Assembly: GCA_018889975.1 (NCBI GenBank)
Contig: CP076546.1
Location: 868,001 to 932,000, forward strand
Source of the DNA: Bacillus sp. NP157
GTDB taxonomy: Bacteria > Pseudomonadota > Gammaproteobacteria > Xanthomonadales > Rhodanobacteraceae
Direction of reading: 5' to 3'
Length of the DNA stretch: 64,000 nucleotides
Shown: piece by piece, positions 1-64,000 of the stretch
How positions within the stretch are numbered: the stretch's first letter is position 1
Layout: each line of letters opens with the position of its first letter
Notes under the pieces: model-generated
The model's input: only the letters and a program-made list of their open reading frames with translations
Told to the model about the DNA's origin: nothing
The model's database searches: none
Made by a program: the position numbers and the translations under genes

Positions 1-67
1 GGCTTTTTGTTATGTGGGTCGCCGCTTTGCGGCGCATGTCTCTCGGCCTCCGGCCGAACCGCCGCCC

Positions 68-90
68 TGTAGGAGCGCGCCTGCGCGCGA
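68..90 (+). repeat. REP palindrome, copy 1
   Basis: REP-type element: a 5' GTAG foot followed by an imperfect palindrome with stem GCGCG/CGCGC around CCTG, then GA. The GTAG foot and short palindrome match the REP class mobilised by RAYT transposases. This copy lies left of the type A element at 128-266. Confidence 0.85.
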
Positions 91-127
91 ATGCCGTCCC
101 CGCGGCGCTCGGACCCGCCCGCAGGAC

Positions 128-266
128 AGCCCTCGGTGCCTACCCTCGCTGCTCAGACAGGTCCTCCGCGCTCGATAAGGTTGGCCGCAGCCGCGGCCCA
201 TGTATTTGATTGCCCTACGGGCGCTCGCTTGTGCGGAACTCGCCTCGAGGGTAGGCACCGAGGGCT
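128..266 (+). repeat. Type A composite repeat, copy A1 (139 bp)
   Basis: Terminal inverted repeats at 128-148 and 246-266 are perfect complements over 21 bp. Inside are a hairpin at 183-198 (GGCCGC-AGCC-GCGGCC) and a second at 212-222 (GCCC-TAC-GGGC). The left end continues into a CTGCTCAGACAG tract and the right end is preceded by GAACTCGCCT, both shared by all seven copies, so the element has an orientation. A conserved GGCGCTCGG segment precedes it near 103, and a REP follows 69 bp beyond the right end. Confidence 0.85.
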
Positions 267-334
267 CTCCTCATCCGTGTCGCGAACTGGGTAGGACAGC
301 CGCGCCACCGGCATCCCCGACGCAACGGGGCTCT

Positions 335-357
335 TGTAGGAGCGCGCCTGCGCGCGA
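335..357 (+). repeat. REP palindrome, copy 2
   Basis: Same 23-bp REP as at 68-90. It lies 69 bp right of type A copy A1 in the same orientation, the standard arrangement for the composite repeats in this window. Confidence 0.85.
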
Positions 358-510
358 AAAGCCAACGAAGCGGTTTAGCGGAAGGATCTGTAACCGACTC
401 GTCCGAACGCCCTCTACTTACATCGAAGCGCACTGTCCCCTGCCAGCCCATGGCGGCCACTGCCAAAGACCTCTTAAGATGACTGGCTCCCCCTCGACAA
501 GGAACGATGA

Positions 511-1212
511 GTGGTGAATGACCTGATCGATGCGCTTCTTGCGTATCCGTGGATCGCGCTGGATCCGCCACCGACTCCGGCCGAGCGTTCGTTGCTGGAA
601 AGGCGCGTCCCCGTTCCTTTGCCTGCCGATGTCGACGCGTTGCTTGCCGTGGCGAGGGGGTTTTCGTCGCCGTCGCTGGGGCGGATCGACGTTGCTGGCG
701 CTTCGCACGATTTCGAGTTCCTTGATGTCTTTCCGCATGGCGTGCCTGTCGCCGCCTGTGATGGGAATTTCTGGGTCGTTGACGTGCGCGATGACGGTAG
801 CTGGGGGCAGGTATTTTTTGTTTGCCATGACCCCGCGGTTGTCGTGGTGCAGTGTCTTTCGCTGCGCGATTTCCTGTTGCGCTTGCTGGATGGCGATGCG
901 CTGGGCGACGAGGCCCTGGCACTGGCCATGGCCGTGTGGGACCGCGATCCGGTGTCGTTTTCGGGAACCGATGCGCTTGCTTCGGGCGATGTCGAACTTG
1001 CGGCATTCGCCGGGTCGCTCGATGAGTCGTTCGACATCGTGGATTTGCGTGCGGCTGGCGTGGGCGATGGATTTGCCTGGGGTCGGGCTGGGCCGACGAC
1101 CTCCTGCAGGCGTCATGCGTCGAACATGCTGTTCGGCGTGGAGCGGCCCCGTGCGCGTACCGGTTGGCTCAGTCGGCTGCGCGGAAGGTTTCGCCTCAGG
1201 GACTCGGCATGA
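511..1212 (+). CDS. SUKH (SMI1/KNR4)-family-like protein
   Basis: A 233-residue soluble protein that looks like the SMI1/KNR4 (SUKH) superfamily: an N-terminal helix with hydrophobic-proline pattern, a segment around residues 55-75 with GRIDVAGASHDFEFLDVF, and a later block FFVCHDPAVVVVQCLSLRDF typical of the fold's final strand and helix. Many bacterial SUKH proteins are immunity proteins of polymorphic toxins; that role here is inference, since no toxin gene is visible. The start is GTG at 511 because the only nearby ATG (508) hits a stop after four codons, and AAGGA at 499-503 sits 7 bases upstream. The next gene overlaps its stop by 4 bases, so the two are cotranslated. Confidence 0.6.
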   Translation: MVNDLIDALLAYPWIALDPPPTPAERSLLERRVPVPLPADVDALLAVARGFSSPSLGRIDVAGASHDFEFLDVFPHGVPVAACDGNFWVVDVRDDGSWGQVFFVCHDPAVVVVQCLSLRDFLLRLLDGDALGDEALALAMAVWDRDPVSFSGTDALASGDVELAAFAGSLDESFDIVDLRAAGVGDGFAWGRAGPTTSCRRHASNMLFGVERPRARTGWLSRLRGRFRLRDSA

Positions 1213-1727
1213 GCGGTCGTCGGATCGCTTTCGGCTTGTATGGCGTGGTGAGTGCGCTGGTTTGTGCCTATTTCATTTACGTCTGGAAGCCGCTCTGGAT
1301 CCTGTTCGGCGGCATGGCGGCGTACTTCGTGTTTCGTGCGTTTCGACCCAGTCCAGCGCAGGGGCGTCGGGTGGTAGAGGCGGGAGAGCCTGCGGTAGTG
1401 GCGTTCGGGCGGCTGGGCATGTACGCGGTCGATGGCGACCGGGAGCAAGCGCTCGGCATGTACATTCGTCTTGGTGGCCGAGCCGTGTTCATTGATATCG
1501 CGCAGGACGGCTTGTTGGATGGGCGGATCGCGTATGCGCATCGCTTGTATGCGGCGACCGATGTGCTGGAAGCGGGGCTCGGCGCATTCGTGCAAGCGAA
1601 CCGCGAGTTCGCAGGCCGGCGGGTGGGGACAATCGGTTTGCATTCGCGCAAGGATGCGGAGCAGGGCGAAGTGTTCTGGGATCCGGATGGGTATACGTTG
1701 CTGAAGGGTACGACCTTCGTCAGCTAG
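1209..1727 (+). CDS. Small inner-membrane protein, unknown function
   Basis: A 172-residue protein with two closely spaced N-terminal membrane segments (about residues 6-22 and 27-41, rich in F, Y, W and G) followed by a soluble domain of about 130 residues. I do not recognise the family. It starts at an ATGA overlap with the SUKH-like gene, so the pair is probably one transcriptional and translational unit. A longer reading frame begins at 1164, but that would overlap the upstream gene by 49 bases and places 15 polar residues before the membrane segment; the overlap start is preferred. No terminator is visible before the REP pair that follows. Confidence 0.6.
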   Translation: MSGRRIAFGLYGVVSALVCAYFIYVWKPLWILFGGMAAYFVFRAFRPSPAQGRRVVEAGEPAVVAFGRLGMYAVDGDREQALGMYIRLGGRAVFIDIAQDGLLDGRIAYAHRLYAATDVLEAGLGAFVQANREFAGRRVGTIGLHSRKDAEQGEVFWDPDGYTLLKGTTFVS

Positions 1728-1743
1728 CTTTACCGATGTTGTT

Positions 1744-1766
1744 TGTAGGAGCGCGCCTGCGCGCGA
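1744..1766 (+). repeat. REP palindrome, copy 3
   Basis: Forward REP just after the stop of the membrane-protein gene. With the inverted copy at 1876-1898 it forms a head-to-head pair between convergent genes. Confidence 0.8.
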
Positions 1767-1875
1767 AATGGCGGAGCCTGTATTTTCGATTTGTGTGGAT
1801 GTCCTCTGTTTGGAACGAGGGCATATCTTTGTTTTTTAGTTCAAAGCCTCATTCGCCCGATGCGATGTTGAGGGT

Positions 1876-1898
1876 TCGCGCACAGGTGCGCTCCTACA
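1876..1898 (-). repeat. REP palindrome, copy 4 (inverted, diverged)
   Basis: Reverse REP with changes in the stem (TGCGC...GTGCGC rather than the usual GCGCG arms) that keep it palindromic. It partners copy 3. Confidence 0.7.
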
Positions 1899-1926
1899 CG
1901 GGAACGAACACGGGTGCTGTTGCGGG

Positions 1927-2454
1927 TTAGGGGGCGTAGGTGAGGCGGACGATGCCTTCGCAGATGTCTTCGCTGCCGAGGAATCGGAGTGGGGGTACGG
2001 GGCCGGCGAAGTAGGGTTTGCCGCTGCCTAGCACGACGGGGTGTAGGTACATGCGGTAGGTGTCGATGAGGCCGCTGGTGGCTAGGCTTTGCGCGAGGAC
2101 GGTGCCGCCGAGTTCGAGTTCGCCGGTGAGGCCGGCTTTGAGTTGGCGCAGGGTGGCTTCGATATCGTCGCGCAGCAGGGTGGCGTTGGGGCCGACCGAC
2201 GTGAGCGTTCGCGATACGACCCATTTCGGTTTGCTGCGCCAGGCCTCGGCATAGGCGCGTTCGGGCTCGCCCCAGTCGGGCTGGTCGTCGTCCCAGTAGC
2301 GCATGATCTCGTAGAGGGTCCGGCCGTAGACCATGCCCGCGGCGCAGCGTACTTCGTCGATGAAATGCTGGAAGAGCGCGGGTGGCGGGGCGAAGCGGTC
2401 GTGGTCGACGTAGCCGTCGAGGGACTGGTTCAGGGCGTAGACGAGGCTGGCCAT
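1927..2454 (-). CDS. Dihydrofolate reductase-family protein (RibD C-terminal type)
   Basis: A 175-residue protein of the DHFR/RibD C-terminal fold: SLDGY near residue 11 (the family's S-x-DG-x signature), GRTLYE near 43-49 for nucleotide binding, WVVSRTL around 76, and the ELELGGTVLAQSL block that corresponds to the NADPH-binding GG motif. Such stand-alone proteins are NADPH-dependent reductases of unproven substrate, not the housekeeping FolA or the bifunctional RibD. It lies 74 bp downstream of the HupE-like gene on the same strand and may be the last gene of that operon. Confidence 0.75.
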   Translation of the reverse strand: MASLVYALNQSLDGYVDHDRFAPPPALFQHFIDEVRCAAGMVYGRTLYEIMRYWDDDQPDWGEPERAYAEAWRSKPKWVVSRTLTSVGPNATLLRDDIEATLRQLKAGLTGELELGGTVLAQSLATSGLIDTYRMYLHPVVLGSGKPYFAGPVPPLRFLGSEDICEGIVRLTYAP

Positions 2455-2528
2455 GGCGGGTGTCCGCTGCGGGGGCAGGCACCCATCCTATCCCTGGTGG
2501 CGGCGGTCGCGCTGCATCGCCACCGCCA

Positions 2529-3701
2529 TCAGCTCGGTAGCCATGCCGAGAACCACGGGATGGCGACATCGAACGCGCGTTCAACGAACCATCCCGCGGC
2601 GATGGCGACGATCAGCCACGAGCCCCAGCGCACGACGCCGACCTGGTAGAAGCGTGTGCGGCGCAGCGCGAACGCGAAGGGCAGGAAGGCGAGCACGATG
2701 GCTTCCTGGCCGACCTCGACGCCGACGCTGAAGCCACCGAGCGAGGCGGCCATGGCGCCGGCGGGTAGCTGCAGGCCGGTGAGCGCGCTGGCGAAGCCGA
2801 GGCCGTGGATGAGGCCGAACGCGAAGGCGATGAGCCACACGCGGCGATGCACCAGTGGGAACACGTTGTTGAGCGCGGCGACGAGCACGGAGAGCGCGAT
2901 GCCCGATTCGACCAGTCGGCTCGGCACGTGCACGATGCCGAGGACGGCCAGCGACAGCATGATGGAGTGCGAGATGCTGAAGGCCGTGACGATCTTGATG
3001 ACATCCAGGCAGGCCGACCAGAAACGCGTGACCGGCACGCGGTGGCGGCCTGTCGTGACGCTGGTGGCCAGCACCGCCGGGAACAGCAGCGAAAGCAGGA
3101 ACAGGATGTGGTCGATGCCCGTCCAGATGTGCCAGATGCCGTCGACGAGGAAGCTTTTGAACTCGCCCCAGCGGTCGGGCTCGCGCAGTTCGAGGCTGGC
3201 TTCCGGCTGGGTGGGGCCGAGGGCGGCGCCGGCCGTCCGGTCGCCGGCGTGGATCGTCACAATGCCGCGGTGGTAGGGGTCGATGTCGTACATCAGCGTG
3301 TAGACGACGGTGAGCTTGCTGGGGATGTTCTTGTCGCAGGTGGCGTCGAAGAGGATCACGGCGTAGCTGCCGTCGGTGTGTTCGTCGATGGCCTGGCCAG
3401 TGGCGGTGAGCTCGCAGGTCAGTCCGTCGCCTTTCACGACGAGCCGGGGCAATGCGTAGGCCTCGATGGCCTGCCGGTGGGCTTTGACTTCGCCCCACGT
3501 GATCGCGCCGTCGTGGTTGCTGTCGATGCCGATGGCGTAATCGAGGTCACGCAGGGCGATATCCCACTGGCCATGCATGCGATGATCGTCGGTCGCATCC
3601 GTGCGCAGCGTGAGATACGCGTCGCTTTCCTTGTGCGCGAGGACAGGCGATGCGACGAGCATGCCGAGCCAGCCTACGATGACGAGGACCCAGCGCTTCA
3701 T
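2529..3701 (-). CDS. HupE/UreJ-family membrane protein with N-terminal exported domain
   Basis: A 390-residue protein: a cleavable signal peptide (residues 1-22, ending VLA-HK), a periplasmic domain of about 170 residues, then six to seven membrane segments from about residue 190 (WHIWTGIDHILFLLSLLFP) to the C-terminus. The membrane part belongs to the HupE/UreJ_2 group, whose members are linked to metal uptake; the substrate here is unknown. The periplasmic part has an EF-hand-like loop, DSNHDGAITW, near residue 60, a plausible calcium site. The histidine- and aspartate-containing segments WTGIDH and FGLIHGLGFA are typical metal-contact candidates. Its start overlaps the end of the upstream TPR gene by 4 bases. 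Confidence 0.75.
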   Translation of the reverse strand: MKRWVLVIVGWLGMLVASPVLAHKESDAYLTLRTDATDDHRMHGQWDIALRDLDYAIGIDSNHDGAITWGEVKAHRQAIEAYALPRLVVKGDGLTCELTATGQAIDEHTDGSYAVILFDATCDKNIPSKLTVVYTLMYDIDPYHRGIVTIHAGDRTAGAALGPTQPEASLELREPDRWGEFKSFLVDGIWHIWTGIDHILFLLSLLFPAVLATSVTTGRHRVPVTRFWSACLDVIKIVTAFSISHSIMLSLAVLGIVHVPSRLVESGIALSVLVAALNNVFPLVHRRVWLIAFAFGLIHGLGFASALTGLQLPAGAMAASLGGFSVGVEVGQEAIVLAFLPFAFALRRTRFYQVGVVRWGSWLIVAIAAGWFVERAFDVAIPWFSAWLPS

Positions 3702-4927
3702 GGCTGCACGCGGGGCAGTAGCGCATCGACGGCGGGGTCGCGCATCCCGCTGGCCTTGACGAAGGCCAGCACGGGAGCGGCCGCGCCTGGCTTGCCGGCG
3801 GCGATCGCGGCTTCGAGGTAGATCCGTGCATCCTTTGGTGCGCGCTGCGTTGTCCAGTTCAACGCGGCTAGGCGGAGTGCCTCGTTGGCATCGTGGTGGA
3901 TGTGCAGCACGAAGGCGGCTTGTTCGCGCAGGAACAGGTGGTCGCCGCGTTGTTCCATCGCGGCAAAGCGGGCATCCATCGCCTTGATGTCAGCGTCCGC
4001 ATGGGCATCGCCGAGCGCGACCTCGGCGGCGACGCGGATGAGGAACGAGGTGTCCGACTGCGTCTCCGCCGCGACCAGCGCGAGGGCGTCGGCGGGGCGT
4101 CCCGTGTCGAGCAGGAACTCGCCGTAGTCTGCGAGCAGGAAATTGTCGCCGGGCGTCCAGCGCAATGCTTCGCGGAAATGCGCGTCGGCGAGATCGGCCC
4201 GGCCGGTGCGTATCGCGGTGTCGGCCATCAGCCCCTCGATCCACGCGCGGATATCGGCGGGTGCCTTCGGGCCGGGGTCTTCGATGAGCCCGAGCAGGGC
4301 GTAGGCCTGGGTGGCGTGGCCATCGAGCGAGCGCAGCGATGACGTGCAGGCCATGCCCATGAAACCGCCACCGGCGTTGGTCAGCTGTACGCAGGCACGG
4401 TTCGCCGTGGGGTAATCGCCTTGCACCATCGCGACGCTGGCCAGCGTGAGCCATGCCTGTGCGCTGTCGGGATCGCGGCGGAGGATGGCCTCCAGTTCGC
4501 TGCGCGATGCATCGAACGCGTGCCGGCTCTGCAGGATCGTGGCGTGGGCCAGGGCGACGGGTATCGGTGGCGATGCCGTTGCCATGAACGGGCTGATCAC
4601 CGCCATGGCGCGACCGAGGTAGCGTGCATCGCCGGTCGAGCGACCGTAGTTGATATAGGCCTCGGCGAGCGCGACGGCACGCGCGGGGTCCGTGGGATGC
4701 GCGGCGGCGTCGGTGCGTAGTACGTCGAACTGGCGCACCCGTGGATCGGTGTGCGGTGGTACGTGCTGCAGGACAACGTCGTCGCGGTCGGGGATGTAGG
4801 GCGTGCTGCGTTGCGCGGCGACCGGGCCGCAGGCGAACGACACGATGAAGAGGCACGACAGGACCCACCATGCCGCGGGGCCTGCCGTGCGTGGGCTAAT
4901 CGGGCCGGTGGTGGGCATGTTTACCAT
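3698..4927 (-). CDS. Exported TPR-repeat protein
   Basis: About 409 residues with an N-terminal hydrophobic segment (AAWWVLSCLFIVSFACGPVAA) that reads as a signal peptide, then alanine-rich helical repeats typical of tetratricopeptide repeats (for example the blocks around SELEAILRRDPDSAQAWLTLASV and AHFREALRWTPGDNFLLADY). TPR proteins scaffold complexes; no catalytic motif is visible. The start is set at ATG 4927; a TTG at 4945 and an ATG at 4918 are in the same frame, and no strong ribosome binding site decides between them. It lies 21 bp downstream of the DUF4331 gene and overlaps the HupE-like gene, forming a three-gene operon whose members recur together in other bacteria. Confidence 0.65.
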   Translation of the reverse strand: MVNMPTTGPISPRTAGPAAWWVLSCLFIVSFACGPVAAQRSTPYIPDRDDVVLQHVPPHTDPRVRQFDVLRTDAAAHPTDPARAVALAEAYINYGRSTGDARYLGRAMAVISPFMATASPPIPVALAHATILQSRHAFDASRSELEAILRRDPDSAQAWLTLASVAMVQGDYPTANRACVQLTNAGGGFMGMACTSSLRSLDGHATQAYALLGLIEDPGPKAPADIRAWIEGLMADTAIRTGRADLADAHFREALRWTPGDNFLLADYGEFLLDTGRPADALALVAAETQSDTSFLIRVAAEVALGDAHADADIKAMDARFAAMEQRGDHLFLREQAAFVLHIHHDANEALRLAALNWTTQRAPKDARIYLEAAIAAGKPGAAAPVLAFVKASGMRDPAVDALLPRVQP

Positions 4928-4948
4928 CCGGCCTGGGCGCCCCAAGAC

Positions 4949-6442
4949 TTACTGTGCTGCCACGGCGGGGTTCACCGAGCCGGGGACTGGTGTGTTGAGG
5001 TACGGGAAGTGGTCCAGGTAGGTATCCGCAGCCGACTCGCTTCCGGTCGCGGGTGAACTGGTCGCCGTCGCGCCTGCCGCGCGTGCGCCGTCAGTGAAGG
5101 GTGCGCCGTTGTTGGGGTCCGCGGTCTGGTCGCCACAGGTGCCGATCGCGGTGCTGCACAACGCACCTTCTTCGGCACGCAGTGCGATGTCGACCACGTC
5201 GTCGTACGGACGCCGGCCGTTCGGGAAGCCGGCCAGGTCGTTGCCGAGCACGCCCAGGTCGTTCTGTGCGGTTGGCGGCGTGGCTGCGATCGAGGTGTTG
5301 AGGCGCAGCTCCTCGGCGGGCACCACGTTGGCAGGCTGGTTGAGGCCGGCGACACCGGTGAGGAAGACGCTGACCAGATCGTTGCGTGGCGTGTGTGGCA
5401 CGTTGACGCCGAACAGCGCGTTGAGCAGGACCGGCACGGTCGGCTTGGTCACGTAGCTGAGGAATTGTTTGTCGGCGGAAGGCTGGCTGCCGTTGAAGCG
5501 GTCCTTGTCCTTCAGGCCGATGACCAGTTCGTTCACGAGCGGCGAGCCCAGGCGCGAGACCTGGACGAAGTCGGCGAAGCTGTAGGGCACGTCGGCGTTG
5601 TTCAGCACGCGGTAGCGCGGCTGGCTGGCGGTGGTCCAGCCGCCCACGATGGGCTGCCTTGCGGTCGCGCCGAGACAGGATGCCGGCACTTCGAGGGCGA
5701 GCGTGGTGACGTTCTTGCGCGTGAGCGCGTTGGGCGTGCCGTCGCGTGGGCCGAGCGGATTGAGGTTGACCAGGTCGAAGATGGCGCCGAGGTCGGCGAC
5801 GAAACCATCCTTGCGCTGGCCGGCGAAGACACGGCCGGTGGCGGGGCAATTGGGGATCCTGACCTCGTAGACGTAGTGGCTGGCGTAATCCTCGTAGTTA
5901 GCGATGGATTTGTTGCCGATGTTGTCGACAGGCTTGGTGAAGACGTTGCCGCCCTTGACGTTGCTGAGCGGTTGTCCGCGCCAGACCGGGCTGTCGCCCT
6001 TCATCACTTCCACGGAATAGGTTTCGAGGCGGTTGAGGTTGCTCTGGTCGGCGGCGGTCACCGGCCCGATGTTGAGCAGCGGCTGTGACTGGTTGACGCC
6101 ACCGGCGGGCACGGTGAGGTTCTTGTCGTGGTTGTTAAAGCGGAAGCGGAAGGTGAGGTCGGGCTTGCCCCGGCCGCTGCTGTCGATGTGGAAATCGTAG
6201 ACGGCGTTTTCGTCGAGGAAGTGGAAGTTGGGGCCGCTGTAGGCGTCCTGCAGGGGATCGTAGTTGGCGATCAGCGTCACGTAGCCGGCCCGGTTGGCCT
6301 CGTAGCTCATGAACATGTAGAAATCGCTGGCGTCGACCTGGGGCTGGGTCGCGATGAAGGGTGCTTCGCGGTGGCTGGACGCCGTGGCGAGTGCGGGCGC
6401 GAGCGCCGCCAGCACGGCAAGGCAGGTCAGGGTGATCTTCAC
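4949..6442 (-). CDS. DUF4331 exported protein
   Basis: A 497-residue secreted protein. Residues 1-21 are a signal peptide ending LATA-SSHREAP; the SSHREAP start of the mature chain is the hallmark of DUF4331. Further family features are DASDFYMF, YVTLIANYDPL and a long region rich in G, N and D. Four cysteines, two of them in CSTAIGTCGD near residue 430, could form disulfides. The function of the family is unknown. It is the first gene of an operon with an exported TPR protein and a HupE-like membrane protein, suggesting a joint periplasmic or envelope task. It has a long upstream region (see 6443-6790). Confidence 0.85.
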   Translation of the reverse strand: MKITLTCLAVLAALAPALATASSHREAPFIATQPQVDASDFYMFMSYEANRAGYVTLIANYDPLQDAYSGPNFHFLDENAVYDFHIDSSGRGKPDLTFRFRFNNHDKNLTVPAGGVNQSQPLLNIGPVTAADQSNLNRLETYSVEVMKGDSPVWRGQPLSNVKGGNVFTKPVDNIGNKSIANYEDYASHYVYEVRIPNCPATGRVFAGQRKDGFVADLGAIFDLVNLNPLGPRDGTPNALTRKNVTTLALEVPASCLGATARQPIVGGWTTASQPRYRVLNNADVPYSFADFVQVSRLGSPLVNELVIGLKDKDRFNGSQPSADKQFLSYVTKPTVPVLLNALFGVNVPHTPRNDLVSVFLTGVAGLNQPANVVPAEELRLNTSIAATPPTAQNDLGVLGNDLAGFPNGRRPYDDVVDIALRAEEGALCSTAIGTCGDQTADPNNGAPFTDGARAAGATATSSPATGSESAADTYLDHFPYLNTPVPGSVNPAVAAQ

Positions 6443-6790
6443 GGTAGGTACCTCACGTCGTTACGGTGGACCGGTCCCGGTCGGGACGCGGCCGTACTGG
6501 CACGGAAGTGCTCCCGGTTATCCGTCGTGGGCAGCCAGCAAGCCGTCGTCGCCCCTGCCGGTGCGGCGGCGGCTCGTGAGCCCTGGCGTCCTGCGACCCC
6601 CCTGGTCGGTCTGCCTGTTTCCGTGGCGGACTCTGGTGGTTACGGCCCCGACTGGCCCCCGGATGCAAAAACTACCTAGGCCAAACGATATAGACCGCCT
6701 CCCTCCATACACGCCCCCCCCCCTGTAGGAGCGCGCCCGCGCGCGAAAGCCAACGAAGCGGCGGAGCCGAAAACCCGCCACCGCCCAACC
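6443..6790. other. Upstream region of the DUF4331 operon
   Basis: 348 bases with no credible gene. On the minus strand, upstream of the DUF4331 start, there are several G/C-rich inverted segments, including GACC-AGGGG-GGTC (6594-6606) followed by GCAGGACGCCAGGGC. A C-tract at 6713-6723 and a REP at 6724-6746 separate this leader from the FkbM gene end. No promoter is convincing. Confidence 0.5.
6724..6746 (+). repeat. REP palindrome, copy 5
   Basis: Forward REP with a CCC-for-CCT loop change, placed downstream of the FkbM methyltransferase gene. The following bases (AAAGCCAACGAAGCGG) also follow copies 2 and 17, so the repeat unit extends past the palindrome. Confidence 0.8.
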
Positions 6791-7501
6791 TCAAACCTCC
6801 ACCAACCCCTCAAACTCCACCCCACTAGCCGCACTCGCCGCAATCACATTCGACGCGACGATGCCGGGGAAGATGTTCCTCGCGGCCCCCGCATGGTTGT
6901 CGGCGTTGTAAAGCATCGGCGCATGCGACCACACGCGATAATCCAGCGCCTTCAACGCGGCCACTTCGCTTTCCGCCTCCGTGGGACCGCTCAATCGCGC
7001 ATACACCAGCGGCGCATGTGTCTTGATTACCTGGCTCGCGCTGACCAGCGCATCGACCAATGCGTTCGCCAGGTTGACCTTGAGCAGGTGCAGCGCCGGT
7101 AGCGCGAGATCATCGATCGCGAGGCAGCGCACGGGCGCGCCGTCGGCTTCGATGCCGTGCTTCGCGCGTCCCGCCCACGCCTGGTGTGCATGAACGTTCG
7201 GCAGCTGGTTCAGCGCCACGTTCGCGCAAAGTTGCTGGAATCCGAGGCGGCTTGGCTCGAACGCATGCACGGCACCGCTGTCGCCGACCGCGCGTGCGAG
7301 CCATAGCGTGTGTGCGCCGTGGTCGCCGCCGATTTCGACGACGTGGTGGCCGTCGGTCACCAGCCCACTGAGCAGGTCGGTTTCGCGTTCGGCCCATTCG
7401 CCGTAAAGCGCGAGCGAGCGGGCGACGAGCGCGTTGCCGGGAGCGGGGGCGGCGATGCCGTAGCGGGTGGTGAGCAGCGGGGAAGCGGTGGCGCGGGTCA
7501 T
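6791..7501 (-). CDS. FkbM-family methyltransferase-like protein
   Basis: About 236 residues. It carries the Rossmann SAM-binding pattern VVEIGGDHGAHTLWLARAVG (motif I, around residues 52-71) followed by AVHAFEPSRLGFQQLCANVALN (motif II), which is the usual arrangement of FkbM-family O-methyltransferases. The acceptor is unknown; family members methylate sugars and small molecules. The start is ATG 7501, which overlaps the stop of the upstream unknown gene by 4 bases (ATGA), so the two are translationally coupled. Late alanine-rich C-terminus. Confidence 0.7.
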   Translation of the reverse strand: MTRATASPLLTTRYGIAAPAPGNALVARSLALYGEWAERETDLLSGLVTDGHHVVEIGGDHGAHTLWLARAVGDSGAVHAFEPSRLGFQQLCANVALNQLPNVHAHQAWAGRAKHGIEADGAPVRCLAIDDLALPALHLLKVNLANALVDALVSASQVIKTHAPLVYARLSGPTEAESEVAALKALDYRVWSHAPMLYNADNHAGAARNIFPGIVASNVIAASAASGVEFEGLVEV

Positions 7502-9363
7502 GGGGATCCTGGGGAGCGGAGGGAGTGACGGGTGTCGGCGAGTTCGCGACGCAGGGTGGCGACGATGTCGGTCGCCGGGTGTTGCCCGGGGAGTGCGTCG
7601 TGGGTGAGCTGGATGGCCAGGCGGGCTTCGAGCGAGGCGAGCCGCCAGGCGGGGTGTTGTCCGGCCGCGAACGCGTGTGCGAGGGCGAGCGAGCAGGCTT
7701 CGACTGCGGCGTCGTTGACAGTGGTGGTACCCGCGTCGCCATGTGAAGCAAGCAGCGGTGCCCGCTGGTGGGCGCAGGCGGCGATGGCGAGGGACAGCGA
7801 CGGGTCGCCGTCGGCGTTTGCGGCGGTGTGGTAGGCCGCGAGTGCGCTGTCGAGATGGGCGAGCCTTGCGTCGGCCCTGGCGATCGCTGCGCGCTGCATC
7901 GCCACGTCGCCGCGGCGACGCGTGGCGCGCGTGCCGTCGCCTGCGGCGGCCAGCCGGTCGCAAAGCGCATCGGCCGTGCCGAGCCGGGCCTGGGCGGCGC
8001 CGCCGATGAGCCAGCCGGCCCAGGCGATGTGGATGTCGATCCATGCGTCGAGTGGCGCGGCGGATCGCTCCTCGGCGTCGCTGCCGAGGTCGCGCAGGGC
8101 GAGCAGGCGGGTGGCGCCGGCGAGGCGGGACAGCCGCGCGAGTTCAACGCGCAGGCGCTGCGCTCGCCAGTGTGCCTGGTCGATCGGCGCTGCCGATGCC
8201 AACGCGGCCTCGCAGCATGCGATCGCTTCGGCGAAGCAGCCATCCGCCGCTGCCTTGTCGAGATACGGCGCACGCAGGCAGAGCAACGCGGGCAGCAGCC
8301 AGCGGGCGAGCGCACCGTCGGCGTCGTCCTGCGCGTATGCGTCGCGCAGGATCGCTTCCCATGCGTTGAAGTCGTCGGCGTGCTGGCCGACATGGCGGAG
8401 AGTGGGGTGCCGTTCGTCGCCGCTCAGGAAAAGCACGCGCGGTAGCTCGGGTGCATGCAGGCGCGACACCAGCGATACCGTTTCCACGCGCACGGTTCGT
8501 GGCAGAAGGTCGACCGGCTCGAGGTTGAGCTGCAACGGGGGCGTCTCGTAGGCGCTGCTTTCGTACTTCCAGTCAGGCATGGGTGGCTCGGGTGCCTCAA
8601 GTGGCGATGGGGGAAGAGGCTGCTGAACCGGAGGAGTCGTCGGCGTCGTCGAAACCGTCGGTGCCGTCGGTGTCGTCGTAAGCGTGGGAGGTGTGGGATC
8701 GGCCTGCGTTGAAGCGTCCGCAGGGTCGGCAGCCAGCAGCTCCGGCGCTGGCTGCACTTCGACCGGTGCCTCAATGAACGCCACGTCCACATCTGCATCT
8801 GCATTCGCGTCGGCGGCGGCGTCAGGAGCCACCGCAGCGGCCGCAGCAGCCGTTGCCTCCGCAGCCGCGGATGCATCCGCCGGCGCGAAGCAGTCAGCGA
8901 TCGAGACCGCAGGCTTCGCCGGGGCCGAAGCCTTCCGGCGTCGCAAGCGGCGCACGAACAGCGCGCACACCAACCCGATCGAGAGCACGCCGACTGCGAT
9001 CGCCAGCGCCGTCTTCCACGCCTTAGCGAGGTAACCGCCCGGCCCGCGCGTAGCCTCGGCCTGCACCACATCCGCCGATGCGCTGCCGCCCGCTGCCGTC
9101 GACACGCTGGTCGCAGCCGCCGCGCGCGCTACTGGCGGCAACGGCAACAACGGCATCGCTGCCGCATCCGCGTCGCCCTCGGGTGCGGTTTCCATGGCAT
9201 CGAGCATGCGTGAGACGTCGCGCATCTGGCGTGCGCGAGTGGCCGCTTCGGCCTTGTCGTCGGTGTCGTCGGCGCAACCGGTCGCGAAGGCGCAGGTGCT
9301 TAGCAGGGACACGATGAAGCTGGCGCGGGGCAGAGCCCTGCGATATGGCGTTGGGACGTTCAA
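7498..9363 (-). CDS. Membrane-anchored protein with low-complexity linker, unknown function
   Basis: A 621-residue protein I do not recognise. Residues 9-30 are hydrophobic and end in FATGCADD, a possible but non-classical lipoprotein site; a single membrane segment lies at about 113-135 (ALAIAVGVLSIGLVCALF) followed by RRLRRRK. About residues 145-265 are a low-complexity A, P, T and D linker. The last 300 residues are alanine- and leucine-rich helical repeats resembling TPR or SEL1 arrays. The start is TTG at 9363, supported by AGGAAGG six bases upstream and by the signal sequence, since the next Met is at residue 47. Overlaps the FkbM gene by 4 bases. Confidence 0.55.
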   Translation of the reverse strand: MNVPTPYRRALPRASFIVSLLSTCAFATGCADDTDDKAEAATRARQMRDVSRMLDAMETAPEGDADAAAMPLLPLPPVARAAAATSVSTAAGGSASADVVQAEATRGPGGYLAKAWKTALAIAVGVLSIGLVCALFVRRLRRRKASAPAKPAVSIADCFAPADASAAAEATAAAAAAVAPDAAADANADADVDVAFIEAPVEVQPAPELLAADPADASTQADPTPPTLTTTPTAPTVSTTPTTPPVQQPLPPSPLEAPEPPMPDWKYESSAYETPPLQLNLEPVDLLPRTVRVETVSLVSRLHAPELPRVLFLSGDERHPTLRHVGQHADDFNAWEAILRDAYAQDDADGALARWLLPALLCLRAPYLDKAAADGCFAEAIACCEAALASAAPIDQAHWRAQRLRVELARLSRLAGATRLLALRDLGSDAEERSAAPLDAWIDIHIAWAGWLIGGAAQARLGTADALCDRLAAAGDGTRATRRRGDVAMQRAAIARADARLAHLDSALAAYHTAANADGDPSLSLAIAACAHQRAPLLASHGDAGTTTVNDAAVEACSLALAHAFAAGQHPAWRLASLEARLAIQLTHDALPGQHPATDIVATLRRELADTRHSLRSPGSP

Positions 9364-9472
9364 AACCCTTCCTGGCGACGCGCGGTGGCGAAGGCGCGGC
9401 TACGTCCGGCGATGTTAGGAAGGGAACGTCGTCAAATCGATGGAAGGATTCGGAAAGTGGTTGCGATGTTTC

Positions 9473-10705
9473 TCAGCCGATCCGTTCTCCGCCGACCCAG
9501 GTCTCGCGTAGCAGGCCGCCACCGATCCAGTAGCAAAGCTCCGGCAGGTGCTGGATGTTCCACACCGCGAGGTCGGCGCGCTGGCCGACGGCGAGCGTGC
9601 CGCGGTCGTCGAGGCCGAGCGCCTTCGCGCCGTGCAGCGTGGCACCGCGCAGCGCTTCTTCCGGGGTCAGGCGGAACAGGGTGCAGGCCATGCCCATGGC
9701 AAGGCGCAGCGAAAGCAGCGGCGACGTCCCCGGATTGAGGTCGGTGGCGACCGCCATCGCGACGCCGTGTTCGCGGAACGAGGCGACCGGGGGCGGCCGG
9801 GTGTCGCGCAGTGCGTAGTACGCGCCGGGCAGCAGCACGGCGACCGTGCCAGCCGCCGCCATCGCCTTGACCCCTTCCTCGCTGGTCCACTCCAGGTGAT
9901 CGGCGGACAGGCCGTTGAAACGAGCCACGAGTGCGGCGCCACCGAGGTCGGACAACTGCTCGGCATGCAGTTTCACTGGCAGGCCGAGCGAGGTGGCCTT
10001 CGCGAACAACCGCTCGGTTTCCGCATGCGAAAAGCCGATGCCTTCGCAGAAGGCGTCCACGGCATCGACGAGTTCTTCCTCGGCCAGCGAGGGCAGCATC
10101 GTGTCGCAGACCAGCGACACATACTCGTCGCGGCGACCGGCGTATTCCGGCGGAAGCGCGTGCATGCCGAGGAAACTGGTGCGCACGTCGATGCCCAGCT
10201 CGACGCCGATGCGCCGGGCCACGCGCAGCATGCGTCGCTCGGCGTCGGGCTCGAGGCCGTAGCCGGACTTGATTTCCAGCGTGGTCACGCCGTCGGCGAG
10301 CAGGGCGCGCGCACGTGGCAGCGACTGCCGGAACAGTTCGTCTTCCGAGGCGATGCGCGTGGCGCGCACGCTGGAGACGATGCCGCCGCCGGCACGGGCG
10401 ATCTCTTCGTAGGTGGCGCCTTCCAGGCGCATCTCGAATTCCTTCGCGCGATCGCCACCGAACACCAGGTGGGTATGGCAATCGACCAGGCCCGGGGTGA
10501 TCCACGTGCCCTGCAGGGATTCCACACGGTGCGCCACGCTATGCGGATCGCCGGGCAGGTCGCTGCGCGCACCGGCGAAGGCGATGCGGCCGTCCTTGAT
10601 GCCCAGCGCGCCGTCGGCGATGGCCCCGTAAGGCTCGCCGTTGTCGGTGAGCGTCGCGAGACCGGCGTCGAGCAGCAGGTAGTCCCAGCGGGTGTCGGTG
10701 GTCAT
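9473..10705 (-). CDS. hutI: Imidazolonepropionase
   Basis: A 410-residue amidohydrolase that opens the ring of imidazolone-5-propionate to give N-formimino-L-glutamate in histidine degradation (cytosol). Visible metal and substrate motifs: [14 protein letters not shown] (HxH), [27 protein letters not shown] and AVATDLNPG (the late Asp). The length matches the family. The start is ATG 10705, overlapping the stop of the ClC gene by 4 bases; the longer open frame upstream is a shadow of that gene. The product is the substrate of HutF, encoded 3 kb away on the other strand. No hutH or hutU is in the window. Confidence 0.95.
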
Positions 10706-12081
10706 GGCGTGGCAGGTTCCTGCGCGGGTGCCGCCTCGCGCCTCAGGCGTTCGTCTTCGTATTGCGCCATCAGCACGTCGGCCAGCGCCTTGTAGACCGG
10801 CACGCGGCAGACCAGGCCCGAGGCGCCGCGCGCGAGCAGGCAGGCGGCCATGATCGGCAGGGCCATCTGGTGGTTGGCGGTGAGTTCGAGGGAAATCACG
10901 GCGGCGGTCAGCGGGGCCTGGGTCACGCCCGCAAGGTACGCCGCCATGCCGAGCAGGACCACGGCGGAGACATCGGCGCCGGGCAGCAGGTGGGCGATGT
11001 TGCCGCCCAGTCCCGCACCGACCGCCAGGGCCGGCGAGAAGATGCCGCCGGGGATACCGGCCCACGAGGAGGCGATGTTGCCGAGGAACTTCAGCACGCC
11101 GAACAGCGGGCCGGTGTCGGAATGGCCTTCTAGGATGGCGCGGGCCTGGGCGTAACCGGTGCCGTACAGGCCGTTCGCGCTCATCAGGCTGAGCAGCACG
11201 AGGGCGAGGCCGCAGAAGGCCGCGAACACCACCGGCTGGCGGCCGCGCAGGCGGGCCAGGGCACCACGGAAACCGACGGCGGAAGGAATGATCAAACGTG
11301 CAAACAGGCCACCGGCGAGGCCGCCGACGATGCCGGTGAGCAGCACCGCGAGCCACGCCTTGCCCAACGGCAGGGAAGCGGTGATGTCGCCGAAGTAAGC
11401 GTAGTTGCCGACGATGCCGAGCGAGACCACGCCGGCGACGATCACGGCGGTGAGCAGGGTGCCGCTCATGCGGTGTTCGAAGGTGCCGGACATTTCCTCG
11501 ATGGCGAAGACCACGCCGGCGAGCGGCGTGTTGAAGGCGGCGGCGAGGCCGGCGGCGGAACCGGCGAGAATGAAGCGGCCGGCCGCGGTGGGGTCGTCGA
11601 AGCCGAAGCGTTTGCCCATCGAATACAGCAGCCCCGCGCCGACGTGCACGGTCGGTCCTTCGCGGCCGACCGATGCGCCGCCGAGCAGGGCGGCGAGGGT
11701 GAGTGCCATCTTGCCGCCGGCGACCTTCAGCGAGAGCAGGCGCGTGCGGAAGCCGTCGTCTTCGATCTTCAGCGCGGCGATCGCCTGCGGGATGCCCGAG
11801 CCGCGGGTGGCCTTCAGCGCGCCCTGGGTGAGCCAGCAGAGCAGGGCGAAGGTCGGCGGCGTGATCAGCAGCGGCACCCACCAGCCGTGGCTGGCAACGC
11901 CGTGGAACAGCTCGAACGCGTAGTCGGCCGCCTTGGCGAAGAACACCGCGGCGAGGCCGACGATGATCGCGCCGGACCAGAACAGGATCCGCCGCCGCCA
12001 TTGCTGCGGCGACAGCCACTGGTGCTGGCGCAGGCGAGTGAACCGCGAGTGTGGGGCACCGTCTCCGGGAACGGCGCTCAT
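10702..12081 (-). CDS. clcA: ClC-family chloride channel or H+/Cl- exchanger
   Basis: A 459-residue integral membrane protein with the three ClC selectivity signatures: GSGIPQ (94-99), GREGP (139-143) and GIFSP (around 345). The Glu of GREGP is the external gating glutamate; AIEEMSGTF matches the internal proton-glutamate region of E. coli ClcA, so a proton/chloride exchanger is more likely than a pure channel. ClC transporters of this type support acid resistance. It overlaps both neighbours by 4 bases, in one operon with hutI and a GNAT-nitrilase gene, an unexpected mix for a histidine-degradation unit. The gene symbol is by similarity. Confidence 0.85.
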
Positions 12082-13649
12082 CGGCTGTCCGGCGTCCGTG
12101 CCCAGCGCACCTGGTAGAGGTCGTAGCGACGATCCTTCAGGTTCTGCACGGCGCCCGAGTTGCGCGCCTTCGCGAGGTTTTCCAGGCGCAGGTCGGCGAA
12201 CAGCACGGTTTCGATGTTCGGCGTGGAATCCGCGGCGATGCCGTCACGCGCGAACGGGAAGTCGCTCGGGGTGAGGATGCAGCTCTGGCCGTACTGGATA
12301 TCGAAGTTGTTCACGCCGGGCAGGTTGCCGACGTTGCCGGAGAGCACCACGTAGCACTGGTTTTCGATGGCGCGGGCCTGCGAGCAGTAACGCACGCGCA
12401 GGTAGCCTTCGCGCACGTCGGTGCAGAACGGCACGAACAGGATCAGCGCGCCCTGGTCGGTGAGGTGGCGGGCCACTTCGGGGAATTCCGAGTCGTAGCA
12501 GATCATCACGCCGATCGGGCCGCAGTCGGTCTGGATCGTCGCCGCGCTGTCGCCGCCGGTGATGTTCCAGACGTTCTTCTCGCTCGGCGTCGGGTGCAGC
12601 TTTTCGCGCTCGTGGATCGAGCCGTCGCGCAGGCACACGTAGCAGACGTTGTGGATATCGCCGTTGGGCTGGCGGGTGGGATGCGAGCCACCGATGATGT
12701 TGATGTTGTAGTGCACGGCCAGGCGGTGGAACAGCGCCTTCACTTCGTCGGTGTACTCGGACAGTCGCCGGATCGAGTCCACCGGCGAGAGCTCGGCGTT
12801 TTCGATCGACAGCAGCTGCAGCGTGATCAGCTCGGGGAAGGCAACGAAGTCGGCGTCGTAGTCCGCGGCGATGTCGACGAAGTATTCGACCTGGGTGGCG
12901 AATTCGGCGAACGAGGTGATCCGGCGCTGCTGGTACTGCACCGAGGCGACGCGCACGGAGTCGGGCAGCCGGTGGCTGTGCGAGACGCGCGGGGTGTCGG
13001 GGTGGTTGAGCAGGTGCGGGTTGCGCCAGACCAGGTGGGCGGCGTAACCGAGCGATTCGTGGTCGGAGGGCACGTATTCGCGGAGCAGGCCGATCACTTC
13101 GAAGCCGTTGCGTAGCTGGAAGCTCAGGGTCGGGTCGCGGCGGCTGCCGTCGACCACGGCCTGCACGTAGGCTTCCGCGCTGCCGTAGCGGCTGACGGCG
13201 CGGGACAGCCCGGGCATGCGCCCGCCGAAGACGATGCCGCGCAGCTTCAGGTCGGTGCACAGGCGCTTGCGGGCCATGTACAGGCGCTGGCCGATGCGCA
13301 TGCCGCGGTAATCCGGGTGGACCACCACTTCCATGCCGTAGAGCCAGTCGCCCTTGGGATCGTGCCGGGCGGCAAAGCCACCGCCGGTGATCTGCATCCA
13401 CGTGTGCGGCGCGAGGGCGAGTGCTTCGTTGATGCGAAAGGTGGCGCAAAATCCGACGATATGGCCTTCGTATTCGACGACGAACTGGCCTTCGGGGAAG
13501 TTGTTCTGCTGGCCCTGCAGCATTTCAGCCGAATGACCCCATTCCGCGGTGTAGACCCGGGCGGTCAGCGCGACCAGCTCGGGGACATCGGCGGGGCGCG
13601 CCAGGCGCAGGGTCAGCTTGGGATTCTGGGCGGGGGTCGTCTCGGTCAT
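12078..13649 (-). CDS. GNAT acetyltransferase fused to carbon-nitrogen hydrolase
   Basis: A 523-residue two-domain protein. Residues 10-205 are a GNAT fold with the acetyl-CoA pattern [17 protein letters not shown]. Residues about 235-515 are a nitrilase-superfamily hydrolase with the Glu-Lys-Cys triad in [16 protein letters not shown] and [10 protein letters not shown]. Proteins of this fused type are widespread but their substrate is unsettled. The start is ATG 13649; another ATG at 13682 would add 11 residues that do not match the domain. It is the first gene of an overlapping run with clcA and hutI, and the REP pair at 13725-13791 lies in its upstream region. Confidence 0.8.
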
Positions 13650-13724
13650 GCCCCTTATTATGCCCGGCCAGCGTGAAGCCATTCATAAGGGCACGCTATG
13701 CTGTGTGGGCGCGCCTGTCTTTGC

Positions 13725-13747
13725 TGTAGGAGCGCGCCTGCGCGCGA
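13725..13747 (+). repeat. REP palindrome, copy 6
   Basis: Forward half of a REP pair placed between two divergent genes, 76 bp upstream of the GNAT-nitrilase start. Confidence 0.85.
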
Positions 13748-13768
13748 ATGGGTCTCGCCAGGCCTGAT

Positions 13769-13791
13769 TCGCGCGCAGGCGCGCTCCTACA
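13769..13791 (-). repeat. REP palindrome, copy 7 (inverted)
   Basis: Reverse half of the pair with copy 6. The two are separated by 21 bp and could form one large hairpin. It ends 25 bp before the hutF start, so it lies in the leader or promoter region, an unusual place for REPs. Confidence 0.85.
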
Positions 13792-13816
13792 TGGTTGTTT
13801 ACCCAAGGTGCCCGTG

Positions 13817-15169
13817 ATGACCTCGACCGATTTCACCGCCGATTTCCTCTGGTCCGATGGCGCCTGGGCCGAGGCGGGCCTCACGGTACGCGATGGCCGT
13901 TTCGGCGCACCGGGCAGTTCCGGTGGTGACCGCATCGGTCGCTTCGTGCTGCCGGGCATGCCGAACCTGCATTCGCACGCGTTCCAGCGCGCCATGGCCG
14001 GCCTGGCCGAGCGTCGCGGCCCGGGCGAGGACAGCTTCTGGACCTGGCGCGAAACCATGTATGCCTTCGCCGAGGCGATCGATCCGGATGACCTGAAGGC
14101 GATCGCCACCCAGCTCTACGTCGAGATGGTAAAGGCGGGCTACACCCAGGTCTGCGAATTCCACTACCTGCACCACGGTCCGCGCGGCGTGCACTACGAC
14201 GACAAGGCGGCGATGTCGCTTGCCCTGATCGAAGCGGCGAGGGATGCAGGTATCGGCCTGACGCTGTTGCCGGTGCTGTACATGACCGGTGGCTTCGATG
14301 GCCGGCCGCTGACCGAACGCCAGCAGCGTTTCCGCCATGACGTCGGCCAGTACGTGTCGTTGCTGGAACGCCTGGTGCCGATGCAGGACGACATGCTGAA
14401 GATCGGCATCGCCCTGCATTCGTTGCGTGCGGTGCCGGAAGAGGCGATGCGTTCGGTGCTTGCCACCGGCGTCGCGCGTGACCTGCCGATCCACATCCAC
14501 ATCGCCGAGCAGATCGGCGAAGTGCAGGATTGCCTCGCCGTGCGGGGTGCGCGTCCGGTGGAATGGCTGCTCGACCATGCGGACGTGGACCAGCGCTGGA
14601 CCTTGATCCACGCGACCCACCTGACCGGTCAGGAAACCCAGCGCATCGCGAAGAGCGGTGCCGTCGCGGGCCTCTGCCCGACGACGGAGGCGAACCTGGG
14701 CGATGGCCTGTTCCCGCTGGCCGACTTCATCGATGCCGGCGGCACGCTGGGCATCGGTTCGGACTCGCATATTTCCGTGTCGCCGGTGGAAGAACTGCGC
14801 TGGCTGGAATACGGCCAGCGCCTGGTCACCCGGCATCGCAACGTCGCTGCCCGGCAGCCCGAGGAAAGCGTCGGCACCGCGCTGTGGCAGCGCGCCCTCG
14901 ACGGCGGTGCACGTGCATCCGGTGCGGATATCGCACGGCTGGGGCAGGGCGCACGTGCCGATCTCCTCGTGCTCGACGATCGCTCGCCCTTGCTCGCGGC
15001 ACGCGACGAAGCGGATGTGCTGGATAGCTTCCTGTTCGCCGGCAACACGCCGCTGGTGCGGGACGTGATGGTGGGTGGTCAGTGGCGGGTGCGTGGGTTT
15101 GCCCACCATGCGGAGCAGGCGGCGGCGGATGCCTATCGGAGGGTGGTGGAGAGGCTTGCGGCCAGTTGA
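13817..15169 (+). CDS. hutF: Formimidoylglutamate deiminase
   Basis: A 450-residue amidohydrolase that deiminates N-formimino-L-glutamate to N-formyl-L-glutamate and ammonia, the branch of histidine degradation used with an N-formylglutamate deformylase (HutG) rather than HutG/HutE direct hydrolysis. Motifs: PGMPNLHSHAFQRAMAG (HxH), HIHIAEQIGEV, LIHATHLT and GIGSDSHISV (metal Asp). Length is normal for the family. The start is ATG 13817, with AAGGTG at 13805-13810; in-frame GTGs lie a few codons upstream. It is divergent from the hutI operon, with a REP pair in between. No terminator is evident after it. Confidence 0.93.
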   Translation: MTSTDFTADFLWSDGAWAEAGLTVRDGRFGAPGSSGGDRIGRFVLPGMPNLHSHAFQRAMAGLAERRGPGEDSFWTWRETMYAFAEAIDPDDLKAIATQLYVEMVKAGYTQVCEFHYLHHGPRGVHYDDKAAMSLALIEAARDAGIGLTLLPVLYMTGGFDGRPLTERQQRFRHDVGQYVSLLERLVPMQDDMLKIGIALHSLRAVPEEAMRSVLATGVARDLPIHIHIAEQIGEVQDCLAVRGARPVEWLLDHADVDQRWTLIHATHLTGQETQRIAKSGAVAGLCPTTEANLGDGLFPLADFIDAGGTLGIGSDSHISVSPVEELRWLEYGQRLVTRHRNVAARQPEESVGTALWQRALDGGARASGADIARLGQGARADLLVLDDRSPLLAARDEADVLDSFLFAGNTPLVRDVMVGGQWRVRGFAHHAEQAAADAYRRVVERLAAS

Positions 15170-15302
15170 GGGCAAGTTGGCCCGCTGAGGACGTGTTGAA
15201 AGGTCCGGGAAAGATTCGACGGGACTAAATGCCACGGCAGACGGAGCGGCACCGACGATTCGCCGGATCGCGCACCAGTACTTGCCAGGGGGCAGAACAG
15301 GG

Positions 15303-16139
15303 ATGTTCGATCGTAAGGGTGATATCGCAGCGCGGCACTATCATGCCGCACCTCGGAAGGTGGCACTGTTCCTCCGTCGTGCCTTCGTAAAGGCTCTTCT
15401 GCTTTCTATGCCGTTCTCCGCGACCGTCGTGGCGGGCTCGGTAACGATGCGGACAGTTACGAATCTCAATGGTCCTGTATGTGCGGCGCTCAAACGCATG
15501 ATCGTCGGTGCGAATATCCAGCGTATGTCCGATCAGGACTTGTGCACGTTTCGATTCTCGAAGCTGCCGCCATCGAAAACGGAAGGTTTCGTATTTCCCC
15601 GATGGAGTGAATTTACGGTTTCGGACCCTGTCGCCACATTCACGACGTTCCTCAAGGGCGATCGATGGTCGAGCAGCGGCGAAACATCGCCAATGGACTT
15701 CACCGCCCCGAATAGATCTGTCTCGCCGTCGCAACTGGCCGTCTTACGTGGTCTTACGTTTTCCAGGACGCAGGTGAGGCTGTTGGGAGCGAAAGAGGAG
15801 ATGACCCTCGTATCGGTTGATGTGCCCGGCTGTCGGAATGCTGCGATCGAAAACGACATTGCCGTGCCAGCGATCTTCGCGTTCCGCGATGATGGCCGGG
15901 TATATCAAGAGCAGACGCGGCCTACATCTCGCGAGACTGGTGGCGAAGAAATAGCTTTTTGGAAAGGTAACATTCCCGTTCGCCTGAGCATCTTCAATGC
16001 CTGGGTCCGCCCGAAAAACCTGGATACTTCGGGAGTTGTGATTGAGCTCATGGAGCTATCACGTCGAGGGGATTCCTCGCAGGGTGAATACTTATTTGCC
16101 TACCCGACCTGCGCATTCAGCTTAGAGAAGAAGGTTTGA
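15303..16139 (+). CDS. Putative exported protein, unknown function
   Basis: About 278 residues. A basic stretch then a hydrophobic core, FVKALLLSMPFSATVVAGSV (about residues 29-48), looks like a signal peptide; the rest is a soluble domain with a lone pair of cysteines near the start and a cysteine close to the C-terminus. I do not recognise it. Its composition is visibly less G+C-rich than its neighbours and it stands alone between two unrelated genes, which suggests an acquired orphan. ATG 15303 is chosen because of the AGGG immediately before it and GGGGG at 15289-15293; ATG 15282 is also in frame. No operon partner. Confidence 0.5.
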   Translation: MFDRKGDIAARHYHAAPRKVALFLRRAFVKALLLSMPFSATVVAGSVTMRTVTNLNGPVCAALKRMIVGANIQRMSDQDLCTFRFSKLPPSKTEGFVFPRWSEFTVSDPVATFTTFLKGDRWSSSGETSPMDFTAPNRSVSPSQLAVLRGLTFSRTQVRLLGAKEEMTLVSVDVPGCRNAAIENDIAVPAIFAFRDDGRVYQEQTRPTSRETGGEEIAFWKGNIPVRLSIFNAWVRPKNLDTSGVVIELMELSRRGDSSQGEYLFAYPTCAFSLEKKV

Positions 16140-16288
16140 GCCTTTCAGGCGCGCCTGCGCCTGGGTTGACGTGCAAGGACTCGCAGGGCGCGATAGGGAG
16201 GTTTGAGTCCTGCGGTATGGTGTCGGGATACCTGCCGTGTCGAATGCCCGTCACCTCGTCATCGCTGCATGGCTGATGCCATGCCGGT

Positions 16289-16717
16289 TCAGTGCTTCCC
16301 CGCAGGCATAACGACCGGCGCGGTAGCCGCCGGCCCCGACGCACACTTCGTCTTCCCATAGAGCCCCTCGGCCGACGGCTCGTTCCGCTTCATCGCATCC
16401 GGCGACGAGTAAATCGACACGCCGAGATCGCAGCCGTTTTCGCGCAGCGTGAAACGCACCGTATCCATCCGCGTGCGCGGCTGGTCGCCGAGGTTGCACA
16501 TGCTTTGCTTCGCAAGGCGGATCACCAGCGTGTTGCCGCTGGCTTCAACGACGTCGAAATGCGCGGCCTTGCATTCGCTCCAGTCGAGCGATCCCTGCCT
16601 GGCGGTCAGCATGCCCAGGCCCTGGAAAGCATTGCTGTAGGGCTCCCAGTCGCCTGGGAACCACGTGGGCATGGGCTGCGCCGTCGACAGGAGCATGAGC
16701 GCGAGGATGGGTTGCAT
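16289..16717 (-). CDS. Small exported protein, unknown function
   Basis: A 142-residue protein with a short hydrophobic N-terminus (MQPILALMLLSTAQP) that may be a signal peptide. The body contains four cysteines and the strings TWFPGDWEPY and RFTLRENGCDLGVSIYSS; I do not recognise the family. The start is ATG 16717, supported by GGAGG ten bases upstream; a longer open frame to 17035 is an accident running into the asnB leader. It is divergent from the asnB leader, leaving only 76 bp for both promoters. Confidence 0.6.
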   Translation of the reverse strand: MQPILALMLLSTAQPMPTWFPGDWEPYSNAFQGLGMLTARQGSLDWSECKAAHFDVVEASGNTLVIRLAKQSMCNLGDQPRTRMDTVRFTLRENGCDLGVSIYSSPDAMKRNEPSAEGLYGKTKCASGPAATAPVVMPAGKH

Positions 16718-16793
16718 GGGGCGTCCTCCGGTGATCGATGGATCGGATTCTAGGGGTGTTGCATCGCAGCGCGAATCATGATCTAGTCGAGCC

Positions 16794-16862
16794 ATGATTC
16801 GCATCGCCGCCAATAACGCCAATACCAATAATGCCCGGAACCTCGGGAGGGTCGGCGTGTAG
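16794..16862 (+). CDS. Asn-rich leader peptide of asnB (attenuator)
   Basis: A 22-codon reading frame, ATG 16794 to TAG 16860-16862: M-I-R-I-A-A-N-N-A-N-T-N-N-A-R-N-L-G-R-V-G-V. Six of 22 residues are asparagine, five of them within codons 7-13. It lies directly upstream of an intrinsic terminator and the asparagine synthetase gene. By the logic of amino-acid operon attenuators (trp, his, leu), scarce Asn-tRNA would stall the ribosome on the Asn codons and prevent the terminator from forming. Because the only upstream gene is divergent, this transcript must start in 16718-16793. The ribosome binding site is weak. I have no evidence of expression beyond the sequence logic. Confidence 0.75.
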   Translation: MIRIAANNANTNNARNLGRVGV

Positions 16863-16906
16863 GCGGTTGCAAGCGAAACCACCGGATACACGAAAGGCCC
16901 GCCCTC
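16847..16906 (+). promoter_or_regulatory. Proposed antiterminator pairing of the asnB attenuator
   Basis: Segment 16847-16856 (GAGGGTCGGC), at the end of the leader peptide, can pair with 16897-16906 (GCCCGCCCTC), the 5' arm of the terminator: eight Watson-Crick pairs, one G-U and one C-C mismatch out of ten. A ribosome stalled at codons 12-13 leaves 16847-16856 free, favouring this antiterminator; a ribosome at the stop codon (16860) covers it, favouring termination. A small hairpin, CCCG 16834-16837 with CGGG 16844-16847, could act as the protector. The pairings are seen; the mechanism is inferred. Confidence 0.6.
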
Positions 16907-16927
16907 ACCAGGCGGGCCTTTTTCTTT
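16893..16927 (+). terminator. Intrinsic terminator (attenuator) before asnB
   Basis: An 11-bp perfect stem, AAAGGCCCGCC (16893-16903) with GGCGGGCCTTT (16911-16921), loop CTCACCA, followed by a T-rich run through 16926. It points toward asnB and lies 38 bp before its start codon. No plus-strand gene ends just upstream, so it is best read as an attenuator rather than a gene-end terminator. Confidence 0.88.
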
Positions 16928-16964
16928 GCGCGTTTTCTCATCCAGCGATCCAGGAGCAAGGCAT

Positions 16965-18632
16965 ATGTGTTCGATCTTCGGGATGTTCGGCCTCGCCGCC
17001 GGCGACGACCTCCAGGCACTGCGCACCCACGCCATGGAACTCTCCCAGCGGCAGCGCCACCGTGGCCCGGACTGGAGCGGTGTCTACGTCGACGACGGCG
17101 CGATCCTCGTCCACGAGCGCCTGGCCATCGTCGATCCGGCCAGCGGCGCGCAACCGCTGCGCTCGAAGGAGGGCGACCTCGCCCTGGCCGTCAACGGCGA
17201 GATCTACAACCACCGCGAACTGCGTGCCGCCAGCGACTATGCCTTCACCACCGGCTCGGACTGCGAGGTGATCAACGCGCTGTACCGCGAACACGGTGCC
17301 GACTTCCTCGGCCAGCTCAACGGCATCTTCGCCTTCGCCCTGTGGGACGCCGGCCAGCGCCGCTTCCTCATCGCCCGCGATCCGGTCGGGGTCTGCCCGT
17401 TGTACTGGGGGCATGACCGGGCAGGGCGCCTGTGCGTCGCCTCGGAAATGAAATCCCTCGTCGGGGTCTGCGCGGACGTCGCGCCGTTCCCGCCCGGCCA
17501 CGTCTACGACAGCGCCACGGGTGAAGCCGTGCGCTACTGGACACCGGGCTGGCGCGACTACGACGCCACCGAAGGCAAGACGATCGAGCCCGCGGCACTG
17601 CGCGGGGCCTTCGAAGCCGCGGTGCACCGCCAGATGATGACCGACGTGCCCTACGGCGTCCTGCTCTCCGGCGGACTGGACTCTTCGCTGGTCGCCGCCG
17701 TCGCGGCCCAGTTCGCCCGCCGCCGCATCGAAGACGACGACCGCGACGAAGCCTGGTGGCCGCGCCTGCATTCCTTCGCCATCGGCCTGGACGGCTCGCC
17801 CGACCTGAAGGCCGCGGAAGTGGCGGCGGAAGCACTCGGCACGGTCCACCACGGCTTCGTCTACACCTTCGAAGAAGGCCTGGATGCCTTGCCCGAAGTG
17901 ATCCGCCACATTGAAACCTACGACGTCACCACCATCCGCGCCTCCACGCCGATGTTCCTGCTCGCCCGCCGGATCAAGGCGATGGGCGTGAAGATGGTCC
18001 TGTCCGGCGAGGGTTCGGACGAAATCTTCGGCGGTTACCTGTATTTCCACAAAGCGCCCGACGCCCGCTCGTTCCACGAAGAAACCGTGCGCAAGCTGGA
18101 TGCCTTGCACTATTACGACTGCCTGCGCGCGAACAAGTCGATGGCGGCATGGGGCGTGGAAGCCCGCGTACCCTTCCTCGACACCGAATTCCTCGATGCC
18201 GCGATGGCCTTCGACGCCGAGGCCAAGATGGTCGCCCGCAAGGGCATCGAGAAGGGCATCCTGCGCGAAGCCTTCGACGGGGCCCTCCCCGAATCGATCC
18301 TGTGGCGGCAGAAGGAGCAGTTCAGCGACGGCGTCGGCTACGGCTGGATCGACGGCCTGAAGGCCCACGCCGAGGCCATGGTCAGCGACCGCGAGTTCGC
18401 CGCCGCGGCCGCCCGCTTCCCGCACAACACCCCGGCCACCAAGGAAGCCTACTTCTACCGCACCGTCTTCGAACGCCATTTCCCCGGCGAGGCCTGCGCC
18501 GCGACCGTCCCCGGCGGCAAATCGATCGCCTGCTCCTCCCCGGCCGCCCTAGCCTGGGATCCGTCGTTCGCCGCCGCCGCCGACCCCTCCGGCCGCGCCG
18601 TGCGCGGCGTGCACCGCGAGGCCCTGGCCTGA
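16965..18632 (+). CDS. asnB: Asparagine synthetase B (glutamine-hydrolysing)
   Basis: A 555-residue enzyme converting aspartate, glutamine and ATP to asparagine, glutamate, AMP and PPi in the cytosol. The start at ATG 16965 gives M-C-S-I-F-G, exposing the Cys2 nucleophile of the class II glutaminase domain (about 1-200); AGGAG lies 8 bases upstream. The synthetase domain has the PP-loop SGGLDSS at 235-241, LSGEGSDEIFGGY and the EARVPFLDTEF segment. Length equals E. coli AsnB (554). Expression is probably controlled by Asn-tRNA charging through the leader peptide and terminator directly upstream. Confidence 0.95.
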   Translation: MCSIFGMFGLAAGDDLQALRTHAMELSQRQRHRGPDWSGVYVDDGAILVHERLAIVDPASGAQPLRSKEGDLALAVNGEIYNHRELRAASDYAFTTGSDCEVINALYREHGADFLGQLNGIFAFALWDAGQRRFLIARDPVGVCPLYWGHDRAGRLCVASEMKSLVGVCADVAPFPPGHVYDSATGEAVRYWTPGWRDYDATEGKTIEPAALRGAFEAAVHRQMMTDVPYGVLLSGGLDSSLVAAVAAQFARRRIEDDDRDEAWWPRLHSFAIGLDGSPDLKAAEVAAEALGTVHHGFVYTFEEGLDALPEVIRHIETYDVTTIRASTPMFLLARRIKAMGVKMVLSGEGSDEIFGGYLYFHKAPDARSFHEETVRKLDALHYYDCLRANKSMAAWGVEARVPFLDTEFLDAAMAFDAEAKMVARKGIEKGILREAFDGALPESILWRQKEQFSDGVGYGWIDGLKAHAEAMVSDREFAAAAARFPHNTPATKEAYFYRTVFERHFPGEACAATVPGGKSIACSSPAALAWDPSFAAAADPSGRAVRGVHREALA

Positions 18633-18635
18633 GAG

Positions 18636-18743
18636 CGGAGGTGGGGGATGGGAAATGGGGGCGCTTGTGCGACCGCTTGCGGGGCCTGGATGCGTTGTGA
18701 GGGTTTCATGCAGGCACCCCCATTTCCCACCCCCCACCCCCGC
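18636..18743. repeat. Solo inverted-repeat element, 108 bp
   Basis: Left arm 18636-18663 (GAGGTGGGGGATGGGAAATG and flanks) and right arm 18714-18743 are near-complements of about 28 bp around 50 bp of unique sequence. The arms match the inverted repeats around the four-helix-bundle gene at 19984-20418, so this looks like a gene-less, MITE-like version of that element. It lies between asnB and prfB, and the prfB promoter must lie inside or just after it. Confidence 0.6.
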
Positions 18744-18805
18744 TTTTGCTACACTCACCTGTTGACGCCGACGCACTCCGCCAGGCTAAGACAGGCAAAA
18801 GAATC

Positions 18806-19931
18806 ATGATCGAGACGAATCCGATCCTTGCGCAGATCGCGGACCTCAAGGGCCGCGTCGAGTCGCTTAGGGGGTATCTTTGACTACGCCGTCAAGAAAG
18901 AACGGCTAGAGGAAGTCAACCGCGAGCTGGAAAATCCCAAGGTCTGGGATGATCCCAAGCGCGCGCAGGACCTGGGTCGCGAGCGTGCCCAGCTCGACAC
19001 GATCGTCACCGGCATCGAAGAGATGACCGCGTCGCTGGACGATGCGAGGGAACTCCTCGACATGGCCGCGGCCGATGGCGACGAAGAGACCGTGATGTCC
19101 GTCGTCGACGACGTGAACAAGGTCGACGCACGCATCAGCAAGCTCGAATTCCAGCGCATGTTCTCCGGCAAGCTCGACGCCGCCCCGGCGTTCGTCGACA
19201 TCCAGGCCGGCGCCGGCGGTACCGAAGCCCAGGACTGGGCCGAAATCCTGCTGCGCATGTACCTGCGCTGGGCCGAATCGCGTGGCTGGAAGGCCGAGCT
19301 GATGGAAGTCTCCGGCGGCGAAGTCGCGGGCATCAAGTCGGCCACCTTCCGCGTGGAAGGCGACTACGCCTATGGCTGGCTGAAGACCGAGATCGGCGTG
19401 CACCGCCTGGTCCGCAAGAGCCCGTTCGACTCCGACAACCGTCGCCACACCAGCTTCACCTCGGTGTTCGTGTCGCCGGAAGTCGACGACGACATCGAGA
19501 TCGACATCAACCCGGCCGACCTGCGCACGGACGTTTACCGCTCCTCGGGCGCCGGTGGCCAGCACGTCAACAAGACCGAATCGGCGGTGCGTATCACGCA
19601 TATCCCGACCAATACGGTCGTGGCCTGCCAGACCGAACGCAGCCAGCATGCCAACCGCGACCGCGCGATGAAGATGCTGAAAGCCAAGCTCTACGAGCTG
19701 GAAGTGCAGAAGCGCAACGCCGAAAAGGATGCCCTGGAAGCCACCAAGTCCGACATCGGCTGGGGCAGCCAGATCCGCAACTACGTGCTCGACCAGTCCC
19801 GCATCAAGGACCTGCGCACCGGCATCGAACGCTCCGACACCCAGAAGGTGCTCGACGGCGACCTCGACGAATTCGTCGAAGCCAGCCTGAAGGCCGGGCT
19901 CGAGGCCGGTTCCAAGCGCGTCGACGCGTGA
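18806..19931 (+). CDS. prfB: Peptide chain release factor 2 (programmed +1 frameshift)
   Basis: RF2 terminates translation at UGA and UAA. Translation starts at ATG 18806 ([16 protein letters not shown]) and meets TGA at codon 26 (18881-18883); a +1 shift at CTT-TGA-C continues as L-D-Y-A-V-K-K-E, giving about 374 residues. The slippery site TATCTTTGAC and the internal Shine-Dalgarno-like AGGGGG at 18869-18874 match the E. coli site. The SPF stop-codon discriminator is in RKSPFDS and the catalytic GGQ in [16 protein letters not shown]. Neighbour lysS downstream is the usual partner, here separated by a four-helix-bundle gene. A stem-loop follows its stop. Confidence 0.97.
18869..18884 (+). 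promoter_or_regulatory. RF2 autoregulatory frameshift site
   Basis: AGGGGG (18869-18874), TATCTT, then in-frame TGA and C at 18884. When RF2 is low, the ribosome pauses at the poorly terminated TGAC, anti-SD pairing with AGGGGG promotes slippage of CUU to UUU, and full RF2 is made. Identical in layout to the E. coli prfB site. Confidence 0.96.
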
Positions 19932-19937
19932 TGAAGT

Positions 19938-19967
19938 GGCGGCGTCCAGGAGGGCGCCGCCTGTTTT
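19938..19967 (+). terminator. Probable terminator after prfB
   Basis: Stem GGCGGCG (19938-19944) with CGCCGCC (19955-19961), a 10-base loop, then TGTTTT. It starts seven bases after the prfB stop. The T run is short, so efficiency is uncertain. Confidence 0.5.
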
Positions 19968-19983
19968 GTACTGAGGAATCACA

Positions 19984-20418
19984 CGGAGGTGGGAGATGGG
20001 AAGTGGGCGCGCTGCGTTCGCGAGTTTCCGTGATCTGGAGGCTTGGCAGGAAGCTATGCAACTCGTGGTTTGCGTGTATCGGTTGGCGGATCGGTTTCCG
20101 GTCACCGAGCGATTTGGTTTGATTTCCCAGGTCAGGCGCGCTGCCGTATCCATTCCCTCGAATCTCGCGGAAGGACATGCCCGAGGTGCGACGCGGGACT
20201 TCGTGCGGTTCATCGGCATAGCGCGTGGATCGTTAGCCGAGGTTGAAACCCAGGTTCACCTTGCGGCCCGTCTGGGGTACATCGATAAGTCTGAAGAAAG
20301 CACCACCATCGCTCGCTGTGACAAACTCGGAAGAATCATGCGAGGCCTGCGCAAATCGCTGGAGCAAAAGTTGCAGAACCAGTGATCCATGCGCCCCCAC
20401 TTCCCACCCCCCACTTCC
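19984..20418 (+). mobile_element. Candidate inverted-repeat element carrying a four-helix-bundle gene
   Basis: Left arm 19984-20010 (GGAGGTGGGAGATGGGAAGT core) and right arm 20391-20418 are near-complements. They bracket the four-helix-bundle gene exactly: the left arm supplies its ribosome binding site and start codon, and the right arm begins six bases after its stop. The arms match the solo repeat at 18636-18743. It splits prfB from lysS. Whether it moves as a unit is not shown; no transposase is encoded. Confidence 0.5.
19996..20385 (+). CDS. Four-helix-bundle protein (23S rRNA intervening-sequence type)
   Basis: A 129-residue protein of the S23/IVS four-helix-bundle family: FRDLEAWQEAM near the start, GLISQVRRAAVSIPSNLAEGHARG in the middle (the family's most conserved block) and FVRFIGIARGSLAEVETQV after it. 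Relatives are encoded within spirochaete 23S rRNA intervening sequences and resemble the Avd accessory proteins of diversity-generating retroelements; a role in nucleic-acid binding is possible but unproven. No reverse transcriptase or variable repeat is nearby. The GGAGGT ribosome binding site (19985-19990) and ATG lie inside the left inverted repeat, which codes the first residues MGSGR. Confidence 0.8.
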   Translation: MGSGRAAFASFRDLEAWQEAMQLVVCVYRLADRFPVTERFGLISQVRRAAVSIPSNLAEGHARGATRDFVRFIGIARGSLAEVETQVHLAARLGYIDKSEESTTIARCDKLGRIMRGLRKSLEQKLQNQ

Positions 20419-20430
20419 AAACGCATCCCA

Positions 20431-21969
20431 ATGACCGAACAGCCCATTTCCGCCCAGACGCCCAAAGAAGCCGCAGCTGAGGAAAACCGCCTCATTGCCG
20501 AGCGCCGCGAGAAACTCAAGGCGCTGCGCGAGCAGGGCATCGCGTATCCGAACGACTTCAAGATCGACAGCTTCGCCGGCGACCTGCAGGCCGAGTTCGA
20601 AGACAAGGAAACCTGGACCGCGGAAGCCATCGAGGCCTCGCCGCGCCAGGTCGCCGTGGCCGGCCGCATCATGCTCAACCGCGGCCAGGGCAAGGTCAGC
20701 TTCGTCTCCATGCAGGACGGCACCGGCCGCATCCAGCTGTTCATCCACCAGGGCACGCTGGGCGAAGAGGCCTACAACGCGTTCAAGCGCTGGGACCTCG
20801 GCGACATCGTCGGCGCCACCGGCATGCTGATGCGGACCAAGACCGGCGAGCTGTCGGTCAAGGTCGAAAGCATCCGCCTGCTGACCAAGTCCCTGCGTGG
20901 CCTGCCGGACAAGCACCACGGGATGGCCGACGTCGAGCAGCGTTATCGCCAGCGCTACGTCGACCTGATCGTCACCGAAGAGGCGCGCCGCACCTTCGCG
21001 CTGCGTTCGAAGATCGTCAGCCACGTGCGCCGCTGGCTCGAAGCCGAGCCGCGCCGCTTCATGGAAGTCGAGACGCCGATGATGCACGTGATCCCCGGCG
21101 GCGCCACCGCGCGGCCGTTCACGACGCACCACAACGCGCTGGATATCCCGCTGTACCTGCGCGTGGCGCCGGAGCTTTACCTGAAGCGCCTGGTCGTCGG
21201 CGGCTTCGACCGCGTCTACGAAATCAACCGCAATTTCCGCAACGAGGGCGTGTCCACCCGGCACAACCCCGAGTTCACGATGCTCGAGCTGTACCAGGCC
21301 TACGCCACGTACCACGAGATCATGGACATCACCGAAGGCCTGATCCGCACCGCCGCCACCGACGTGGTCGGCAGCACCGTCATCGAATGGGATGGCGCGC
21401 AGGTCGACCTCGGCCCGGCGTTCCGTCGCTGGCGCATGGAAGACGCGGTGCTCGAGCTCAACCCGGAAATCAAGGCCGGCGAGCTGCGCGACCGCGAGGC
21501 CATGGCCGCGCACGCGAAGCGCCTGGGCATCCAGGTCAAGCCGTCGTACGGCTGGGGCAAGCTGCTGCTGGAGATCTTCGAAGCCACGGTGGAGCACACC
21601 CTGGTCCAGCCGACCTTCATCACCGACCACCCGGTGGAAGTCTCGCCGCTGGCCCGCGAGAGCGACACCGACAAGGGCATCACCGACCGCTTCGAGCTGT
21701 TCATCAACGGCAAGGAACTGGCCAACGGCTTCTCCGAGCTCAACGACTCGGAAGACCAGGCCGCGCGCTTCCAGGCCCAGGTGGACGCGAAGGACGCCGG
21801 TGACGACGAAGCCATGCACTTCGACGCCGACTACATCCGCGCGCTGGAAGTCGGCCTGCCGCCGACCGGTGGCCTGGGCGTCGGCATCGACCGCCTGGTG
21901 ATGCTGCTGACCGGTTCGTCGTCGATCCGCGACGTGCTGCTGTTCCCGACCATGCGCCCGGAGGCCTGA
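20431..21969 (+). CDS. lysS: Lysyl-tRNA synthetase, class II
   Basis: A 512-residue enzyme that charges tRNA-Lys. The N-terminal OB-fold anticodon domain (about 60-165) includes [23 protein letters not shown]; the class II core has motif 2 [18 protein letters not shown] and motif 3 [14 protein letters not shown]. The start is ATG 20431 (MTEQPISAQ); an earlier in-frame ATG at 20389 would begin inside the neighbouring inverted repeat and read through low-complexity sequence. No obvious Shine-Dalgarno sequence precedes it, perhaps because the repeat replaced the original leader. Confidence 0.96.
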
Positions 21970-21972
21970 GCC

Positions 21973-22272
21973 ATGTATTACGCCATCACCGGCATCGACC
22001 ACCCGGATTCGCTGGAAAAGCGCCTCTCGGTGCGCCCGGCCCACGTCGCCCGCCTGTCGGCGCTGAAGGAAGAGGGCCGCCTGAAGCTGGCCGGCCCGTT
22101 CCCGGCGATCGACAGCGAAGACCCGGGCGAGGCCGGTTTCACCGGCAGCCTGATCGTCGCCGAGTTCGAAAGCCTGCAGGCCGCCCAGGCCTGGGCCGAT
22201 GCCGACCCGTACATCGGCGCCGGCGTCTATAAGGAAGTGACGGTCCGCCCGTTCAAAGTGGTCCTGCCGTGA
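21973..22272 (+). CDS. YciI-family protein
   Basis: A 99-residue YciI-like ferredoxin-fold protein: [17 protein letters not shown] at the start, [17 protein letters not shown] and AGPFPAIDS, with the conserved His (RPAHV) and Asp (WADADPY) proposed as catalytic in this family. Function is unknown; some relatives act on chlorinated aromatics or mediate redox signalling. It begins 3 bases after lysS and its stop overlaps the bolA start, so the three genes are one operon. Confidence 0.85.
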
Positions 22273-22532
22273 CCGCCGAGAAGGTCGCGATGATCCGCCA
22301 GCGCCTGACCGAGGCGCTGGTACCGCTGGAGCTGGACGTGATCGACGAGGGGCACAAGCACGCCGGTCACTCGGGCGAGGGCAAGGGGCATTTCTTCGCC
22401 CGGATCGTCAGCGCCGCGTTCGCCGGGAAGAATCCGATCCAGCGGCACCGGATGGTGTATGAGGCGTTGGGGGACATGATGCCTGGCGGGATCCATGCGC
22501 TTTCGATTGAGGCTCGGGCGCCTGGGGAGTAA
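22269..22532 (+). CDS. BolA-family protein
   Basis: An 87-residue BolA-like protein with the class II KH-like fold: a first helix IRQRLTEAL, the DEGHKHAGH loop containing conserved histidines, [18 protein letters not shown], and [10 protein letters not shown] near the C-terminus. BolA proteins partner monothiol glutaredoxins in iron-sulfur cluster traffic. The start is GTG 22269, which overlaps the stop of the YciI gene (GTGA), coupling translation. Followed by a REP in the intergenic space before smc. Confidence 0.88.
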
Positions 22533-22546
22533 GCGGGTATCTTGCT

Positions 22547-22569
22547 TCGCGCGCGGGCGCGCTCCTACA
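22547..22569 (-). repeat. REP palindrome, copy 8 (inverted)
   Basis: Reverse REP, with GGG in place of AGG in the loop, 14 bp after the bolA stop. Confidence 0.8.
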
Positions 22570-22686
22570 TTTCAATAGCTTACCTTCGCTTCTTCGCGTA
22601 CTTTCGCGTATTGCGCCGCGACCCCCTCACTGGCAAAGTGACCGATCAGCCAAGGGGTGGCTGCCGCTTTCCTCACGGAACCCAAC

Positions 22687-25600
22687 ATGCGTCTGACCAC
22701 GATCAAGCTGGCGGGGTTCAAGTCCTTCGTGGACCCGACCACGCTGCACCTGCCCACCAACATGACCGGCGTCGTCGGTCCGAATGGCTGTGGCAAGTCG
22801 AACATCATCGACGCCATCCGCTGGGTCATGGGCGAATCCGCGGCCAGCCGCCTGCGTGGCGACTCGCTCACCGACGTGATCTTTTCCGGCTCCAGCGCGC
22901 GCAAGCCGGTCGGCCAGGCCGCGGTCGAGCTGATCTTCGATAACGGCGACGGCACCATCCAGGGCGAATACGCCAGCTTCGCCGAGATCTCGGTCAAGCG
23001 CATCGTCAGCCGCGACGGCCAGTCGTCCTATTACCTCAATGGCGCGCGCTGCCGCCGCCGCGACATCACCGACCTGTTCCTCGGCACCGGCCTGGGCCCG
23101 CGTTCCTACTCGATCATCGAGCAGGGCATGATCAGCCAGATCATCGAGGCGGCCCCGGAAGAACTGCGCACCCACCTGGAAGAGGCCGCCGGCATCTCCA
23201 AGTACAAGGAGCGCCGCAAGGAAACCGAGAGCCGGATCAAATCCACCCGCGAAAACCTCGACCGCGTGCGCGACGTGCGCGACGAGGTGGAAAAGCAGCT
23301 GGACCACCTCAACCGCCAGGCCCGCGCCGCCGAACGCTGGAAGGCCTTCAAGGAAGAGCAGACCCGCCGCGAAGCCGAGCTGCGCGCCCTCGAATACCGC
23401 ACGCTGGATCGCCAGCGGCAGGGCGAAGGCTCCGGCCTGCGCGAGTTCGAGCTGGAGATCGAAAAACACACGGCCACCCAGCGCCAGGTCGAAGCGCAGA
23501 TGGAGACGGTGCGCGAGCGCCACCAGGGCGCGAGCGAACACCTCAACCAGGTCCAGGCCGAGGTCTACAAGGTCGGCGCCGAGATCGCCCGCGTCGAGCA
23601 GCAGGTGCGGCACAACCGTGACCTGGCCGAGCGCCTGACCCGGTCCAAGGCGGAGACCGAGCGCGAGTTGGGCGAGCTGCAAGGCCACATCAGCACCGAC
23701 CGCGAGCAGATCGAGACGCTGCGCATGGCGCTGGCCGAGGGCGAACCGAAGCTCGAAGCGCTGCAGCAGGTCCAGGAAGAAACCGGCGAGCAGCAGCGCG
23801 CCACCGAATCGCGGCTGGCCGACTGGCAGCAGCGCTGGGACACCCACACCCGCGGTGCGTCCGAATCCACCCGCGCCGCCGAAGTGGAGCGGACCAAGCT
23901 CGCCTACCTCGACCGCCAGGCGGTCGACCTGGCCCGTCGTCGCGAGGCGCTGGAAACCGAGCAGCGGGCGACCGACGTCGCCGCGCTCGACGCCGCCGCC
24001 GAACAGCTCGATATCGAACACGACACCCAGCGCGAACGCGTGGAGCAGATGGGCGGCGTGCTCGACCAGCACAAGGTCGCCTACGAGCGCGTGCTCGACG
24101 ACGAACGCCAGGTGCAGTCGGCGTTGAACGACGCCCGCCAGCAGCTGCAGACCGCACGCGGCCGCCAGGCCTCGCTCGAAGCCCTGCAGACCGCCGCGCT
24201 GGGCCAGGAAGAATCCGCCGCGACTGGCTGGCTGAAACGCCTCGGCCTGGCCAGCGCGCGCCGCCTCGGCGAAGCGTTGCAGGTCGACGCCGGTTACGAA
24301 TCGGCCGTGGAAACCGTGCTGGCCGGCGTGCTCGACGGCGTGCTGGTCGATGCGCCCGCCGCGCTCGTCCCCGAGTTCCCGAGCCTCGGCGACGCCGACG
24401 TCGCCCTGTTCGCCAGCGAGAAGGGTGGCCCCGGTGCCGCCGGTACGCTGGCCGGCTATGTGCGCGGCCCCGCCGCCGCCGTGGCGCTGCTCTCCAACGT
24501 GTTCGTCGCCGACTCGGTCGACGACGCCGCGGCGCGCGTGTCGTCGTTGTCGCCGGGCCAGTCGGTGATCACCCGCGACGGCGCCTGGATGGGCCCGGGC
24601 TGGACCCGCGTGCTGCGCGCGCAGGGCAACCAGGTCGGCGTGCTCGCCCGCGAGCGCGATATCCGCCAGCTCGCCGAACAGATCGAAAGCCTCGAAGCGA
24701 CCATCGAGGAACGCACCGAACAGCTCGAAGACCTGCGCACGCGCAAGTTCGAAACCGAACGCCAGCGCGACGACGCGCAGCGTGAGCTGTATGCGGCGCA
24801 CCGTCGCCTCTCCGAACTGGCCGGCCAGCTGCAGAGCCAGCGCGGCAAGATGGAGACCGCGCGTGCGCGCGCCGAGAAAGTCGGTGGCGAAATCAGCACG
24901 CTGGTCGACCAGCTCGACGAACTGGAAGGGCAGACCCGCGAGGCGCGTGCGCGCCTGGACGAAGCCGTCGGCCACATGGGCGATCGCGAAGACGAACGCC
25001 GCGGCCTGGAGAACGAGCGCCGCGACCTGCTCGAGGCCCGCGAAGAAGCCCGCATGAATGCCCGCGAGGCCGCGGACCAGTCGCACCAGCTGGCGCTCGG
25101 CATCGAATCCAAGCGCTCCGCGCTCAGCTCGCTCGAACAGGCCCTCGGCCGCCTCGACACCCAGCTGCGCCAGGTGACGATGCGCCTGGACGAGATCGAA
25201 GACCAGCTGGCCGCCGGCTCCGATCCCATCGTCGAGCTGGAAGCAGAACGCCAGACCTACCTCGACCAGCGCCTGCTGGTCGATCGCCAGCTGGTGGAAG
25301 CACGCCGCGCGGTGGAAGACTGCGACGCCGAATTCCGCCGGCTCGAACAGGAACGCCAGCGCGTCGAACACGTGCTCGGCCAGGTCCGCGAAAGCGTGGC
25401 CGAGAAGCGCCTCGCCGCACAGGCGCTGCAGTTGCGCGCCGAACAGCTGGCCCAGGCGATCGCGGCCTCCGGCCTGGAACTGGAGGCGCTGCTGGCCGAA
25501 CTGGCCGAAGACGCCGAGCCCTCGCAGTGGCAGGGACAGCTGTCCGACCTCGCCTCGAAGATCGCACGCCTGGAGCCGGTCAACCTCGCGGCGATCCAGG

Positions 25601-26187
25601 AACACGCCGAGCAGTCGCAGCGCAAGGAGTACCTGGATTCGCAGCTGCTCGACCTGACCAGCGCGATGGAAACCCTGGAGGGCGCGATCAAGAAGATCGA
25701 TCGCGAGACCCGCCAGCGCTTCAAGGAAACCTTCGACCGCGTGAATGCCGGCGTGCAGGAGCTGTTCCCGCGCCTGTTCGGTGGCGGCCATGCCTACCTC
25801 GAACTCACCGGCGAAGACCTGCTCGACACCGGCGTGGCGATCATGGCGCGCCCGCCGGGCAAGCGTGTATCCAACATCAACCTGCTATCCGGCGGCGAGA
25901 AAGCGCTCACCGCCGTGTCGCTGGTGTTCGCCATCTTCGGCCTCAATCCCGCCCCGTTCTGCCTGCTGGACGAGGTGGACGCACCGCTGGACGAAGCGAA
26001 CGTCGGTCGCTTCTCCGCCATGGTGCGCGAGATGAGCGAGAAGGTGCAGTTCATCTTCGTCAGCCACAACAAGGCCACGATGGAAGCCGCACATCAGCTG
26101 TGTGGCGTTACCATGCGTGAGCCGGGCGTGTCGCGCCTGGTCCAGGTCGACCTGGCCGAGGCATCCAAGCTCGCCGGCGTTGCCTGA
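22687..26187 (+). CDS. smc: Chromosome segregation ATPase SMC
   Basis: A 1166-residue SMC protein that organises and segregates the chromosome as a homodimer with kleisin ScpA and ScpB. Walker A GPNGCGKSN at 31-39; long coiled coils of about 170-510 and 660-1000, rich in E, R, Q and L; a globular hinge of about 513-650; signature LSGGEKALTAVSL at 1067-1079; Walker B CLLDEVDAPLD from 1092. The start is ATG 22687 (MRLTTIKLAGFKSF), the universal SMC N-terminus; frames extending upstream add unrelated residues. zipA follows 26 bp downstream. Confidence 0.97.
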   Translation: MRLTTIKLAGFKSFVDPTTLHLPTNMTGVVGPNGCGKSNIIDAIRWVMGESAASRLRGDSLTDVIFSGSSARKPVGQAAVELIFDNGDGTIQGEYASFAEISVKRIVSRDGQSSYYLNGARCRRRDITDLFLGTGLGPRSYSIIEQGMISQIIEAAPEELRTHLEEAAGISKYKERRKETESRIKSTRENLDRVRDVRDEVEKQLDHLNRQARAAERWKAFKEEQTRREAELRALEYRTLDRQRQGEGSGLREFELEIEKHTATQRQVEAQMETVRERHQGASEHLNQVQAEVYKVGAEIARVEQQVRHNRDLAERLTRSKAETERELGELQGHISTDREQIETLRMALAEGEPKLEALQQVQEETGEQQRATESRLADWQQRWDTHTRGASESTRAAEVERTKLAYLDRQAVDLARRREALETEQRATDVAALDAAAEQLDIEHDTQRERVEQMGGVLDQHKVAYERVLDDERQVQSALNDARQQLQTARGRQASLEALQTAALGQEESAATGWLKRLGLASARRLGEALQVDAGYESAVETVLAGVLDGVLVDAPAALVPEFPSLGDADVALFASEKGGPGAAGTLAGYVRGPAAAVALLSNVFVADSVDDAAARVSSLSPGQSVITRDGAWMGPGWTRVLRAQGNQVGVLARERDIRQLAEQIESLEATIEERTEQLEDLRTRKFETERQRDDAQRELYAAHRRLSELAGQLQSQRGKMETARARAEKVGGEISTLVDQLDELEGQTREARARLDEAVGHMGDREDERRGLENERRDLLEAREEARMNAREAADQSHQLALGIESKRSALSSLEQALGRLDTQLRQVTMRLDEIEDQLAAGSDPIVELEAERQTYLDQRLLVDRQLVEARRAVEDCDAEFRRLEQERQRVEHVLGQVRESVAEKRLAAQALQLRAEQLAQAIAASGLELEALLAELAEDAEPSQWQGQLSDLASKIARLEPVNLAAIQEHAEQSQRKEYLDSQLLDLTSAMETLEGAIKKIDRETRQRFKETFDRVNAGVQELFPRLFGGGHAYLELTGEDLLDTGVAIMARPPGKRVSNINLLSGGEKALTAVSLVFAIFGLNPAPFCLLDEVDAPLDEANVGRFSAMVREMSEKVQFIFVSHNKATMEAAHQLCGVTMREPGVSRLVQVDLAEASKLAGVA

Positions 26188-26213
26188 GCACTACCAAAGG
26201 AATCACTGCTCCC

Positions 26214-27443
26214 ATGAATCCCGCCATCGGCCTCGCCTGGAACCCTGCCGTCGGCATCCCGATGCTCTTCGTCGGCATCGTCGTGCTCGTGCTGCTCTGG
26301 CTGTTTGGCCAGCCGCGCAAGGAGCAGGGCCGGCGCAAGCCGATGCCCGAACAGCCCGAGCGCGCGCGCGAACGCCGCGAACCCTCGTTCGGTGGCGATG
26401 AGCGCCAGGGCGACGACAACCTGTCGTTCAGCGCCCGCGACGACGCCTTCGACGCGCGCGACTACGACAGCCGCGAGCCGCTGGCCCGCGACGACGACGC
26501 CAACGACCCGCTGTTCCGTCCGTCGCCGAAGCAGGGCGAGCTGGACGTCGACCTGCGCGCCGAACTCGAACGCCTCGGCGCCTCGCTCAGCGACCAGCGC
26601 AACCCGGCCGCCGATCCGCGCACGCCGATCACCGACCCACGCAGCTCCTCGGCTGCCGACATGGATCCGTACGAGCCGGCCCCGCGCGCTGGCCAGCGCA
26701 CCGAACCGCGGATCGACTTCGACCTGCCGTTCGACCTCGACGAACCGGCCGGCGGCGCCCGCGCCCCAGCCCAGCCGGCCGGCGGCCCCCGCGCACCGGC
26801 TTCGGCCCAACCGACGGGCGGCGCCCGCGCACCGGATCCGACCCAGTCGACCGGCCACGCACCCACGCCGCCGCCCGTGCAGCCGCCGGTGACCCAGGCC
26901 GCCGCACCGGCCCCGGTCCCGATGCCGCCCAAGCCGACGCCGGCGCCGGTGAAGACCCCGCCGCGCTCGGACCTCGGCCGCCGGCCGCCCAGCGCCCCGG
27001 TCGAACGCATCGTCAGCCTGTATGTCGTCTCGCGCGAAGGCCAGCGCTTCCAGGGCTCCGACCTGGTGGTCGCCGCCGAGAAGGCCGGCCTGGAATTCGG
27101 CGACATGGGCATCTACCACCGGCTGGTCGATGGCCACCCGGAAAAGGGCCCGATCTTCAGCGTGGCGAACCTGGTGAAGCCGGGTAACTTCGACATGGCG
27201 CGCATCGCGACCCTGCAGACGCCGGGCCTGTCGTTCTTCATGGCCCTGCCGGGCCCGATCGCTGCGCTGGATGCCTGGGATGCGATGCTGCCGACCGCGC
27301 AGCGCCTGGCGGAGCTGCTTGATGGCCTGGTGCTGGACGAGGAGCGCAATGCGCTCGGTCGCCAGCGCATCGCGCATATCCGCGATGAGCTCCGCGGCTG
27401 GGACCGCGGCCACGAAGGCGAAGAAATCAAATTCGGGCAGTAA
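26214..27443 (+). CDS. zipA: Cell division protein ZipA
   Basis: A 409-residue inner-membrane protein that tethers FtsZ to the membrane. N-terminal membrane anchor at about 15-32 (GIPMLFVGIVVLVLLWLF), a basic stretch, then a charged and proline/alanine-rich linker (about 35-265) with near-repeats of AGGARAPAQP type around 180-215, and the C-terminal FtsZ-binding domain (about 265-400, from VERIVSLYVVSREG to the C-terminus) with GLEFGDMGIYHR. Long linkers are normal for ZipA. In Pseudomonas, zipA is followed by the DNA ligase gene; here the ligase is 27 kb away and a repeat cluster follows zipA. Confidence 0.9.
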   Translation: MNPAIGLAWNPAVGIPMLFVGIVVLVLLWLFGQPRKEQGRRKPMPEQPERARERREPSFGGDERQGDDNLSFSARDDAFDARDYDSREPLARDDDANDPLFRPSPKQGELDVDLRAELERLGASLSDQRNPAADPRTPITDPRSSSAADMDPYEPAPRAGQRTEPRIDFDLPFDLDEPAGGARAPAQPAGGPRAPASAQPTGGARAPDPTQSTGHAPTPPPVQPPVTQAAAPAPVPMPPKPTPAPVKTPPRSDLGRRPPSAPVERIVSLYVVSREGQRFQGSDLVVAAEKAGLEFGDMGIYHRLVDGHPEKGPIFSVANLVKPGNFDMARIATLQTPGLSFFMALPGPIAALDAWDAMLPTAQRLAELLDGLVLDEERNALGRQRIAHIRDELRGWDRGHEGEEIKFGQ

Positions 27444-27497
27444 CACGACGGCCGTCGGGCCGGCCTCTGCGCGGCGCTCGGGCGTGGTTGCGGGAAG

Positions 27498-27736
27498 AGC
27501 CCTCGGCGCCTACCCTCGCTGCTCAGACAGCGTTCTGGCGTGCGATAGGGAGGGGCTGCTCCGCAGCCCATCTTCTTATTGGCCTGCGGCCGCGCACCGG
27601 GTGCCGGGCGGAGGTTCTTGATTCGGCATCCTGCCTCAACAAGAACGGCCGGCCATCGTGGCCGGCCCCCTGCGGGCTTCTTCCGCCCGGCCCCCTCGCC
27701 GCCACGAACTCGCCTCGAGGGTAGGCGCCGAGGGCT
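27498..27736 (+). repeat. Type B composite repeat, copy B1 (239 bp)
   Basis: The same 21-bp terminal inverted repeats and inner ends as type A (27498-27518 and 27716-27736). Hairpins: GGGCTGC-TCC-GCAGCCC (27553-27569) and GGCC-TGC-GGCC (27581-27591), in the positions of the two type A hairpins. The extra 100 bp is a branched arm enclosed by GCCGGGCGGA (27604-27613) and TCCGCCCGGC (27682-27691), with inner stems GTTCTTG/CAAGAAC (27614-27620 with 27640-27646) and GGCCGGCCA/TGGCCGGCC (27647-27667). A REP follows 55 bp beyond the right end. Confidence 0.85.
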
Positions 27737-27791
27737 CTTCCTCCACGTTCCCGCAAGCTGGTCTGGACGGCCGAGGCACCGCGGCAGCTCT

Positions 27792-27814
27792 TGTAGGAGC
27801 GCGCCTGCGCGCGA
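27792..27814 (+). repeat. REP palindrome, copy 9
   Basis: Forward REP 55 bp right of composite repeat B1, in the standard arrangement. Confidence 0.85.
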
Positions 27815-28014
27815 TTCAACGATACAGCGGCATATCAACGATACGGCAGCGTAGAACCACACGAGAAATGCGCCTGCGTTCGCATAGCCAACGACGTGAT
27901 GACGTTGGCGCCTGTCGCTCCGACTCGTACGAACGTACTCGACGTACATCGAATGAATATTCCTACATCGAATGGATATTTCGATGTACTCGTCGCCGTC
28001 GTCGCACACCCCAA

Positions 28015-28037
28015 TCGCGCGCAGGCGCGCTCCTACA
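28015..28037 (-). repeat. REP palindrome, copy 10 (inverted)
   Basis: Inverted REP 56 bp beyond the right end of inverted composite repeat A2, again the standard arrangement read on the minus strand. Confidence 0.85.
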
Positions 28038-28093
28038 ACAGCTGGTGCGTGGTGGCGTGGCCGTCCAAACCGGATCGCGGGAAGGGTGAGGAG

Positions 28094-28232
28094 AGTCCTC
28101 GGTGCCTACCCTCGAGGCGAGTTCCGCACAAGCGAACGGCCGCAGGCCAATAAATACATGGGCCGCGGCTGCGGCCACCCTTATCGAGCGCGGAGGACCT
28201 GTCTGAGCAGCGAGGGTAGGCACCGAGGGCTC
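28094..28232 (-). repeat. Type A composite repeat, copy A2 (139 bp, inverted)
   Basis: Terminal repeats 28094-28114 and 28212-28232, with one substitution (GTCCTC for GCCCTC) at the left. On the minus strand the second hairpin is GGCC-TGC-GGCC (plus-strand 28138-28148), whereas copy A1 has GCCC-TAC-GGGC: both stem sides changed together. The conserved GGCGCTCGGGCG flank lies beyond 28232 on the minus strand. Confidence 0.85.
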
Positions 28233-28422
28233 TCGCACCGTAGCGCCCGAGCGCCGCGCAGACCCACACCGTGCCGACACCTCCGGCCACGCCACAGGCC
28301 AATTCACGAAACGGCAACACCCCCATGCGCCAATGTGAGTGCTCCGCGTGCCCGGGTCATTGGCACGATGCACACATCCGGCCCGGCATGCTTGTGTCCA
28401 ATCCCCGAGGGAACACGAGGCA

Positions 28423-31400
28423 ATGTCGTCGAGCATGCGTGCGCCTTTCTGCATTTACTACCTGCACCCACTCATCGCCGGCCCGATGACGGCCTGGAAT
28501 GCGTGGATCGACCACGCGGCTAGCCTCGGCTTCCGCCAACTCCTGATCGCACCCCCGTTCGAACCCTCCGCCACCGGTGACGTTTTCGTCACGCGCGACT
28601 TCGACCGGATGAACCCCGCGCTGGGTAACGACGGCGATGCCACCACGCGCCTGGAACAGCTTGCCAAGGCCTGTCGTGCGCGTAACCTCGAGCTCTGGCT
28701 CGACCTGCCGCTGGACGAACTGGCTTCGGATGCGCCCGTGCGGGCGCAGAATCCCGAGTGGTTTCGCGCCGTCGCCACCGAGCACGGCACGCCCGATCCG
28801 CGCTGGACGCCGAGTGAGAGCGATAGCGCGCGCTGGCGCCTGAACGATCCCGATGTCGCCGTGGCCGCCACGACCTGGTGGACCGAACGCCTGCTGCGCT
28901 GGGCGAAGGCTGGCGTGCTGGGTTTCCGCCTCATGCATCCGCAGCGGCTGAAGGCGAGTGCGTGGAAGACGCTGATCGATGCCGTGCATGCCGAATCGCC
29001 GGGCGTTGGCTTCGTCGCATGGACCCCCGGCAGCTCGCCGGAGGATCTTGCGGCGCTGGTTGGGTCGGGTGTCGATGCGGTGGTCAACTCGGCGGCGTGG
29101 TGGGACTTCCGTTCGCCGTGGTTCGCCGACGAGGCCGCGCGGCTGCAGGCGATCGCACCGGCGATGGCCTGCACCGAGGAGCCGTTCGCTGCGCGCCTCG
29201 GCGATGAGCTTGGCGAAGAGAACCAGCTCGACCATGCCTACCGGCGCGCCATCGCCTTCGCGGCCACCGCGCCGGCGGGCTGGCTGATGCCGATGGGTTT
29301 CGAATATGCCGCGCACGATCCGCTCGATCCGCGTCGTGGCCGTTCGCTGACGCCGACGGAGCTTGCCGCCAATGCACCGGACGACCTGACCGACACCGTG
29401 AAGGCGGCGAACCAGGCCGTCGGCGAAGACGTGCCGGGCTTGCCGACGATCCATGCGCACGGCGGCGTTGCCTCGTTCCTCAGCGTGGCGGGTGCCGATC
29501 CGCGCACGGCCGCGCAGGCGACGCTCACGTTGGTCAATGCCTCGCTCGATCGCGACGTGCTGGTCCGCGCGGGCGACGCGCTGGCCGGCGCCGCCAGTCA
29601 TTTCGCGCCCTGGACGAGTCCGGATGGGCGCAAGGTTTTCGACCAGGGAGACGATGTGTTACTTGAACCCGGCGCAGTACTCACGCTTACCGGCACGCCG
29701 GGTAGCCACGTGAAGCGCAAGCTTGGCGCCTCGGCGCAGAAGGAATGGCTGGCCGCATCCACCAGTGCGCCGCGCGTGGTGATCGAAGCGGTGCAGCCGA
29801 CCGTCGATGGTGGCCAGTTCCCCGCCAAGCGCGTGGTCGGCCAGCCGGTAGTCGTCACCGCCGACATCTACATCGATGGCCACGAAGTGCTGGCTGCCCG
29901 GCTGCGTTATCGCACCCAGGACGAGAAGGCCTGGCGCGAAGTGGTGATGGAGCCGGTCAACAACGACATCCACACGGCGACCTTCACGCCCACTCGGATT
30001 GGCCGTTACGAGTTCCAGGTGGAAGCCTGGCGCGATCCTTACGGCAGCTACCACCACGAACTGGAAGTGAAGCATGCCGCGGGCGTGCCGATCGCGCTGG
30101 AGCTGGAAGAGGGCAGGTTGCTGGTCGAGGCCCGTGCGAAGGATGCATCGGGGCCGAAGGCCAAGGCGCTGCGCACGCTGGCCAGCAGCGTCGCCAAAGC
30201 GCAGGGCGAGGAGCGTGTCGAGCTGTTGCTGGCCGACAGCACCGTCGAACTGATGGCCGCGACCGACCCGCGCACGCGGATGACCCGCACCGATGCCTAC
30301 CTGGTCGAGGTGGATCGCCGCGAGGCGATGTTCGCCAGCTGGTACGAGCTGTTCCCGCGCTCGATGACCGACGACAAGAAGAAGCACGGCACCTTCCGCA
30401 ACACCATCGCGCGCCTGCCTGCGGTGCGCGACATGGGTTTCGACGTGCTGTATTTCCCGCCGATCCACCCGATCGGCACCGCGTTCCGCAAGGGACCGAA
30501 CAACACGCTCACGCCGGGCCCGGACGATCCCGGCAGCCCGTACGCGATCGGCTCACCCGACGGCGGCCACACCGCGCTGCATCCGCAGCTGGGGACCATG
30601 GACGACTTCCGCGCGCTGCGCGATGCCGCCCGCGACCACGGCCTCGAGCTGGCGATGGACTTCGCGATCCAGTGCTCGCAGGACCATCCCTGGCTGAAGG
30701 AACACCCGGAATGGTTCGACTGGCGCCCGGACGGCAGCATCAAGTACGCCGAAAACCCACCGAAGAAATACCAGGACATCGTCAACGTCGACTTCTATGC
30801 CGACGGTGCGATCCCGTCGCTGTGGCAGGCGCTGTGCGACGCGGTGTTGTTCTGGGCCGCCGAGGGCGTGCGCACCTTCCGCGTCGATAACCCGCATACC
30901 AAGCCGTTTCCGTTCTGGGAATGGATGATCGGGCGCGTCCGCGCGAAGTACCCCGACACGCTGTTCCTCTCCGAGGCATTCACCCGGCCCAAGCCGATGT
31001 ATCGCCTGGCCAAGGTCGGCTTCAGCCAGTCGTATACGTACTTCACCTGGCGCAACTCGAAGCAGGAATTCGTCGACTACCTCACCGAACTGACGACCAC
31101 GCCGCCGAAGGATTTCTTCCGGCCGAACTTCTTCGTCAACACACCCGACATCGATCCGTATTTCCTGCAGACCTCCGGCCGGCCGGGCTTCCTGATCCGT
31201 GCCGCGCTGGCGACGACGCTGTCCGGCCTGTGGGGCATGTATTCCGGATTCGAGATCTGCGAATCCGCACCGATGCCGGGCAAGGAGGAGTACCTGGATT
31301 CGGAGAAGTACGAAATCCGCATCCGCGACTTCGACGCGCCCGGCAACATCGTCGCCGAGATCACCCAGCTCAACCAGATCCGCCGCGCGCATCCCGCGCT

Positions 31401-31695
31401 GCAAAGCCACCTGGGCGTTCGCTTCCTTCCCGCGAACAACGACCAGGTGCTGTTCTTCGAAAAGCGCTCGGGCGACGACGTCGTGCTGGTAGCCATCAGC
31501 ATGGACCCGCACAACGCCCAGTCCGCCGACCTCACCTTGCCGCTGGGCGACTGGGGTTACGCAGGCGACGCGACGCTCGACATCCACGACCTCCTCCACA
31601 CCCAACCCATCGCCTGGCGCGGGCCGGTACAGCATGTGTGGCTTGGCCTCGGCCAGCCTTATGCGATCTGGCATGTGCGGCTACCCGGAGTCTGA
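28423..31695 (+). CDS. glgE: Maltose-1-phosphate maltosyltransferase with N-terminal extension
   Basis: GlgE transfers maltose from alpha-maltose 1-phosphate to the end of an alpha-1,4-glucan. The canonical enzyme (about 640 residues) spans about 450-1090: an N-terminal beta domain from PRVVIEAVQPTVDGGQFPAKR, then a GH13 barrel with nucleophile D822 in FRVDNPHTKP and acid/base E851 in FLSEAFTRP; the 29-residue spacing equals that of Streptomyces GlgE. Residues 1-445 are an additional GH13-like region (HAASLGFRQLLIAPPFEP, LWLDLPLDELA, VLGFRLMHPQRL) in which the usual catalytic Asp position reads M or H, so it is probably non-catalytic. Start ATG 28423; GAGG at 28417-28420 is close. First gene of a seven-gene operon. 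Confidence 0.9.
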   Translation: MSSSMRAPFCIYYLHPLIAGPMTAWNAWIDHAASLGFRQLLIAPPFEPSATGDVFVTRDFDRMNPALGNDGDATTRLEQLAKACRARNLELWLDLPLDELASDAPVRAQNPEWFRAVATEHGTPDPRWTPSESDSARWRLNDPDVAVAATTWWTERLLRWAKAGVLGFRLMHPQRLKASAWKTLIDAVHAESPGVGFVAWTPGSSPEDLAALVGSGVDAVVNSAAWWDFRSPWFADEAARLQAIAPAMACTEEPFAARLGDELGEENQLDHAYRRAIAFAATAPAGWLMPMGFEYAAHDPLDPRRGRSLTPTELAANAPDDLTDTVKAANQAVGEDVPGLPTIHAHGGVASFLSVAGADPRTAAQATLTLVNASLDRDVLVRAGDALAGAASHFAPWTSPDGRKVFDQGDDVLLEPGAVLTLTGTPGSHVKRKLGASAQKEWLAASTSAPRVVIEAVQPTVDGGQFPAKRVVGQPVVVTADIYIDGHEVLAARLRYRTQDEKAWREVVMEPVNNDIHTATFTPTRIGRYEFQVEAWRDPYGSYHHELEVKHAAGVPIALELEEGRLLVEARAKDASGPKAKALRTLASSVAKAQGEERVELLLADSTVELMAATDPRTRMTRTDAYLVEVDRREAMFASWYELFPRSMTDDKKKHGTFRNTIARLPAVRDMGFDVLYFPPIHPIGTAFRKGPNNTLTPGPDDPGSPYAIGSPDGGHTALHPQLGTMDDFRALRDAARDHGLELAMDFAIQCSQDHPWLKEHPEWFDWRPDGSIKYAENPPKKYQDIVNVDFYADGAIPSLWQALCDAVLFWAAEGVRTFRVDNPHTKPFPFWEWMIGRVRAKYPDTLFLSEAFTRPKPMYRLAKVGFSQSYTYFTWRNSKQEFVDYLTELTTTPPKDFFRPNFFVNTPDIDPYFLQTSGRPGFLIRAALATTLSGLWGMYSGFEICESAPMPGKEEYLDSEKYEIRIRDFDAPGNIVAEITQLNQIRRAHPALQSHLGVRFLPANNDQVLFFEKRSGDDVVLVAISMDPHNAQSADLTLPLGDWGYAGDATLDIHDLLHTQPIAWRGPVQHVWLGLGQPYAIWHVRLPGV

Positions 31696-31698
31696 TCC

Positions 31699-35012
<3,314 letters not shown>

Positions 35013-35016
<4 letters not shown>

Positions 35017-37199
35017 TCGATCCGCGCACCCATGGCCTCGGCGACACCGCCGCGGTCGACGCCCTGGTTGAAGGCCGTCACGGCGACCCGTTCGCCCTGC
35101 TTGGGCCACACACCGTGGAGGGGCGTCGTTCCGTGCGCACGCTGCAGCCGGGGGCGCTGGGTGTCGAGGCGATCGATCCGGCCGGCAAGGTCATCGCCGA
35201 GCTGACCCGGATCCACGATGGTGGGCTGTTCGTCGGCTTCGTCGACGGCGATACGCCGTATCGCCTGCGGATCCGCTGGCCGTCGGCGTCGCACGACACG
35301 CATGATCCCTACGGGTTCGGCGTGTTGCTCGGCGACGACGACCTCGGCCGGCTCTCCGATGGCACCCACATCGAACTGTTCCGCTGCCTCGGCGCGCACC
35401 CGACCACCCGCGATGGCGTGAATGGCGTGCGCTTCGCGGTGTGGGCGCCGAACGCGCAACGGGTCAGCGTCGTCGGTGACTTCAACAGCTGGGACGGTCG
35501 CCGCCTGCCGATGCGCAAGCGCGTGCCGGCCGGCGTATGGGAGCTGTTCGTCCCCGGCCTGTTGCCCGGCGCACGTTACAAGTACGAGATCTGGGGTGCC
35601 GACGGATCGCTGACCCAACGCGCCGATCCGGTGGCGCTGGCCGCGGAACTGCCGCCGGCGACGGCGTCGATCGTCGCCGACCCGCAGGCCTTCCGCTGGA
35701 CCGACGACGAGTGGCTGCGCCACCGCGGCAACCTGCATCACGCCGGTGCGCCGATCTCGATCTACGAGTTGCATCCCGGTTCCTGGCTGCGCGGCAAGGA
35801 TGGCGCCGACCTGCACTGGGACGAGATCGGCGAGCGGCTGATTCCCTACGTCGCCGGCATGGGCTTCTCGCACATCGAGCTGTTGCCAGTGTCCGAGCAT
35901 CCCTTCGGTGGTTCGTGGGGCTACCAGCCGCTGGGCCAGTTCGCGCCCGCCTCGCGATTCGGCACGCCGGAGGCATTCGCGCGCTTCGTCGACCGCTGCC
36001 ACGAGGCCGGCGTCGGCGTCATCGTCGACTGGGTGCCGGCGCATTTCCCGACCGACATCCACGGTCTGGCCCACTTCGATGGCACGCCGCTGTATGAGCA
36101 TGCCGATCCGCGCGAAGGCTTCCACCAGGACTGGAACACGCTGATCTACAACCTCGGCCGCAACGAGGTGTCGGCGTTCCTGGTCGCCAGCGCGCTGGCC
36201 TGGCTGGAGCGCTTCCACATCGACGGCCTGCGCGTGGACGCGGTGGCCTCGATGCTCTACCGCGACTACTCGCGCAAGCACGGCGAATGGGTGCCGAACA
36301 TCCATGGTGGCCGCGAGAACCTGGAATCGATCGCCTTCCTGCGCCGGGTCAACCAGCTGATCGCCGAGCGCCATCCGGACTGCATGACTATCGCCGAGGA
36401 ATCCACGGCATGGCCGGGGGTTACCCGGCCGGTCAACGAAGGCGGGCTGGGTTTCACCTTCAAGTGGAACATGGGCTGGATGCACGACTCGCTGGAATAC
36501 ATGTCGCGCGATCCGATCCACCGTCGCTGGCACCACGGCGAGATGACCTTCAGCATGGTCTACGCGTACTCCGAGAAGTACGTGTTGCCGCTGTCCCACG
36601 ACGAAGTGGTGCACGGCAAGCGCTCGCTGCTGGGACGCATGCCGGGCGATGAGTGGCAGCGCTTCGCCAACCTGCGCGCGTACTACGGCTTCATGTGGGC
36701 GCACCCGGGCAAGAAGCTGTTGTTCACCGGCGGCGAGATCGCCCAGCCGCACGAGTGGAACCACGACGCGCAGATCGCGTGGGAACTGCTCGATGCGCCC
36801 CTGCACCTGGGCGTGCAGAAGCTGGTGCGCGACCTCAACCGCTTCTACGCCGCCACCCCGGCGATGCACGGCTGGGATAGCGACGACCGTGGCTTCCGCT
36901 GGGTGATCGGCGACGGCGCCGAGCACAGCGTATTTGCCTGGCTGCGTTACGCCGAGGGCGGCAGGCCGGTGCTGGTGGTCTGCAACATGACGCCGACGCC
37001 CAGCCACGGCTTCCGCATCGGCGTGCCCGAAGGCGGTCGCTGGCGTGAAGCGATTAACTCCGACGCCACCGAGTACGGTGGATCCGGCGTCGGCAACGAA
37101 GGCGAGCGCCATGCCCAGGGCGTGGCCTCGCACGGTTTCGACCAATCCCTGGTGCTTAGCCTGCCACCCCTGTCCACGCTGATGTTCGTGGCCGACTGA
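35013..37199 (+). CDS. glgB: 1,4-alpha-glucan branching enzyme
   Basis: A 728-residue enzyme that makes alpha-1,6 branches. Two N-terminal beta domains (about 20-225, the second with [24 protein letters not shown]48), the GH13 barrel and a C-terminal beta domain. Catalytic D409 in [13 protein letters not shown] and E462 in [10 protein letters not shown] keep the 53-residue spacing of E. coli GlgB; the third Asp is in [10 protein letters not shown]. The start is GTG 35013 overlapping the treS stop (GTGA), with GGAGG at 35001-35005. It branches the chains extended by GlgE in the same operon. Confidence 0.96.
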
Positions 37200-37210
37200 A
37201 GAGGATCTAG

Positions 37211-39319
37211 ATGCCCGCACTTCCCGAACGCATGCAATCCGGATCGCCGTATCCGCTCGGCGCCACCTGCGATGGCATGGGTACGAACTTCGCCGTGTTC
37301 TCCGCCCACGCGGAGCGCATCGAGCTATGCCTGTTCGACCCGTCCGGCAAGCGCGAAATCGCGCGTTACGACCTGCCCGAATGCACCGACGAGGTCTTCC
37401 ACGGTTACCTGCCGCGCGTGCGTGGCGGGACGCTGTACGGCTTGCGGGCGCATGGCCCGTACGTGCCGGAGGAGGGCCACCGCTTCAACCCGAACAAGCT
37501 CCTGCTCGATCCCTACGCACGCCTGCTGCACGGTCAGGTGCGCTGGAGCGACGCCTTGCACGGTTATCGCGTCGCCTCGCCACGCGCCGACCTTTCGTTC
37601 GACCGCCGCGACAGCGCGGCGGCGATGCCCAAGGCGGTGGTGGTCGACGAGCCGATGCACTGGACCCAGGGCAACCGGCCGCACACGCCGTGGAACGAAA
37701 CGGTGATCTACGAAACCCACCTGCGTGGGTTCACCCGTACGCTGAAGCGGATCCGCCAGCACGAACGGGGCACCTTCATCGCCCTGGCCGATCCGTATGT
37801 CATCGACTACCTGGTCAAGCTCGGCGTCACGGCGGTGGAACTGCTTCCCGTGCACGCGTTCCTGCAGGACCGCCGCCTTGCCGAGATGAAGCTGCGCAAC
37901 TACTGGGGCTACAACACCCTGGCGTTCTTCGCGCCCGAACCGGCTTACCTGGCCGAAGGCGCGCTCAACGAGATCCGTGCCGCGGTGCAGGCCCTGCATG
38001 CCGCCGGCATCGAAGTGATCCTCGACGTGGTCTACAACCACACCTGCGAAGGCAGCGAGCTGGGCACGACGATGTCGTTCCGCGGCCTGGACAACAAGAG
38101 CTACTACCGCCTGATGGCGGACAACCCGCGCTACTGCATCAACGACACCGGCACCGGCAACACGGTGAACACGGCCCACCCGCGCGTGCTGCAGCTGGTG
38201 ATGGATTCCCTGCGCTACTGGGCGAACACCTTCCACGTGGACGGCTTCCGCTTCGATCTCGGCGTGAGCCTGGGCCGCGAGGAACACGGTTTCGATCCCA
38301 ACTGCGGCCTGTTCGACGCGATGCGCCAGGATCCGGTGCTGGCCAACGTCAAGCTGATCTCCGAGCCGTGGGACATCGGCCCGGGTGGCTACCAGCTGGG
38401 TAACCACCCGCCGGGCTTCGCCGAATGGAACGGCAAGTTCCGCGACGACGTACGCAAGGTCTGGAAGGGCGACTCCAACATGCGCGGCGTCCTCGCCGGA
38501 CGCCTGCAGGCCTCGGGCGAATTGTTCGACCACCAGAAGCGCAAGCCGTGGGCGTCGGTGAACTTCATCACCGCGCACGACGGCTTCACCCTCGAAGACC
38601 TGGTCAGCTACAACGACAAGCACAACCTTGCCAACGGCGAAGACAACCGCGATGGCGGCAACGACAACGAGAGCTTCAACCACGGTGTCGAAGGCCCCAG
38701 CGACGATCCGGCGGTGCGCACCGCGCGCGACCGGGTCAAGCGCGCGATGCTGTCGACGATGTTCTTCTCGCACGGCACGCCGATGCTGCTGGGCGGCGAC
38801 GAGTTCGGCCGCACCCAGGATGGCAACAACAATGCCTACTGCCAGGACAACGAGCTGTCCTGGTACGACTGGAAGCGCGCGAACTCGGACGCGGGCAGGG
38901 AACTGACCGACTTCGTCGGACGCCTGGTCCGCCTGCGCCAGCAACACCCGACCCTGCGTGCCGCGCACTTCCTGCGTGGCGACACCGAGGTCGTGCCGGG
39001 CATGCGCGAGGTGGCCTGGTTCGACGAGAGCGGCTCGGAGATGACCCTGGATACCTGGGGCTACACCGAGGGCCGCCTGCTCGCGCTGCGCCGCGCCCAG
39101 GCCTATGGCGAGCGCCGCGCCGACGTCACCCTGGTGATGATCAACGCGACGGCCGAGATGCACGTGTTCCACCTGCCGCAGCCCGCGGCCAGCTGGCGGC
39201 TACGCTGCAACAGCGCGCAGCCGACGACGGCCGAAGTCGCCTGGAGCGAACCGACGATCGAAGTGGAAGGGCATAGCGTGGTCCTGCTCGCCGCGACGGT
39301 GCGGATGGACCCGGCATGA
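37211..39319 (+). CDS. glgX: Glycogen debranching enzyme
   Basis: A 702-residue isoamylase-type GH13 enzyme that removes alpha-1,6 side chains. N-terminal CBM48 domain (YPLGATCDGMGTNFAVFSAHAERIELC), then the barrel with FHVDGFRFDLGV (nucleophile D349), LISEPWDIGPGGYQLGN (acid/base Glu) and FITAHDGFTLEDLVSYN. It supplies linear maltodextrins for TreY, encoded downstream. AGAGGA at 37200-37205 precedes ATG 37211. Its stop overlaps the treZ start by 4 bases. Confidence 0.95.
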   Translation: MPALPERMQSGSPYPLGATCDGMGTNFAVFSAHAERIELCLFDPSGKREIARYDLPECTDEVFHGYLPRVRGGTLYGLRAHGPYVPEEGHRFNPNKLLLDPYARLLHGQVRWSDALHGYRVASPRADLSFDRRDSAAAMPKAVVVDEPMHWTQGNRPHTPWNETVIYETHLRGFTRTLKRIRQHERGTFIALADPYVIDYLVKLGVTAVELLPVHAFLQDRRLAEMKLRNYWGYNTLAFFAPEPAYLAEGALNEIRAAVQALHAAGIEVILDVVYNHTCEGSELGTTMSFRGLDNKSYYRLMADNPRYCINDTGTGNTVNTAHPRVLQLVMDSLRYWANTFHVDGFRFDLGVSLGREEHGFDPNCGLFDAMRQDPVLANVKLISEPWDIGPGGYQLGNHPPGFAEWNGKFRDDVRKVWKGDSNMRGVLAGRLQASGELFDHQKRKPWASVNFITAHDGFTLEDLVSYNDKHNLANGEDNRDGGNDNESFNHGVEGPSDDPAVRTARDRVKRAMLSTMFFSHGTPMLLGGDEFGRTQDGNNNAYCQDNELSWYDWKRANSDAGRELTDFVGRLVRLRQQHPTLRAAHFLRGDTEVVPGMREVAWFDESGSEMTLDTWGYTEGRLLALRRAQAYGERRADVTLVMINATAEMHVFHLPQPAASWRLRCNSAQPTTAEVAWSEPTIEVEGHSVVLLAATVRMDPA

Positions 39320-41067
39320 TCGGCAAGTTCCATCACGCCATGCCGTACGGTGCGCGCCTGCTCGCGGATGGCAACACCCGCTTCCGCCTGTGGGCACCCG
39401 ACGTGGACAGCGTCTCGCTGGAATGCGCCGACGGCCATGTCGCCGAGATGCGTGCGCTCGACGACGGCTGGTTCGAATGCATCTGCCCGCGCGGCGTCGA
39501 TTGCGCCTACCGCTTCCGCATCGGCGCCGACCTCGCCGTACCCGATCCGGCCTCGCGGCGTCAGCGCGACGGCGACGTGCACGGCTACAGCGTCGTCGTC
39601 GATCCCGGCGCCTACACCTGGCGTCACGCAGGCTGGCAGGGCAGGCCGTGGCGCGACACCGTGCTTTACGAATTACACGTCGGCGCCTTCGGTGGCTTCG
39701 CCGGCGTGGAGAAGGCCTTGCCCGGCCTCGCCGCGCTCGGTGTCACCGCGGTGGAGCTGATGCCGATCGCCGAGTTCGCCGGCTCGCGCAACTGGGGCTA
39801 TGACGGCGTGCTGCCGTATGCACCGGCCGCGGCCTACGGGACCCCCGACGAACTGAAGTCGATGGTCGATACGGCGCATGGGCTGGGCCTGATGGTCTTC
39901 CTCGACGTGGTCTACAACCACTTCGGTCCCGACGGTAATTACCTGCACGCCTACGCGTCGGGCTTCTTCGACGAGGGCGCGGACACCCCGTGGGGTTCCG
40001 CGATCGGCGTCGCCACGCCGCAGGTCGGCGACTACTTCGTCCACAACGCGCTGTACTGGATCGAGGAATACCAGCTCGACGGCCTGCGCTTCGACGCCGT
40101 CCATGCGATCGGCAATCCCGGCTGGCTGTCGTCGCTGGCCTCGCGCGTGCACGCCGCGGTCGGTGGCGAGCGGCACGTGCACCTGGTGCTCGAGAATGAA
40201 GCCAACCAGGCTAACCTGCTGGGCCGCGGCCGCTTCGACGCGCAGTGGAACGACGACTTCCACAATGCGTTGCATGTGCTGCTCACCGGTGAGCAGGAGG
40301 GCTACTACGCCCACTACCTGCCGCCGATGCCGCGCCTGTTGCGGACCCTGCGCGAAGGCTTCGCCTTCCAGGGCGAGCCGATGGGTGGCAAGCGTCGCGG
40401 CGAACCCAGCGGCCATCTGTCGCCGCTGCGCTTCGTCAACTTCCTGCAGAACCACGACCAGGTCGGCAACCGCGCCTTCGGCGACCGGCTGACCACGCTG
40501 GTCGAGCCGGCGGTGGTCGAAGCCGCGCTGGCCTTGCTCCTGCTCGCACCGTTCGTGCCGATGCTGTTCATGGGCGAGGAGCACGGCAGCCGCACGCCGT
40601 TCCTGTTCTTCACCGACTTCCCCGGGGAAGACCTGCGCAAGGCCGTGCGTGACGGTCGCCGTCGCGAGTTCGCCGCGTTCACGCAGTTTGGTGGCGAAGA
40701 GATCCCCGATCCGAACGAACACGATACCTTCGGCCGTTCCGTCCCCGAGCCCGACGCGGCGCTGGGCGCTGCGCGGAATGAACTGGTGAAGCGCCTGATC
40801 GCGCTGCGCTCGAAACATATTGCGCCACACCTCGACGACGCGACGAGCCGCGGCGCGGAGGCGCTGGGCGAGAAGGCGCTGCGTGCAGCGTGGACGCTCG
40901 GCGGCGGCACGCTGTCCCTGTACGTCAATCTCGGCGACGTCGACGTCACGGTCGCCCAACCACCATCCCCCGCGGCGGCGTGGCTACACGGCGACGCGGC
41001 CGACATTGCTTCCCTTTCGCGCGGCCTGCTCCCCGCCCGTCGCGCGCTTGCCTGCCTGGAGTCCTGA
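39316..41067 (+). CDS. treZ: Malto-oligosyltrehalose trehalohydrolase
   Basis: A 583-residue GH13 enzyme that cuts free trehalose from maltooligosyltrehalose made by TreY. N-terminal CBM48-like domain (FRLWAPDVDSVSLEC), then NWGYDGVLPYAP, YNHFGPDGNY, nucleophile D260 in LDGLRFDAVHAI, acid/base E293 in HLVLENEANQ and FLQNHDQVGNR. NWGYDG and YNHFGPDGNYL distinguish TreZ from branching enzymes. It overlaps glgX (ATGA) and is separated from treY by malQ. Confidence 0.95.
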   Translation: MIGKFHHAMPYGARLLADGNTRFRLWAPDVDSVSLECADGHVAEMRALDDGWFECICPRGVDCAYRFRIGADLAVPDPASRRQRDGDVHGYSVVVDPGAYTWRHAGWQGRPWRDTVLYELHVGAFGGFAGVEKALPGLAALGVTAVELMPIAEFAGSRNWGYDGVLPYAPAAAYGTPDELKSMVDTAHGLGLMVFLDVVYNHFGPDGNYLHAYASGFFDEGADTPWGSAIGVATPQVGDYFVHNALYWIEEYQLDGLRFDAVHAIGNPGWLSSLASRVHAAVGGERHVHLVLENEANQANLLGRGRFDAQWNDDFHNALHVLLTGEQEGYYAHYLPPMPRLLRTLREGFAFQGEPMGGKRRGEPSGHLSPLRFVNFLQNHDQVGNRAFGDRLTTLVEPAVVEAALALLLLAPFVPMLFMGEEHGSRTPFLFFTDFPGEDLRKAVRDGRRREFAAFTQFGGEEIPDPNEHDTFGRSVPEPDAALGAARNELVKRLIALRSKHIAPHLDDATSRGAEALGEKALRAAWTLGGGTLSLYVNLGDVDVTVAQPPSPAAAWLHGDAADIASLSRGLLPARRALACLES

Positions 41068-41070
41068 GCC

Positions 41071-43149
41071 GTGAACGCCCCCCTCGACGATCGCCTCGCC
41101 CTGCTGGCCGAACAAGCGGGCGTGGACGTGCACTGGCGCGATGCGCTGGATCGTCCGCAATCCACGCCTGCGAATACGTTGCGCGCCGTGCTGCGCGCCC
41201 TCGACCTGCCGGCGGACAACGCCGACGACGTCGAGGAAAGCCTGCGTCGGCTCGAGCAGGAACGCTCGGGCAGCCGCCTGCCGCGCATGCTGACGGCCGA
41301 TGCTGGCAGCGAACTCGAGGTGCCTCCCGCGCCGCGTGGCCGCGCGTGGAAGATCGCGCGCGAAGATGGCAGCCTGGTCAGCGAAGGCGAACTGCCATCC
41401 AGCGAAGTGCGCCTGCGCGCGCCGGCCGAGCCGGGCTACTACACGCTGTTCCTCGACGAAGCCGATGTCACGCTGGCGGTCGCGCCGCCGCGTGCGTTCG
41501 GCGTCGGCGACATCGCCGGCTTGCACCGCCCGTGGGGCGTCGCCGTGCAGGTATCCGGACTGCGCCGGCCCGGCGATGGCGGCATCGGCGACTTCACCGC
41601 GCTGTCGTTGTGCGCACGTGCGGCGGCCGAGAAGGGCGCCGACGCGCTGGCGATCAGCCCTGTGCATGCCCTGTTCGCCGCCGCGCCGGAACGCTATAGC
41701 CCCTACGCGCCGTCGAGCCGGTTGTTCCTCAACGGCCTGTATGTCGACCCGGTGCAGACCAGCGGCGAGCAGACCGTGCGTGCGGTGATCGACACGCACA
41801 ACCTGCGCCAGGAGCTGGCCGAGCTGGAGTGGCTGGACCTGATCGACTGGCCGCGTGCGGCGCGCGCGCGGATGACCATCCTGCGTTCGGTGTTCGAATG
41901 GGCATCGGTCGACCTCGCGCACGCCGATCGCTTCGCCACGTTCCGCCGCGAACAGGGCGAACCGCTGGAGCGCCACGCACGTTTCGAAGCCCTGCATGCG
42001 GACTTCACCGCGCACGGCCGTCCCGGCGGCTGGCAAGGCTGGCCGAGCGGCTTCCACGACCCGGCCAGCGCCGACGTCGCCGCGTTCGCCCGCGAGCACG
42101 CGCGCGAGGTGAGCTTCCACGCCTGGCTGCAGTGGCTCGCCGCGCGCGGCCTGTCGGCCGTGCAGAAGGACGCCCGCGACGCCGGCATGAAGATCGGCCT
42201 GATCGCCGACCTCGCCGTCGGCGCCGACTCCGGCGGCAGCCATGCATGGGCGCACCAGTCCGAGATGCTCAGTGGGCTGTCGGTCGGCGCGCCGCCGGAT
42301 GCGCTCAACCGCCTCGGCCAGGACTGGGGCCTCACCACCTTCTCGCCGCGCGGCCTGCGCGAGACCGGCTTCCGCGGCTTCATCGGCATGCTGCGCGCCG
42401 CGCTGGCGTATGCCGGCGGCGTGCGCATCGACCATATCCTTGGGCTGAAGCGCCTGTGGATGGTCCCGCACGGCGCGGGCGCCACCGAAGGCGCCTATGT
42501 CCGCTATCCGATGCACGACCTGCTGCGCCTGATCGCGCTGGAAAGCCACCTGCATCGCGCGGTGATCATCGGCGAAGACCTCGGCACCGTCCCCGCCGAC
42601 TTCCGCAAGGCGATCGGCGACAAGGGCGTGCTCGGCATCCGCGTACTCTGGTTCGAACGTGCCGCCGATGGCGGTTTCGTCTCTCCAAGCGAATGGTCGG
42701 ACAACGCCATGGCGACCACCAGCACGCACGACATCCCCACCGTGGCTGGCTGGTGGAGCGGGCGCGACATCGCCTGGCGCAAGCAGACCGGGCTGGACGA
42801 CCCCAGCGTGGATGAAGTCGCCCAGCGCGAAGTCGACCGGGCGCGCCTGTGGCGTGCGATGTACGCCTCCGGTTCGGCCTGGAACGAGGATGCACCGCCG
42901 GCGCCGGACGATATCTCGCCGGTGGTGGTCGCCGCGGCGAAACATGTCGCGCTGGCACCGGCACCGATCGCGATCTTCCCCGTCGAAGACGTGCTTGGCC
43001 TGCATGAGCAACCCAACCTGCCCGGGCCGACCGACGCGATCCATCCCAACTGGCGCCGGCGCATGCCCGATTCGTCGGCGCGCCTGTTCGACGGCCCGAT
43101 CGCGCATGCCGTGAGCGGCGCGATCGACCAGACCCGGAACCGCTCGTGA
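41071..43149 (+). CDS. malQ: 4-alpha-glucanotransferase (amylomaltase)
   Basis: A 692-residue GH77 enzyme that disproportionates maltodextrins and releases glucose; length equals E. coli MalQ. The GH77 catalytic residues are seen in VRIDHILGLKRLW (nucleophile Asp), IIGEDLGTVP (acid/base Glu) and TTSTHDIPT (third Asp); YSPYAPSSRLFLN is a family signature. The start is GTG 41071, three bases after the treZ stop region. It overlaps treY by 4 bases. In this operon it can lengthen short maltodextrins left by GlgX and TreY/TreZ. Confidence 0.95.
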   Translation: MNAPLDDRLALLAEQAGVDVHWRDALDRPQSTPANTLRAVLRALDLPADNADDVEESLRRLEQERSGSRLPRMLTADAGSELEVPPAPRGRAWKIAREDGSLVSEGELPSSEVRLRAPAEPGYYTLFLDEADVTLAVAPPRAFGVGDIAGLHRPWGVAVQVSGLRRPGDGGIGDFTALSLCARAAAEKGADALAISPVHALFAAAPERYSPYAPSSRLFLNGLYVDPVQTSGEQTVRAVIDTHNLRQELAELEWLDLIDWPRAARARMTILRSVFEWASVDLAHADRFATFRREQGEPLERHARFEALHADFTAHGRPGGWQGWPSGFHDPASADVAAFAREHAREVSFHAWLQWLAARGLSAVQKDARDAGMKIGLIADLAVGADSGGSHAWAHQSEMLSGLSVGAPPDALNRLGQDWGLTTFSPRGLRETGFRGFIGMLRAALAYAGGVRIDHILGLKRLWMVPHGAGATEGAYVRYPMHDLLRLIALESHLHRAVIIGEDLGTVPADFRKAIGDKGVLGIRVLWFERAADGGFVSPSEWSDNAMATTSTHDIPTVAGWWSGRDIAWRKQTGLDDPSVDEVAQREVDRARLWRAMYASGSAWNEDAPPAPDDISPVVVAAAKHVALAPAPIAIFPVEDVLGLHEQPNLPGPTDAIHPNWRRRMPDSSARLFDGPIAHAVSGAIDQTRNRS

Positions 43150-45755
43150 GCCCACCGCGTTCGCTCGCCCGCCTGCAGTTCCACGCGGGCTTTACCCTCG
43201 ACGATGCCGTCGGCGTGGTCGGTTACTACGCGCGGATGGGCGTCAGCCACCTGTACGCCTCGCCGATCCTGCGCGCCCGGCGCGGTTCCACCCACGGCTA
43301 CGACGTGGTGGACTGCAACGAGGTCAATCCCGAGATCGGCGGCGAAGACGCACTGCGTCGGCTGGTGGCCCGGCTGCGCGAACACGGCATGAGCCTCATC
43401 GTCGACATCGTGCCCAACCACATGGGCATCGGCAGCGAAAACGCGTGGTGGATGGATGTCCTGCAAAACGGCCGCGACAGCCGCTACGCGAACCATTTCG
43501 ACATCGACTGGACGGCGCCCGATCCGCTCGTGCGCGGCCGCGTGCTGCTGCCGATCCTCGGCGCGGGTTACGAGGAGACGCTCGAATCCGGCCAGCTACG
43601 GCTCGGCAAGCGCAAGGACGCATGGGTGCTGCGCCTGTACGACGACTTCCTGCCGCTGTCGCCCGCCTCGGTGGCGACGCTCGGCGACGATGCGGAGCGC
43701 TCGCACGATCCGAAGGACGACAAGGGCAGGGCGCGCCTGCATGCGCTGATCGAGAAGCAGCATTACCGGCTGGCCTTCTGGAAGCTGGCCAGCGACATGG
43801 TCAACTACCGTCGCTTCTTCGACATCAACGAACTCGCCGGCCTGCGCATCGAGCGCACCGCGGTGTTCGAAGACACCCATCGCACGATCTTCCGCCTGTA
43901 TGCCGAAGGCCTCATCGATGGGGTGCGTTGCGACCATGTCGACGGGCTGGCCGACCCACGTCGTTACTGCCGACAGCTGCGCCATCGCCTGGAACGCCTG
44001 CGCACGCAGCGTCCGCCGGGCGCGCCGCGCGACGGTGCCTACCTCGTCGTCGAAAAGATCCTCGCCGACGACGAAACCCTGCGCCTGGACTGGCGCACGG
44101 ATGGCACCACCGGTTACGAGTTCATGGCCCAGGTTTCCGCCGTGCTGCACGACGAGCGCGGCGAACCGCCGTTGACCGACCTGTGGCGGCGGCTCACCGG
44201 CGACGCGAGCGACTTCGCCACGCAGGCCGTGCAGGCGCGCCGGCAGATCCTCGTCGACAGCTTCGAAGCCGAACTGGATCGCACCGCGCGTGCGCTGTTC
44301 GCCGCCGCCCGTGCCGACGTCGCCACGCGCGACGTATCGCAGGCGGCGATCCGCCGCGTGCTGACCGAGCTGCTCGTGCATTTCCCGGTCTACCGCACCT
44401 ATGCGGGCGGGGCAGGGCGCGACGCCTTCGACGAAAGCGTGTTCGCCCGCGCGGTGGAAGGCGCCTTGCGCACGCTGCGCATGGAAGACGCCGACCTGCT
44501 GCACCTGGTCGCCCGCTGGCTGGGCGGCGAAGCGCCGCGCAGCCTTCCGCCGGGAACGGTGCGGCGCGCCCGCGAGCGTGCCATCGCGAGTTTCCAGCAG
44601 GCGACCTCGCCGGTCGCGGCGAAAGCAGTCGAAGACACCGCCGGTTATCGCTACGGACGCCTGCTCTCGCGCAACGAAGTGGGCGTAGACGCGGCGCGGA
44701 TGGCGATCCCGCCGACCGCCTTCCACGTGCACTGCCACGACCGCCAGGCCACGCTGCCGCACAACCTGTTGGCCACGGCCACCCACGACCACAAGCGCGG
44801 CGAAGACCTGCGCGCCCGCCTGGCCGTGCTGTCCGAGGTGGCCGAGCGCTGGGTGATCACCGTGGAGCGCTGGCGGGTCCGCCATGCCGACCTGCGCCAG
44901 CGCGTGACCGATGGACGCATGGCGCCGTCGGCCCCCGACGAAGCGATGCTCTACCAGATGCTGGTCGGGGCCTGGCCGCTGGGCCTGGCACCCGACGACG
45001 ACGAGGGCCTGGAGCTGTACGCGACCCGCATCGCGGCCTGGCAACGCAAGGCCTTGCGCGAGGCCAAGCGCTGGACGCGGTGGACCTCGCCGAACGAGCC
45101 GTACGAAGACGCGTGTGAGGATTTCCTGAGGGCGATGCTGTCCGGCGAGTCCGCGGCCGAGCTGCACGCCTTCGCCGAATACATCGCCACCCCGGGCGCG
45201 GCGAACGGCCTGGCGCAGACCGTATTGCGGCTGACCACGCCGGGCGTGCCGGACCTTTATCAGGGCACCGACTACTGGGATTTCAGCCTGGTCGACCCGG
45301 ACAACCGGCGGCCGGTGGATTTCGTCGCCCGCTCGGCCTCGCTCGAACGGGCCGCTTCGCCCACCGACTGCCTCGCCACGTGGCGGGACGGCGCGGTGAA
45401 GCAGGCGGTGATCTTCCGGCTGCTCTGCGCACGCAAGGCCCACCCGGAACTGTTCGCCCGCGGCAGCTATCGGCCGCTGGAAGCCACCGGGCCGGCTGCG
45501 GAGAAGGTGCTGGCGTTCGTCCGCGAGCATCGCGGGCAGCGGCTGGTGGTCGCCGTGGGGCGGCACCTGGCGCCATGGATCGCCGGGTCGTCGGCGCCGG
45601 CGATCCGGGCAGGGCACTGGGAGGGCACGTCGCTGGCCTTGCCGGCGGGGAAGTGGTCGAGCCTGCTGACCGACCGGAAGCTGGACGGGGGCGAGGTGGG
45701 GGTGGCGGAGGTGTTCGGGGAGTTGCCGGTGGCGGCGTGGGTTTCGGGGCGGTGA
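43146..45755 (+). CDS. treY: Malto-oligosyltrehalose synthase
   Basis: An 869-residue GH13 enzyme that turns the reducing end of a maltodextrin into a terminal trehalose unit. Signatures: YARMGVSHLYASPILRAR, GSTHGYDVVDC, VDIVPNHMGI, DGVRCDHVDGLADPRRY (nucleophile Asp), LVVEKILADDE (acid/base Glu) and TATHDHKRGED; TPGVPDLYQGTDYWDFSLVDPDNRRPVDF near the C-terminus is diagnostic. The start is GTG 43146 overlapping malQ. Last gene of the operon; no clear terminator, but a REP lies between it and the convergent acyl-CoA-binding gene. Confidence 0.95.
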   Translation: MSPPRSLARLQFHAGFTLDDAVGVVGYYARMGVSHLYASPILRARRGSTHGYDVVDCNEVNPEIGGEDALRRLVARLREHGMSLIVDIVPNHMGIGSENAWWMDVLQNGRDSRYANHFDIDWTAPDPLVRGRVLLPILGAGYEETLESGQLRLGKRKDAWVLRLYDDFLPLSPASVATLGDDAERSHDPKDDKGRARLHALIEKQHYRLAFWKLASDMVNYRRFFDINELAGLRIERTAVFEDTHRTIFRLYAEGLIDGVRCDHVDGLADPRRYCRQLRHRLERLRTQRPPGAPRDGAYLVVEKILADDETLRLDWRTDGTTGYEFMAQVSAVLHDERGEPPLTDLWRRLTGDASDFATQAVQARRQILVDSFEAELDRTARALFAAARADVATRDVSQAAIRRVLTELLVHFPVYRTYAGGAGRDAFDESVFARAVEGALRTLRMEDADLLHLVARWLGGEAPRSLPPGTVRRARERAIASFQQATSPVAAKAVEDTAGYRYGRLLSRNEVGVDAARMAIPPTAFHVHCHDRQATLPHNLLATATHDHKRGEDLRARLAVLSEVAERWVITVERWRVRHADLRQRVTDGRMAPSAPDEAMLYQMLVGAWPLGLAPDDDEGLELYATRIAAWQRKALREAKRWTRWTSPNEPYEDACEDFLRAMLSGESAAELHAFAEYIATPGAANGLAQTVLRLTTPGVPDLYQGTDYWDFSLVDPDNRRPVDFVARSASLERAASPTDCLATWRDGAVKQAVIFRLLCARKAHPELFARGSYRPLEATGPAAEKVLAFVREHRGQRLVVAVGRHLAPWIAGSSAPAIRAGHWEGTSLALPAGKWSSLLTDRKLDGGEVGVAEVFGELPVAAWVSGR

Positions 45756-45838
45756 GTGGTCGCGGCGCGATGATTGGTCGCGGGCGTAGGTTTTGACGTG
45801 GTGATCGGTCGCGGGCGTGGGGCGCGTGGTGTCACCGA

Positions 45839-45861
45839 TCGCGCGCAGGCGCGCTCCTACA
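45839..45861 (-). repeat. REP palindrome, copy 11 (inverted)
   Basis: Inverted REP between the convergent ends of treY and the acyl-CoA-binding protein gene. Just before it are near-direct repeats of GGTCGCGGGCGTGG type (45758-45835). Confidence 0.85.
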
Positions 45862-45877
45862 GGGGTGTCGCGGGCCC

Positions 45878-46138
45878 CTAACCCCCCAACGCCCGCACCA
45901 ACCGGACGTAATCCCGCATGGCGTCTTCGCGCGACGTCCCCCGCAACTTCGCCCACGCCTCGTACTTCGCCGTGCCCACGAAATCGAAGAACCCCGGCTT
46001 GTCCCCCGTGACGTCGCCTTCCGCGCCCTGCTTGTAAAGGGCGTAGATGCGCAGCAGGGTGTCGTTGTCCGGCCGGTGGCCCAGCCGGGTGATGTCCAGC
46101 GAGGCCTGTTCGAACTGGCTCTGGAGATCGTCGGACAT
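45878..46138 (-). CDS. Acyl-CoA-binding protein
   Basis: An 86-residue four-helix ACBP that binds long-chain acyl-CoA esters in the cytosol. Family landmarks: [15 protein letters not shown] at the N-terminus, [35 protein letters not shown] (YALYKQ and KYEAW are the ligand-contact motifs) and a final helix [12 protein letters not shown]. The length is exactly that of the family. The start is ATG 46138; a longer frame to 46204 adds a proline-rich, non-homologous extension. Convergent with treY. Confidence 0.9.
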
Positions 46139-46263
46139 GGGGATGCGTGCTGCCCGTGGCGCGGAGGTTGGGGGCTTGTAGCATGGGGCCGGGGGGCTGT
46201 CCATCCGAAGAATGGCGGGCGCCGACGCGCTATCATGCCGGTTTCGTGACTCAAGGTTTCCCC

Positions 46264-46944
46264 ATGGCCCACCCGCCGGTCGTCCCCGTCCTCACCATCG
46301 ACGGCCCCTCTGGTTCCGGCAAGGGCACCATCAGCCGGCTGGTCGCCGACCAACTGGGCTGGCGCATGCTCGATTCGGGCGCCCTGTACCGCGCCGTGGG
46401 CTATGCCGCGGGCGCCGAAGGCATCGACCTGTCCGACGTGGACGCCGTCACCCGCTGCGCCCAGCACATCAGGATCCGCTTCCAGGCCAGTGCCGACGGC
46501 GGTGAGACGCATGTGCTGGTCAACGGCCACGACGCCACGGACGAGTTGCGCACGGAAACGGCAGGGGCCGCCGCCTCGGCGATCGCCGTGATCCCGGCCG
46601 TCCGGCAGGCCCTGGTCGACCTCCAGCTGGCTTTCCGCAAGGCCCCGGGCCTGGTGGCCGACGGCCGCGACATGGGTACGGTGATTTTCCCCGACGCCCC
46701 GTTCAAGGTCTTCCTCACCGCCAGCGCGGGCGAACGCGCGAAAAGGCGCTATAAGCAGTTGAAGGATAAGGGCCTGAGCGTTACACTTGCAGGCCTGCAA
46801 CGGGAAATCGAGGCCCGCGACCAGCGTGATGCGTCGCGGCCTGTTGCCCCGTTGAAGCCCGCCGAGGGCGCCGTCGTCATCGATACGACCGGCATGCCCA
46901 TCGAGGTGGTGGTGGCAAAAGTTTTCGCCGTGGTGCGCCCGTAG
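46264..46944 (+). CDS. cmk: Cytidylate kinase
   Basis: A 226-residue kinase that phosphorylates CMP and dCMP. P-loop GPSGSGKGT at about 13-21, followed by [12 protein letters not shown] (CMP-binding region), [15 protein letters not shown] and [17 protein letters not shown] (lid). Start ATG 46264 with AAGG about ten bases upstream. It precedes rpsA and ihfB, the usual cmk-rpsA-ihfB order in gammaproteobacteria. Confidence 0.96.
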
Positions 46945-47114
46945 GGCGCATTCGGCATAGCGCTCGCGCAGTGTGCGCGGGTTCTTGGCAACGGTGCCGG
47001 GCGGCTGCATATCGCATCCCTCCGTCGCACCCACAACCGGTGGGTCCCCTGACCGCTCGCGTTCACTGATGCACGCTTGCGCCGGGTACGGCCTTTCATA
47101 ACCCTGGAATCAAC

Positions 47115-48788
47115 ATGACTGAAAGTTTTGCCGAACTGTTTGAACAGAGCCAGCAGGCCATTTCGAAGCTGAAGCCCGGCTCCATCGTCACCGGTATCGT
47201 TGTGGAAATCCGCAATGACGTGGTGGTGATCAACGCCGGCCTGAAGAGCGAAGGCATCGTTCCGATCGAGCAGTTCAAGGACGAGAACGGCGCCCTCGAA
47301 GTGGAAGTTGGTGACGAAGTCAAGGTCGCGCTCGACGCGCTCGAAGACGGCTTCGGCGAGACCAAGCTCTCCCGCGAGAAGGCCAAGCGTTCGATGGTGT
47401 GGGACGACCTCGAGCAGGCGTTCGACAAGGAAGAGACCATCACCGGCAAGATCTCCGGCAAGGTCAAGGGCGGCTTCACCGTCGACATCAAGGACGTCCG
47501 CGCATTCCTGCCGGGCTCGCTGGTCGACGTGCGTCCGGTCCGTGACCCGGTCTACCTCGAAGGCAAAGACCTCGAGTTCAAGATCATCAAGCTCGACCGC
47601 AAGCGTAACAACGTGGTCGTCAGCCGCCGCGCCGTCGTCGAGACCGAGTTCTCCGAAGAGCGCGAGAAGCTGCTCGAGCGCCTCACCGAGGGTGCGGTCG
47701 TCAAGGGTGTGGTCAAGAACCTCACCGATTACGGCGCATTCGTGGACCTCGGCGGCATCGATGGCCTGCTGCACATCACCGACATGGCGTGGAAGCGCGT
47801 CCGTCACCCGTCGGAAGTCGTCAACGTCGGCGACGAGCTCGACGTCCGCGTGCTGAAGTACGACCGCGAGCGCAACCGCGTCTCGCTCGGCCTGAAGCAG
47901 CTCGGCGACGACCCGTGGGTTGCCATCGCCCGCCGTTACCCGGTCGGCAGCCGCCTGTTCGGCAAGGTTTCGAACGTGACCGACTACGGTTGCTTCGTCG
48001 AGATCGAGCCGGGCGTGGAAGGCCTGGTGCACGTTTCCGAAATGGACTGGACCAACAAGAACGTCAACCCGGCCAAGGTGGTTCAGGTCGGTGACGAGAC
48101 GGAAGTCATGGTCCTGGACGTGGACGAGGAGCGTCGCCGCATCTCGCTGGGTATCAAGCAGACCCGCTCGAACCCGTGGGAAGCCTTCGCCGCCATGCAC
48201 AAGAAGGGCGACAAGGTCTCCGGCCAGATCAAGTCGATCACCGACTTCGGCATCTTCATCGGCCTGGAAGGCGGTATCGATGGTCTCGTCCACCTGTCCG
48301 ACATCTCGTGGCAGGCCTCGGGTGAAGACCTCGTCCGCAACTTCAAGAAGGGCGACGAAGTCGAAGCCGTGGTCCTGGCGGTCGATCCGGAGCGCGAGCG
48401 CATCTCCCTCGGCATCAAGCAGATGGAGCAGGATCCGTTCGGCCAGTTCATGGCCACGAATCCGCGCGGCACCGTTCTGAACGGCACCGTGAAGGAAGTC
48501 GACGCGAAGGGTGCGATCATCGACCTGGGCGAAGGCGTCGAGGGCTACATCCGTGCCAACGACATCGCCAAGGAACGCGTGGAAGATGCCACGCAGCACC
48601 TGAAGGTCGGCGATGCCGTCGAGGCGAAGTTCACCGGTATGGATCGCAAGGGCCGTCAGCTGCAGCTGTCGATCCGCGCGAAGGACGAGGAAGACCTGGC
48701 CGATACCATGGCCGACTACCAGTCCGCTGCCGGCGGCACGACGAAGCTCGGCGCGCTCCTCAAGGAGCAGATGAACAAGGCCGACTAA
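47115..48788 (+). CDS. rpsA: 30S ribosomal protein S1
   Basis: A 557-residue S1 with six S1-type OB domains, roughly residues 20-88, 105-172, 190-260, 275-347, 362-435 and 450-520; the last four carry the repeated pattern G-x-V-x-x-(L/V/I)-TDYG-x-FV/I and GLVH-x-S-(D/E). It recruits mRNA to the 30S subunit. The length matches E. coli S1 (557). The 170-base leader (46945-47114) is likely where autoregulation acts, as in E. coli; I see no specific motif I can name in it. ihfB follows. Confidence 0.97.
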
Positions 48789-48797
48789 AGTCGGAGC

Positions 48798-48830
48798 GAG
48801 GGGCGGTGATCCCGCCCCTCGTTGTTGTTG
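48798..48830 (+). terminator. Stem-loop after rpsA
   Basis: CGAGGGGCGG (48798-48807), loop TGAT, then CCGCCCCTCG (48812-48821), followed by TTGTTGTTG rather than a clean T run. A ten-pair stem; probably a partial terminator or processing stem between rpsA and ihfB. Confidence 0.6.
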
Positions 48831-48874
48831 TAACCTGTTGTTTGCGTCAGCTTTATCGAAGAACCAGGGGACCC

Positions 48875-49174
48875 ATGACAAAGTCGGAACTGATCGAGGC
48901 GCTGGCGCGGCGCCAGACCCACCTTGCCTTCAGCGATGTGGAACTCGCCGTCAAGAGCGTGCTCGAGCAGATGAGCCATGCCCTTTCGACGGGTGAGCGC
49001 ATCGAGATCCGCGGCTTCGGCAGCTTTGCTCTGCACTTCCGTCCGCCGCGCATGGGGCGCAACCCCAAGACCGGCGAAGCGGTTGCCTTGCCGGGCAAGC
49101 ACGTGCCTCATTTCAAACCTGGCAAGGAATTACGCGAACGCGTAAACCTCGCCCTGGAGAACGCCGCATCCTGA
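48875..49174 (+). CDS. ihfB: Integration host factor, beta subunit
   Basis: A 99-residue DNA-bending protein of the HU/IHF family; IHF is a heterodimer with Ihf[18 protein letters not shown] at the start, [28 protein letters not shown] in the beta-arm (with the Pro that intercalates DNA), and KELRERVN near the C-terminus. Start ATG 48875 with AGGGGA at 48866-48871; a longer frame upstream reads across the rpsA terminator. Third gene of cmk-rpsA-ihfB. Its stop codon lies inside the terminator stem that follows. Confidence 0.96.
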
Positions 49175-49190
49175 TGCGGCGTTTTTTTTT
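49160..49190 (+). terminator. Intrinsic terminator of ihfB
   Basis: AACGCCGCATC (49160-49170) with GATGCGGCGTT (49173-49183) followed by nine T residues to 49190. The stop codon TGA (49172-49174) is in the loop and first stem base, so the last codons of ihfB form the 5' arm. Confidence 0.93.
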
Positions 49191-49273
49191 GGCCGTTGCG
49201 CGGGATCCGACCTCCGCGCGGCGCTCGGGCGTGGTCGCGAACTCCCGCGGCGCTCGGGCGTGGTCGCAGGACC

Positions 49274-49412
49274 AGCCCTCGGCGCCCACCCTCGCTGCTC
49301 AGACAGGTCCTCCGCGCTCGATAAGGGTGGCCGCAGCCGCGGCCCATGTATTTGATTAGCCTTCGGCTGCTCGCTTGTGCGGAACTCGCCTCGAGGGTGG
49401 GCGCCGAGGGCT
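49274..49412 (+). repeat. Type A composite repeat, copy A3 (139 bp)
   Basis: Terminal repeats 49274-49294 and 49392-49412, here with C and G in place of T and A at two positions, changed on both ends so pairing is kept (GGCGCCCACC with GGTGGGCGCC). The second hairpin is AGCC-TTC-GGCT (49358-49368), a third stem version distinct from GCCC/GGGC and GGCC/GGCC in other copies. The left flank is tandemly duplicated upstream. Confidence 0.85.
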
Positions 49413-49480
49413 GTTCTTGCCGGCCGCGCGCGACATGCGGGAGAGCAGGCCTGCTGCCTCGCCCGACACTGCCATGTTGT

Positions 49481-49503
49481 TGTAGGAGCGCGCCTGCGCG
49501 CGA
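49481..49503 (+). repeat. REP palindrome, copy 12
   Basis: Forward REP 68 bp right of composite repeat A3. Confidence 0.85.
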
Positions 49504-49687
49504 TTGATGGTGCCAAATGGCGGCCAACGCCAAAGCCGAAAGCATCAGCCAAAGCCCAAGGCATCGTTCTCGACGTGAGTCGACGCTCATCGAGCGGGTC
49601 GGTTCAACAGCGTCCGCCTACACCGCGCCTTCGCCCATTACACGCAACCGCATTTCCATACGACCGCAACGCCGCCGTATCGTCGAT

Positions 49688-49710
49688 TCGCGCGCAAGCA
49701 CGCTCCTACA
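49688..49710 (-). repeat. REP palindrome, copy 13 (inverted, diverged)
   Basis: Inverted REP with two changes (CAAGCACG for CAGGCGCG). It lies 28 bp beyond the right end of inverted composite repeat B2, the shortest such spacing seen here. Confidence 0.75.
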
Positions 49711-49738
49711 CGCAAATCTCGCGGCAGACTGCAAGAAC

Positions 49739-49977
49739 AGCCCTCGGCGCCTACCCTCGAGGCGAGTTCGTGGCGGCGAGGGGGCCGGGCGGAAGAAGCC
49801 CGCAGGGGGCCGGCCACGACGGCCGGCCGTTTCTGCCGAGACAGGATGTCGAGTCAGAAACCTCCGCCCGGCACCCGGTGCGCGGCCATAGGCCAATAAG
49901 GAAACGGGCTGCGGAGCAGCCCCTCCCTGTCGCACGCCAGAACGCTGTCTGAGCAGCGAGGGTAGGCGCCGAGGGCT
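49739..49977 (-). repeat. Type B composite repeat, copy B2 (239 bp, inverted)
   Basis: Terminal repeats 49739-49759 and 49957-49977. On the minus strand the inner-arm stem reads GTTTCTG/CAGAAAC where B1 has GTTCTTG/CAAGAAC: two base pairs changed on both sides. The second hairpin is GGCC-TAT-GGCC (plus-strand 49884-49894). Same length as B1 and B3 despite these differences. Confidence 0.85.
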
Positions 49978-50017
49978 GGTCCTGCGACCAAGCCCGAGCG
50001 CCGCGCAGAGTCCGAGG

Positions 50018-50467
50018 TTACTGCACCCGCTGGACGTTGCCCTTTTCGTCGATGATCACGATGTCGCCCGTGCGGATCGCCGAGGCATCGGCCACGGTCA
50101 CGTTCGTATAGCCACCCGAACCCATCTTCACCCGCAGCGTATAGTTCTCACCGCCGCCGCCCTTGCCGATCGCGTTACCGGCAAAACCGCCGCCGACCGC
50201 ACCGGCCACCGTCGCCACCTTGCGGCCATTGCCGCGGCCCACCTGGTTACCCAGCACACCGCCGGCAATCGCACCGATCACCGCACCCGCCGTACCGTGG
50301 TCACGGCCCTGGGTCACGTTCGTCTCGATGCTCTGCACCACGCCACACTGGTCACAGCGCACGTAGATGCCATCCGGGCGGGTCATGGTCGCCGCAGCGG
50401 CCGGGAGGGCGAAGGCCGAAGCCAGCAGGGCGGCCATGGGAATGGCGAGGAACGACTTGGTATTCAT
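50018..50467 (-). CDS. Glycine-zipper 2TM-domain outer-membrane-type protein
   Basis: A 149-residue exported protein. Signal peptide about 1-26 (SFLAIPMAALLASAFALPAAAA); a pair CDQC near residue 38; then the glycine zipper GTAGAVIGAIAGGVLGNQVGRG...ATVAGAVGGGFAGNAIGKG (about 58-103), as in SlyB/Rickettsia 17-kDa type proteins that insert in or near the outer membrane. It lacks the lipobox Cys of true SlyB. Function is likely envelope-structural. Stand-alone gene, divergent from phr and adjacent to a repeat cluster. Confidence 0.8.
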   Translation of the reverse strand: MNTKSFLAIPMAALLASAFALPAAAATMTRPDGIYVRCDQCGVVQSIETNVTQGRDHGTAGAVIGAIAGGVLGNQVGRGNGRKVATVAGAVGGGFAGNAIGKGGGGENYTLRVKMGSGGYTNVTVADASAIRTGDIVIIDEKGNVQRVQ

Positions 50468-50586
50468 GGAATCTCCTATGGCGTGCGGCGGAGCAATGGG
50501 GCCGCGCGTAGTGACAGTCTAAGCATTCCATCTGAACGGAATTAGATCGGTATTCGCATTTCACGCACGGCGTGGATACTAGGTGC

Positions 50587-52026
50587 ATGACTACCGCCAT
50601 CCTCTGGTTCCGCCGCGACCTGCGTCTTGCAGATAATCCCGCCCTCGTGGCTGCCCTGGAGGCCCACGAGCGGGTCATCCCGCTGTATATCCACGCCCCG
50701 GACGAAGAGGGTGAGTGGGCGCCGGGGGCGGCTAGCCGGTGGTGGCTGCATCATTCGCTGGAGGCGTTGGATAAGCGCCTGGGGCGGCACAGGGGGCGGT
50801 TGCAGGTGGGGGTCGCGCGCGGGCGCGCTCCTACAGGGGAACAAGGCAGCCTTGCCGTCCTCAGGGCGGCGGTGGAGGCGACGGGGGCGGTGGCGGTTTA
50901 CTTCAACCTGCTTTACGACCCGCTGATCCGCAAGCGCGACGAGCAGGTGCGCAAGGGCCTGGAAGCCGACGGGATCGACGTCGCGTCGTACAACGGGTCG
51001 CTATGGTGCAACCCGTGGGAAATCGCCACGCAGGAAAACCAGCCGTATCGCGTGTTCACCCCGTTCTGGCGCAACCTGCGCACCCGGATCGACGACCAGG
51101 CGCCGTTGCCGGAGCCGGTGTCGCTGCCGCTGGAAAGCCTTCCGAGCAGCGCGACCATCGCCTCGCTCGACCTTCTGCCGAGCCTGGACTGGGCGAAGGG
51201 TTTCGACGAGTGGACCCCGGGCGAAGCCGGCGCGCACGAGATGGTCGACCTGTTCGCCGACGATGCCGCCAGCCACTACGTGGAAAGCCGCGACATCCCC
51301 TCGCGCCACGGCACCTCGCGGCTGTCGCCGCACCTGCATTTCGGCGAGATCTCGCCGCGCCAGGTCGCCGACCACCTGCATCGGCGTTTCGCCCGGCGCA
51401 AGAACGCCGCCGACATCGAACCCTACCTGCGCCAGCTTGGCTGGCGTGAGTTCGGCCACCACCTGCTCTGGCATTTCCCGGACACGCCGAAGAAGAACTT
51501 CAACAGGAAGTTCGACACCTTCCGCTGGGAGAAGCGCGACGCGCACGCGTTGCGTCGCTGGAAACAGGGCAAGACCGGCATCCCCATCGTCGATGCCGGC
51601 ATGCGCGAGCTGTGGGCGACCGGCTGGATGCACAACCGCGTGCGCATGCTGGTCGCCAGCCTGCTCACCAAGAACCTCCGCCAGCACTGGCTGCTGGGCG
51701 AGAAGTGGTTCTGGGACACCCTGGTCGACGCCGACCTGGCCAACAACGCGATGGGCTGGCAGTGGGTCGCCGGCAGCGGTGCCGATGCCGCGCCGTACTT
51801 CCGCATCTTCAACCCGGTCACCCAGTCGGAAAAATTCGATCCGCAGGGCGCGTACATCCGCCGCTGGGTACCTGAACTGAAAGACGCCCCGGGCCGCCTG
51901 GTCCACGCCCCGTGGGAAGATGCGGCCTTCCTGAAACGCTCCGGTTACCCAGCGCCCATCGTCGACCTGAAGGACAGCCGCGAGGACGCGCTCACGGCGT
52001 ACCAGGCGTCGAAGACGGCGACCTGA
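50587..52026 (+). CDS. phr: Deoxyribodipyrimidine photolyase with in-frame REP insertion
   Basis: A 479-residue photolyase that repairs UV-induced pyrimidine dimers with light, using FAD and an antenna. N-terminal antenna domain (ILWFRRDLRLADNPAL), C-terminal FAD domain with SRLSPHLHFGEISPRQV, the tryptophan-rich WHFPDTPKKNFNRKF region, and GIPIVDAGMRELWATGWMHNRVRM. The start is ATG 50587 rather than the in-frame ATG at 50572, because AGGTG lies 2-6 bases before 50587 and the family starts with M-x-x-x-I-L-W-F. Residues about 76-84 (VARGRAPTG) are encoded by a REP inserted in frame at 50813-50835. Convergent overlap of 35 bp with the antiporter gene. Confidence 0.92.
   Translation: MTTAILWFRRDLRLADNPALVAALEAHERVIPLYIHAPDEEGEWAPGAASRWWLHHSLEALDKRLGRHRGRLQVGVARGRAPTGEQGSLAVLRAAVEATGAVAVYFNLLYDPLIRKRDEQVRKGLEADGIDVASYNGSLWCNPWEIATQENQPYRVFTPFWRNLRTRIDDQAPLPEPVSLPLESLPSSATIASLDLLPSLDWAKGFDEWTPGEAGAHEMVDLFADDAASHYVESRDIPSRHGTSRLSPHLHFGEISPRQVADHLHRRFARRKNAADIEPYLRQLGWREFGHHLLWHFPDTPKKNFNRKFDTFRWEKRDAHALRRWKQGKTGIPIVDAGMRELWATGWMHNRVRMLVASLLTKNLRQHWLLGEKWFWDTLVDADLANNAMGWQWVAGSGADAAPYFRIFNPVTQSEKFDPQGAYIRRWVPELKDAPGRLVHAPWEDAAFLKRSGYPAPIVDLKDSREDALTAYQASKTAT
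50813..50835 (-). repeat. REP palindrome inside phr, copy 14 (inverted)
   Basis: An inverted REP read in frame within the photolyase antenna domain, giving V-A-R-G-R-A-P-T-G. The 23-bp REP plus flanking bases keep the frame, and the residues have no counterpart in ordinary photolyases at this turn. Confidence 0.85.
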
Positions 52027-53191
52027 GCAGCAGGGACAGGATCGGTGGCGTGACCATGGCGGTGAGCAAGGACATCGCCACGATCACCGCGTAGATCGTT
52101 TCGTCGAACACGCCGGCGGCGAGTCCCAGGCTGGCGATCACCACGCCGACCTCGCCGCGCGGGACCATGCCGAAGCCAACGATCAGCGCGCTACGCTGGC
52201 CGAGCTTGCCGGCACCGACGATCGCACCGAGGTAACCGCCCGCCAGCTTCGAGACGATGGCGATGACCGTCACCACGGCCAGCGTCAGCAAGGCGCTGCC
52301 GCTGCCCAGCGCGGCGAGGTTCACCTTCGCGCCGGTGACGACGAAGAAGAACGGGGTCAGGAAGGCGAGCAGGGGCGCCGTCTGTTCTTCCAGCTGATGG
52401 CGCTGCCGGGTTTCCGAGGCGATCATGCCGGCGAGGAAGGCACCGATGATCGCGGCCAGGTGGAAGCGCATCGACAGGTAGGCGAGGCCCAGGCACAGCG
52501 CGAGCACGATCGCCAGCGGCGACATCGGATGGCTCGGCTTGTCCAGCCAGCCCGAGCCGCGCCGCATCACCCGCGTGCCACCCCAGCCGATCACGGCGAC
52601 GAAACCCACCGCGCCGAGCAACGTGCCGAGCAGGCCGCCGACGTCCACGTCGCCACCACCCTGCAGCGATGAGACCACGCCGAGCAGCAACATGGCGAGG
52701 ATGTCGTCGATCACGGCGGCGCCGAGGATGATCCGCGCCTCGCGACGTTGCAGCACGCCCAGCTCCTGCAACACGCGGGCGGTGATGCCGGCCGAGGTGG
52801 CGACGAAGGCCGCGGCGACGAACATCGAGCGGATCCAGTCGAAGCCTGAGCCATGCGCCCACACCGCGCCGAGCGCGAAGGGGACGAGCACGCCGAGCAC
52901 GCCGACGAGGACCGCGCTGGTGCCGACCTTCTTCAGGTCGTCGAGTCGCGTTTCCAAACCCACTGAGAAAAGGAGCAGGATGACGCCGATTTCGGCGAGC
53001 ACATCCAGCGGCGTCCCGGTGGCGATATCGGGCAGCGCGACCCAGCCCAGCGCGCTCGGGCCGATCACGCAGCCGGCGGCGATTTCGCCGACGACAGCCG
53101 GTAATTTAAGCCGTTGCGCGAGTTCGCCACCGACCTGCGCGGCGACAAAAATGAGGAAAAGCGAAAGCAGGATGGCGGCGGAGTCGTGCAT
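51992..53191 (-). CDS. Cation:proton antiporter (CPA2 type)
   Basis: A 399-residue membrane protein with about twelve segments. Typical CPA2/Kef/NapA features: VVGEIAAGCVIGP, LAEIGVILLLFSVGLETRLDDL, AAFVATSAGITARVL, the ion-site pair in AAVIDDILAMLLLG (Asp-Asp, the CPA2 signature) and AAIIGAFLAGM. No C-terminal RCK/TrkA-N domain, so it is shorter than Kef potassium systems; it more likely exchanges Na+ or K+ for H+. Start ATG 53191. Its 3' end overlaps that of phr by 35 bp. Confidence 0.85.
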   Translation of the reverse strand: MHDSAAILLSLFLIFVAAQVGGELAQRLKLPAVVGEIAAGCVIGPSALGWVALPDIATGTPLDVLAEIGVILLLFSVGLETRLDDLKKVGTSAVLVGVLGVLVPFALGAVWAHGSGFDWIRSMFVAAAFVATSAGITARVLQELGVLQRREARIILGAAVIDDILAMLLLGVVSSLQGGGDVDVGGLLGTLLGAVGFVAVIGWGGTRVMRRGSGWLDKPSHPMSPLAIVLALCLGLAYLSMRFHLAAIIGAFLAGMIASETRQRHQLEEQTAPLLAFLTPFFFVVTGAKVNLAALGSGSALLTLAVVTVIAIVSKLAGGYLGAIVGAGKLGQRSALIVGFGMVPRGEVGVVIASLGLAAGVFDETIYAVIVAMSLLTAMVTPPILSLLLRSPSSTPGTP

Positions 53192-53247
53192 GGCGATCGT
53201 TCCTGATCAAAGCCGCGCAGGAGTGCACGGTGTCCCGAGCGTACCCG

Positions 53248-58168
<4,921 letters not shown>

Positions 58169-58173
58169 GCCCC

Positions 58174-58557
58174 ATGCTGACGTCGATCCACCACGTCGCG
58201 ATCATCTGCTCGGACTACCCGCGTTCGCGCGCGTTCTACACCGAGGTGCTCGGCCTGCGCATCGTCCACGAGGTGTACCGCGAGGCACGCGACTCGTGGA
58301 AGCTCGACCTCGAGGTCCGCCCCGGCGTGCAGATCGAGCTGTTCTCGTTCCCCTCGCCACCGCCCCGCGTGTCGCGCCCGGAGGCACAGGGCCTGCGCCA
58401 TATCGCGTTCGCGGTCGACGACCTCGATGCCGCCGTCGCACGGGTAAGCGGGCACGGCGTCTCCTGCGAACCGATCCGCGTCGACGAATACACCGGCAAG
58501 CGCTTCACCTTCTTCGCCGACCCCGACGACCAGCCGATCGAGCTCTACGAAACCTGA
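58174..58557 (+). CDS. VOC-family protein (YaeR/GloA2-like)
   Basis: A 127-residue vicinal-oxygen-chelate protein. It closely resembles E. coli YaeR: IHHVAIICSDYPRSRAFYTEVLGL, VYREARDSWKLDL, IELFSFPSPPPRVSRPEAQGLRHIAFAVDD and RFTFFADPDDQPIELYE. Metal-ligand positions His (HHVA), Glu (QIELF), His (GLRHIAF) and Glu (PIELYE) are present. Substrate unknown, despite the glyoxalase-like fold. Start ATG 58174, five bases after epmA, with no strong ribosome binding site. Confidence 0.88.
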   Translation: MLTSIHHVAIICSDYPRSRAFYTEVLGLRIVHEVYREARDSWKLDLEVRPGVQIELFSFPSPPPRVSRPEAQGLRHIAFAVDDLDAAVARVSGHGVSCEPIRVDEYTGKRFTFFADPDDQPIELYET

Positions 58558-58603
58558 CGCCACCACCCGGCCAACCGCGGCCACCTGACCAAACGCGGCC
58601 GGG

Positions 58604-59293
58604 TCAGAACTCCAGCTCTTGCGCGGCGCAGAGGTAGTCGACCATCGGCGCGAGGCGTTTGAAGTTGTCGACGATGAACGGCAGCAGCTCGGTGGAGCAC
58701 GCCATCGCTTCGTCGAAATCCCGCCCGGCGGCGTAGTTCTTCCGCTTCAGGTCTTCGATCAGCTCGTGGTTCGGATCGTAGCCACGCGGCGGCCGGACGA
58801 GGCTTTCGCCCCACCAGCCAAAGCGTTCCTGGAAGGCCTTCGTATGCGTCGCGCGCTTCCACGCATCCGGGTTATCCGACAGGAACTCGCGCAGCTTCTT
58901 CAGCACCGGCGGTTCCGGGTGCCACATGCCGCCGCCGACGAAGCAACCTTCGGGCTGGATGTGCAGGTAGAAGCCGGGCGCCTGGATCTCGTGGCGGCGC
59001 TCATGGAAGAAGCGCGAGCCCTGCCAGTTCTTGTACGGCTGCTTGTCGTTGGCGAAGCGCGTATCGCGGTGCAGCCGATAGAGCGAGCCACCGACCTTGC
59101 GCGGGTCGGCGCGGTAGTGCGGGCTGATCTTCGCCAGCGGCGCCTGCAAGTCGGTGATCAGCGCGATGAACGGATCGCGCACGTGGCGTTCGTAGTCGGC
59201 CTTGTGATCGTGGAACCACTCGCGGTTGTTGTTGCGCGCGAGCGACTTGAAGAACTTGAAGGTAGCGGGCGAAAAGTAGGCGGTGTGCGGCAT
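58604..59293 (-). CDS. DUF2461-family protein
   Basis: A 229-residue cytosolic protein of the DUF2461/TIGR02453 group: YFSPATFKFFKSLARNNNREWFHDHKADYER at the start, LYRLHRDTRFANDKQPYKNW in the middle (family core) and FYLHIQPEGCFVGGGMW. Function unknown. The start is ATG 59293 rather than 59323, because the latter would overlap the sbcB end and the family begins near the FSP motif. Eight bases downstream of sbcB on the same strand. Confidence 0.85.
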   Translation of the reverse strand: MPHTAYFSPATFKFFKSLARNNNREWFHDHKADYERHVRDPFIALITDLQAPLAKISPHYRADPRKVGGSLYRLHRDTRFANDKQPYKNWQGSRFFHERRHEIQAPGFYLHIQPEGCFVGGGMWHPEPPVLKKLREFLSDNPDAWKRATHTKAFQERFGWWGESLVRPPRGYDPNHELIEDLKRKNYAAGRDFDEAMACSTELLPFIVDNFKRLAPMVDYLCAAQELEF

Positions 59294-59301
59294 CGTTGGG
59301 C

Positions 59302-60726
59302 TCAGAGCAGGGTTTCGCCCCACGCATCCAGCTGGTCGAGCAGGGCGAGCGGGGCATCGGGCATGAGGCGCAGGGCGGCCAGTTCGGTGCGGTAATCGGC
59401 GAGGGTCAGGGTGGTCAGCGGGCCCTGCCGGGTCAGGCGGTCGACCCGGAACGCTTCCCAGCGCGCGTGTTCGTCCACGCTCAGGGTGTCCGGCCAGTTG
59501 CGCGCGCGATAGCGGAACAACAGCTCCGCGTAACGCGGGTCGCGGAAGGTGAAGCGGCCGCTACCCAGCTGTCCGGGTGGGGTCGCGCGGACCTCGGCCA
59601 GCAGGCGGCGGTCGGCGTCGGGCAGGAAGCCACCGTACAGGGCCAGCTCCGGGTCCTCGGCGGGCGGCATGCCGGCGGCCTGGCCGTAGATCCGGCGCAG
59701 CTTCTCGGCCAGCCCCGGCGCGTCGCGCAGCGCGGCCAGGTGTCTGTCGACGAGGGCCATGTCCAGGCCCAGCCGCGCGTGGTCGGCGCCCTTCAGCACG
59801 GACAGCGGGGCCAGCGCCGGCGCGTGGTTGGCGCGCACGGTGCGCAGCGCGATCCGCTCCACGCCCTCGGGCAGGTCGGCGCGCGAGGTGAAGACACGGT
59901 CGGCCACGTCCTCGTCGGCCAGGCTCAGCAGGTCGGTCGGGTCGGCGGTGAGGTCGTACACGATGATCTCGCCCTGCCGGGTCGGATGCGCCGACAACGG
60001 CACGATCACGGTGAGGCACTGCCGGCTGGCTGGGTAACGCGACGAGACGTGCACCACCGGCGTCATCGCCGCCACGTCGAGCAGTTCGAACACGCGCTGC
60101 TTGCGGCGCAGGGCGAAATACCAGTCCCACAGCTTCGGCTGGTGGGTGCGGATCAGCCGGGCCAGCCCGATCAGCGCCTCCACGTCGGACAACGCGTCGT
60201 GCGCGCGGTCCTGCTTCAGGTGATTGGCCCTGGCCAGGTGCTCGAGCTTGAAGCTCGGCGTGCCGTCCTCGCGGGTCGGCCAGGCGATGCCCTCCGGGCG
60301 AAGGGCCTGGCACAGCCGGACCAGGTCGATCAGGTCCCAGCGCGAATTGCCGTTTTCCCACTCGCGGCCGTAGGGCTCGTAGAAATTGCGGTACAGCAGG
60401 TGCCGGGTGAACTCGTCGTCGAAGCGCAGCGAGTTGTAGCCGACCCCGCAGGTGCCCGGCAGGCCGAGCTGCTCGTGCACCACCGCGGCAAATTCTGCCT
60501 CGGACAGGCCTTCACGTTCGGTCAGCTGCGGGGCGATCCCGGTGATCAGGCAGGCGGCCGGCTGCGGGGGCATGTCCCGCGGCGGCTTGCAGTAGACCAT
60601 CACCGGCTCGCCGACGATCTCCAGGTTGGCATCGGTGCGGATGCCTGCGAACTGGCTGGGGCGGTCCCTGCGCGGGTCGGCCCCGAAGGTTTCGTAGTCG
60701 TGCCAGAAAAAGGTCGGTTCGGCCAT
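59302..60726 (-). CDS. sbcB: Exodeoxyribonuclease I
   Basis: A 474-residue 3'-5' single-strand DNA exonuclease. DEDDh exonuclease domain (about 1-190): [13 protein letters not shown] (first acidic pair), [11 protein letters not shown], and [16 protein letters not shown] (His and Asp). Then the SH3-like and C-terminal helical domains, with [18 protein letters not shown]. Length matches E. coli SbcB (475). Divergent from orn, itself a DEDD nuclease, with 62 bp between the starts. Confidence 0.95.
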
Positions 60727-60788
60727 CTGGCCATGATCGCATGCAGGGGGAGGGCGAGGTAGACTGCCCGGTACTCAAAGGAATCCCC

Positions 60789-61355
60789 ATGACGCGAGCG
60801 CACGACGATAACCTCATCTGGATCGATCTCGAGATGACCGGGCTGGACACGGACAACGACTCCATCCTGGAGATCGCCACGATCGTGACGGACAAGGATC
60901 TGAACGTGCTCGCCGAGGGTCCGGTCTTCGCCATCAGCCACGCCGACGCCCGCCTGCAACAGATGGACGCCTGGAACCGCAACCAACATGGCCGCTCCGG
61001 CCTCTGGCAGCGCGTGGTGGAATCGGACGACAGCGTTGAGCTCGCCGAGCAGTCCACCATCGACTTCCTCGCGCACTGGGTGCACCCGGGCAAGTCGCCG
61101 ATGTGCGGTAACTCGATCTGCCAGGACCGTCGCTTCCTGCATCGCGAGATGCCGAAGCTGGAACGCTTCTTCCATTACCGCAACCTCGACGTGTCCACGC
61201 TGAAGGAACTCTCGCGCCGCTGGTCGCCGGATATCGCGCGCGGTTTCTCGAAGGACTCGGCGCACACCGCGCTGTCCGACATCCGCGATTCGATCGACGA
61301 GCTGCGTTACTACCGTCGCTTCATGGGCCCGATGGCCGGCACGATCCCGGGCTGA
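60789..61355 (+). CDS. orn: Oligoribonuclease
   Basis: A 188-residue 3'-5' exonuclease that degrades RNA dinucleotides, including pGpG from cyclic di-GMP turnover. DEDD motifs: [38 protein letters not shown] and [18 protein letters not shown]. The start is ATG 60789 with AAGGA about seven bases upstream; an earlier in-frame ATG at 60741 lies in the sbcB promoter region. folP follows 4 bases downstream. Confidence 0.96.
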
Positions 61356-61359
61356 GCCG

Positions 61360-62265
61360 ATGAGCTTCGATCCCTTCGCCATCTCGCTGGATTGCAACGG
61401 CCGCGCCCTGGTCCTAGACCGCCCGCGCGTGGCTGGCATCGTCAACGTCACCCCGGATTCGTTCTCCGACGGCGGCCAGCACGCGTCGCTGGAAGCGGCC
61501 TATGCGCATGCGATGCGGCTGGCGGAGGAGGGCGCGGACATGCTCGACGTCGGCGGCGAATCGACCCGCCCCGGCGCGGACGATGTGTCGGCGGAGCAGG
61601 AGATCCGCCGCGTGGTGCCGTTGATCGAGCGTCTTGCGGCGGCGACCACGCTGCCGATCTCGGTGGATACCTCGAAGCCGGAAGTGATGCGTGCGGCCGT
61701 GGCCGCGGGCGCCGGCATGATCAACGATGTGTTCGCGCTGCGCCGCGACGGTGCGCTGGACGCGGCGGCGGAGTTGCGCGTGCCGGTCTGCCTGATGCAT
61801 ATGCAGGGCGAGCCGCGTGTCATGCAGGACGATCCGAGCTATGACGACGTGGTGGGCGAGGTGCATCGGTTCCTGACCGATCGCCTGTTTGCCTGTGAGT
61901 TGTCCGGCATCGATCGGCGCAAGGTGTTGGTCGACCCGGGTTTCGGCTTCGGCAAGAACCTGGAGCACAACCTGGCGTTGCTGCGTGCGACGGCGCGCTT
62001 CGCGGAGCTTGGCGCGGGTGTTTACATCGGCCTGTCGCGGAAGAGCATGATCGGCCAGCTGACCGGTCGCACGGAGCCGGCGGCCCGCGGTGCGGGTTCG
62101 GCGGCGGCGGCGTTGATCGCGGTGCAGCGTGGCGCGGTGATCGTGCGTGTGCACGACGTGGCGATGACCGTGGACACTCTGGCGGTCTGGCAGGCCGTGA
62201 AGTCCGGCGACTCGGCCCCCCGCATCGACAAGCCCGCCACCCCCCGCTGGCCCGACGACGAATAG
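61360..62265 (+). CDS. folP: Dihydropteroate synthase
   Basis: A 301-residue folate-pathway enzyme joining 6-hydroxymethyl-7,8-dihydropterin pyrophosphate and p-aminobenzoate; the sulfonamide target. GIVNVTPDSFSDGGQ at about 28-42 and DVGGESTRPGAD at about 62-73 bind the pterin substrate; VCLMHMQGEPRVMQ, DPGFGFGKNLEHNL and GLSRKSMIG follow in the standard order. About 20 residues of C-terminal tail. Normally followed by glmM, as in E. coli; here 1.3 kb of repeats separates the two. Confidence 0.96.
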   Translation: MSFDPFAISLDCNGRALVLDRPRVAGIVNVTPDSFSDGGQHASLEAAYAHAMRLAEEGADMLDVGGESTRPGADDVSAEQEIRRVVPLIERLAAATTLPISVDTSKPEVMRAAVAAGAGMINDVFALRRDGALDAAAELRVPVCLMHMQGEPRVMQDDPSYDDVVGEVHRFLTDRLFACELSGIDRRKVLVDPGFGFGKNLEHNLALLRATARFAELGAGVYIGLSRKSMIGQLTGRTEPAARGAGSAAAALIAVQRGAVIVRVHDVAMTVDTLAVWQAVKSGDSAPRIDKPATPRWPDDE

Positions 62266-62273
62266 CCCGGCCC

Positions 62274-62296
62274 TGTAGGAGCGCGCCTGCGCGCGA
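62274..62296 (+). repeat. REP palindrome, copy 15
   Basis: Forward REP immediately after folP, left of composite repeat A4, in the same place as copy 1 relative to A1. Confidence 0.85.
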
Positions 62297-62333
62297 TGGC
62301 CGTCCGCGCGGCGCTCGGGCTCGGTCGCAGGAC

Positions 62334-62471
62334 AGCCCTCGGTGCCTACCCTCGCTGCTCAGACAGGTCCTCCGCGCTCGATAAGGATGGCCGCAGCCGC
62401 GGCCCATGTATTTATTGCCCTACGGGCGCTCGCTTGTGCGGAACTCGCCTCGAGGGTAGGCACCGAGGGCT
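62334..62471 (+). repeat. Type A composite repeat, copy A4 (138 bp)
   Basis: Terminal repeats 62334-62354 and 62451-62471. Second hairpin GCCC-TAC-GGGC (62417-62427) as in A1. The surrounding 310 bp, including both REPs and spacers, is a near-copy of the block at 68-377, so the composite has been duplicated as a whole. Confidence 0.85.
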
Positions 62472-62540
62472 CTCTTCATCCGTGTCGTGAGCTGGGTGGG
62501 ACAGCAGTGGCAACGGCATCCCCCACGCAGCTTCAGCTCG

Positions 62541-62563
62541 TGTAGGAGCGCGCCTGCGCGCGA
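62541..62563 (+). repeat. REP palindrome, copy 16
   Basis: Forward REP 69 bp right of composite repeat A4; followed by AAAGCCGACGAAGCGG as at copies 2 and 5. Confidence 0.85.
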
Positions 62564-62657
62564 AAAGCCGACGAAGCGGCGTAGTCGGGATACTTCCACC
62601 ATCGCGCCCGGCAGCCCGGCAGCCCGGCAGCCCTCAGCACACATCGACCCAGTTTGC

Positions 62658-62765
62658 TCACACAACCCGTGACTTGCGGATGGCCGCGGTAGGCAGCACG
62701 CGATGCACACGCACGTCAGGCGCGTGCCACGTGATGATCGCGAGCTCCGAATAGAGGATCGGCAC
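62658..62765 (-). pseudogene. Truncated toxin-like remnant downstream of the antitoxin
   Basis: A 35-codon frame from GTG 62765 to TGA 62658, starting three bases after the antitoxin-like gene. M-P-I-L-Y-S-E-L-A-I resembles the first strand of RelE/ParE toxins, but the frame then diverges and ends far short of the usual 90-100 residues. Best read as the remains of a toxin gene. Similarity is weak. Confidence 0.3.
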
Positions 62766-62767
62766 GG

Positions 62768-62917
62768 TCAGGCCTTCCTGGCGTCTGCTTCAAGCTCAGC
62801 CCAGGTGTCGTCATGGTCTTTCCAGTTGGAACGGCCCTCGGCTTCGTCCTGAAAGGCCTCTTGGACGCGCGACCGGAACCATTCGTCGTATTCCAACACG
62901 TTGATACCAAGTGACAT
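62768..62917 (-). CDS. Small StbD-like antitoxin candidate
   Basis: A 49-residue frame from ATG 62917 to TGA 62768. The stretch L-E-Y-D-E-W-F-R-S-R-V-Q-E-A-F-Q-D-E-A resembles the Y-x-x-WFR-x-x-V-x-x-A-L-D-D pattern of StbD/stability-determinant antitoxins that partner RelE/ParE toxins, and the acidic, Lys-Ala-terminated tail fits. It is shorter at the N-terminus than full StbD (about 70-80 residues), so it may itself be truncated. The toxin reading frame after it is broken. No strong ribosome binding site. Confidence 0.45.
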   Translation of the reverse strand: MSLGINVLEYDEWFRSRVQEAFQDEAEGRSNWKDHDDTWAELEADARKA

Positions 62918-63015
62918 TCATTGGGCCTCTGGGCAGTGCCAACCCATTGAGCCACGTAAGCAAATCCGGATCTGTCGGCCCCCACCAGTCATCCACGTCA
63001 TCCAACCCCCATCCG

Positions 63016-63038
63016 TGTAGGAGCGCGCCTGCGCGCGA
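63016..63038 (+). repeat. REP palindrome, copy 17
   Basis: Forward REP about 100 bp upstream of the antitoxin-like gene; it may have interrupted the gene that once lay there. Confidence 0.85.
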
Positions 63039-63153
63039 TTGGCGTGGCTGGGCATTGGCGATAACCAAGGCCCAGGGAATCGTTTCGATCTGATTTAGGC
63101 GCGATCATTCGGGGCGGTCACACAGGTTTCTGCATCGCCGCGTTGTCGGCAAA

Positions 63154-63176
63154 TCGCGCGCAGGCGCGCTCCTACG
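63154..63176 (-). repeat. REP palindrome, copy 18 (inverted)
   Basis: Inverted REP 68 bp beyond the right end of inverted composite repeat B3; last base of the foot changed to G. Confidence 0.8.
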
Positions 63177-63244
63177 GGAGCCGACGCGGCGTCGGGATGC
63201 CCGCGGCGCGGCCGTCCCAGCCAGCTCGCGACACGGTTAAAGAC

Positions 63245-63483
63245 AGCCCTCGGTGCCTACCCTCGAGGCGAGTTCGTGGCGGCGAGGGGGCCGGGCGGAA
63301 GAAGCCCGAAGGGGGCCGGCCACGATGGCCGGCCGTTCTTGTTGAGGCAGGATGCCGAATCAAGAACCTCCGCCCGGCACCCGGTGCGCGGCCGCAGGCC
63401 AATAAGTAGATGGGCTGCGGAGCAGCCCCTCCCTGTCGCACGCCAGAACGCTGTCTGAGCAGCGAGGGTAGGCACCGAGGGCT
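63245..63483 (-). repeat. Type B composite repeat, copy B3 (239 bp, inverted)
   Basis: Terminal repeats 63245-63265 and 63463-63483. Second hairpin GGCC-TGC-GGCC on the minus strand (plus 63390-63400). Terminal repeats use the T/A version (GGTGCCTACC/GGTAGGCACC), whereas B1 and B2 use GGCGCCTACC/GGTAGGCGCC: again both ends differ together. It is the element nearest to glmM. Confidence 0.85.
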
Positions 63484-63598
63484 GTCCTGCGACCACGCCC
63501 GAGCGCCGAGCCCCTATGCCCTCCGCCCAGTCCCTCCGCCCAGCTATCCAGTCAGTCGGGCCGGGGTATGATTCCCGTCCCAGGAAGGATTTAGAACC

Positions 63599-64000
63599 AT
63601 GAGCGAACGTAAATACTTCGGAACCGACGGTATCCGTGGACAGGTTGGCAGCTACCCCATCAGCGCCGATTTCATCCTCCGCCTCGGTCGTGCCGCCGGT
63701 GCGGTGCTGGCCCGTCGCCGGGCGGCGGACAAGCGCACCGTCCATTCCAACGGCGAGCGCCGCGATCCCGCGCGCAAGATCATGGTCGTGATCGGCAAGG
63801 ACACCCGCGTCTCCGGCTACATGTTCGAATCCGCCCTGGAAGCGGGCCTGGTCGCGTCCGGCGCCGACGTCCGCCTGCTTGGCCCCATGCCGACCCCGGG
63901 CGTCGCCTACCTGACCCGCTCGCTGCGTGCCGACGCCGGCATCGTCATCAGCGCCTCGCACAACCCGCACCAGGACAACGGCATCAAGTTTTTTTCGGGG
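63599..64000 (+). CDS. glmM: Phosphoglucosamine mutase, 5' part
   Basis: The first 134 codons of GlmM, which interconverts glucosamine 6- and 1-phosphate for peptidoglycan and LPS precursors. Start ATG 63599 ([14 protein letters not shown]), with AGGAAGG about eleven bases upstream. The active-site serine lies in [19 protein letters not shown]. Between VLARR and [13 protein letters not shown] there are about 17 residues more than in E. coli GlmM ([16 protein letters not shown]). The reading frame is open at the window edge. Confidence 0.95.

Follow-up and report, generated by a model that had tools for sequence, protein, structure and literature searches.

The window analysed here, a stretch of 64,000 nucleotides, holds seven copies of two palindromic repeats whose stems change in sequence while staying paired. 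It raises the question of what these repeats are, and of whether they fold as RNA or as DNA. The initial annotation left two possibilities, a structured non-coding RNA family or a non-autonomous element recognised as single-stranded DNA.

Two arms of one composite element

All seven copies were located where they had been reported, with a single correction: the copy starting at 28094 ends at 28231, 1 bp earlier than given. We call the 139-bp repeat A and the 239-bp repeat B. Their lengths are indeed held. Among 84 arm records, taken from 60 fetched loci of the window's own genome and from the window itself (82 distinct arms once duplicates were merged), 45 measure 138-139 bp and 36 measure 237-240 bp; one of the others is 133 bp, trimmed by the edge of its locus, and two have no located partner end. 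Allowing at most two mismatches, the terminal-repeat pattern occurred 99 times on one strand and 103 times on the other, and its reversed control once on each, so the repeats are not due to chance.

The copies are real, but their pairing had been overlooked: A and B are not separate repeats but the two inward-facing arms of one composite element (Table 1). All 33 adjacent arm pairs located in the window genome face each other, 25 of them joining A with B, and the core between them usually contains GTAG REPs. Adjacent pairs are also convergent in 34/35 cases in relatives (one locus being entered twice in this count) and in 18/18 cases in genome G010. Conserved flanks outside the arms, an L block of about 28 bp and an R block of about 35 bp, had likewise escaped notice; the 139- and 239-bp pieces are thus less than the full repeat unit. 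Since homology continues past the 21-bp repeats on either side, we rejected the arms as transposon termini in the window genome. We also dropped the idea that arms lie only after co-oriented genes, which is true for just 42/60. In long composites (e.g., L010 and L021), the internal genes appeared by eye to be ordinary or without recognisable identity.

Table 1. Arms, composites and their surroundings in the window
Feature	Position	Strand	Context
Surroundings of first A arm	69..357	+	REP 69-90 (+), L block 102-125 (+), R block 281-301 (+), REP 336-357 (+)
A arm (139 bp)	128..266	+	single; partner not located
Composite 1	27471..28231	.	in order: L block 27471-27494, B arm (+), R block 27752-27772, REP 27793-27814 (+), REP 28015-28036 (-), R block 28059-28079 (-), A arm (-)
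B arm (239 bp)	27498..27736	+	composite 1, left arm
A arm (138 bp)	28094..28231	-	composite 1, right arm
Composite 2	49218..50004	.	tandem L blocks 49218-49241 and 49247-49270, A arm (+), REP 49482-49503 (+), REP 49688-49709 (-), B arm (-), L block 49981-50004 (-)
A arm (139 bp)	49274..49412	+	composite 2, left arm
B arm (239 bp)	49739..49977	-	composite 2, right arm
Composite 3	62275..63509	.	REP 62275-62296 (+), L block 62308-62331, A arm (+), R block 62486-62506, REPs 62542-62563 (+), 63017-63038 (+) and 63154-63175 (-), R block 63210-63230 (-), B arm (-), L block 63486-63509 (-)
A arm (138 bp)	62334..62471	+	composite 3, left arm
B arm (239 bp)	63245..63483	-	composite 3, right arm

Distribution and carriers

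Among the genomes searched, arms were found in one bacterial genus only, and the A arm had no match in plasmid and phage records. No B arm was found in genomes G012, G014 and G020. The initial annotation had proposed looking for empty sites in strains lacking a copy; at the orthologous places of composites 1 and 3, arms are absent in 21/21 and 22/22 of the related species examined. The family is mobile and, as far as searched, confined to the genus. A search with a protein from the window returned distant relatives (Dyella, Rhodanobacter and others). The available portions of open-licence papers contained no description of these arms. None of the searches put a name to the arms themselves, which had not been recognised as a named family at first sight either, but the carrier of the relatives' units does have a name, ISL3.

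ISL3 insertion sequences make 8-bp duplications. In several relatives, sharply delimited units enclose one or two arms between ISL3-type terminal repeats; they include two near-identical 733-bp units with sharp ends at two sites. The terminal-repeat pattern is present in 15/23 genomes of the genus (control, 0). Across 20 delimited units, the 8-bp flanks agree at 5.8 of 8 positions, compared with 3.3 after shuffling and 5.2 for the highest of 500 shuffles. The units entered poly-T/poly-A tracts with 8-bp duplications; the targeted poly-T tracts include the kind that ends genes. One relative (G013) encodes an ISL3 transposase scoring 294.7 bits (cut-off, 180), whose pieces adjoin ends matching those of the units, this parent being known as two contig ends only. 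With shared terminal inverted repeats and the 8-bp duplication both found, and no transposase gene seen inside them, the relatives' units are probable ISL3-family MITEs. No transposase was recognised by eye in the ORF lists of 13 terminal-repeat loci without arms.

The window genome differs. It has 0 matches to ISL3-type ends at one mismatch or fewer, and none appear at up to five mismatches in the 60 own-genome loci and the window. For 30 of its composites, whose true ends are uncertain, the mean longest string shared by the two flanks was 4.57 (shuffled, 4.55), which gives no sign of a target duplication. The initial annotation had counted a match to known insertion-sequence ends whose parent encodes protein against its own reading; such a match exists for the relatives' units but not for the window-genome copies.

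Those copies could instead be BIME/REPIN-like arrays moved by a REP-associated Y1 transposase (RAYT) rather than by ISL3, a reading that we consider unlikely and that is compatible with folding as either DNA or RNA. The REPs inside and beside the composites are palindromes of 20-40 bp that bear the GTAG tag and stand in inverted pairs, as expected of REP/BIME sequences. Such a REP lies at most 80 bp inward of 55/60 arms, a single Y1 transposase gene is flanked by the identical REP, the REP in the G010 core equals that adjoining the G010 RAYT, and ISL3 ends are missing from the window genome. However, arm loci in several relatives have few or no matching REPs, and no arm was seen at the 22 RAYT loci examined. 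The gene occurs in 22/23 genomes of the genus, including G012, G014 and G020, where the B arm was not found.

Covariation and the folding strand

The reported covariation of the stems holds in the larger set. By parsimony on trees, a Watson-Crick pair was replaced by a different one through a double change 34 times in A and 114 times in B; Watson-Crick pairing holds in 3228/3340 stem cells of A and 5853/6103 of B. Far fewer pairs survive a home-made, tree-based null that takes in every column pair: two A pairs pass, both within the terminal stem, and five B pairs, four of which are stem pairs and one a pair of adjacent columns inside a loop.

Neutral upkeep of palindromes, through template switching in quasi-palindromes or gene conversion among copies, would restore pairing without selection on the fold. 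Each genome has many related copies, the arms within a composite have stem letters in common, and few pairs survive the all-pairs null, all as this explanation would have it. We nonetheless find it quite improbable, as the loop ends stay T..C around a variable middle, with no flip to G..A seen in A hairpin 2 (83/84) or B hairpin 1 (104/104), and as the intermediates in stems show a strand bias that is absent from unpaired columns. Together, the double changes, biased intermediates and constant loop ends fit selection acting on the folding of the arms, as first proposed, but the complement of the strand originally drawn appears to be the one that folds.

With plus denoting the strand drawn in the initial annotation and minus its complement, A.C outnumbers G.T among stem intermediates by 66 to 19 overall (25:9 in A; 41:10 in B), whereas the same letter comparison at unpaired columns gives 72:99 (A) and 134:143 (B). 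The minus strand folds better in 80/88 A and 94/104 B arms under DNA folding parameters, and in 73/88 and 93/104 under RNA parameters. From these comparisons, the folding strand seems to be the minus strand. Plus-strand loops follow T(N)1-2C in 83/84 cases for A hairpin 2, 104/104 for B hairpin 1 and 82/104 for B hairpin 2; on the minus strand, the majority of hairpin loops accordingly read C(GNA)G or C(GNNA)G. The rule is obeyed in only 41/87 arms at A hairpin 1, where 42 window-genome arms read AGCC, and in 29/104 arms at B hairpin 4 by our own locator.

Loops of this type are the rule for hairpins extruded from DNA at physiological levels of supercoiling; in the phage N4 promoter hairpins, the identical closing pair and the loop G and A are required for extrusion (PMC4496689). 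The loop rule alone does not separate DNA from RNA. Taken with the A.C-biased intermediates, the minus-strand C(GNA)G and C(GNNA)G loops lead us to favour DNA hairpins over RNA as the selected fold.

An RNA fold could arise if the core drove two outward small RNAs, each the minus strand of one arm, as a divergent gene pair. The better minus-strand folding with RNA parameters and the strand bias of the intermediates are consistent with such RNAs. We regard them as highly improbable: a scan of two composites turned up no sigma-70-like promoter, Rfam returned sub-threshold weak matches only, with 0 families at the gathering score over the window, and just 3 of 39 rule-obeying four-base hairpin-1 loops would be GNRA. 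A structured non-coding RNA, first offered as an alternative, may still be the explanation but is the less favoured one.

Origin, function and known systems

Our preferred reading, to which we give slightly less than an even chance, is that A and B are arms of a non-coding, non-autonomous mobile element of one genus, moved by ISL3 in relatives and selected to fold as DNA hairpins on the minus strand. An ISL3 transposase would have moved the relatives' units in trans. Such units, or an arm module common to both, may be the ancestors of the window-genome copies, which would have lost recognisable ISL3 ends and become merged with REP arrays. To judge from the intermediates, folding energies and loop rule, each arm would be selected to form several clustered DNA hairpins on the complement of the strand first drawn, either by extrusion from supercoiled DNA or in single-stranded DNA during replication. 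The non-autonomous mobile element with a fold that matters, one of the two original options, fits the arm-free orthologous sites, sharp-ended units and target duplications in relatives, but on the opposite strand. Somewhat less likely is that the arms represent a genus-specific class of transposon module selected to fold as DNA on one defined strand through the C(GNA)G/C(GNNA)G rule, under which hairpins can extrude from supercoiled duplex. Two unlike modules in fixed convergent order would then be independent of their carrier, riding ISL3-type ends in some species and REP arrays in others.

A serious rival, which we nevertheless judge somewhat unlikely, is that the units act as replacement terminators. 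By inserting into the T-tract, they would split the terminator of a host gene, and each arm, read inward from the neighbouring gene, would supply hairpin 1 and a T-rich tail that halts transcription, with selection on RNA of the plus strand. Two convergent arms would serve both neighbouring genes, so insertions would stay harmless; this accounts for the constant convergence, and the insertion targets in relatives are poly-T. On the plus strand, hairpin 1 is followed by a T-rich tail in 159/191 arms, with at least 6 T among 14 positions in 66/87 A and 93/104 B arms, compared with 14 and 6 on the minus strand. Terminator-like matches in two composites number 3 and 2 per region (shuffles, 0.6 and 0.7); three of the five coincide with hairpin 1 on the arm's plus strand, but the other two are on the minus strand. 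A co-oriented gene precedes 42/60 arms but not the remaining 18/60. The stem intermediates and folding energies favour the minus strand, and the long terminal stem and further hairpins would be superfluous for this function.

Small palindromic repeats are usually explained by mobility and weak RNA effects. The large arms here keep their fold although their sequence has changed a great deal; they show a strand preference that can be measured and the loop rule of DNA hairpins that extrude in living cells. Point changes in an arm could therefore test whether the cell sees such repeats as folded DNA or as RNA. A further suggestion from the family is a route by which a MITE module merges with REP arrays and loses its ends, which may make the origin of intergenic repeats unrecognisable.

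Like ISL3-family MITEs, the relatives' units bear the ends of an ISL3 transposase locus and 8-bp duplications, with no transposase gene seen inside; unlike them, they have large, paired, covarying folding arms, and the window-genome composites have no ISL3 ends. ERIC/IRU sequences are imperfect palindromes that occupy intergenic places in many copies and come in a short and a long version. The arms share each of these traits, but here the two versions belong to one unit, as its arms, in a fixed convergent order, and no Rfam or named sequence match was found. For ERIC/IRU-type repeats, 127-bp units are mentioned in one report (PMC2759123). With BIMEs and GTAG REP dimers (REPINs), the composites share GTAG REPs in inverted pairs in their interior, an intergenic location and a single RAYT with an identical flanking REP, but the 139- and 239-bp arms are themselves no REPs, and several relatives have them with no matching REP. 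In Anabaena variabilis, GTAG-15 dimers are reported inserted inside long palindromes (PMC3733652). In the early promoter hairpins of phage N4, a C-G pair closes a strand-specific loop of three bases that starts with 5' G and ends with 3' A (PMC4496689), a likeness to the arms that would lie in the way of working and not in kinship; the arms show no sign of a promoter role.

Convergent arm pairs and their distribution

All seven copies placed in the window by the initial annotation were confirmed there, with one end shifted by 1 bp. In the source genome (one contig of 4,875,246 bases, of which the window spans 868001–932000; window GC 67%), we scored the best 40 of 116 candidates for the A arm (the 139-bp repeat) and the best 40 of 149 for the B arm (the 239-bp repeat) and fetched 30 loci each; the census is ordered by similarity to the window copies and gives a lower bound. 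The fetched loci and the window contained 82 distinct arms, including partners lying inside them. Complete arms measured 138–139 or 237–240 bp, and the end pattern occurred 99 and 103 times on the two strands of the genome versus 1 and 1 in the control. According to a gene caller based on codon usage and trained with the window sequence, none of the 60 matched arms overlaps predicted coding sequence. Of the 82 arms, 41 are located within the initial 1.0 Mb of the contig (4.875 Mb), which may be partly a sampling effect because the census was ranked by similarity.

Arms lying within 2.5 kb of each other were convergent in 33 of 33 pairs (25 AB, 5 AA, 3 BB), with inner gaps of 239–402 bp in 27 and 740–1367 bp in 6; for a further 16 arms, the examined sequence contained no partner. 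In relatives, 34 of 35 adjacent pairs were convergent, a count that includes one place twice (as L142 and L183), and the single divergent pair sits between two units. The same orientation was seen in all 18 complete pairs among 19 stretches of genome G010 and, among the matches listed for six of the genomes scanned with a covariance model of A, in 15 of 16 pairs. For 55 of 60 arms, a GTAG-tagged palindrome (REP, at most 5 mismatches) was found on the inner side at a distance of no more than 80 bp. The REP in G010 composites has a different stem and also flanks the gene for the REP-associated Y1 transposase (RAYT) of that genome. Few or no such REPs were found at the E loci of several relatives, and REPs therefore look optional. 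Among 24 AB pairs whose arms are both complete, the letters at stem position 10 were TT in 7, CC in 11, TC in 4, CT in 1 and other in 1; they were associated between paired arms (Fisher p = 0.009, leaving out the "other" pair), as expected from a shared history of each pair.

A-type DNA was present in 14 of 23 genus genomes (only partially in G004) and B-type DNA in 20 of 23, while an A-type search of 78 genomes outside the genus returned stretches of about 30 bases in two, which we take as chance. A covariance-model search for A under strict filters gave 8 matches in 147 family genomes, all in the 12 genus members sampled, and none among the other 135 genomes, which represent 25 further genera. 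Two sites of the window were compared with relatives. After the gene ending at 27443, the following gap contained arms in none of 21 relatives (G013 was left out for a weak gene match); the next gene of the window genome was found in 17 of these 21 loci, some with an intervening gene, and in L229 a B-like arm lies beyond the next gene. After the gene ending at 62265, arms were found in 0 of 22 relatives, all with the next gene, which presumably encodes GlmM, 48–291 bp away by tblastn. The family is mobile and, as far as searched, confined to one genus.

Coordinates of additional features
Location	Feature	Remark
Window 49218-49270	Tandem 28-bp L block	Also at several other loci of this genome
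Window 49254-49433, 49803-49866	Rfam matches within arm regions, below gathering score	MIR1437, TwoAYGGAY
L164:1187-1318, L166:2033-2164	43-aa open frame beginning MKTETFLLKTFF	Similar in two species; both copies between two convergent A arms
L164:818-954	Chimeric arm	A-type ends, unrelated middle; as if two elements recombined
L324:1328-1522, L322, L327	Units bounded by ISL3-type ends; arm not detected	195 to 913 bp; L327 (G020) contains a decayed ISL3 transposase piece
L331:950-1040	Imperfect inverted repeat TACCCT/AGGGTA	G013 ISL3 element, between left end and transposase start

Strand preference and folding of the arms

The covariation described in the initial annotation is real, but an all-pairs tree null leaves only 2 (A) and 5 (B) significant pairs; double-change counts rest on parsimony and fold-informed pairs. 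We aligned 88 distinct A arms (13 genomes) and 104 B arms (14 genomes) in the plus orientation, with CTGCTCAGACAG near the left end. Intermediates were counted over stem pairs that were predicted for both strands, with a small number of extensions; single-step ones were A.C rather than G.T in 25 versus 9 cases for A (p = 0.009) and 41 versus 10 for B (p = 1.5e-5), or 66 versus 19 pooled; an A.C mismatch on plus is a G.T on minus. Unpaired columns lacked the stem skew (A 72:99, p = 0.046 in the opposite direction; B 134:143). The minus strand folded better in 80/88 A and 94/104 B arms with DNA parameters, and in 73/88 and 93/104 with RNA parameters. Loops followed the form T(N)1-2C on plus, or G(N)1-2A on minus, mostly C-G closed, in 83/84 cases for A hairpin 2 (4 arms lack it), 104/104 for B hairpin 1, 82/104 for B hairpin 2, 41/87 for A hairpin 1 (42 misses are the AGCC loop of the window genome) and 29/104 for B hairpin 4, where the locator often took another register. 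Hairpins of the phage N4 promoters require this closing pair together with the loop G and A for extrusion (PMC4496689). GNA minihairpins are reportedly extraordinarily stable, in the words of a 1997 title by Yoshizawa cited in PMC7432603. Only 3 of 39 rule-following four-base hairpin-1 loops were GNRA on minus, which speaks against the usual RNA tetraloop. On balance, a DNA hairpin is the best supported reading, albeit unproven.

Alternatively, each arm could be a terminator read inwards. Hairpin 1 is followed by a T-rich tail (6 or more T among 14 bases) on the plus strand of 159/191 arms versus 20/191 on minus, and two composites gave five terminator-like matches versus 0.6 and 0.7 per region in shuffles, three on the plus strand of the arm but two on its minus strand. 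Together with convergence and the poly-T targets described below, these tails and matches make the inward terminator a coherent rival, and the DNA-hairpin and terminator readings could each apply to different parts of the arm. The Rfam matches (29.3 bits against a gathering score of 168 for MIR1437; 28.4 against 43 for TwoAYGGAY) are probably chance, and the accessible portions of the literature searched contained no description of these arms.

Carriers of the arms

In the window genome, ISL3-type ends were absent at up to 5 mismatches from 60 loci and the window, and 30 composites showed no target duplication (mean length of the longest string in common 4.57 versus 4.55 when shuffled). The L block stands in front of the arms, in some cases as a tandem and often beside a REP. 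Six or more T or A in a row were found within 200 bp outside the arm in 7 of 32 composites and in 3 of 159 400-bp window tiles; as these control tiles are mostly coding the comparison is weak, and the runs would fit an old poly-T target. In this genome the arms are carried in REP-containing composites.

In relatives, the units have defined ends. Two 733-bp units at separate sites in G001, identical except for a few positions, both end abruptly at GGTTCATCGCGGAAGTCCGGGG and GGTTCTTCACGGATTACCGGGG. The pattern GGTTCWTCRCGSANNNCCGGGG (at most 1 mismatch) occurred in 15 of 23 genus genomes, with 0 in all controls, and in neither the window genome nor G010. Both ends could be delimited (at most 4 mismatches) for 20 units in the loci examined, of which 11 were two-armed, all convergent, 6 one-armed and 3 in which no arm was detected. 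The 8-bp flanks of the 20 units agreed at 5.8 of 8 positions versus 3.3 for shuffled partners (500 shuffles, highest 5.2), and 19 of 20 left flanks contained 4 or more T or A in a row. On visual inspection, terminator-like hairpins border the tracts of the two G001 units. Two contig ends of G013 encode pieces of ISL3 transposase, one of 380 aa (294.7 bits against NF033550, whose cut-off is 180) and one of 105 aa (80.9 bits, below that cut-off, and above the Pfam cut-off of PF01610); each piece adjoins an ISL3-type end that lies within a tract of T or A. A decayed piece in G020 (28.8 bits, one stop) lies 34 bp from an ISL3-type end, and the remaining PF01610 matches (about 21–27 bits, one per genome) are, by eye, probably an unrelated protein. 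The ends, flank agreement and transposase pieces therefore identify ISL3-type MITEs as carriers of the arms in those species.
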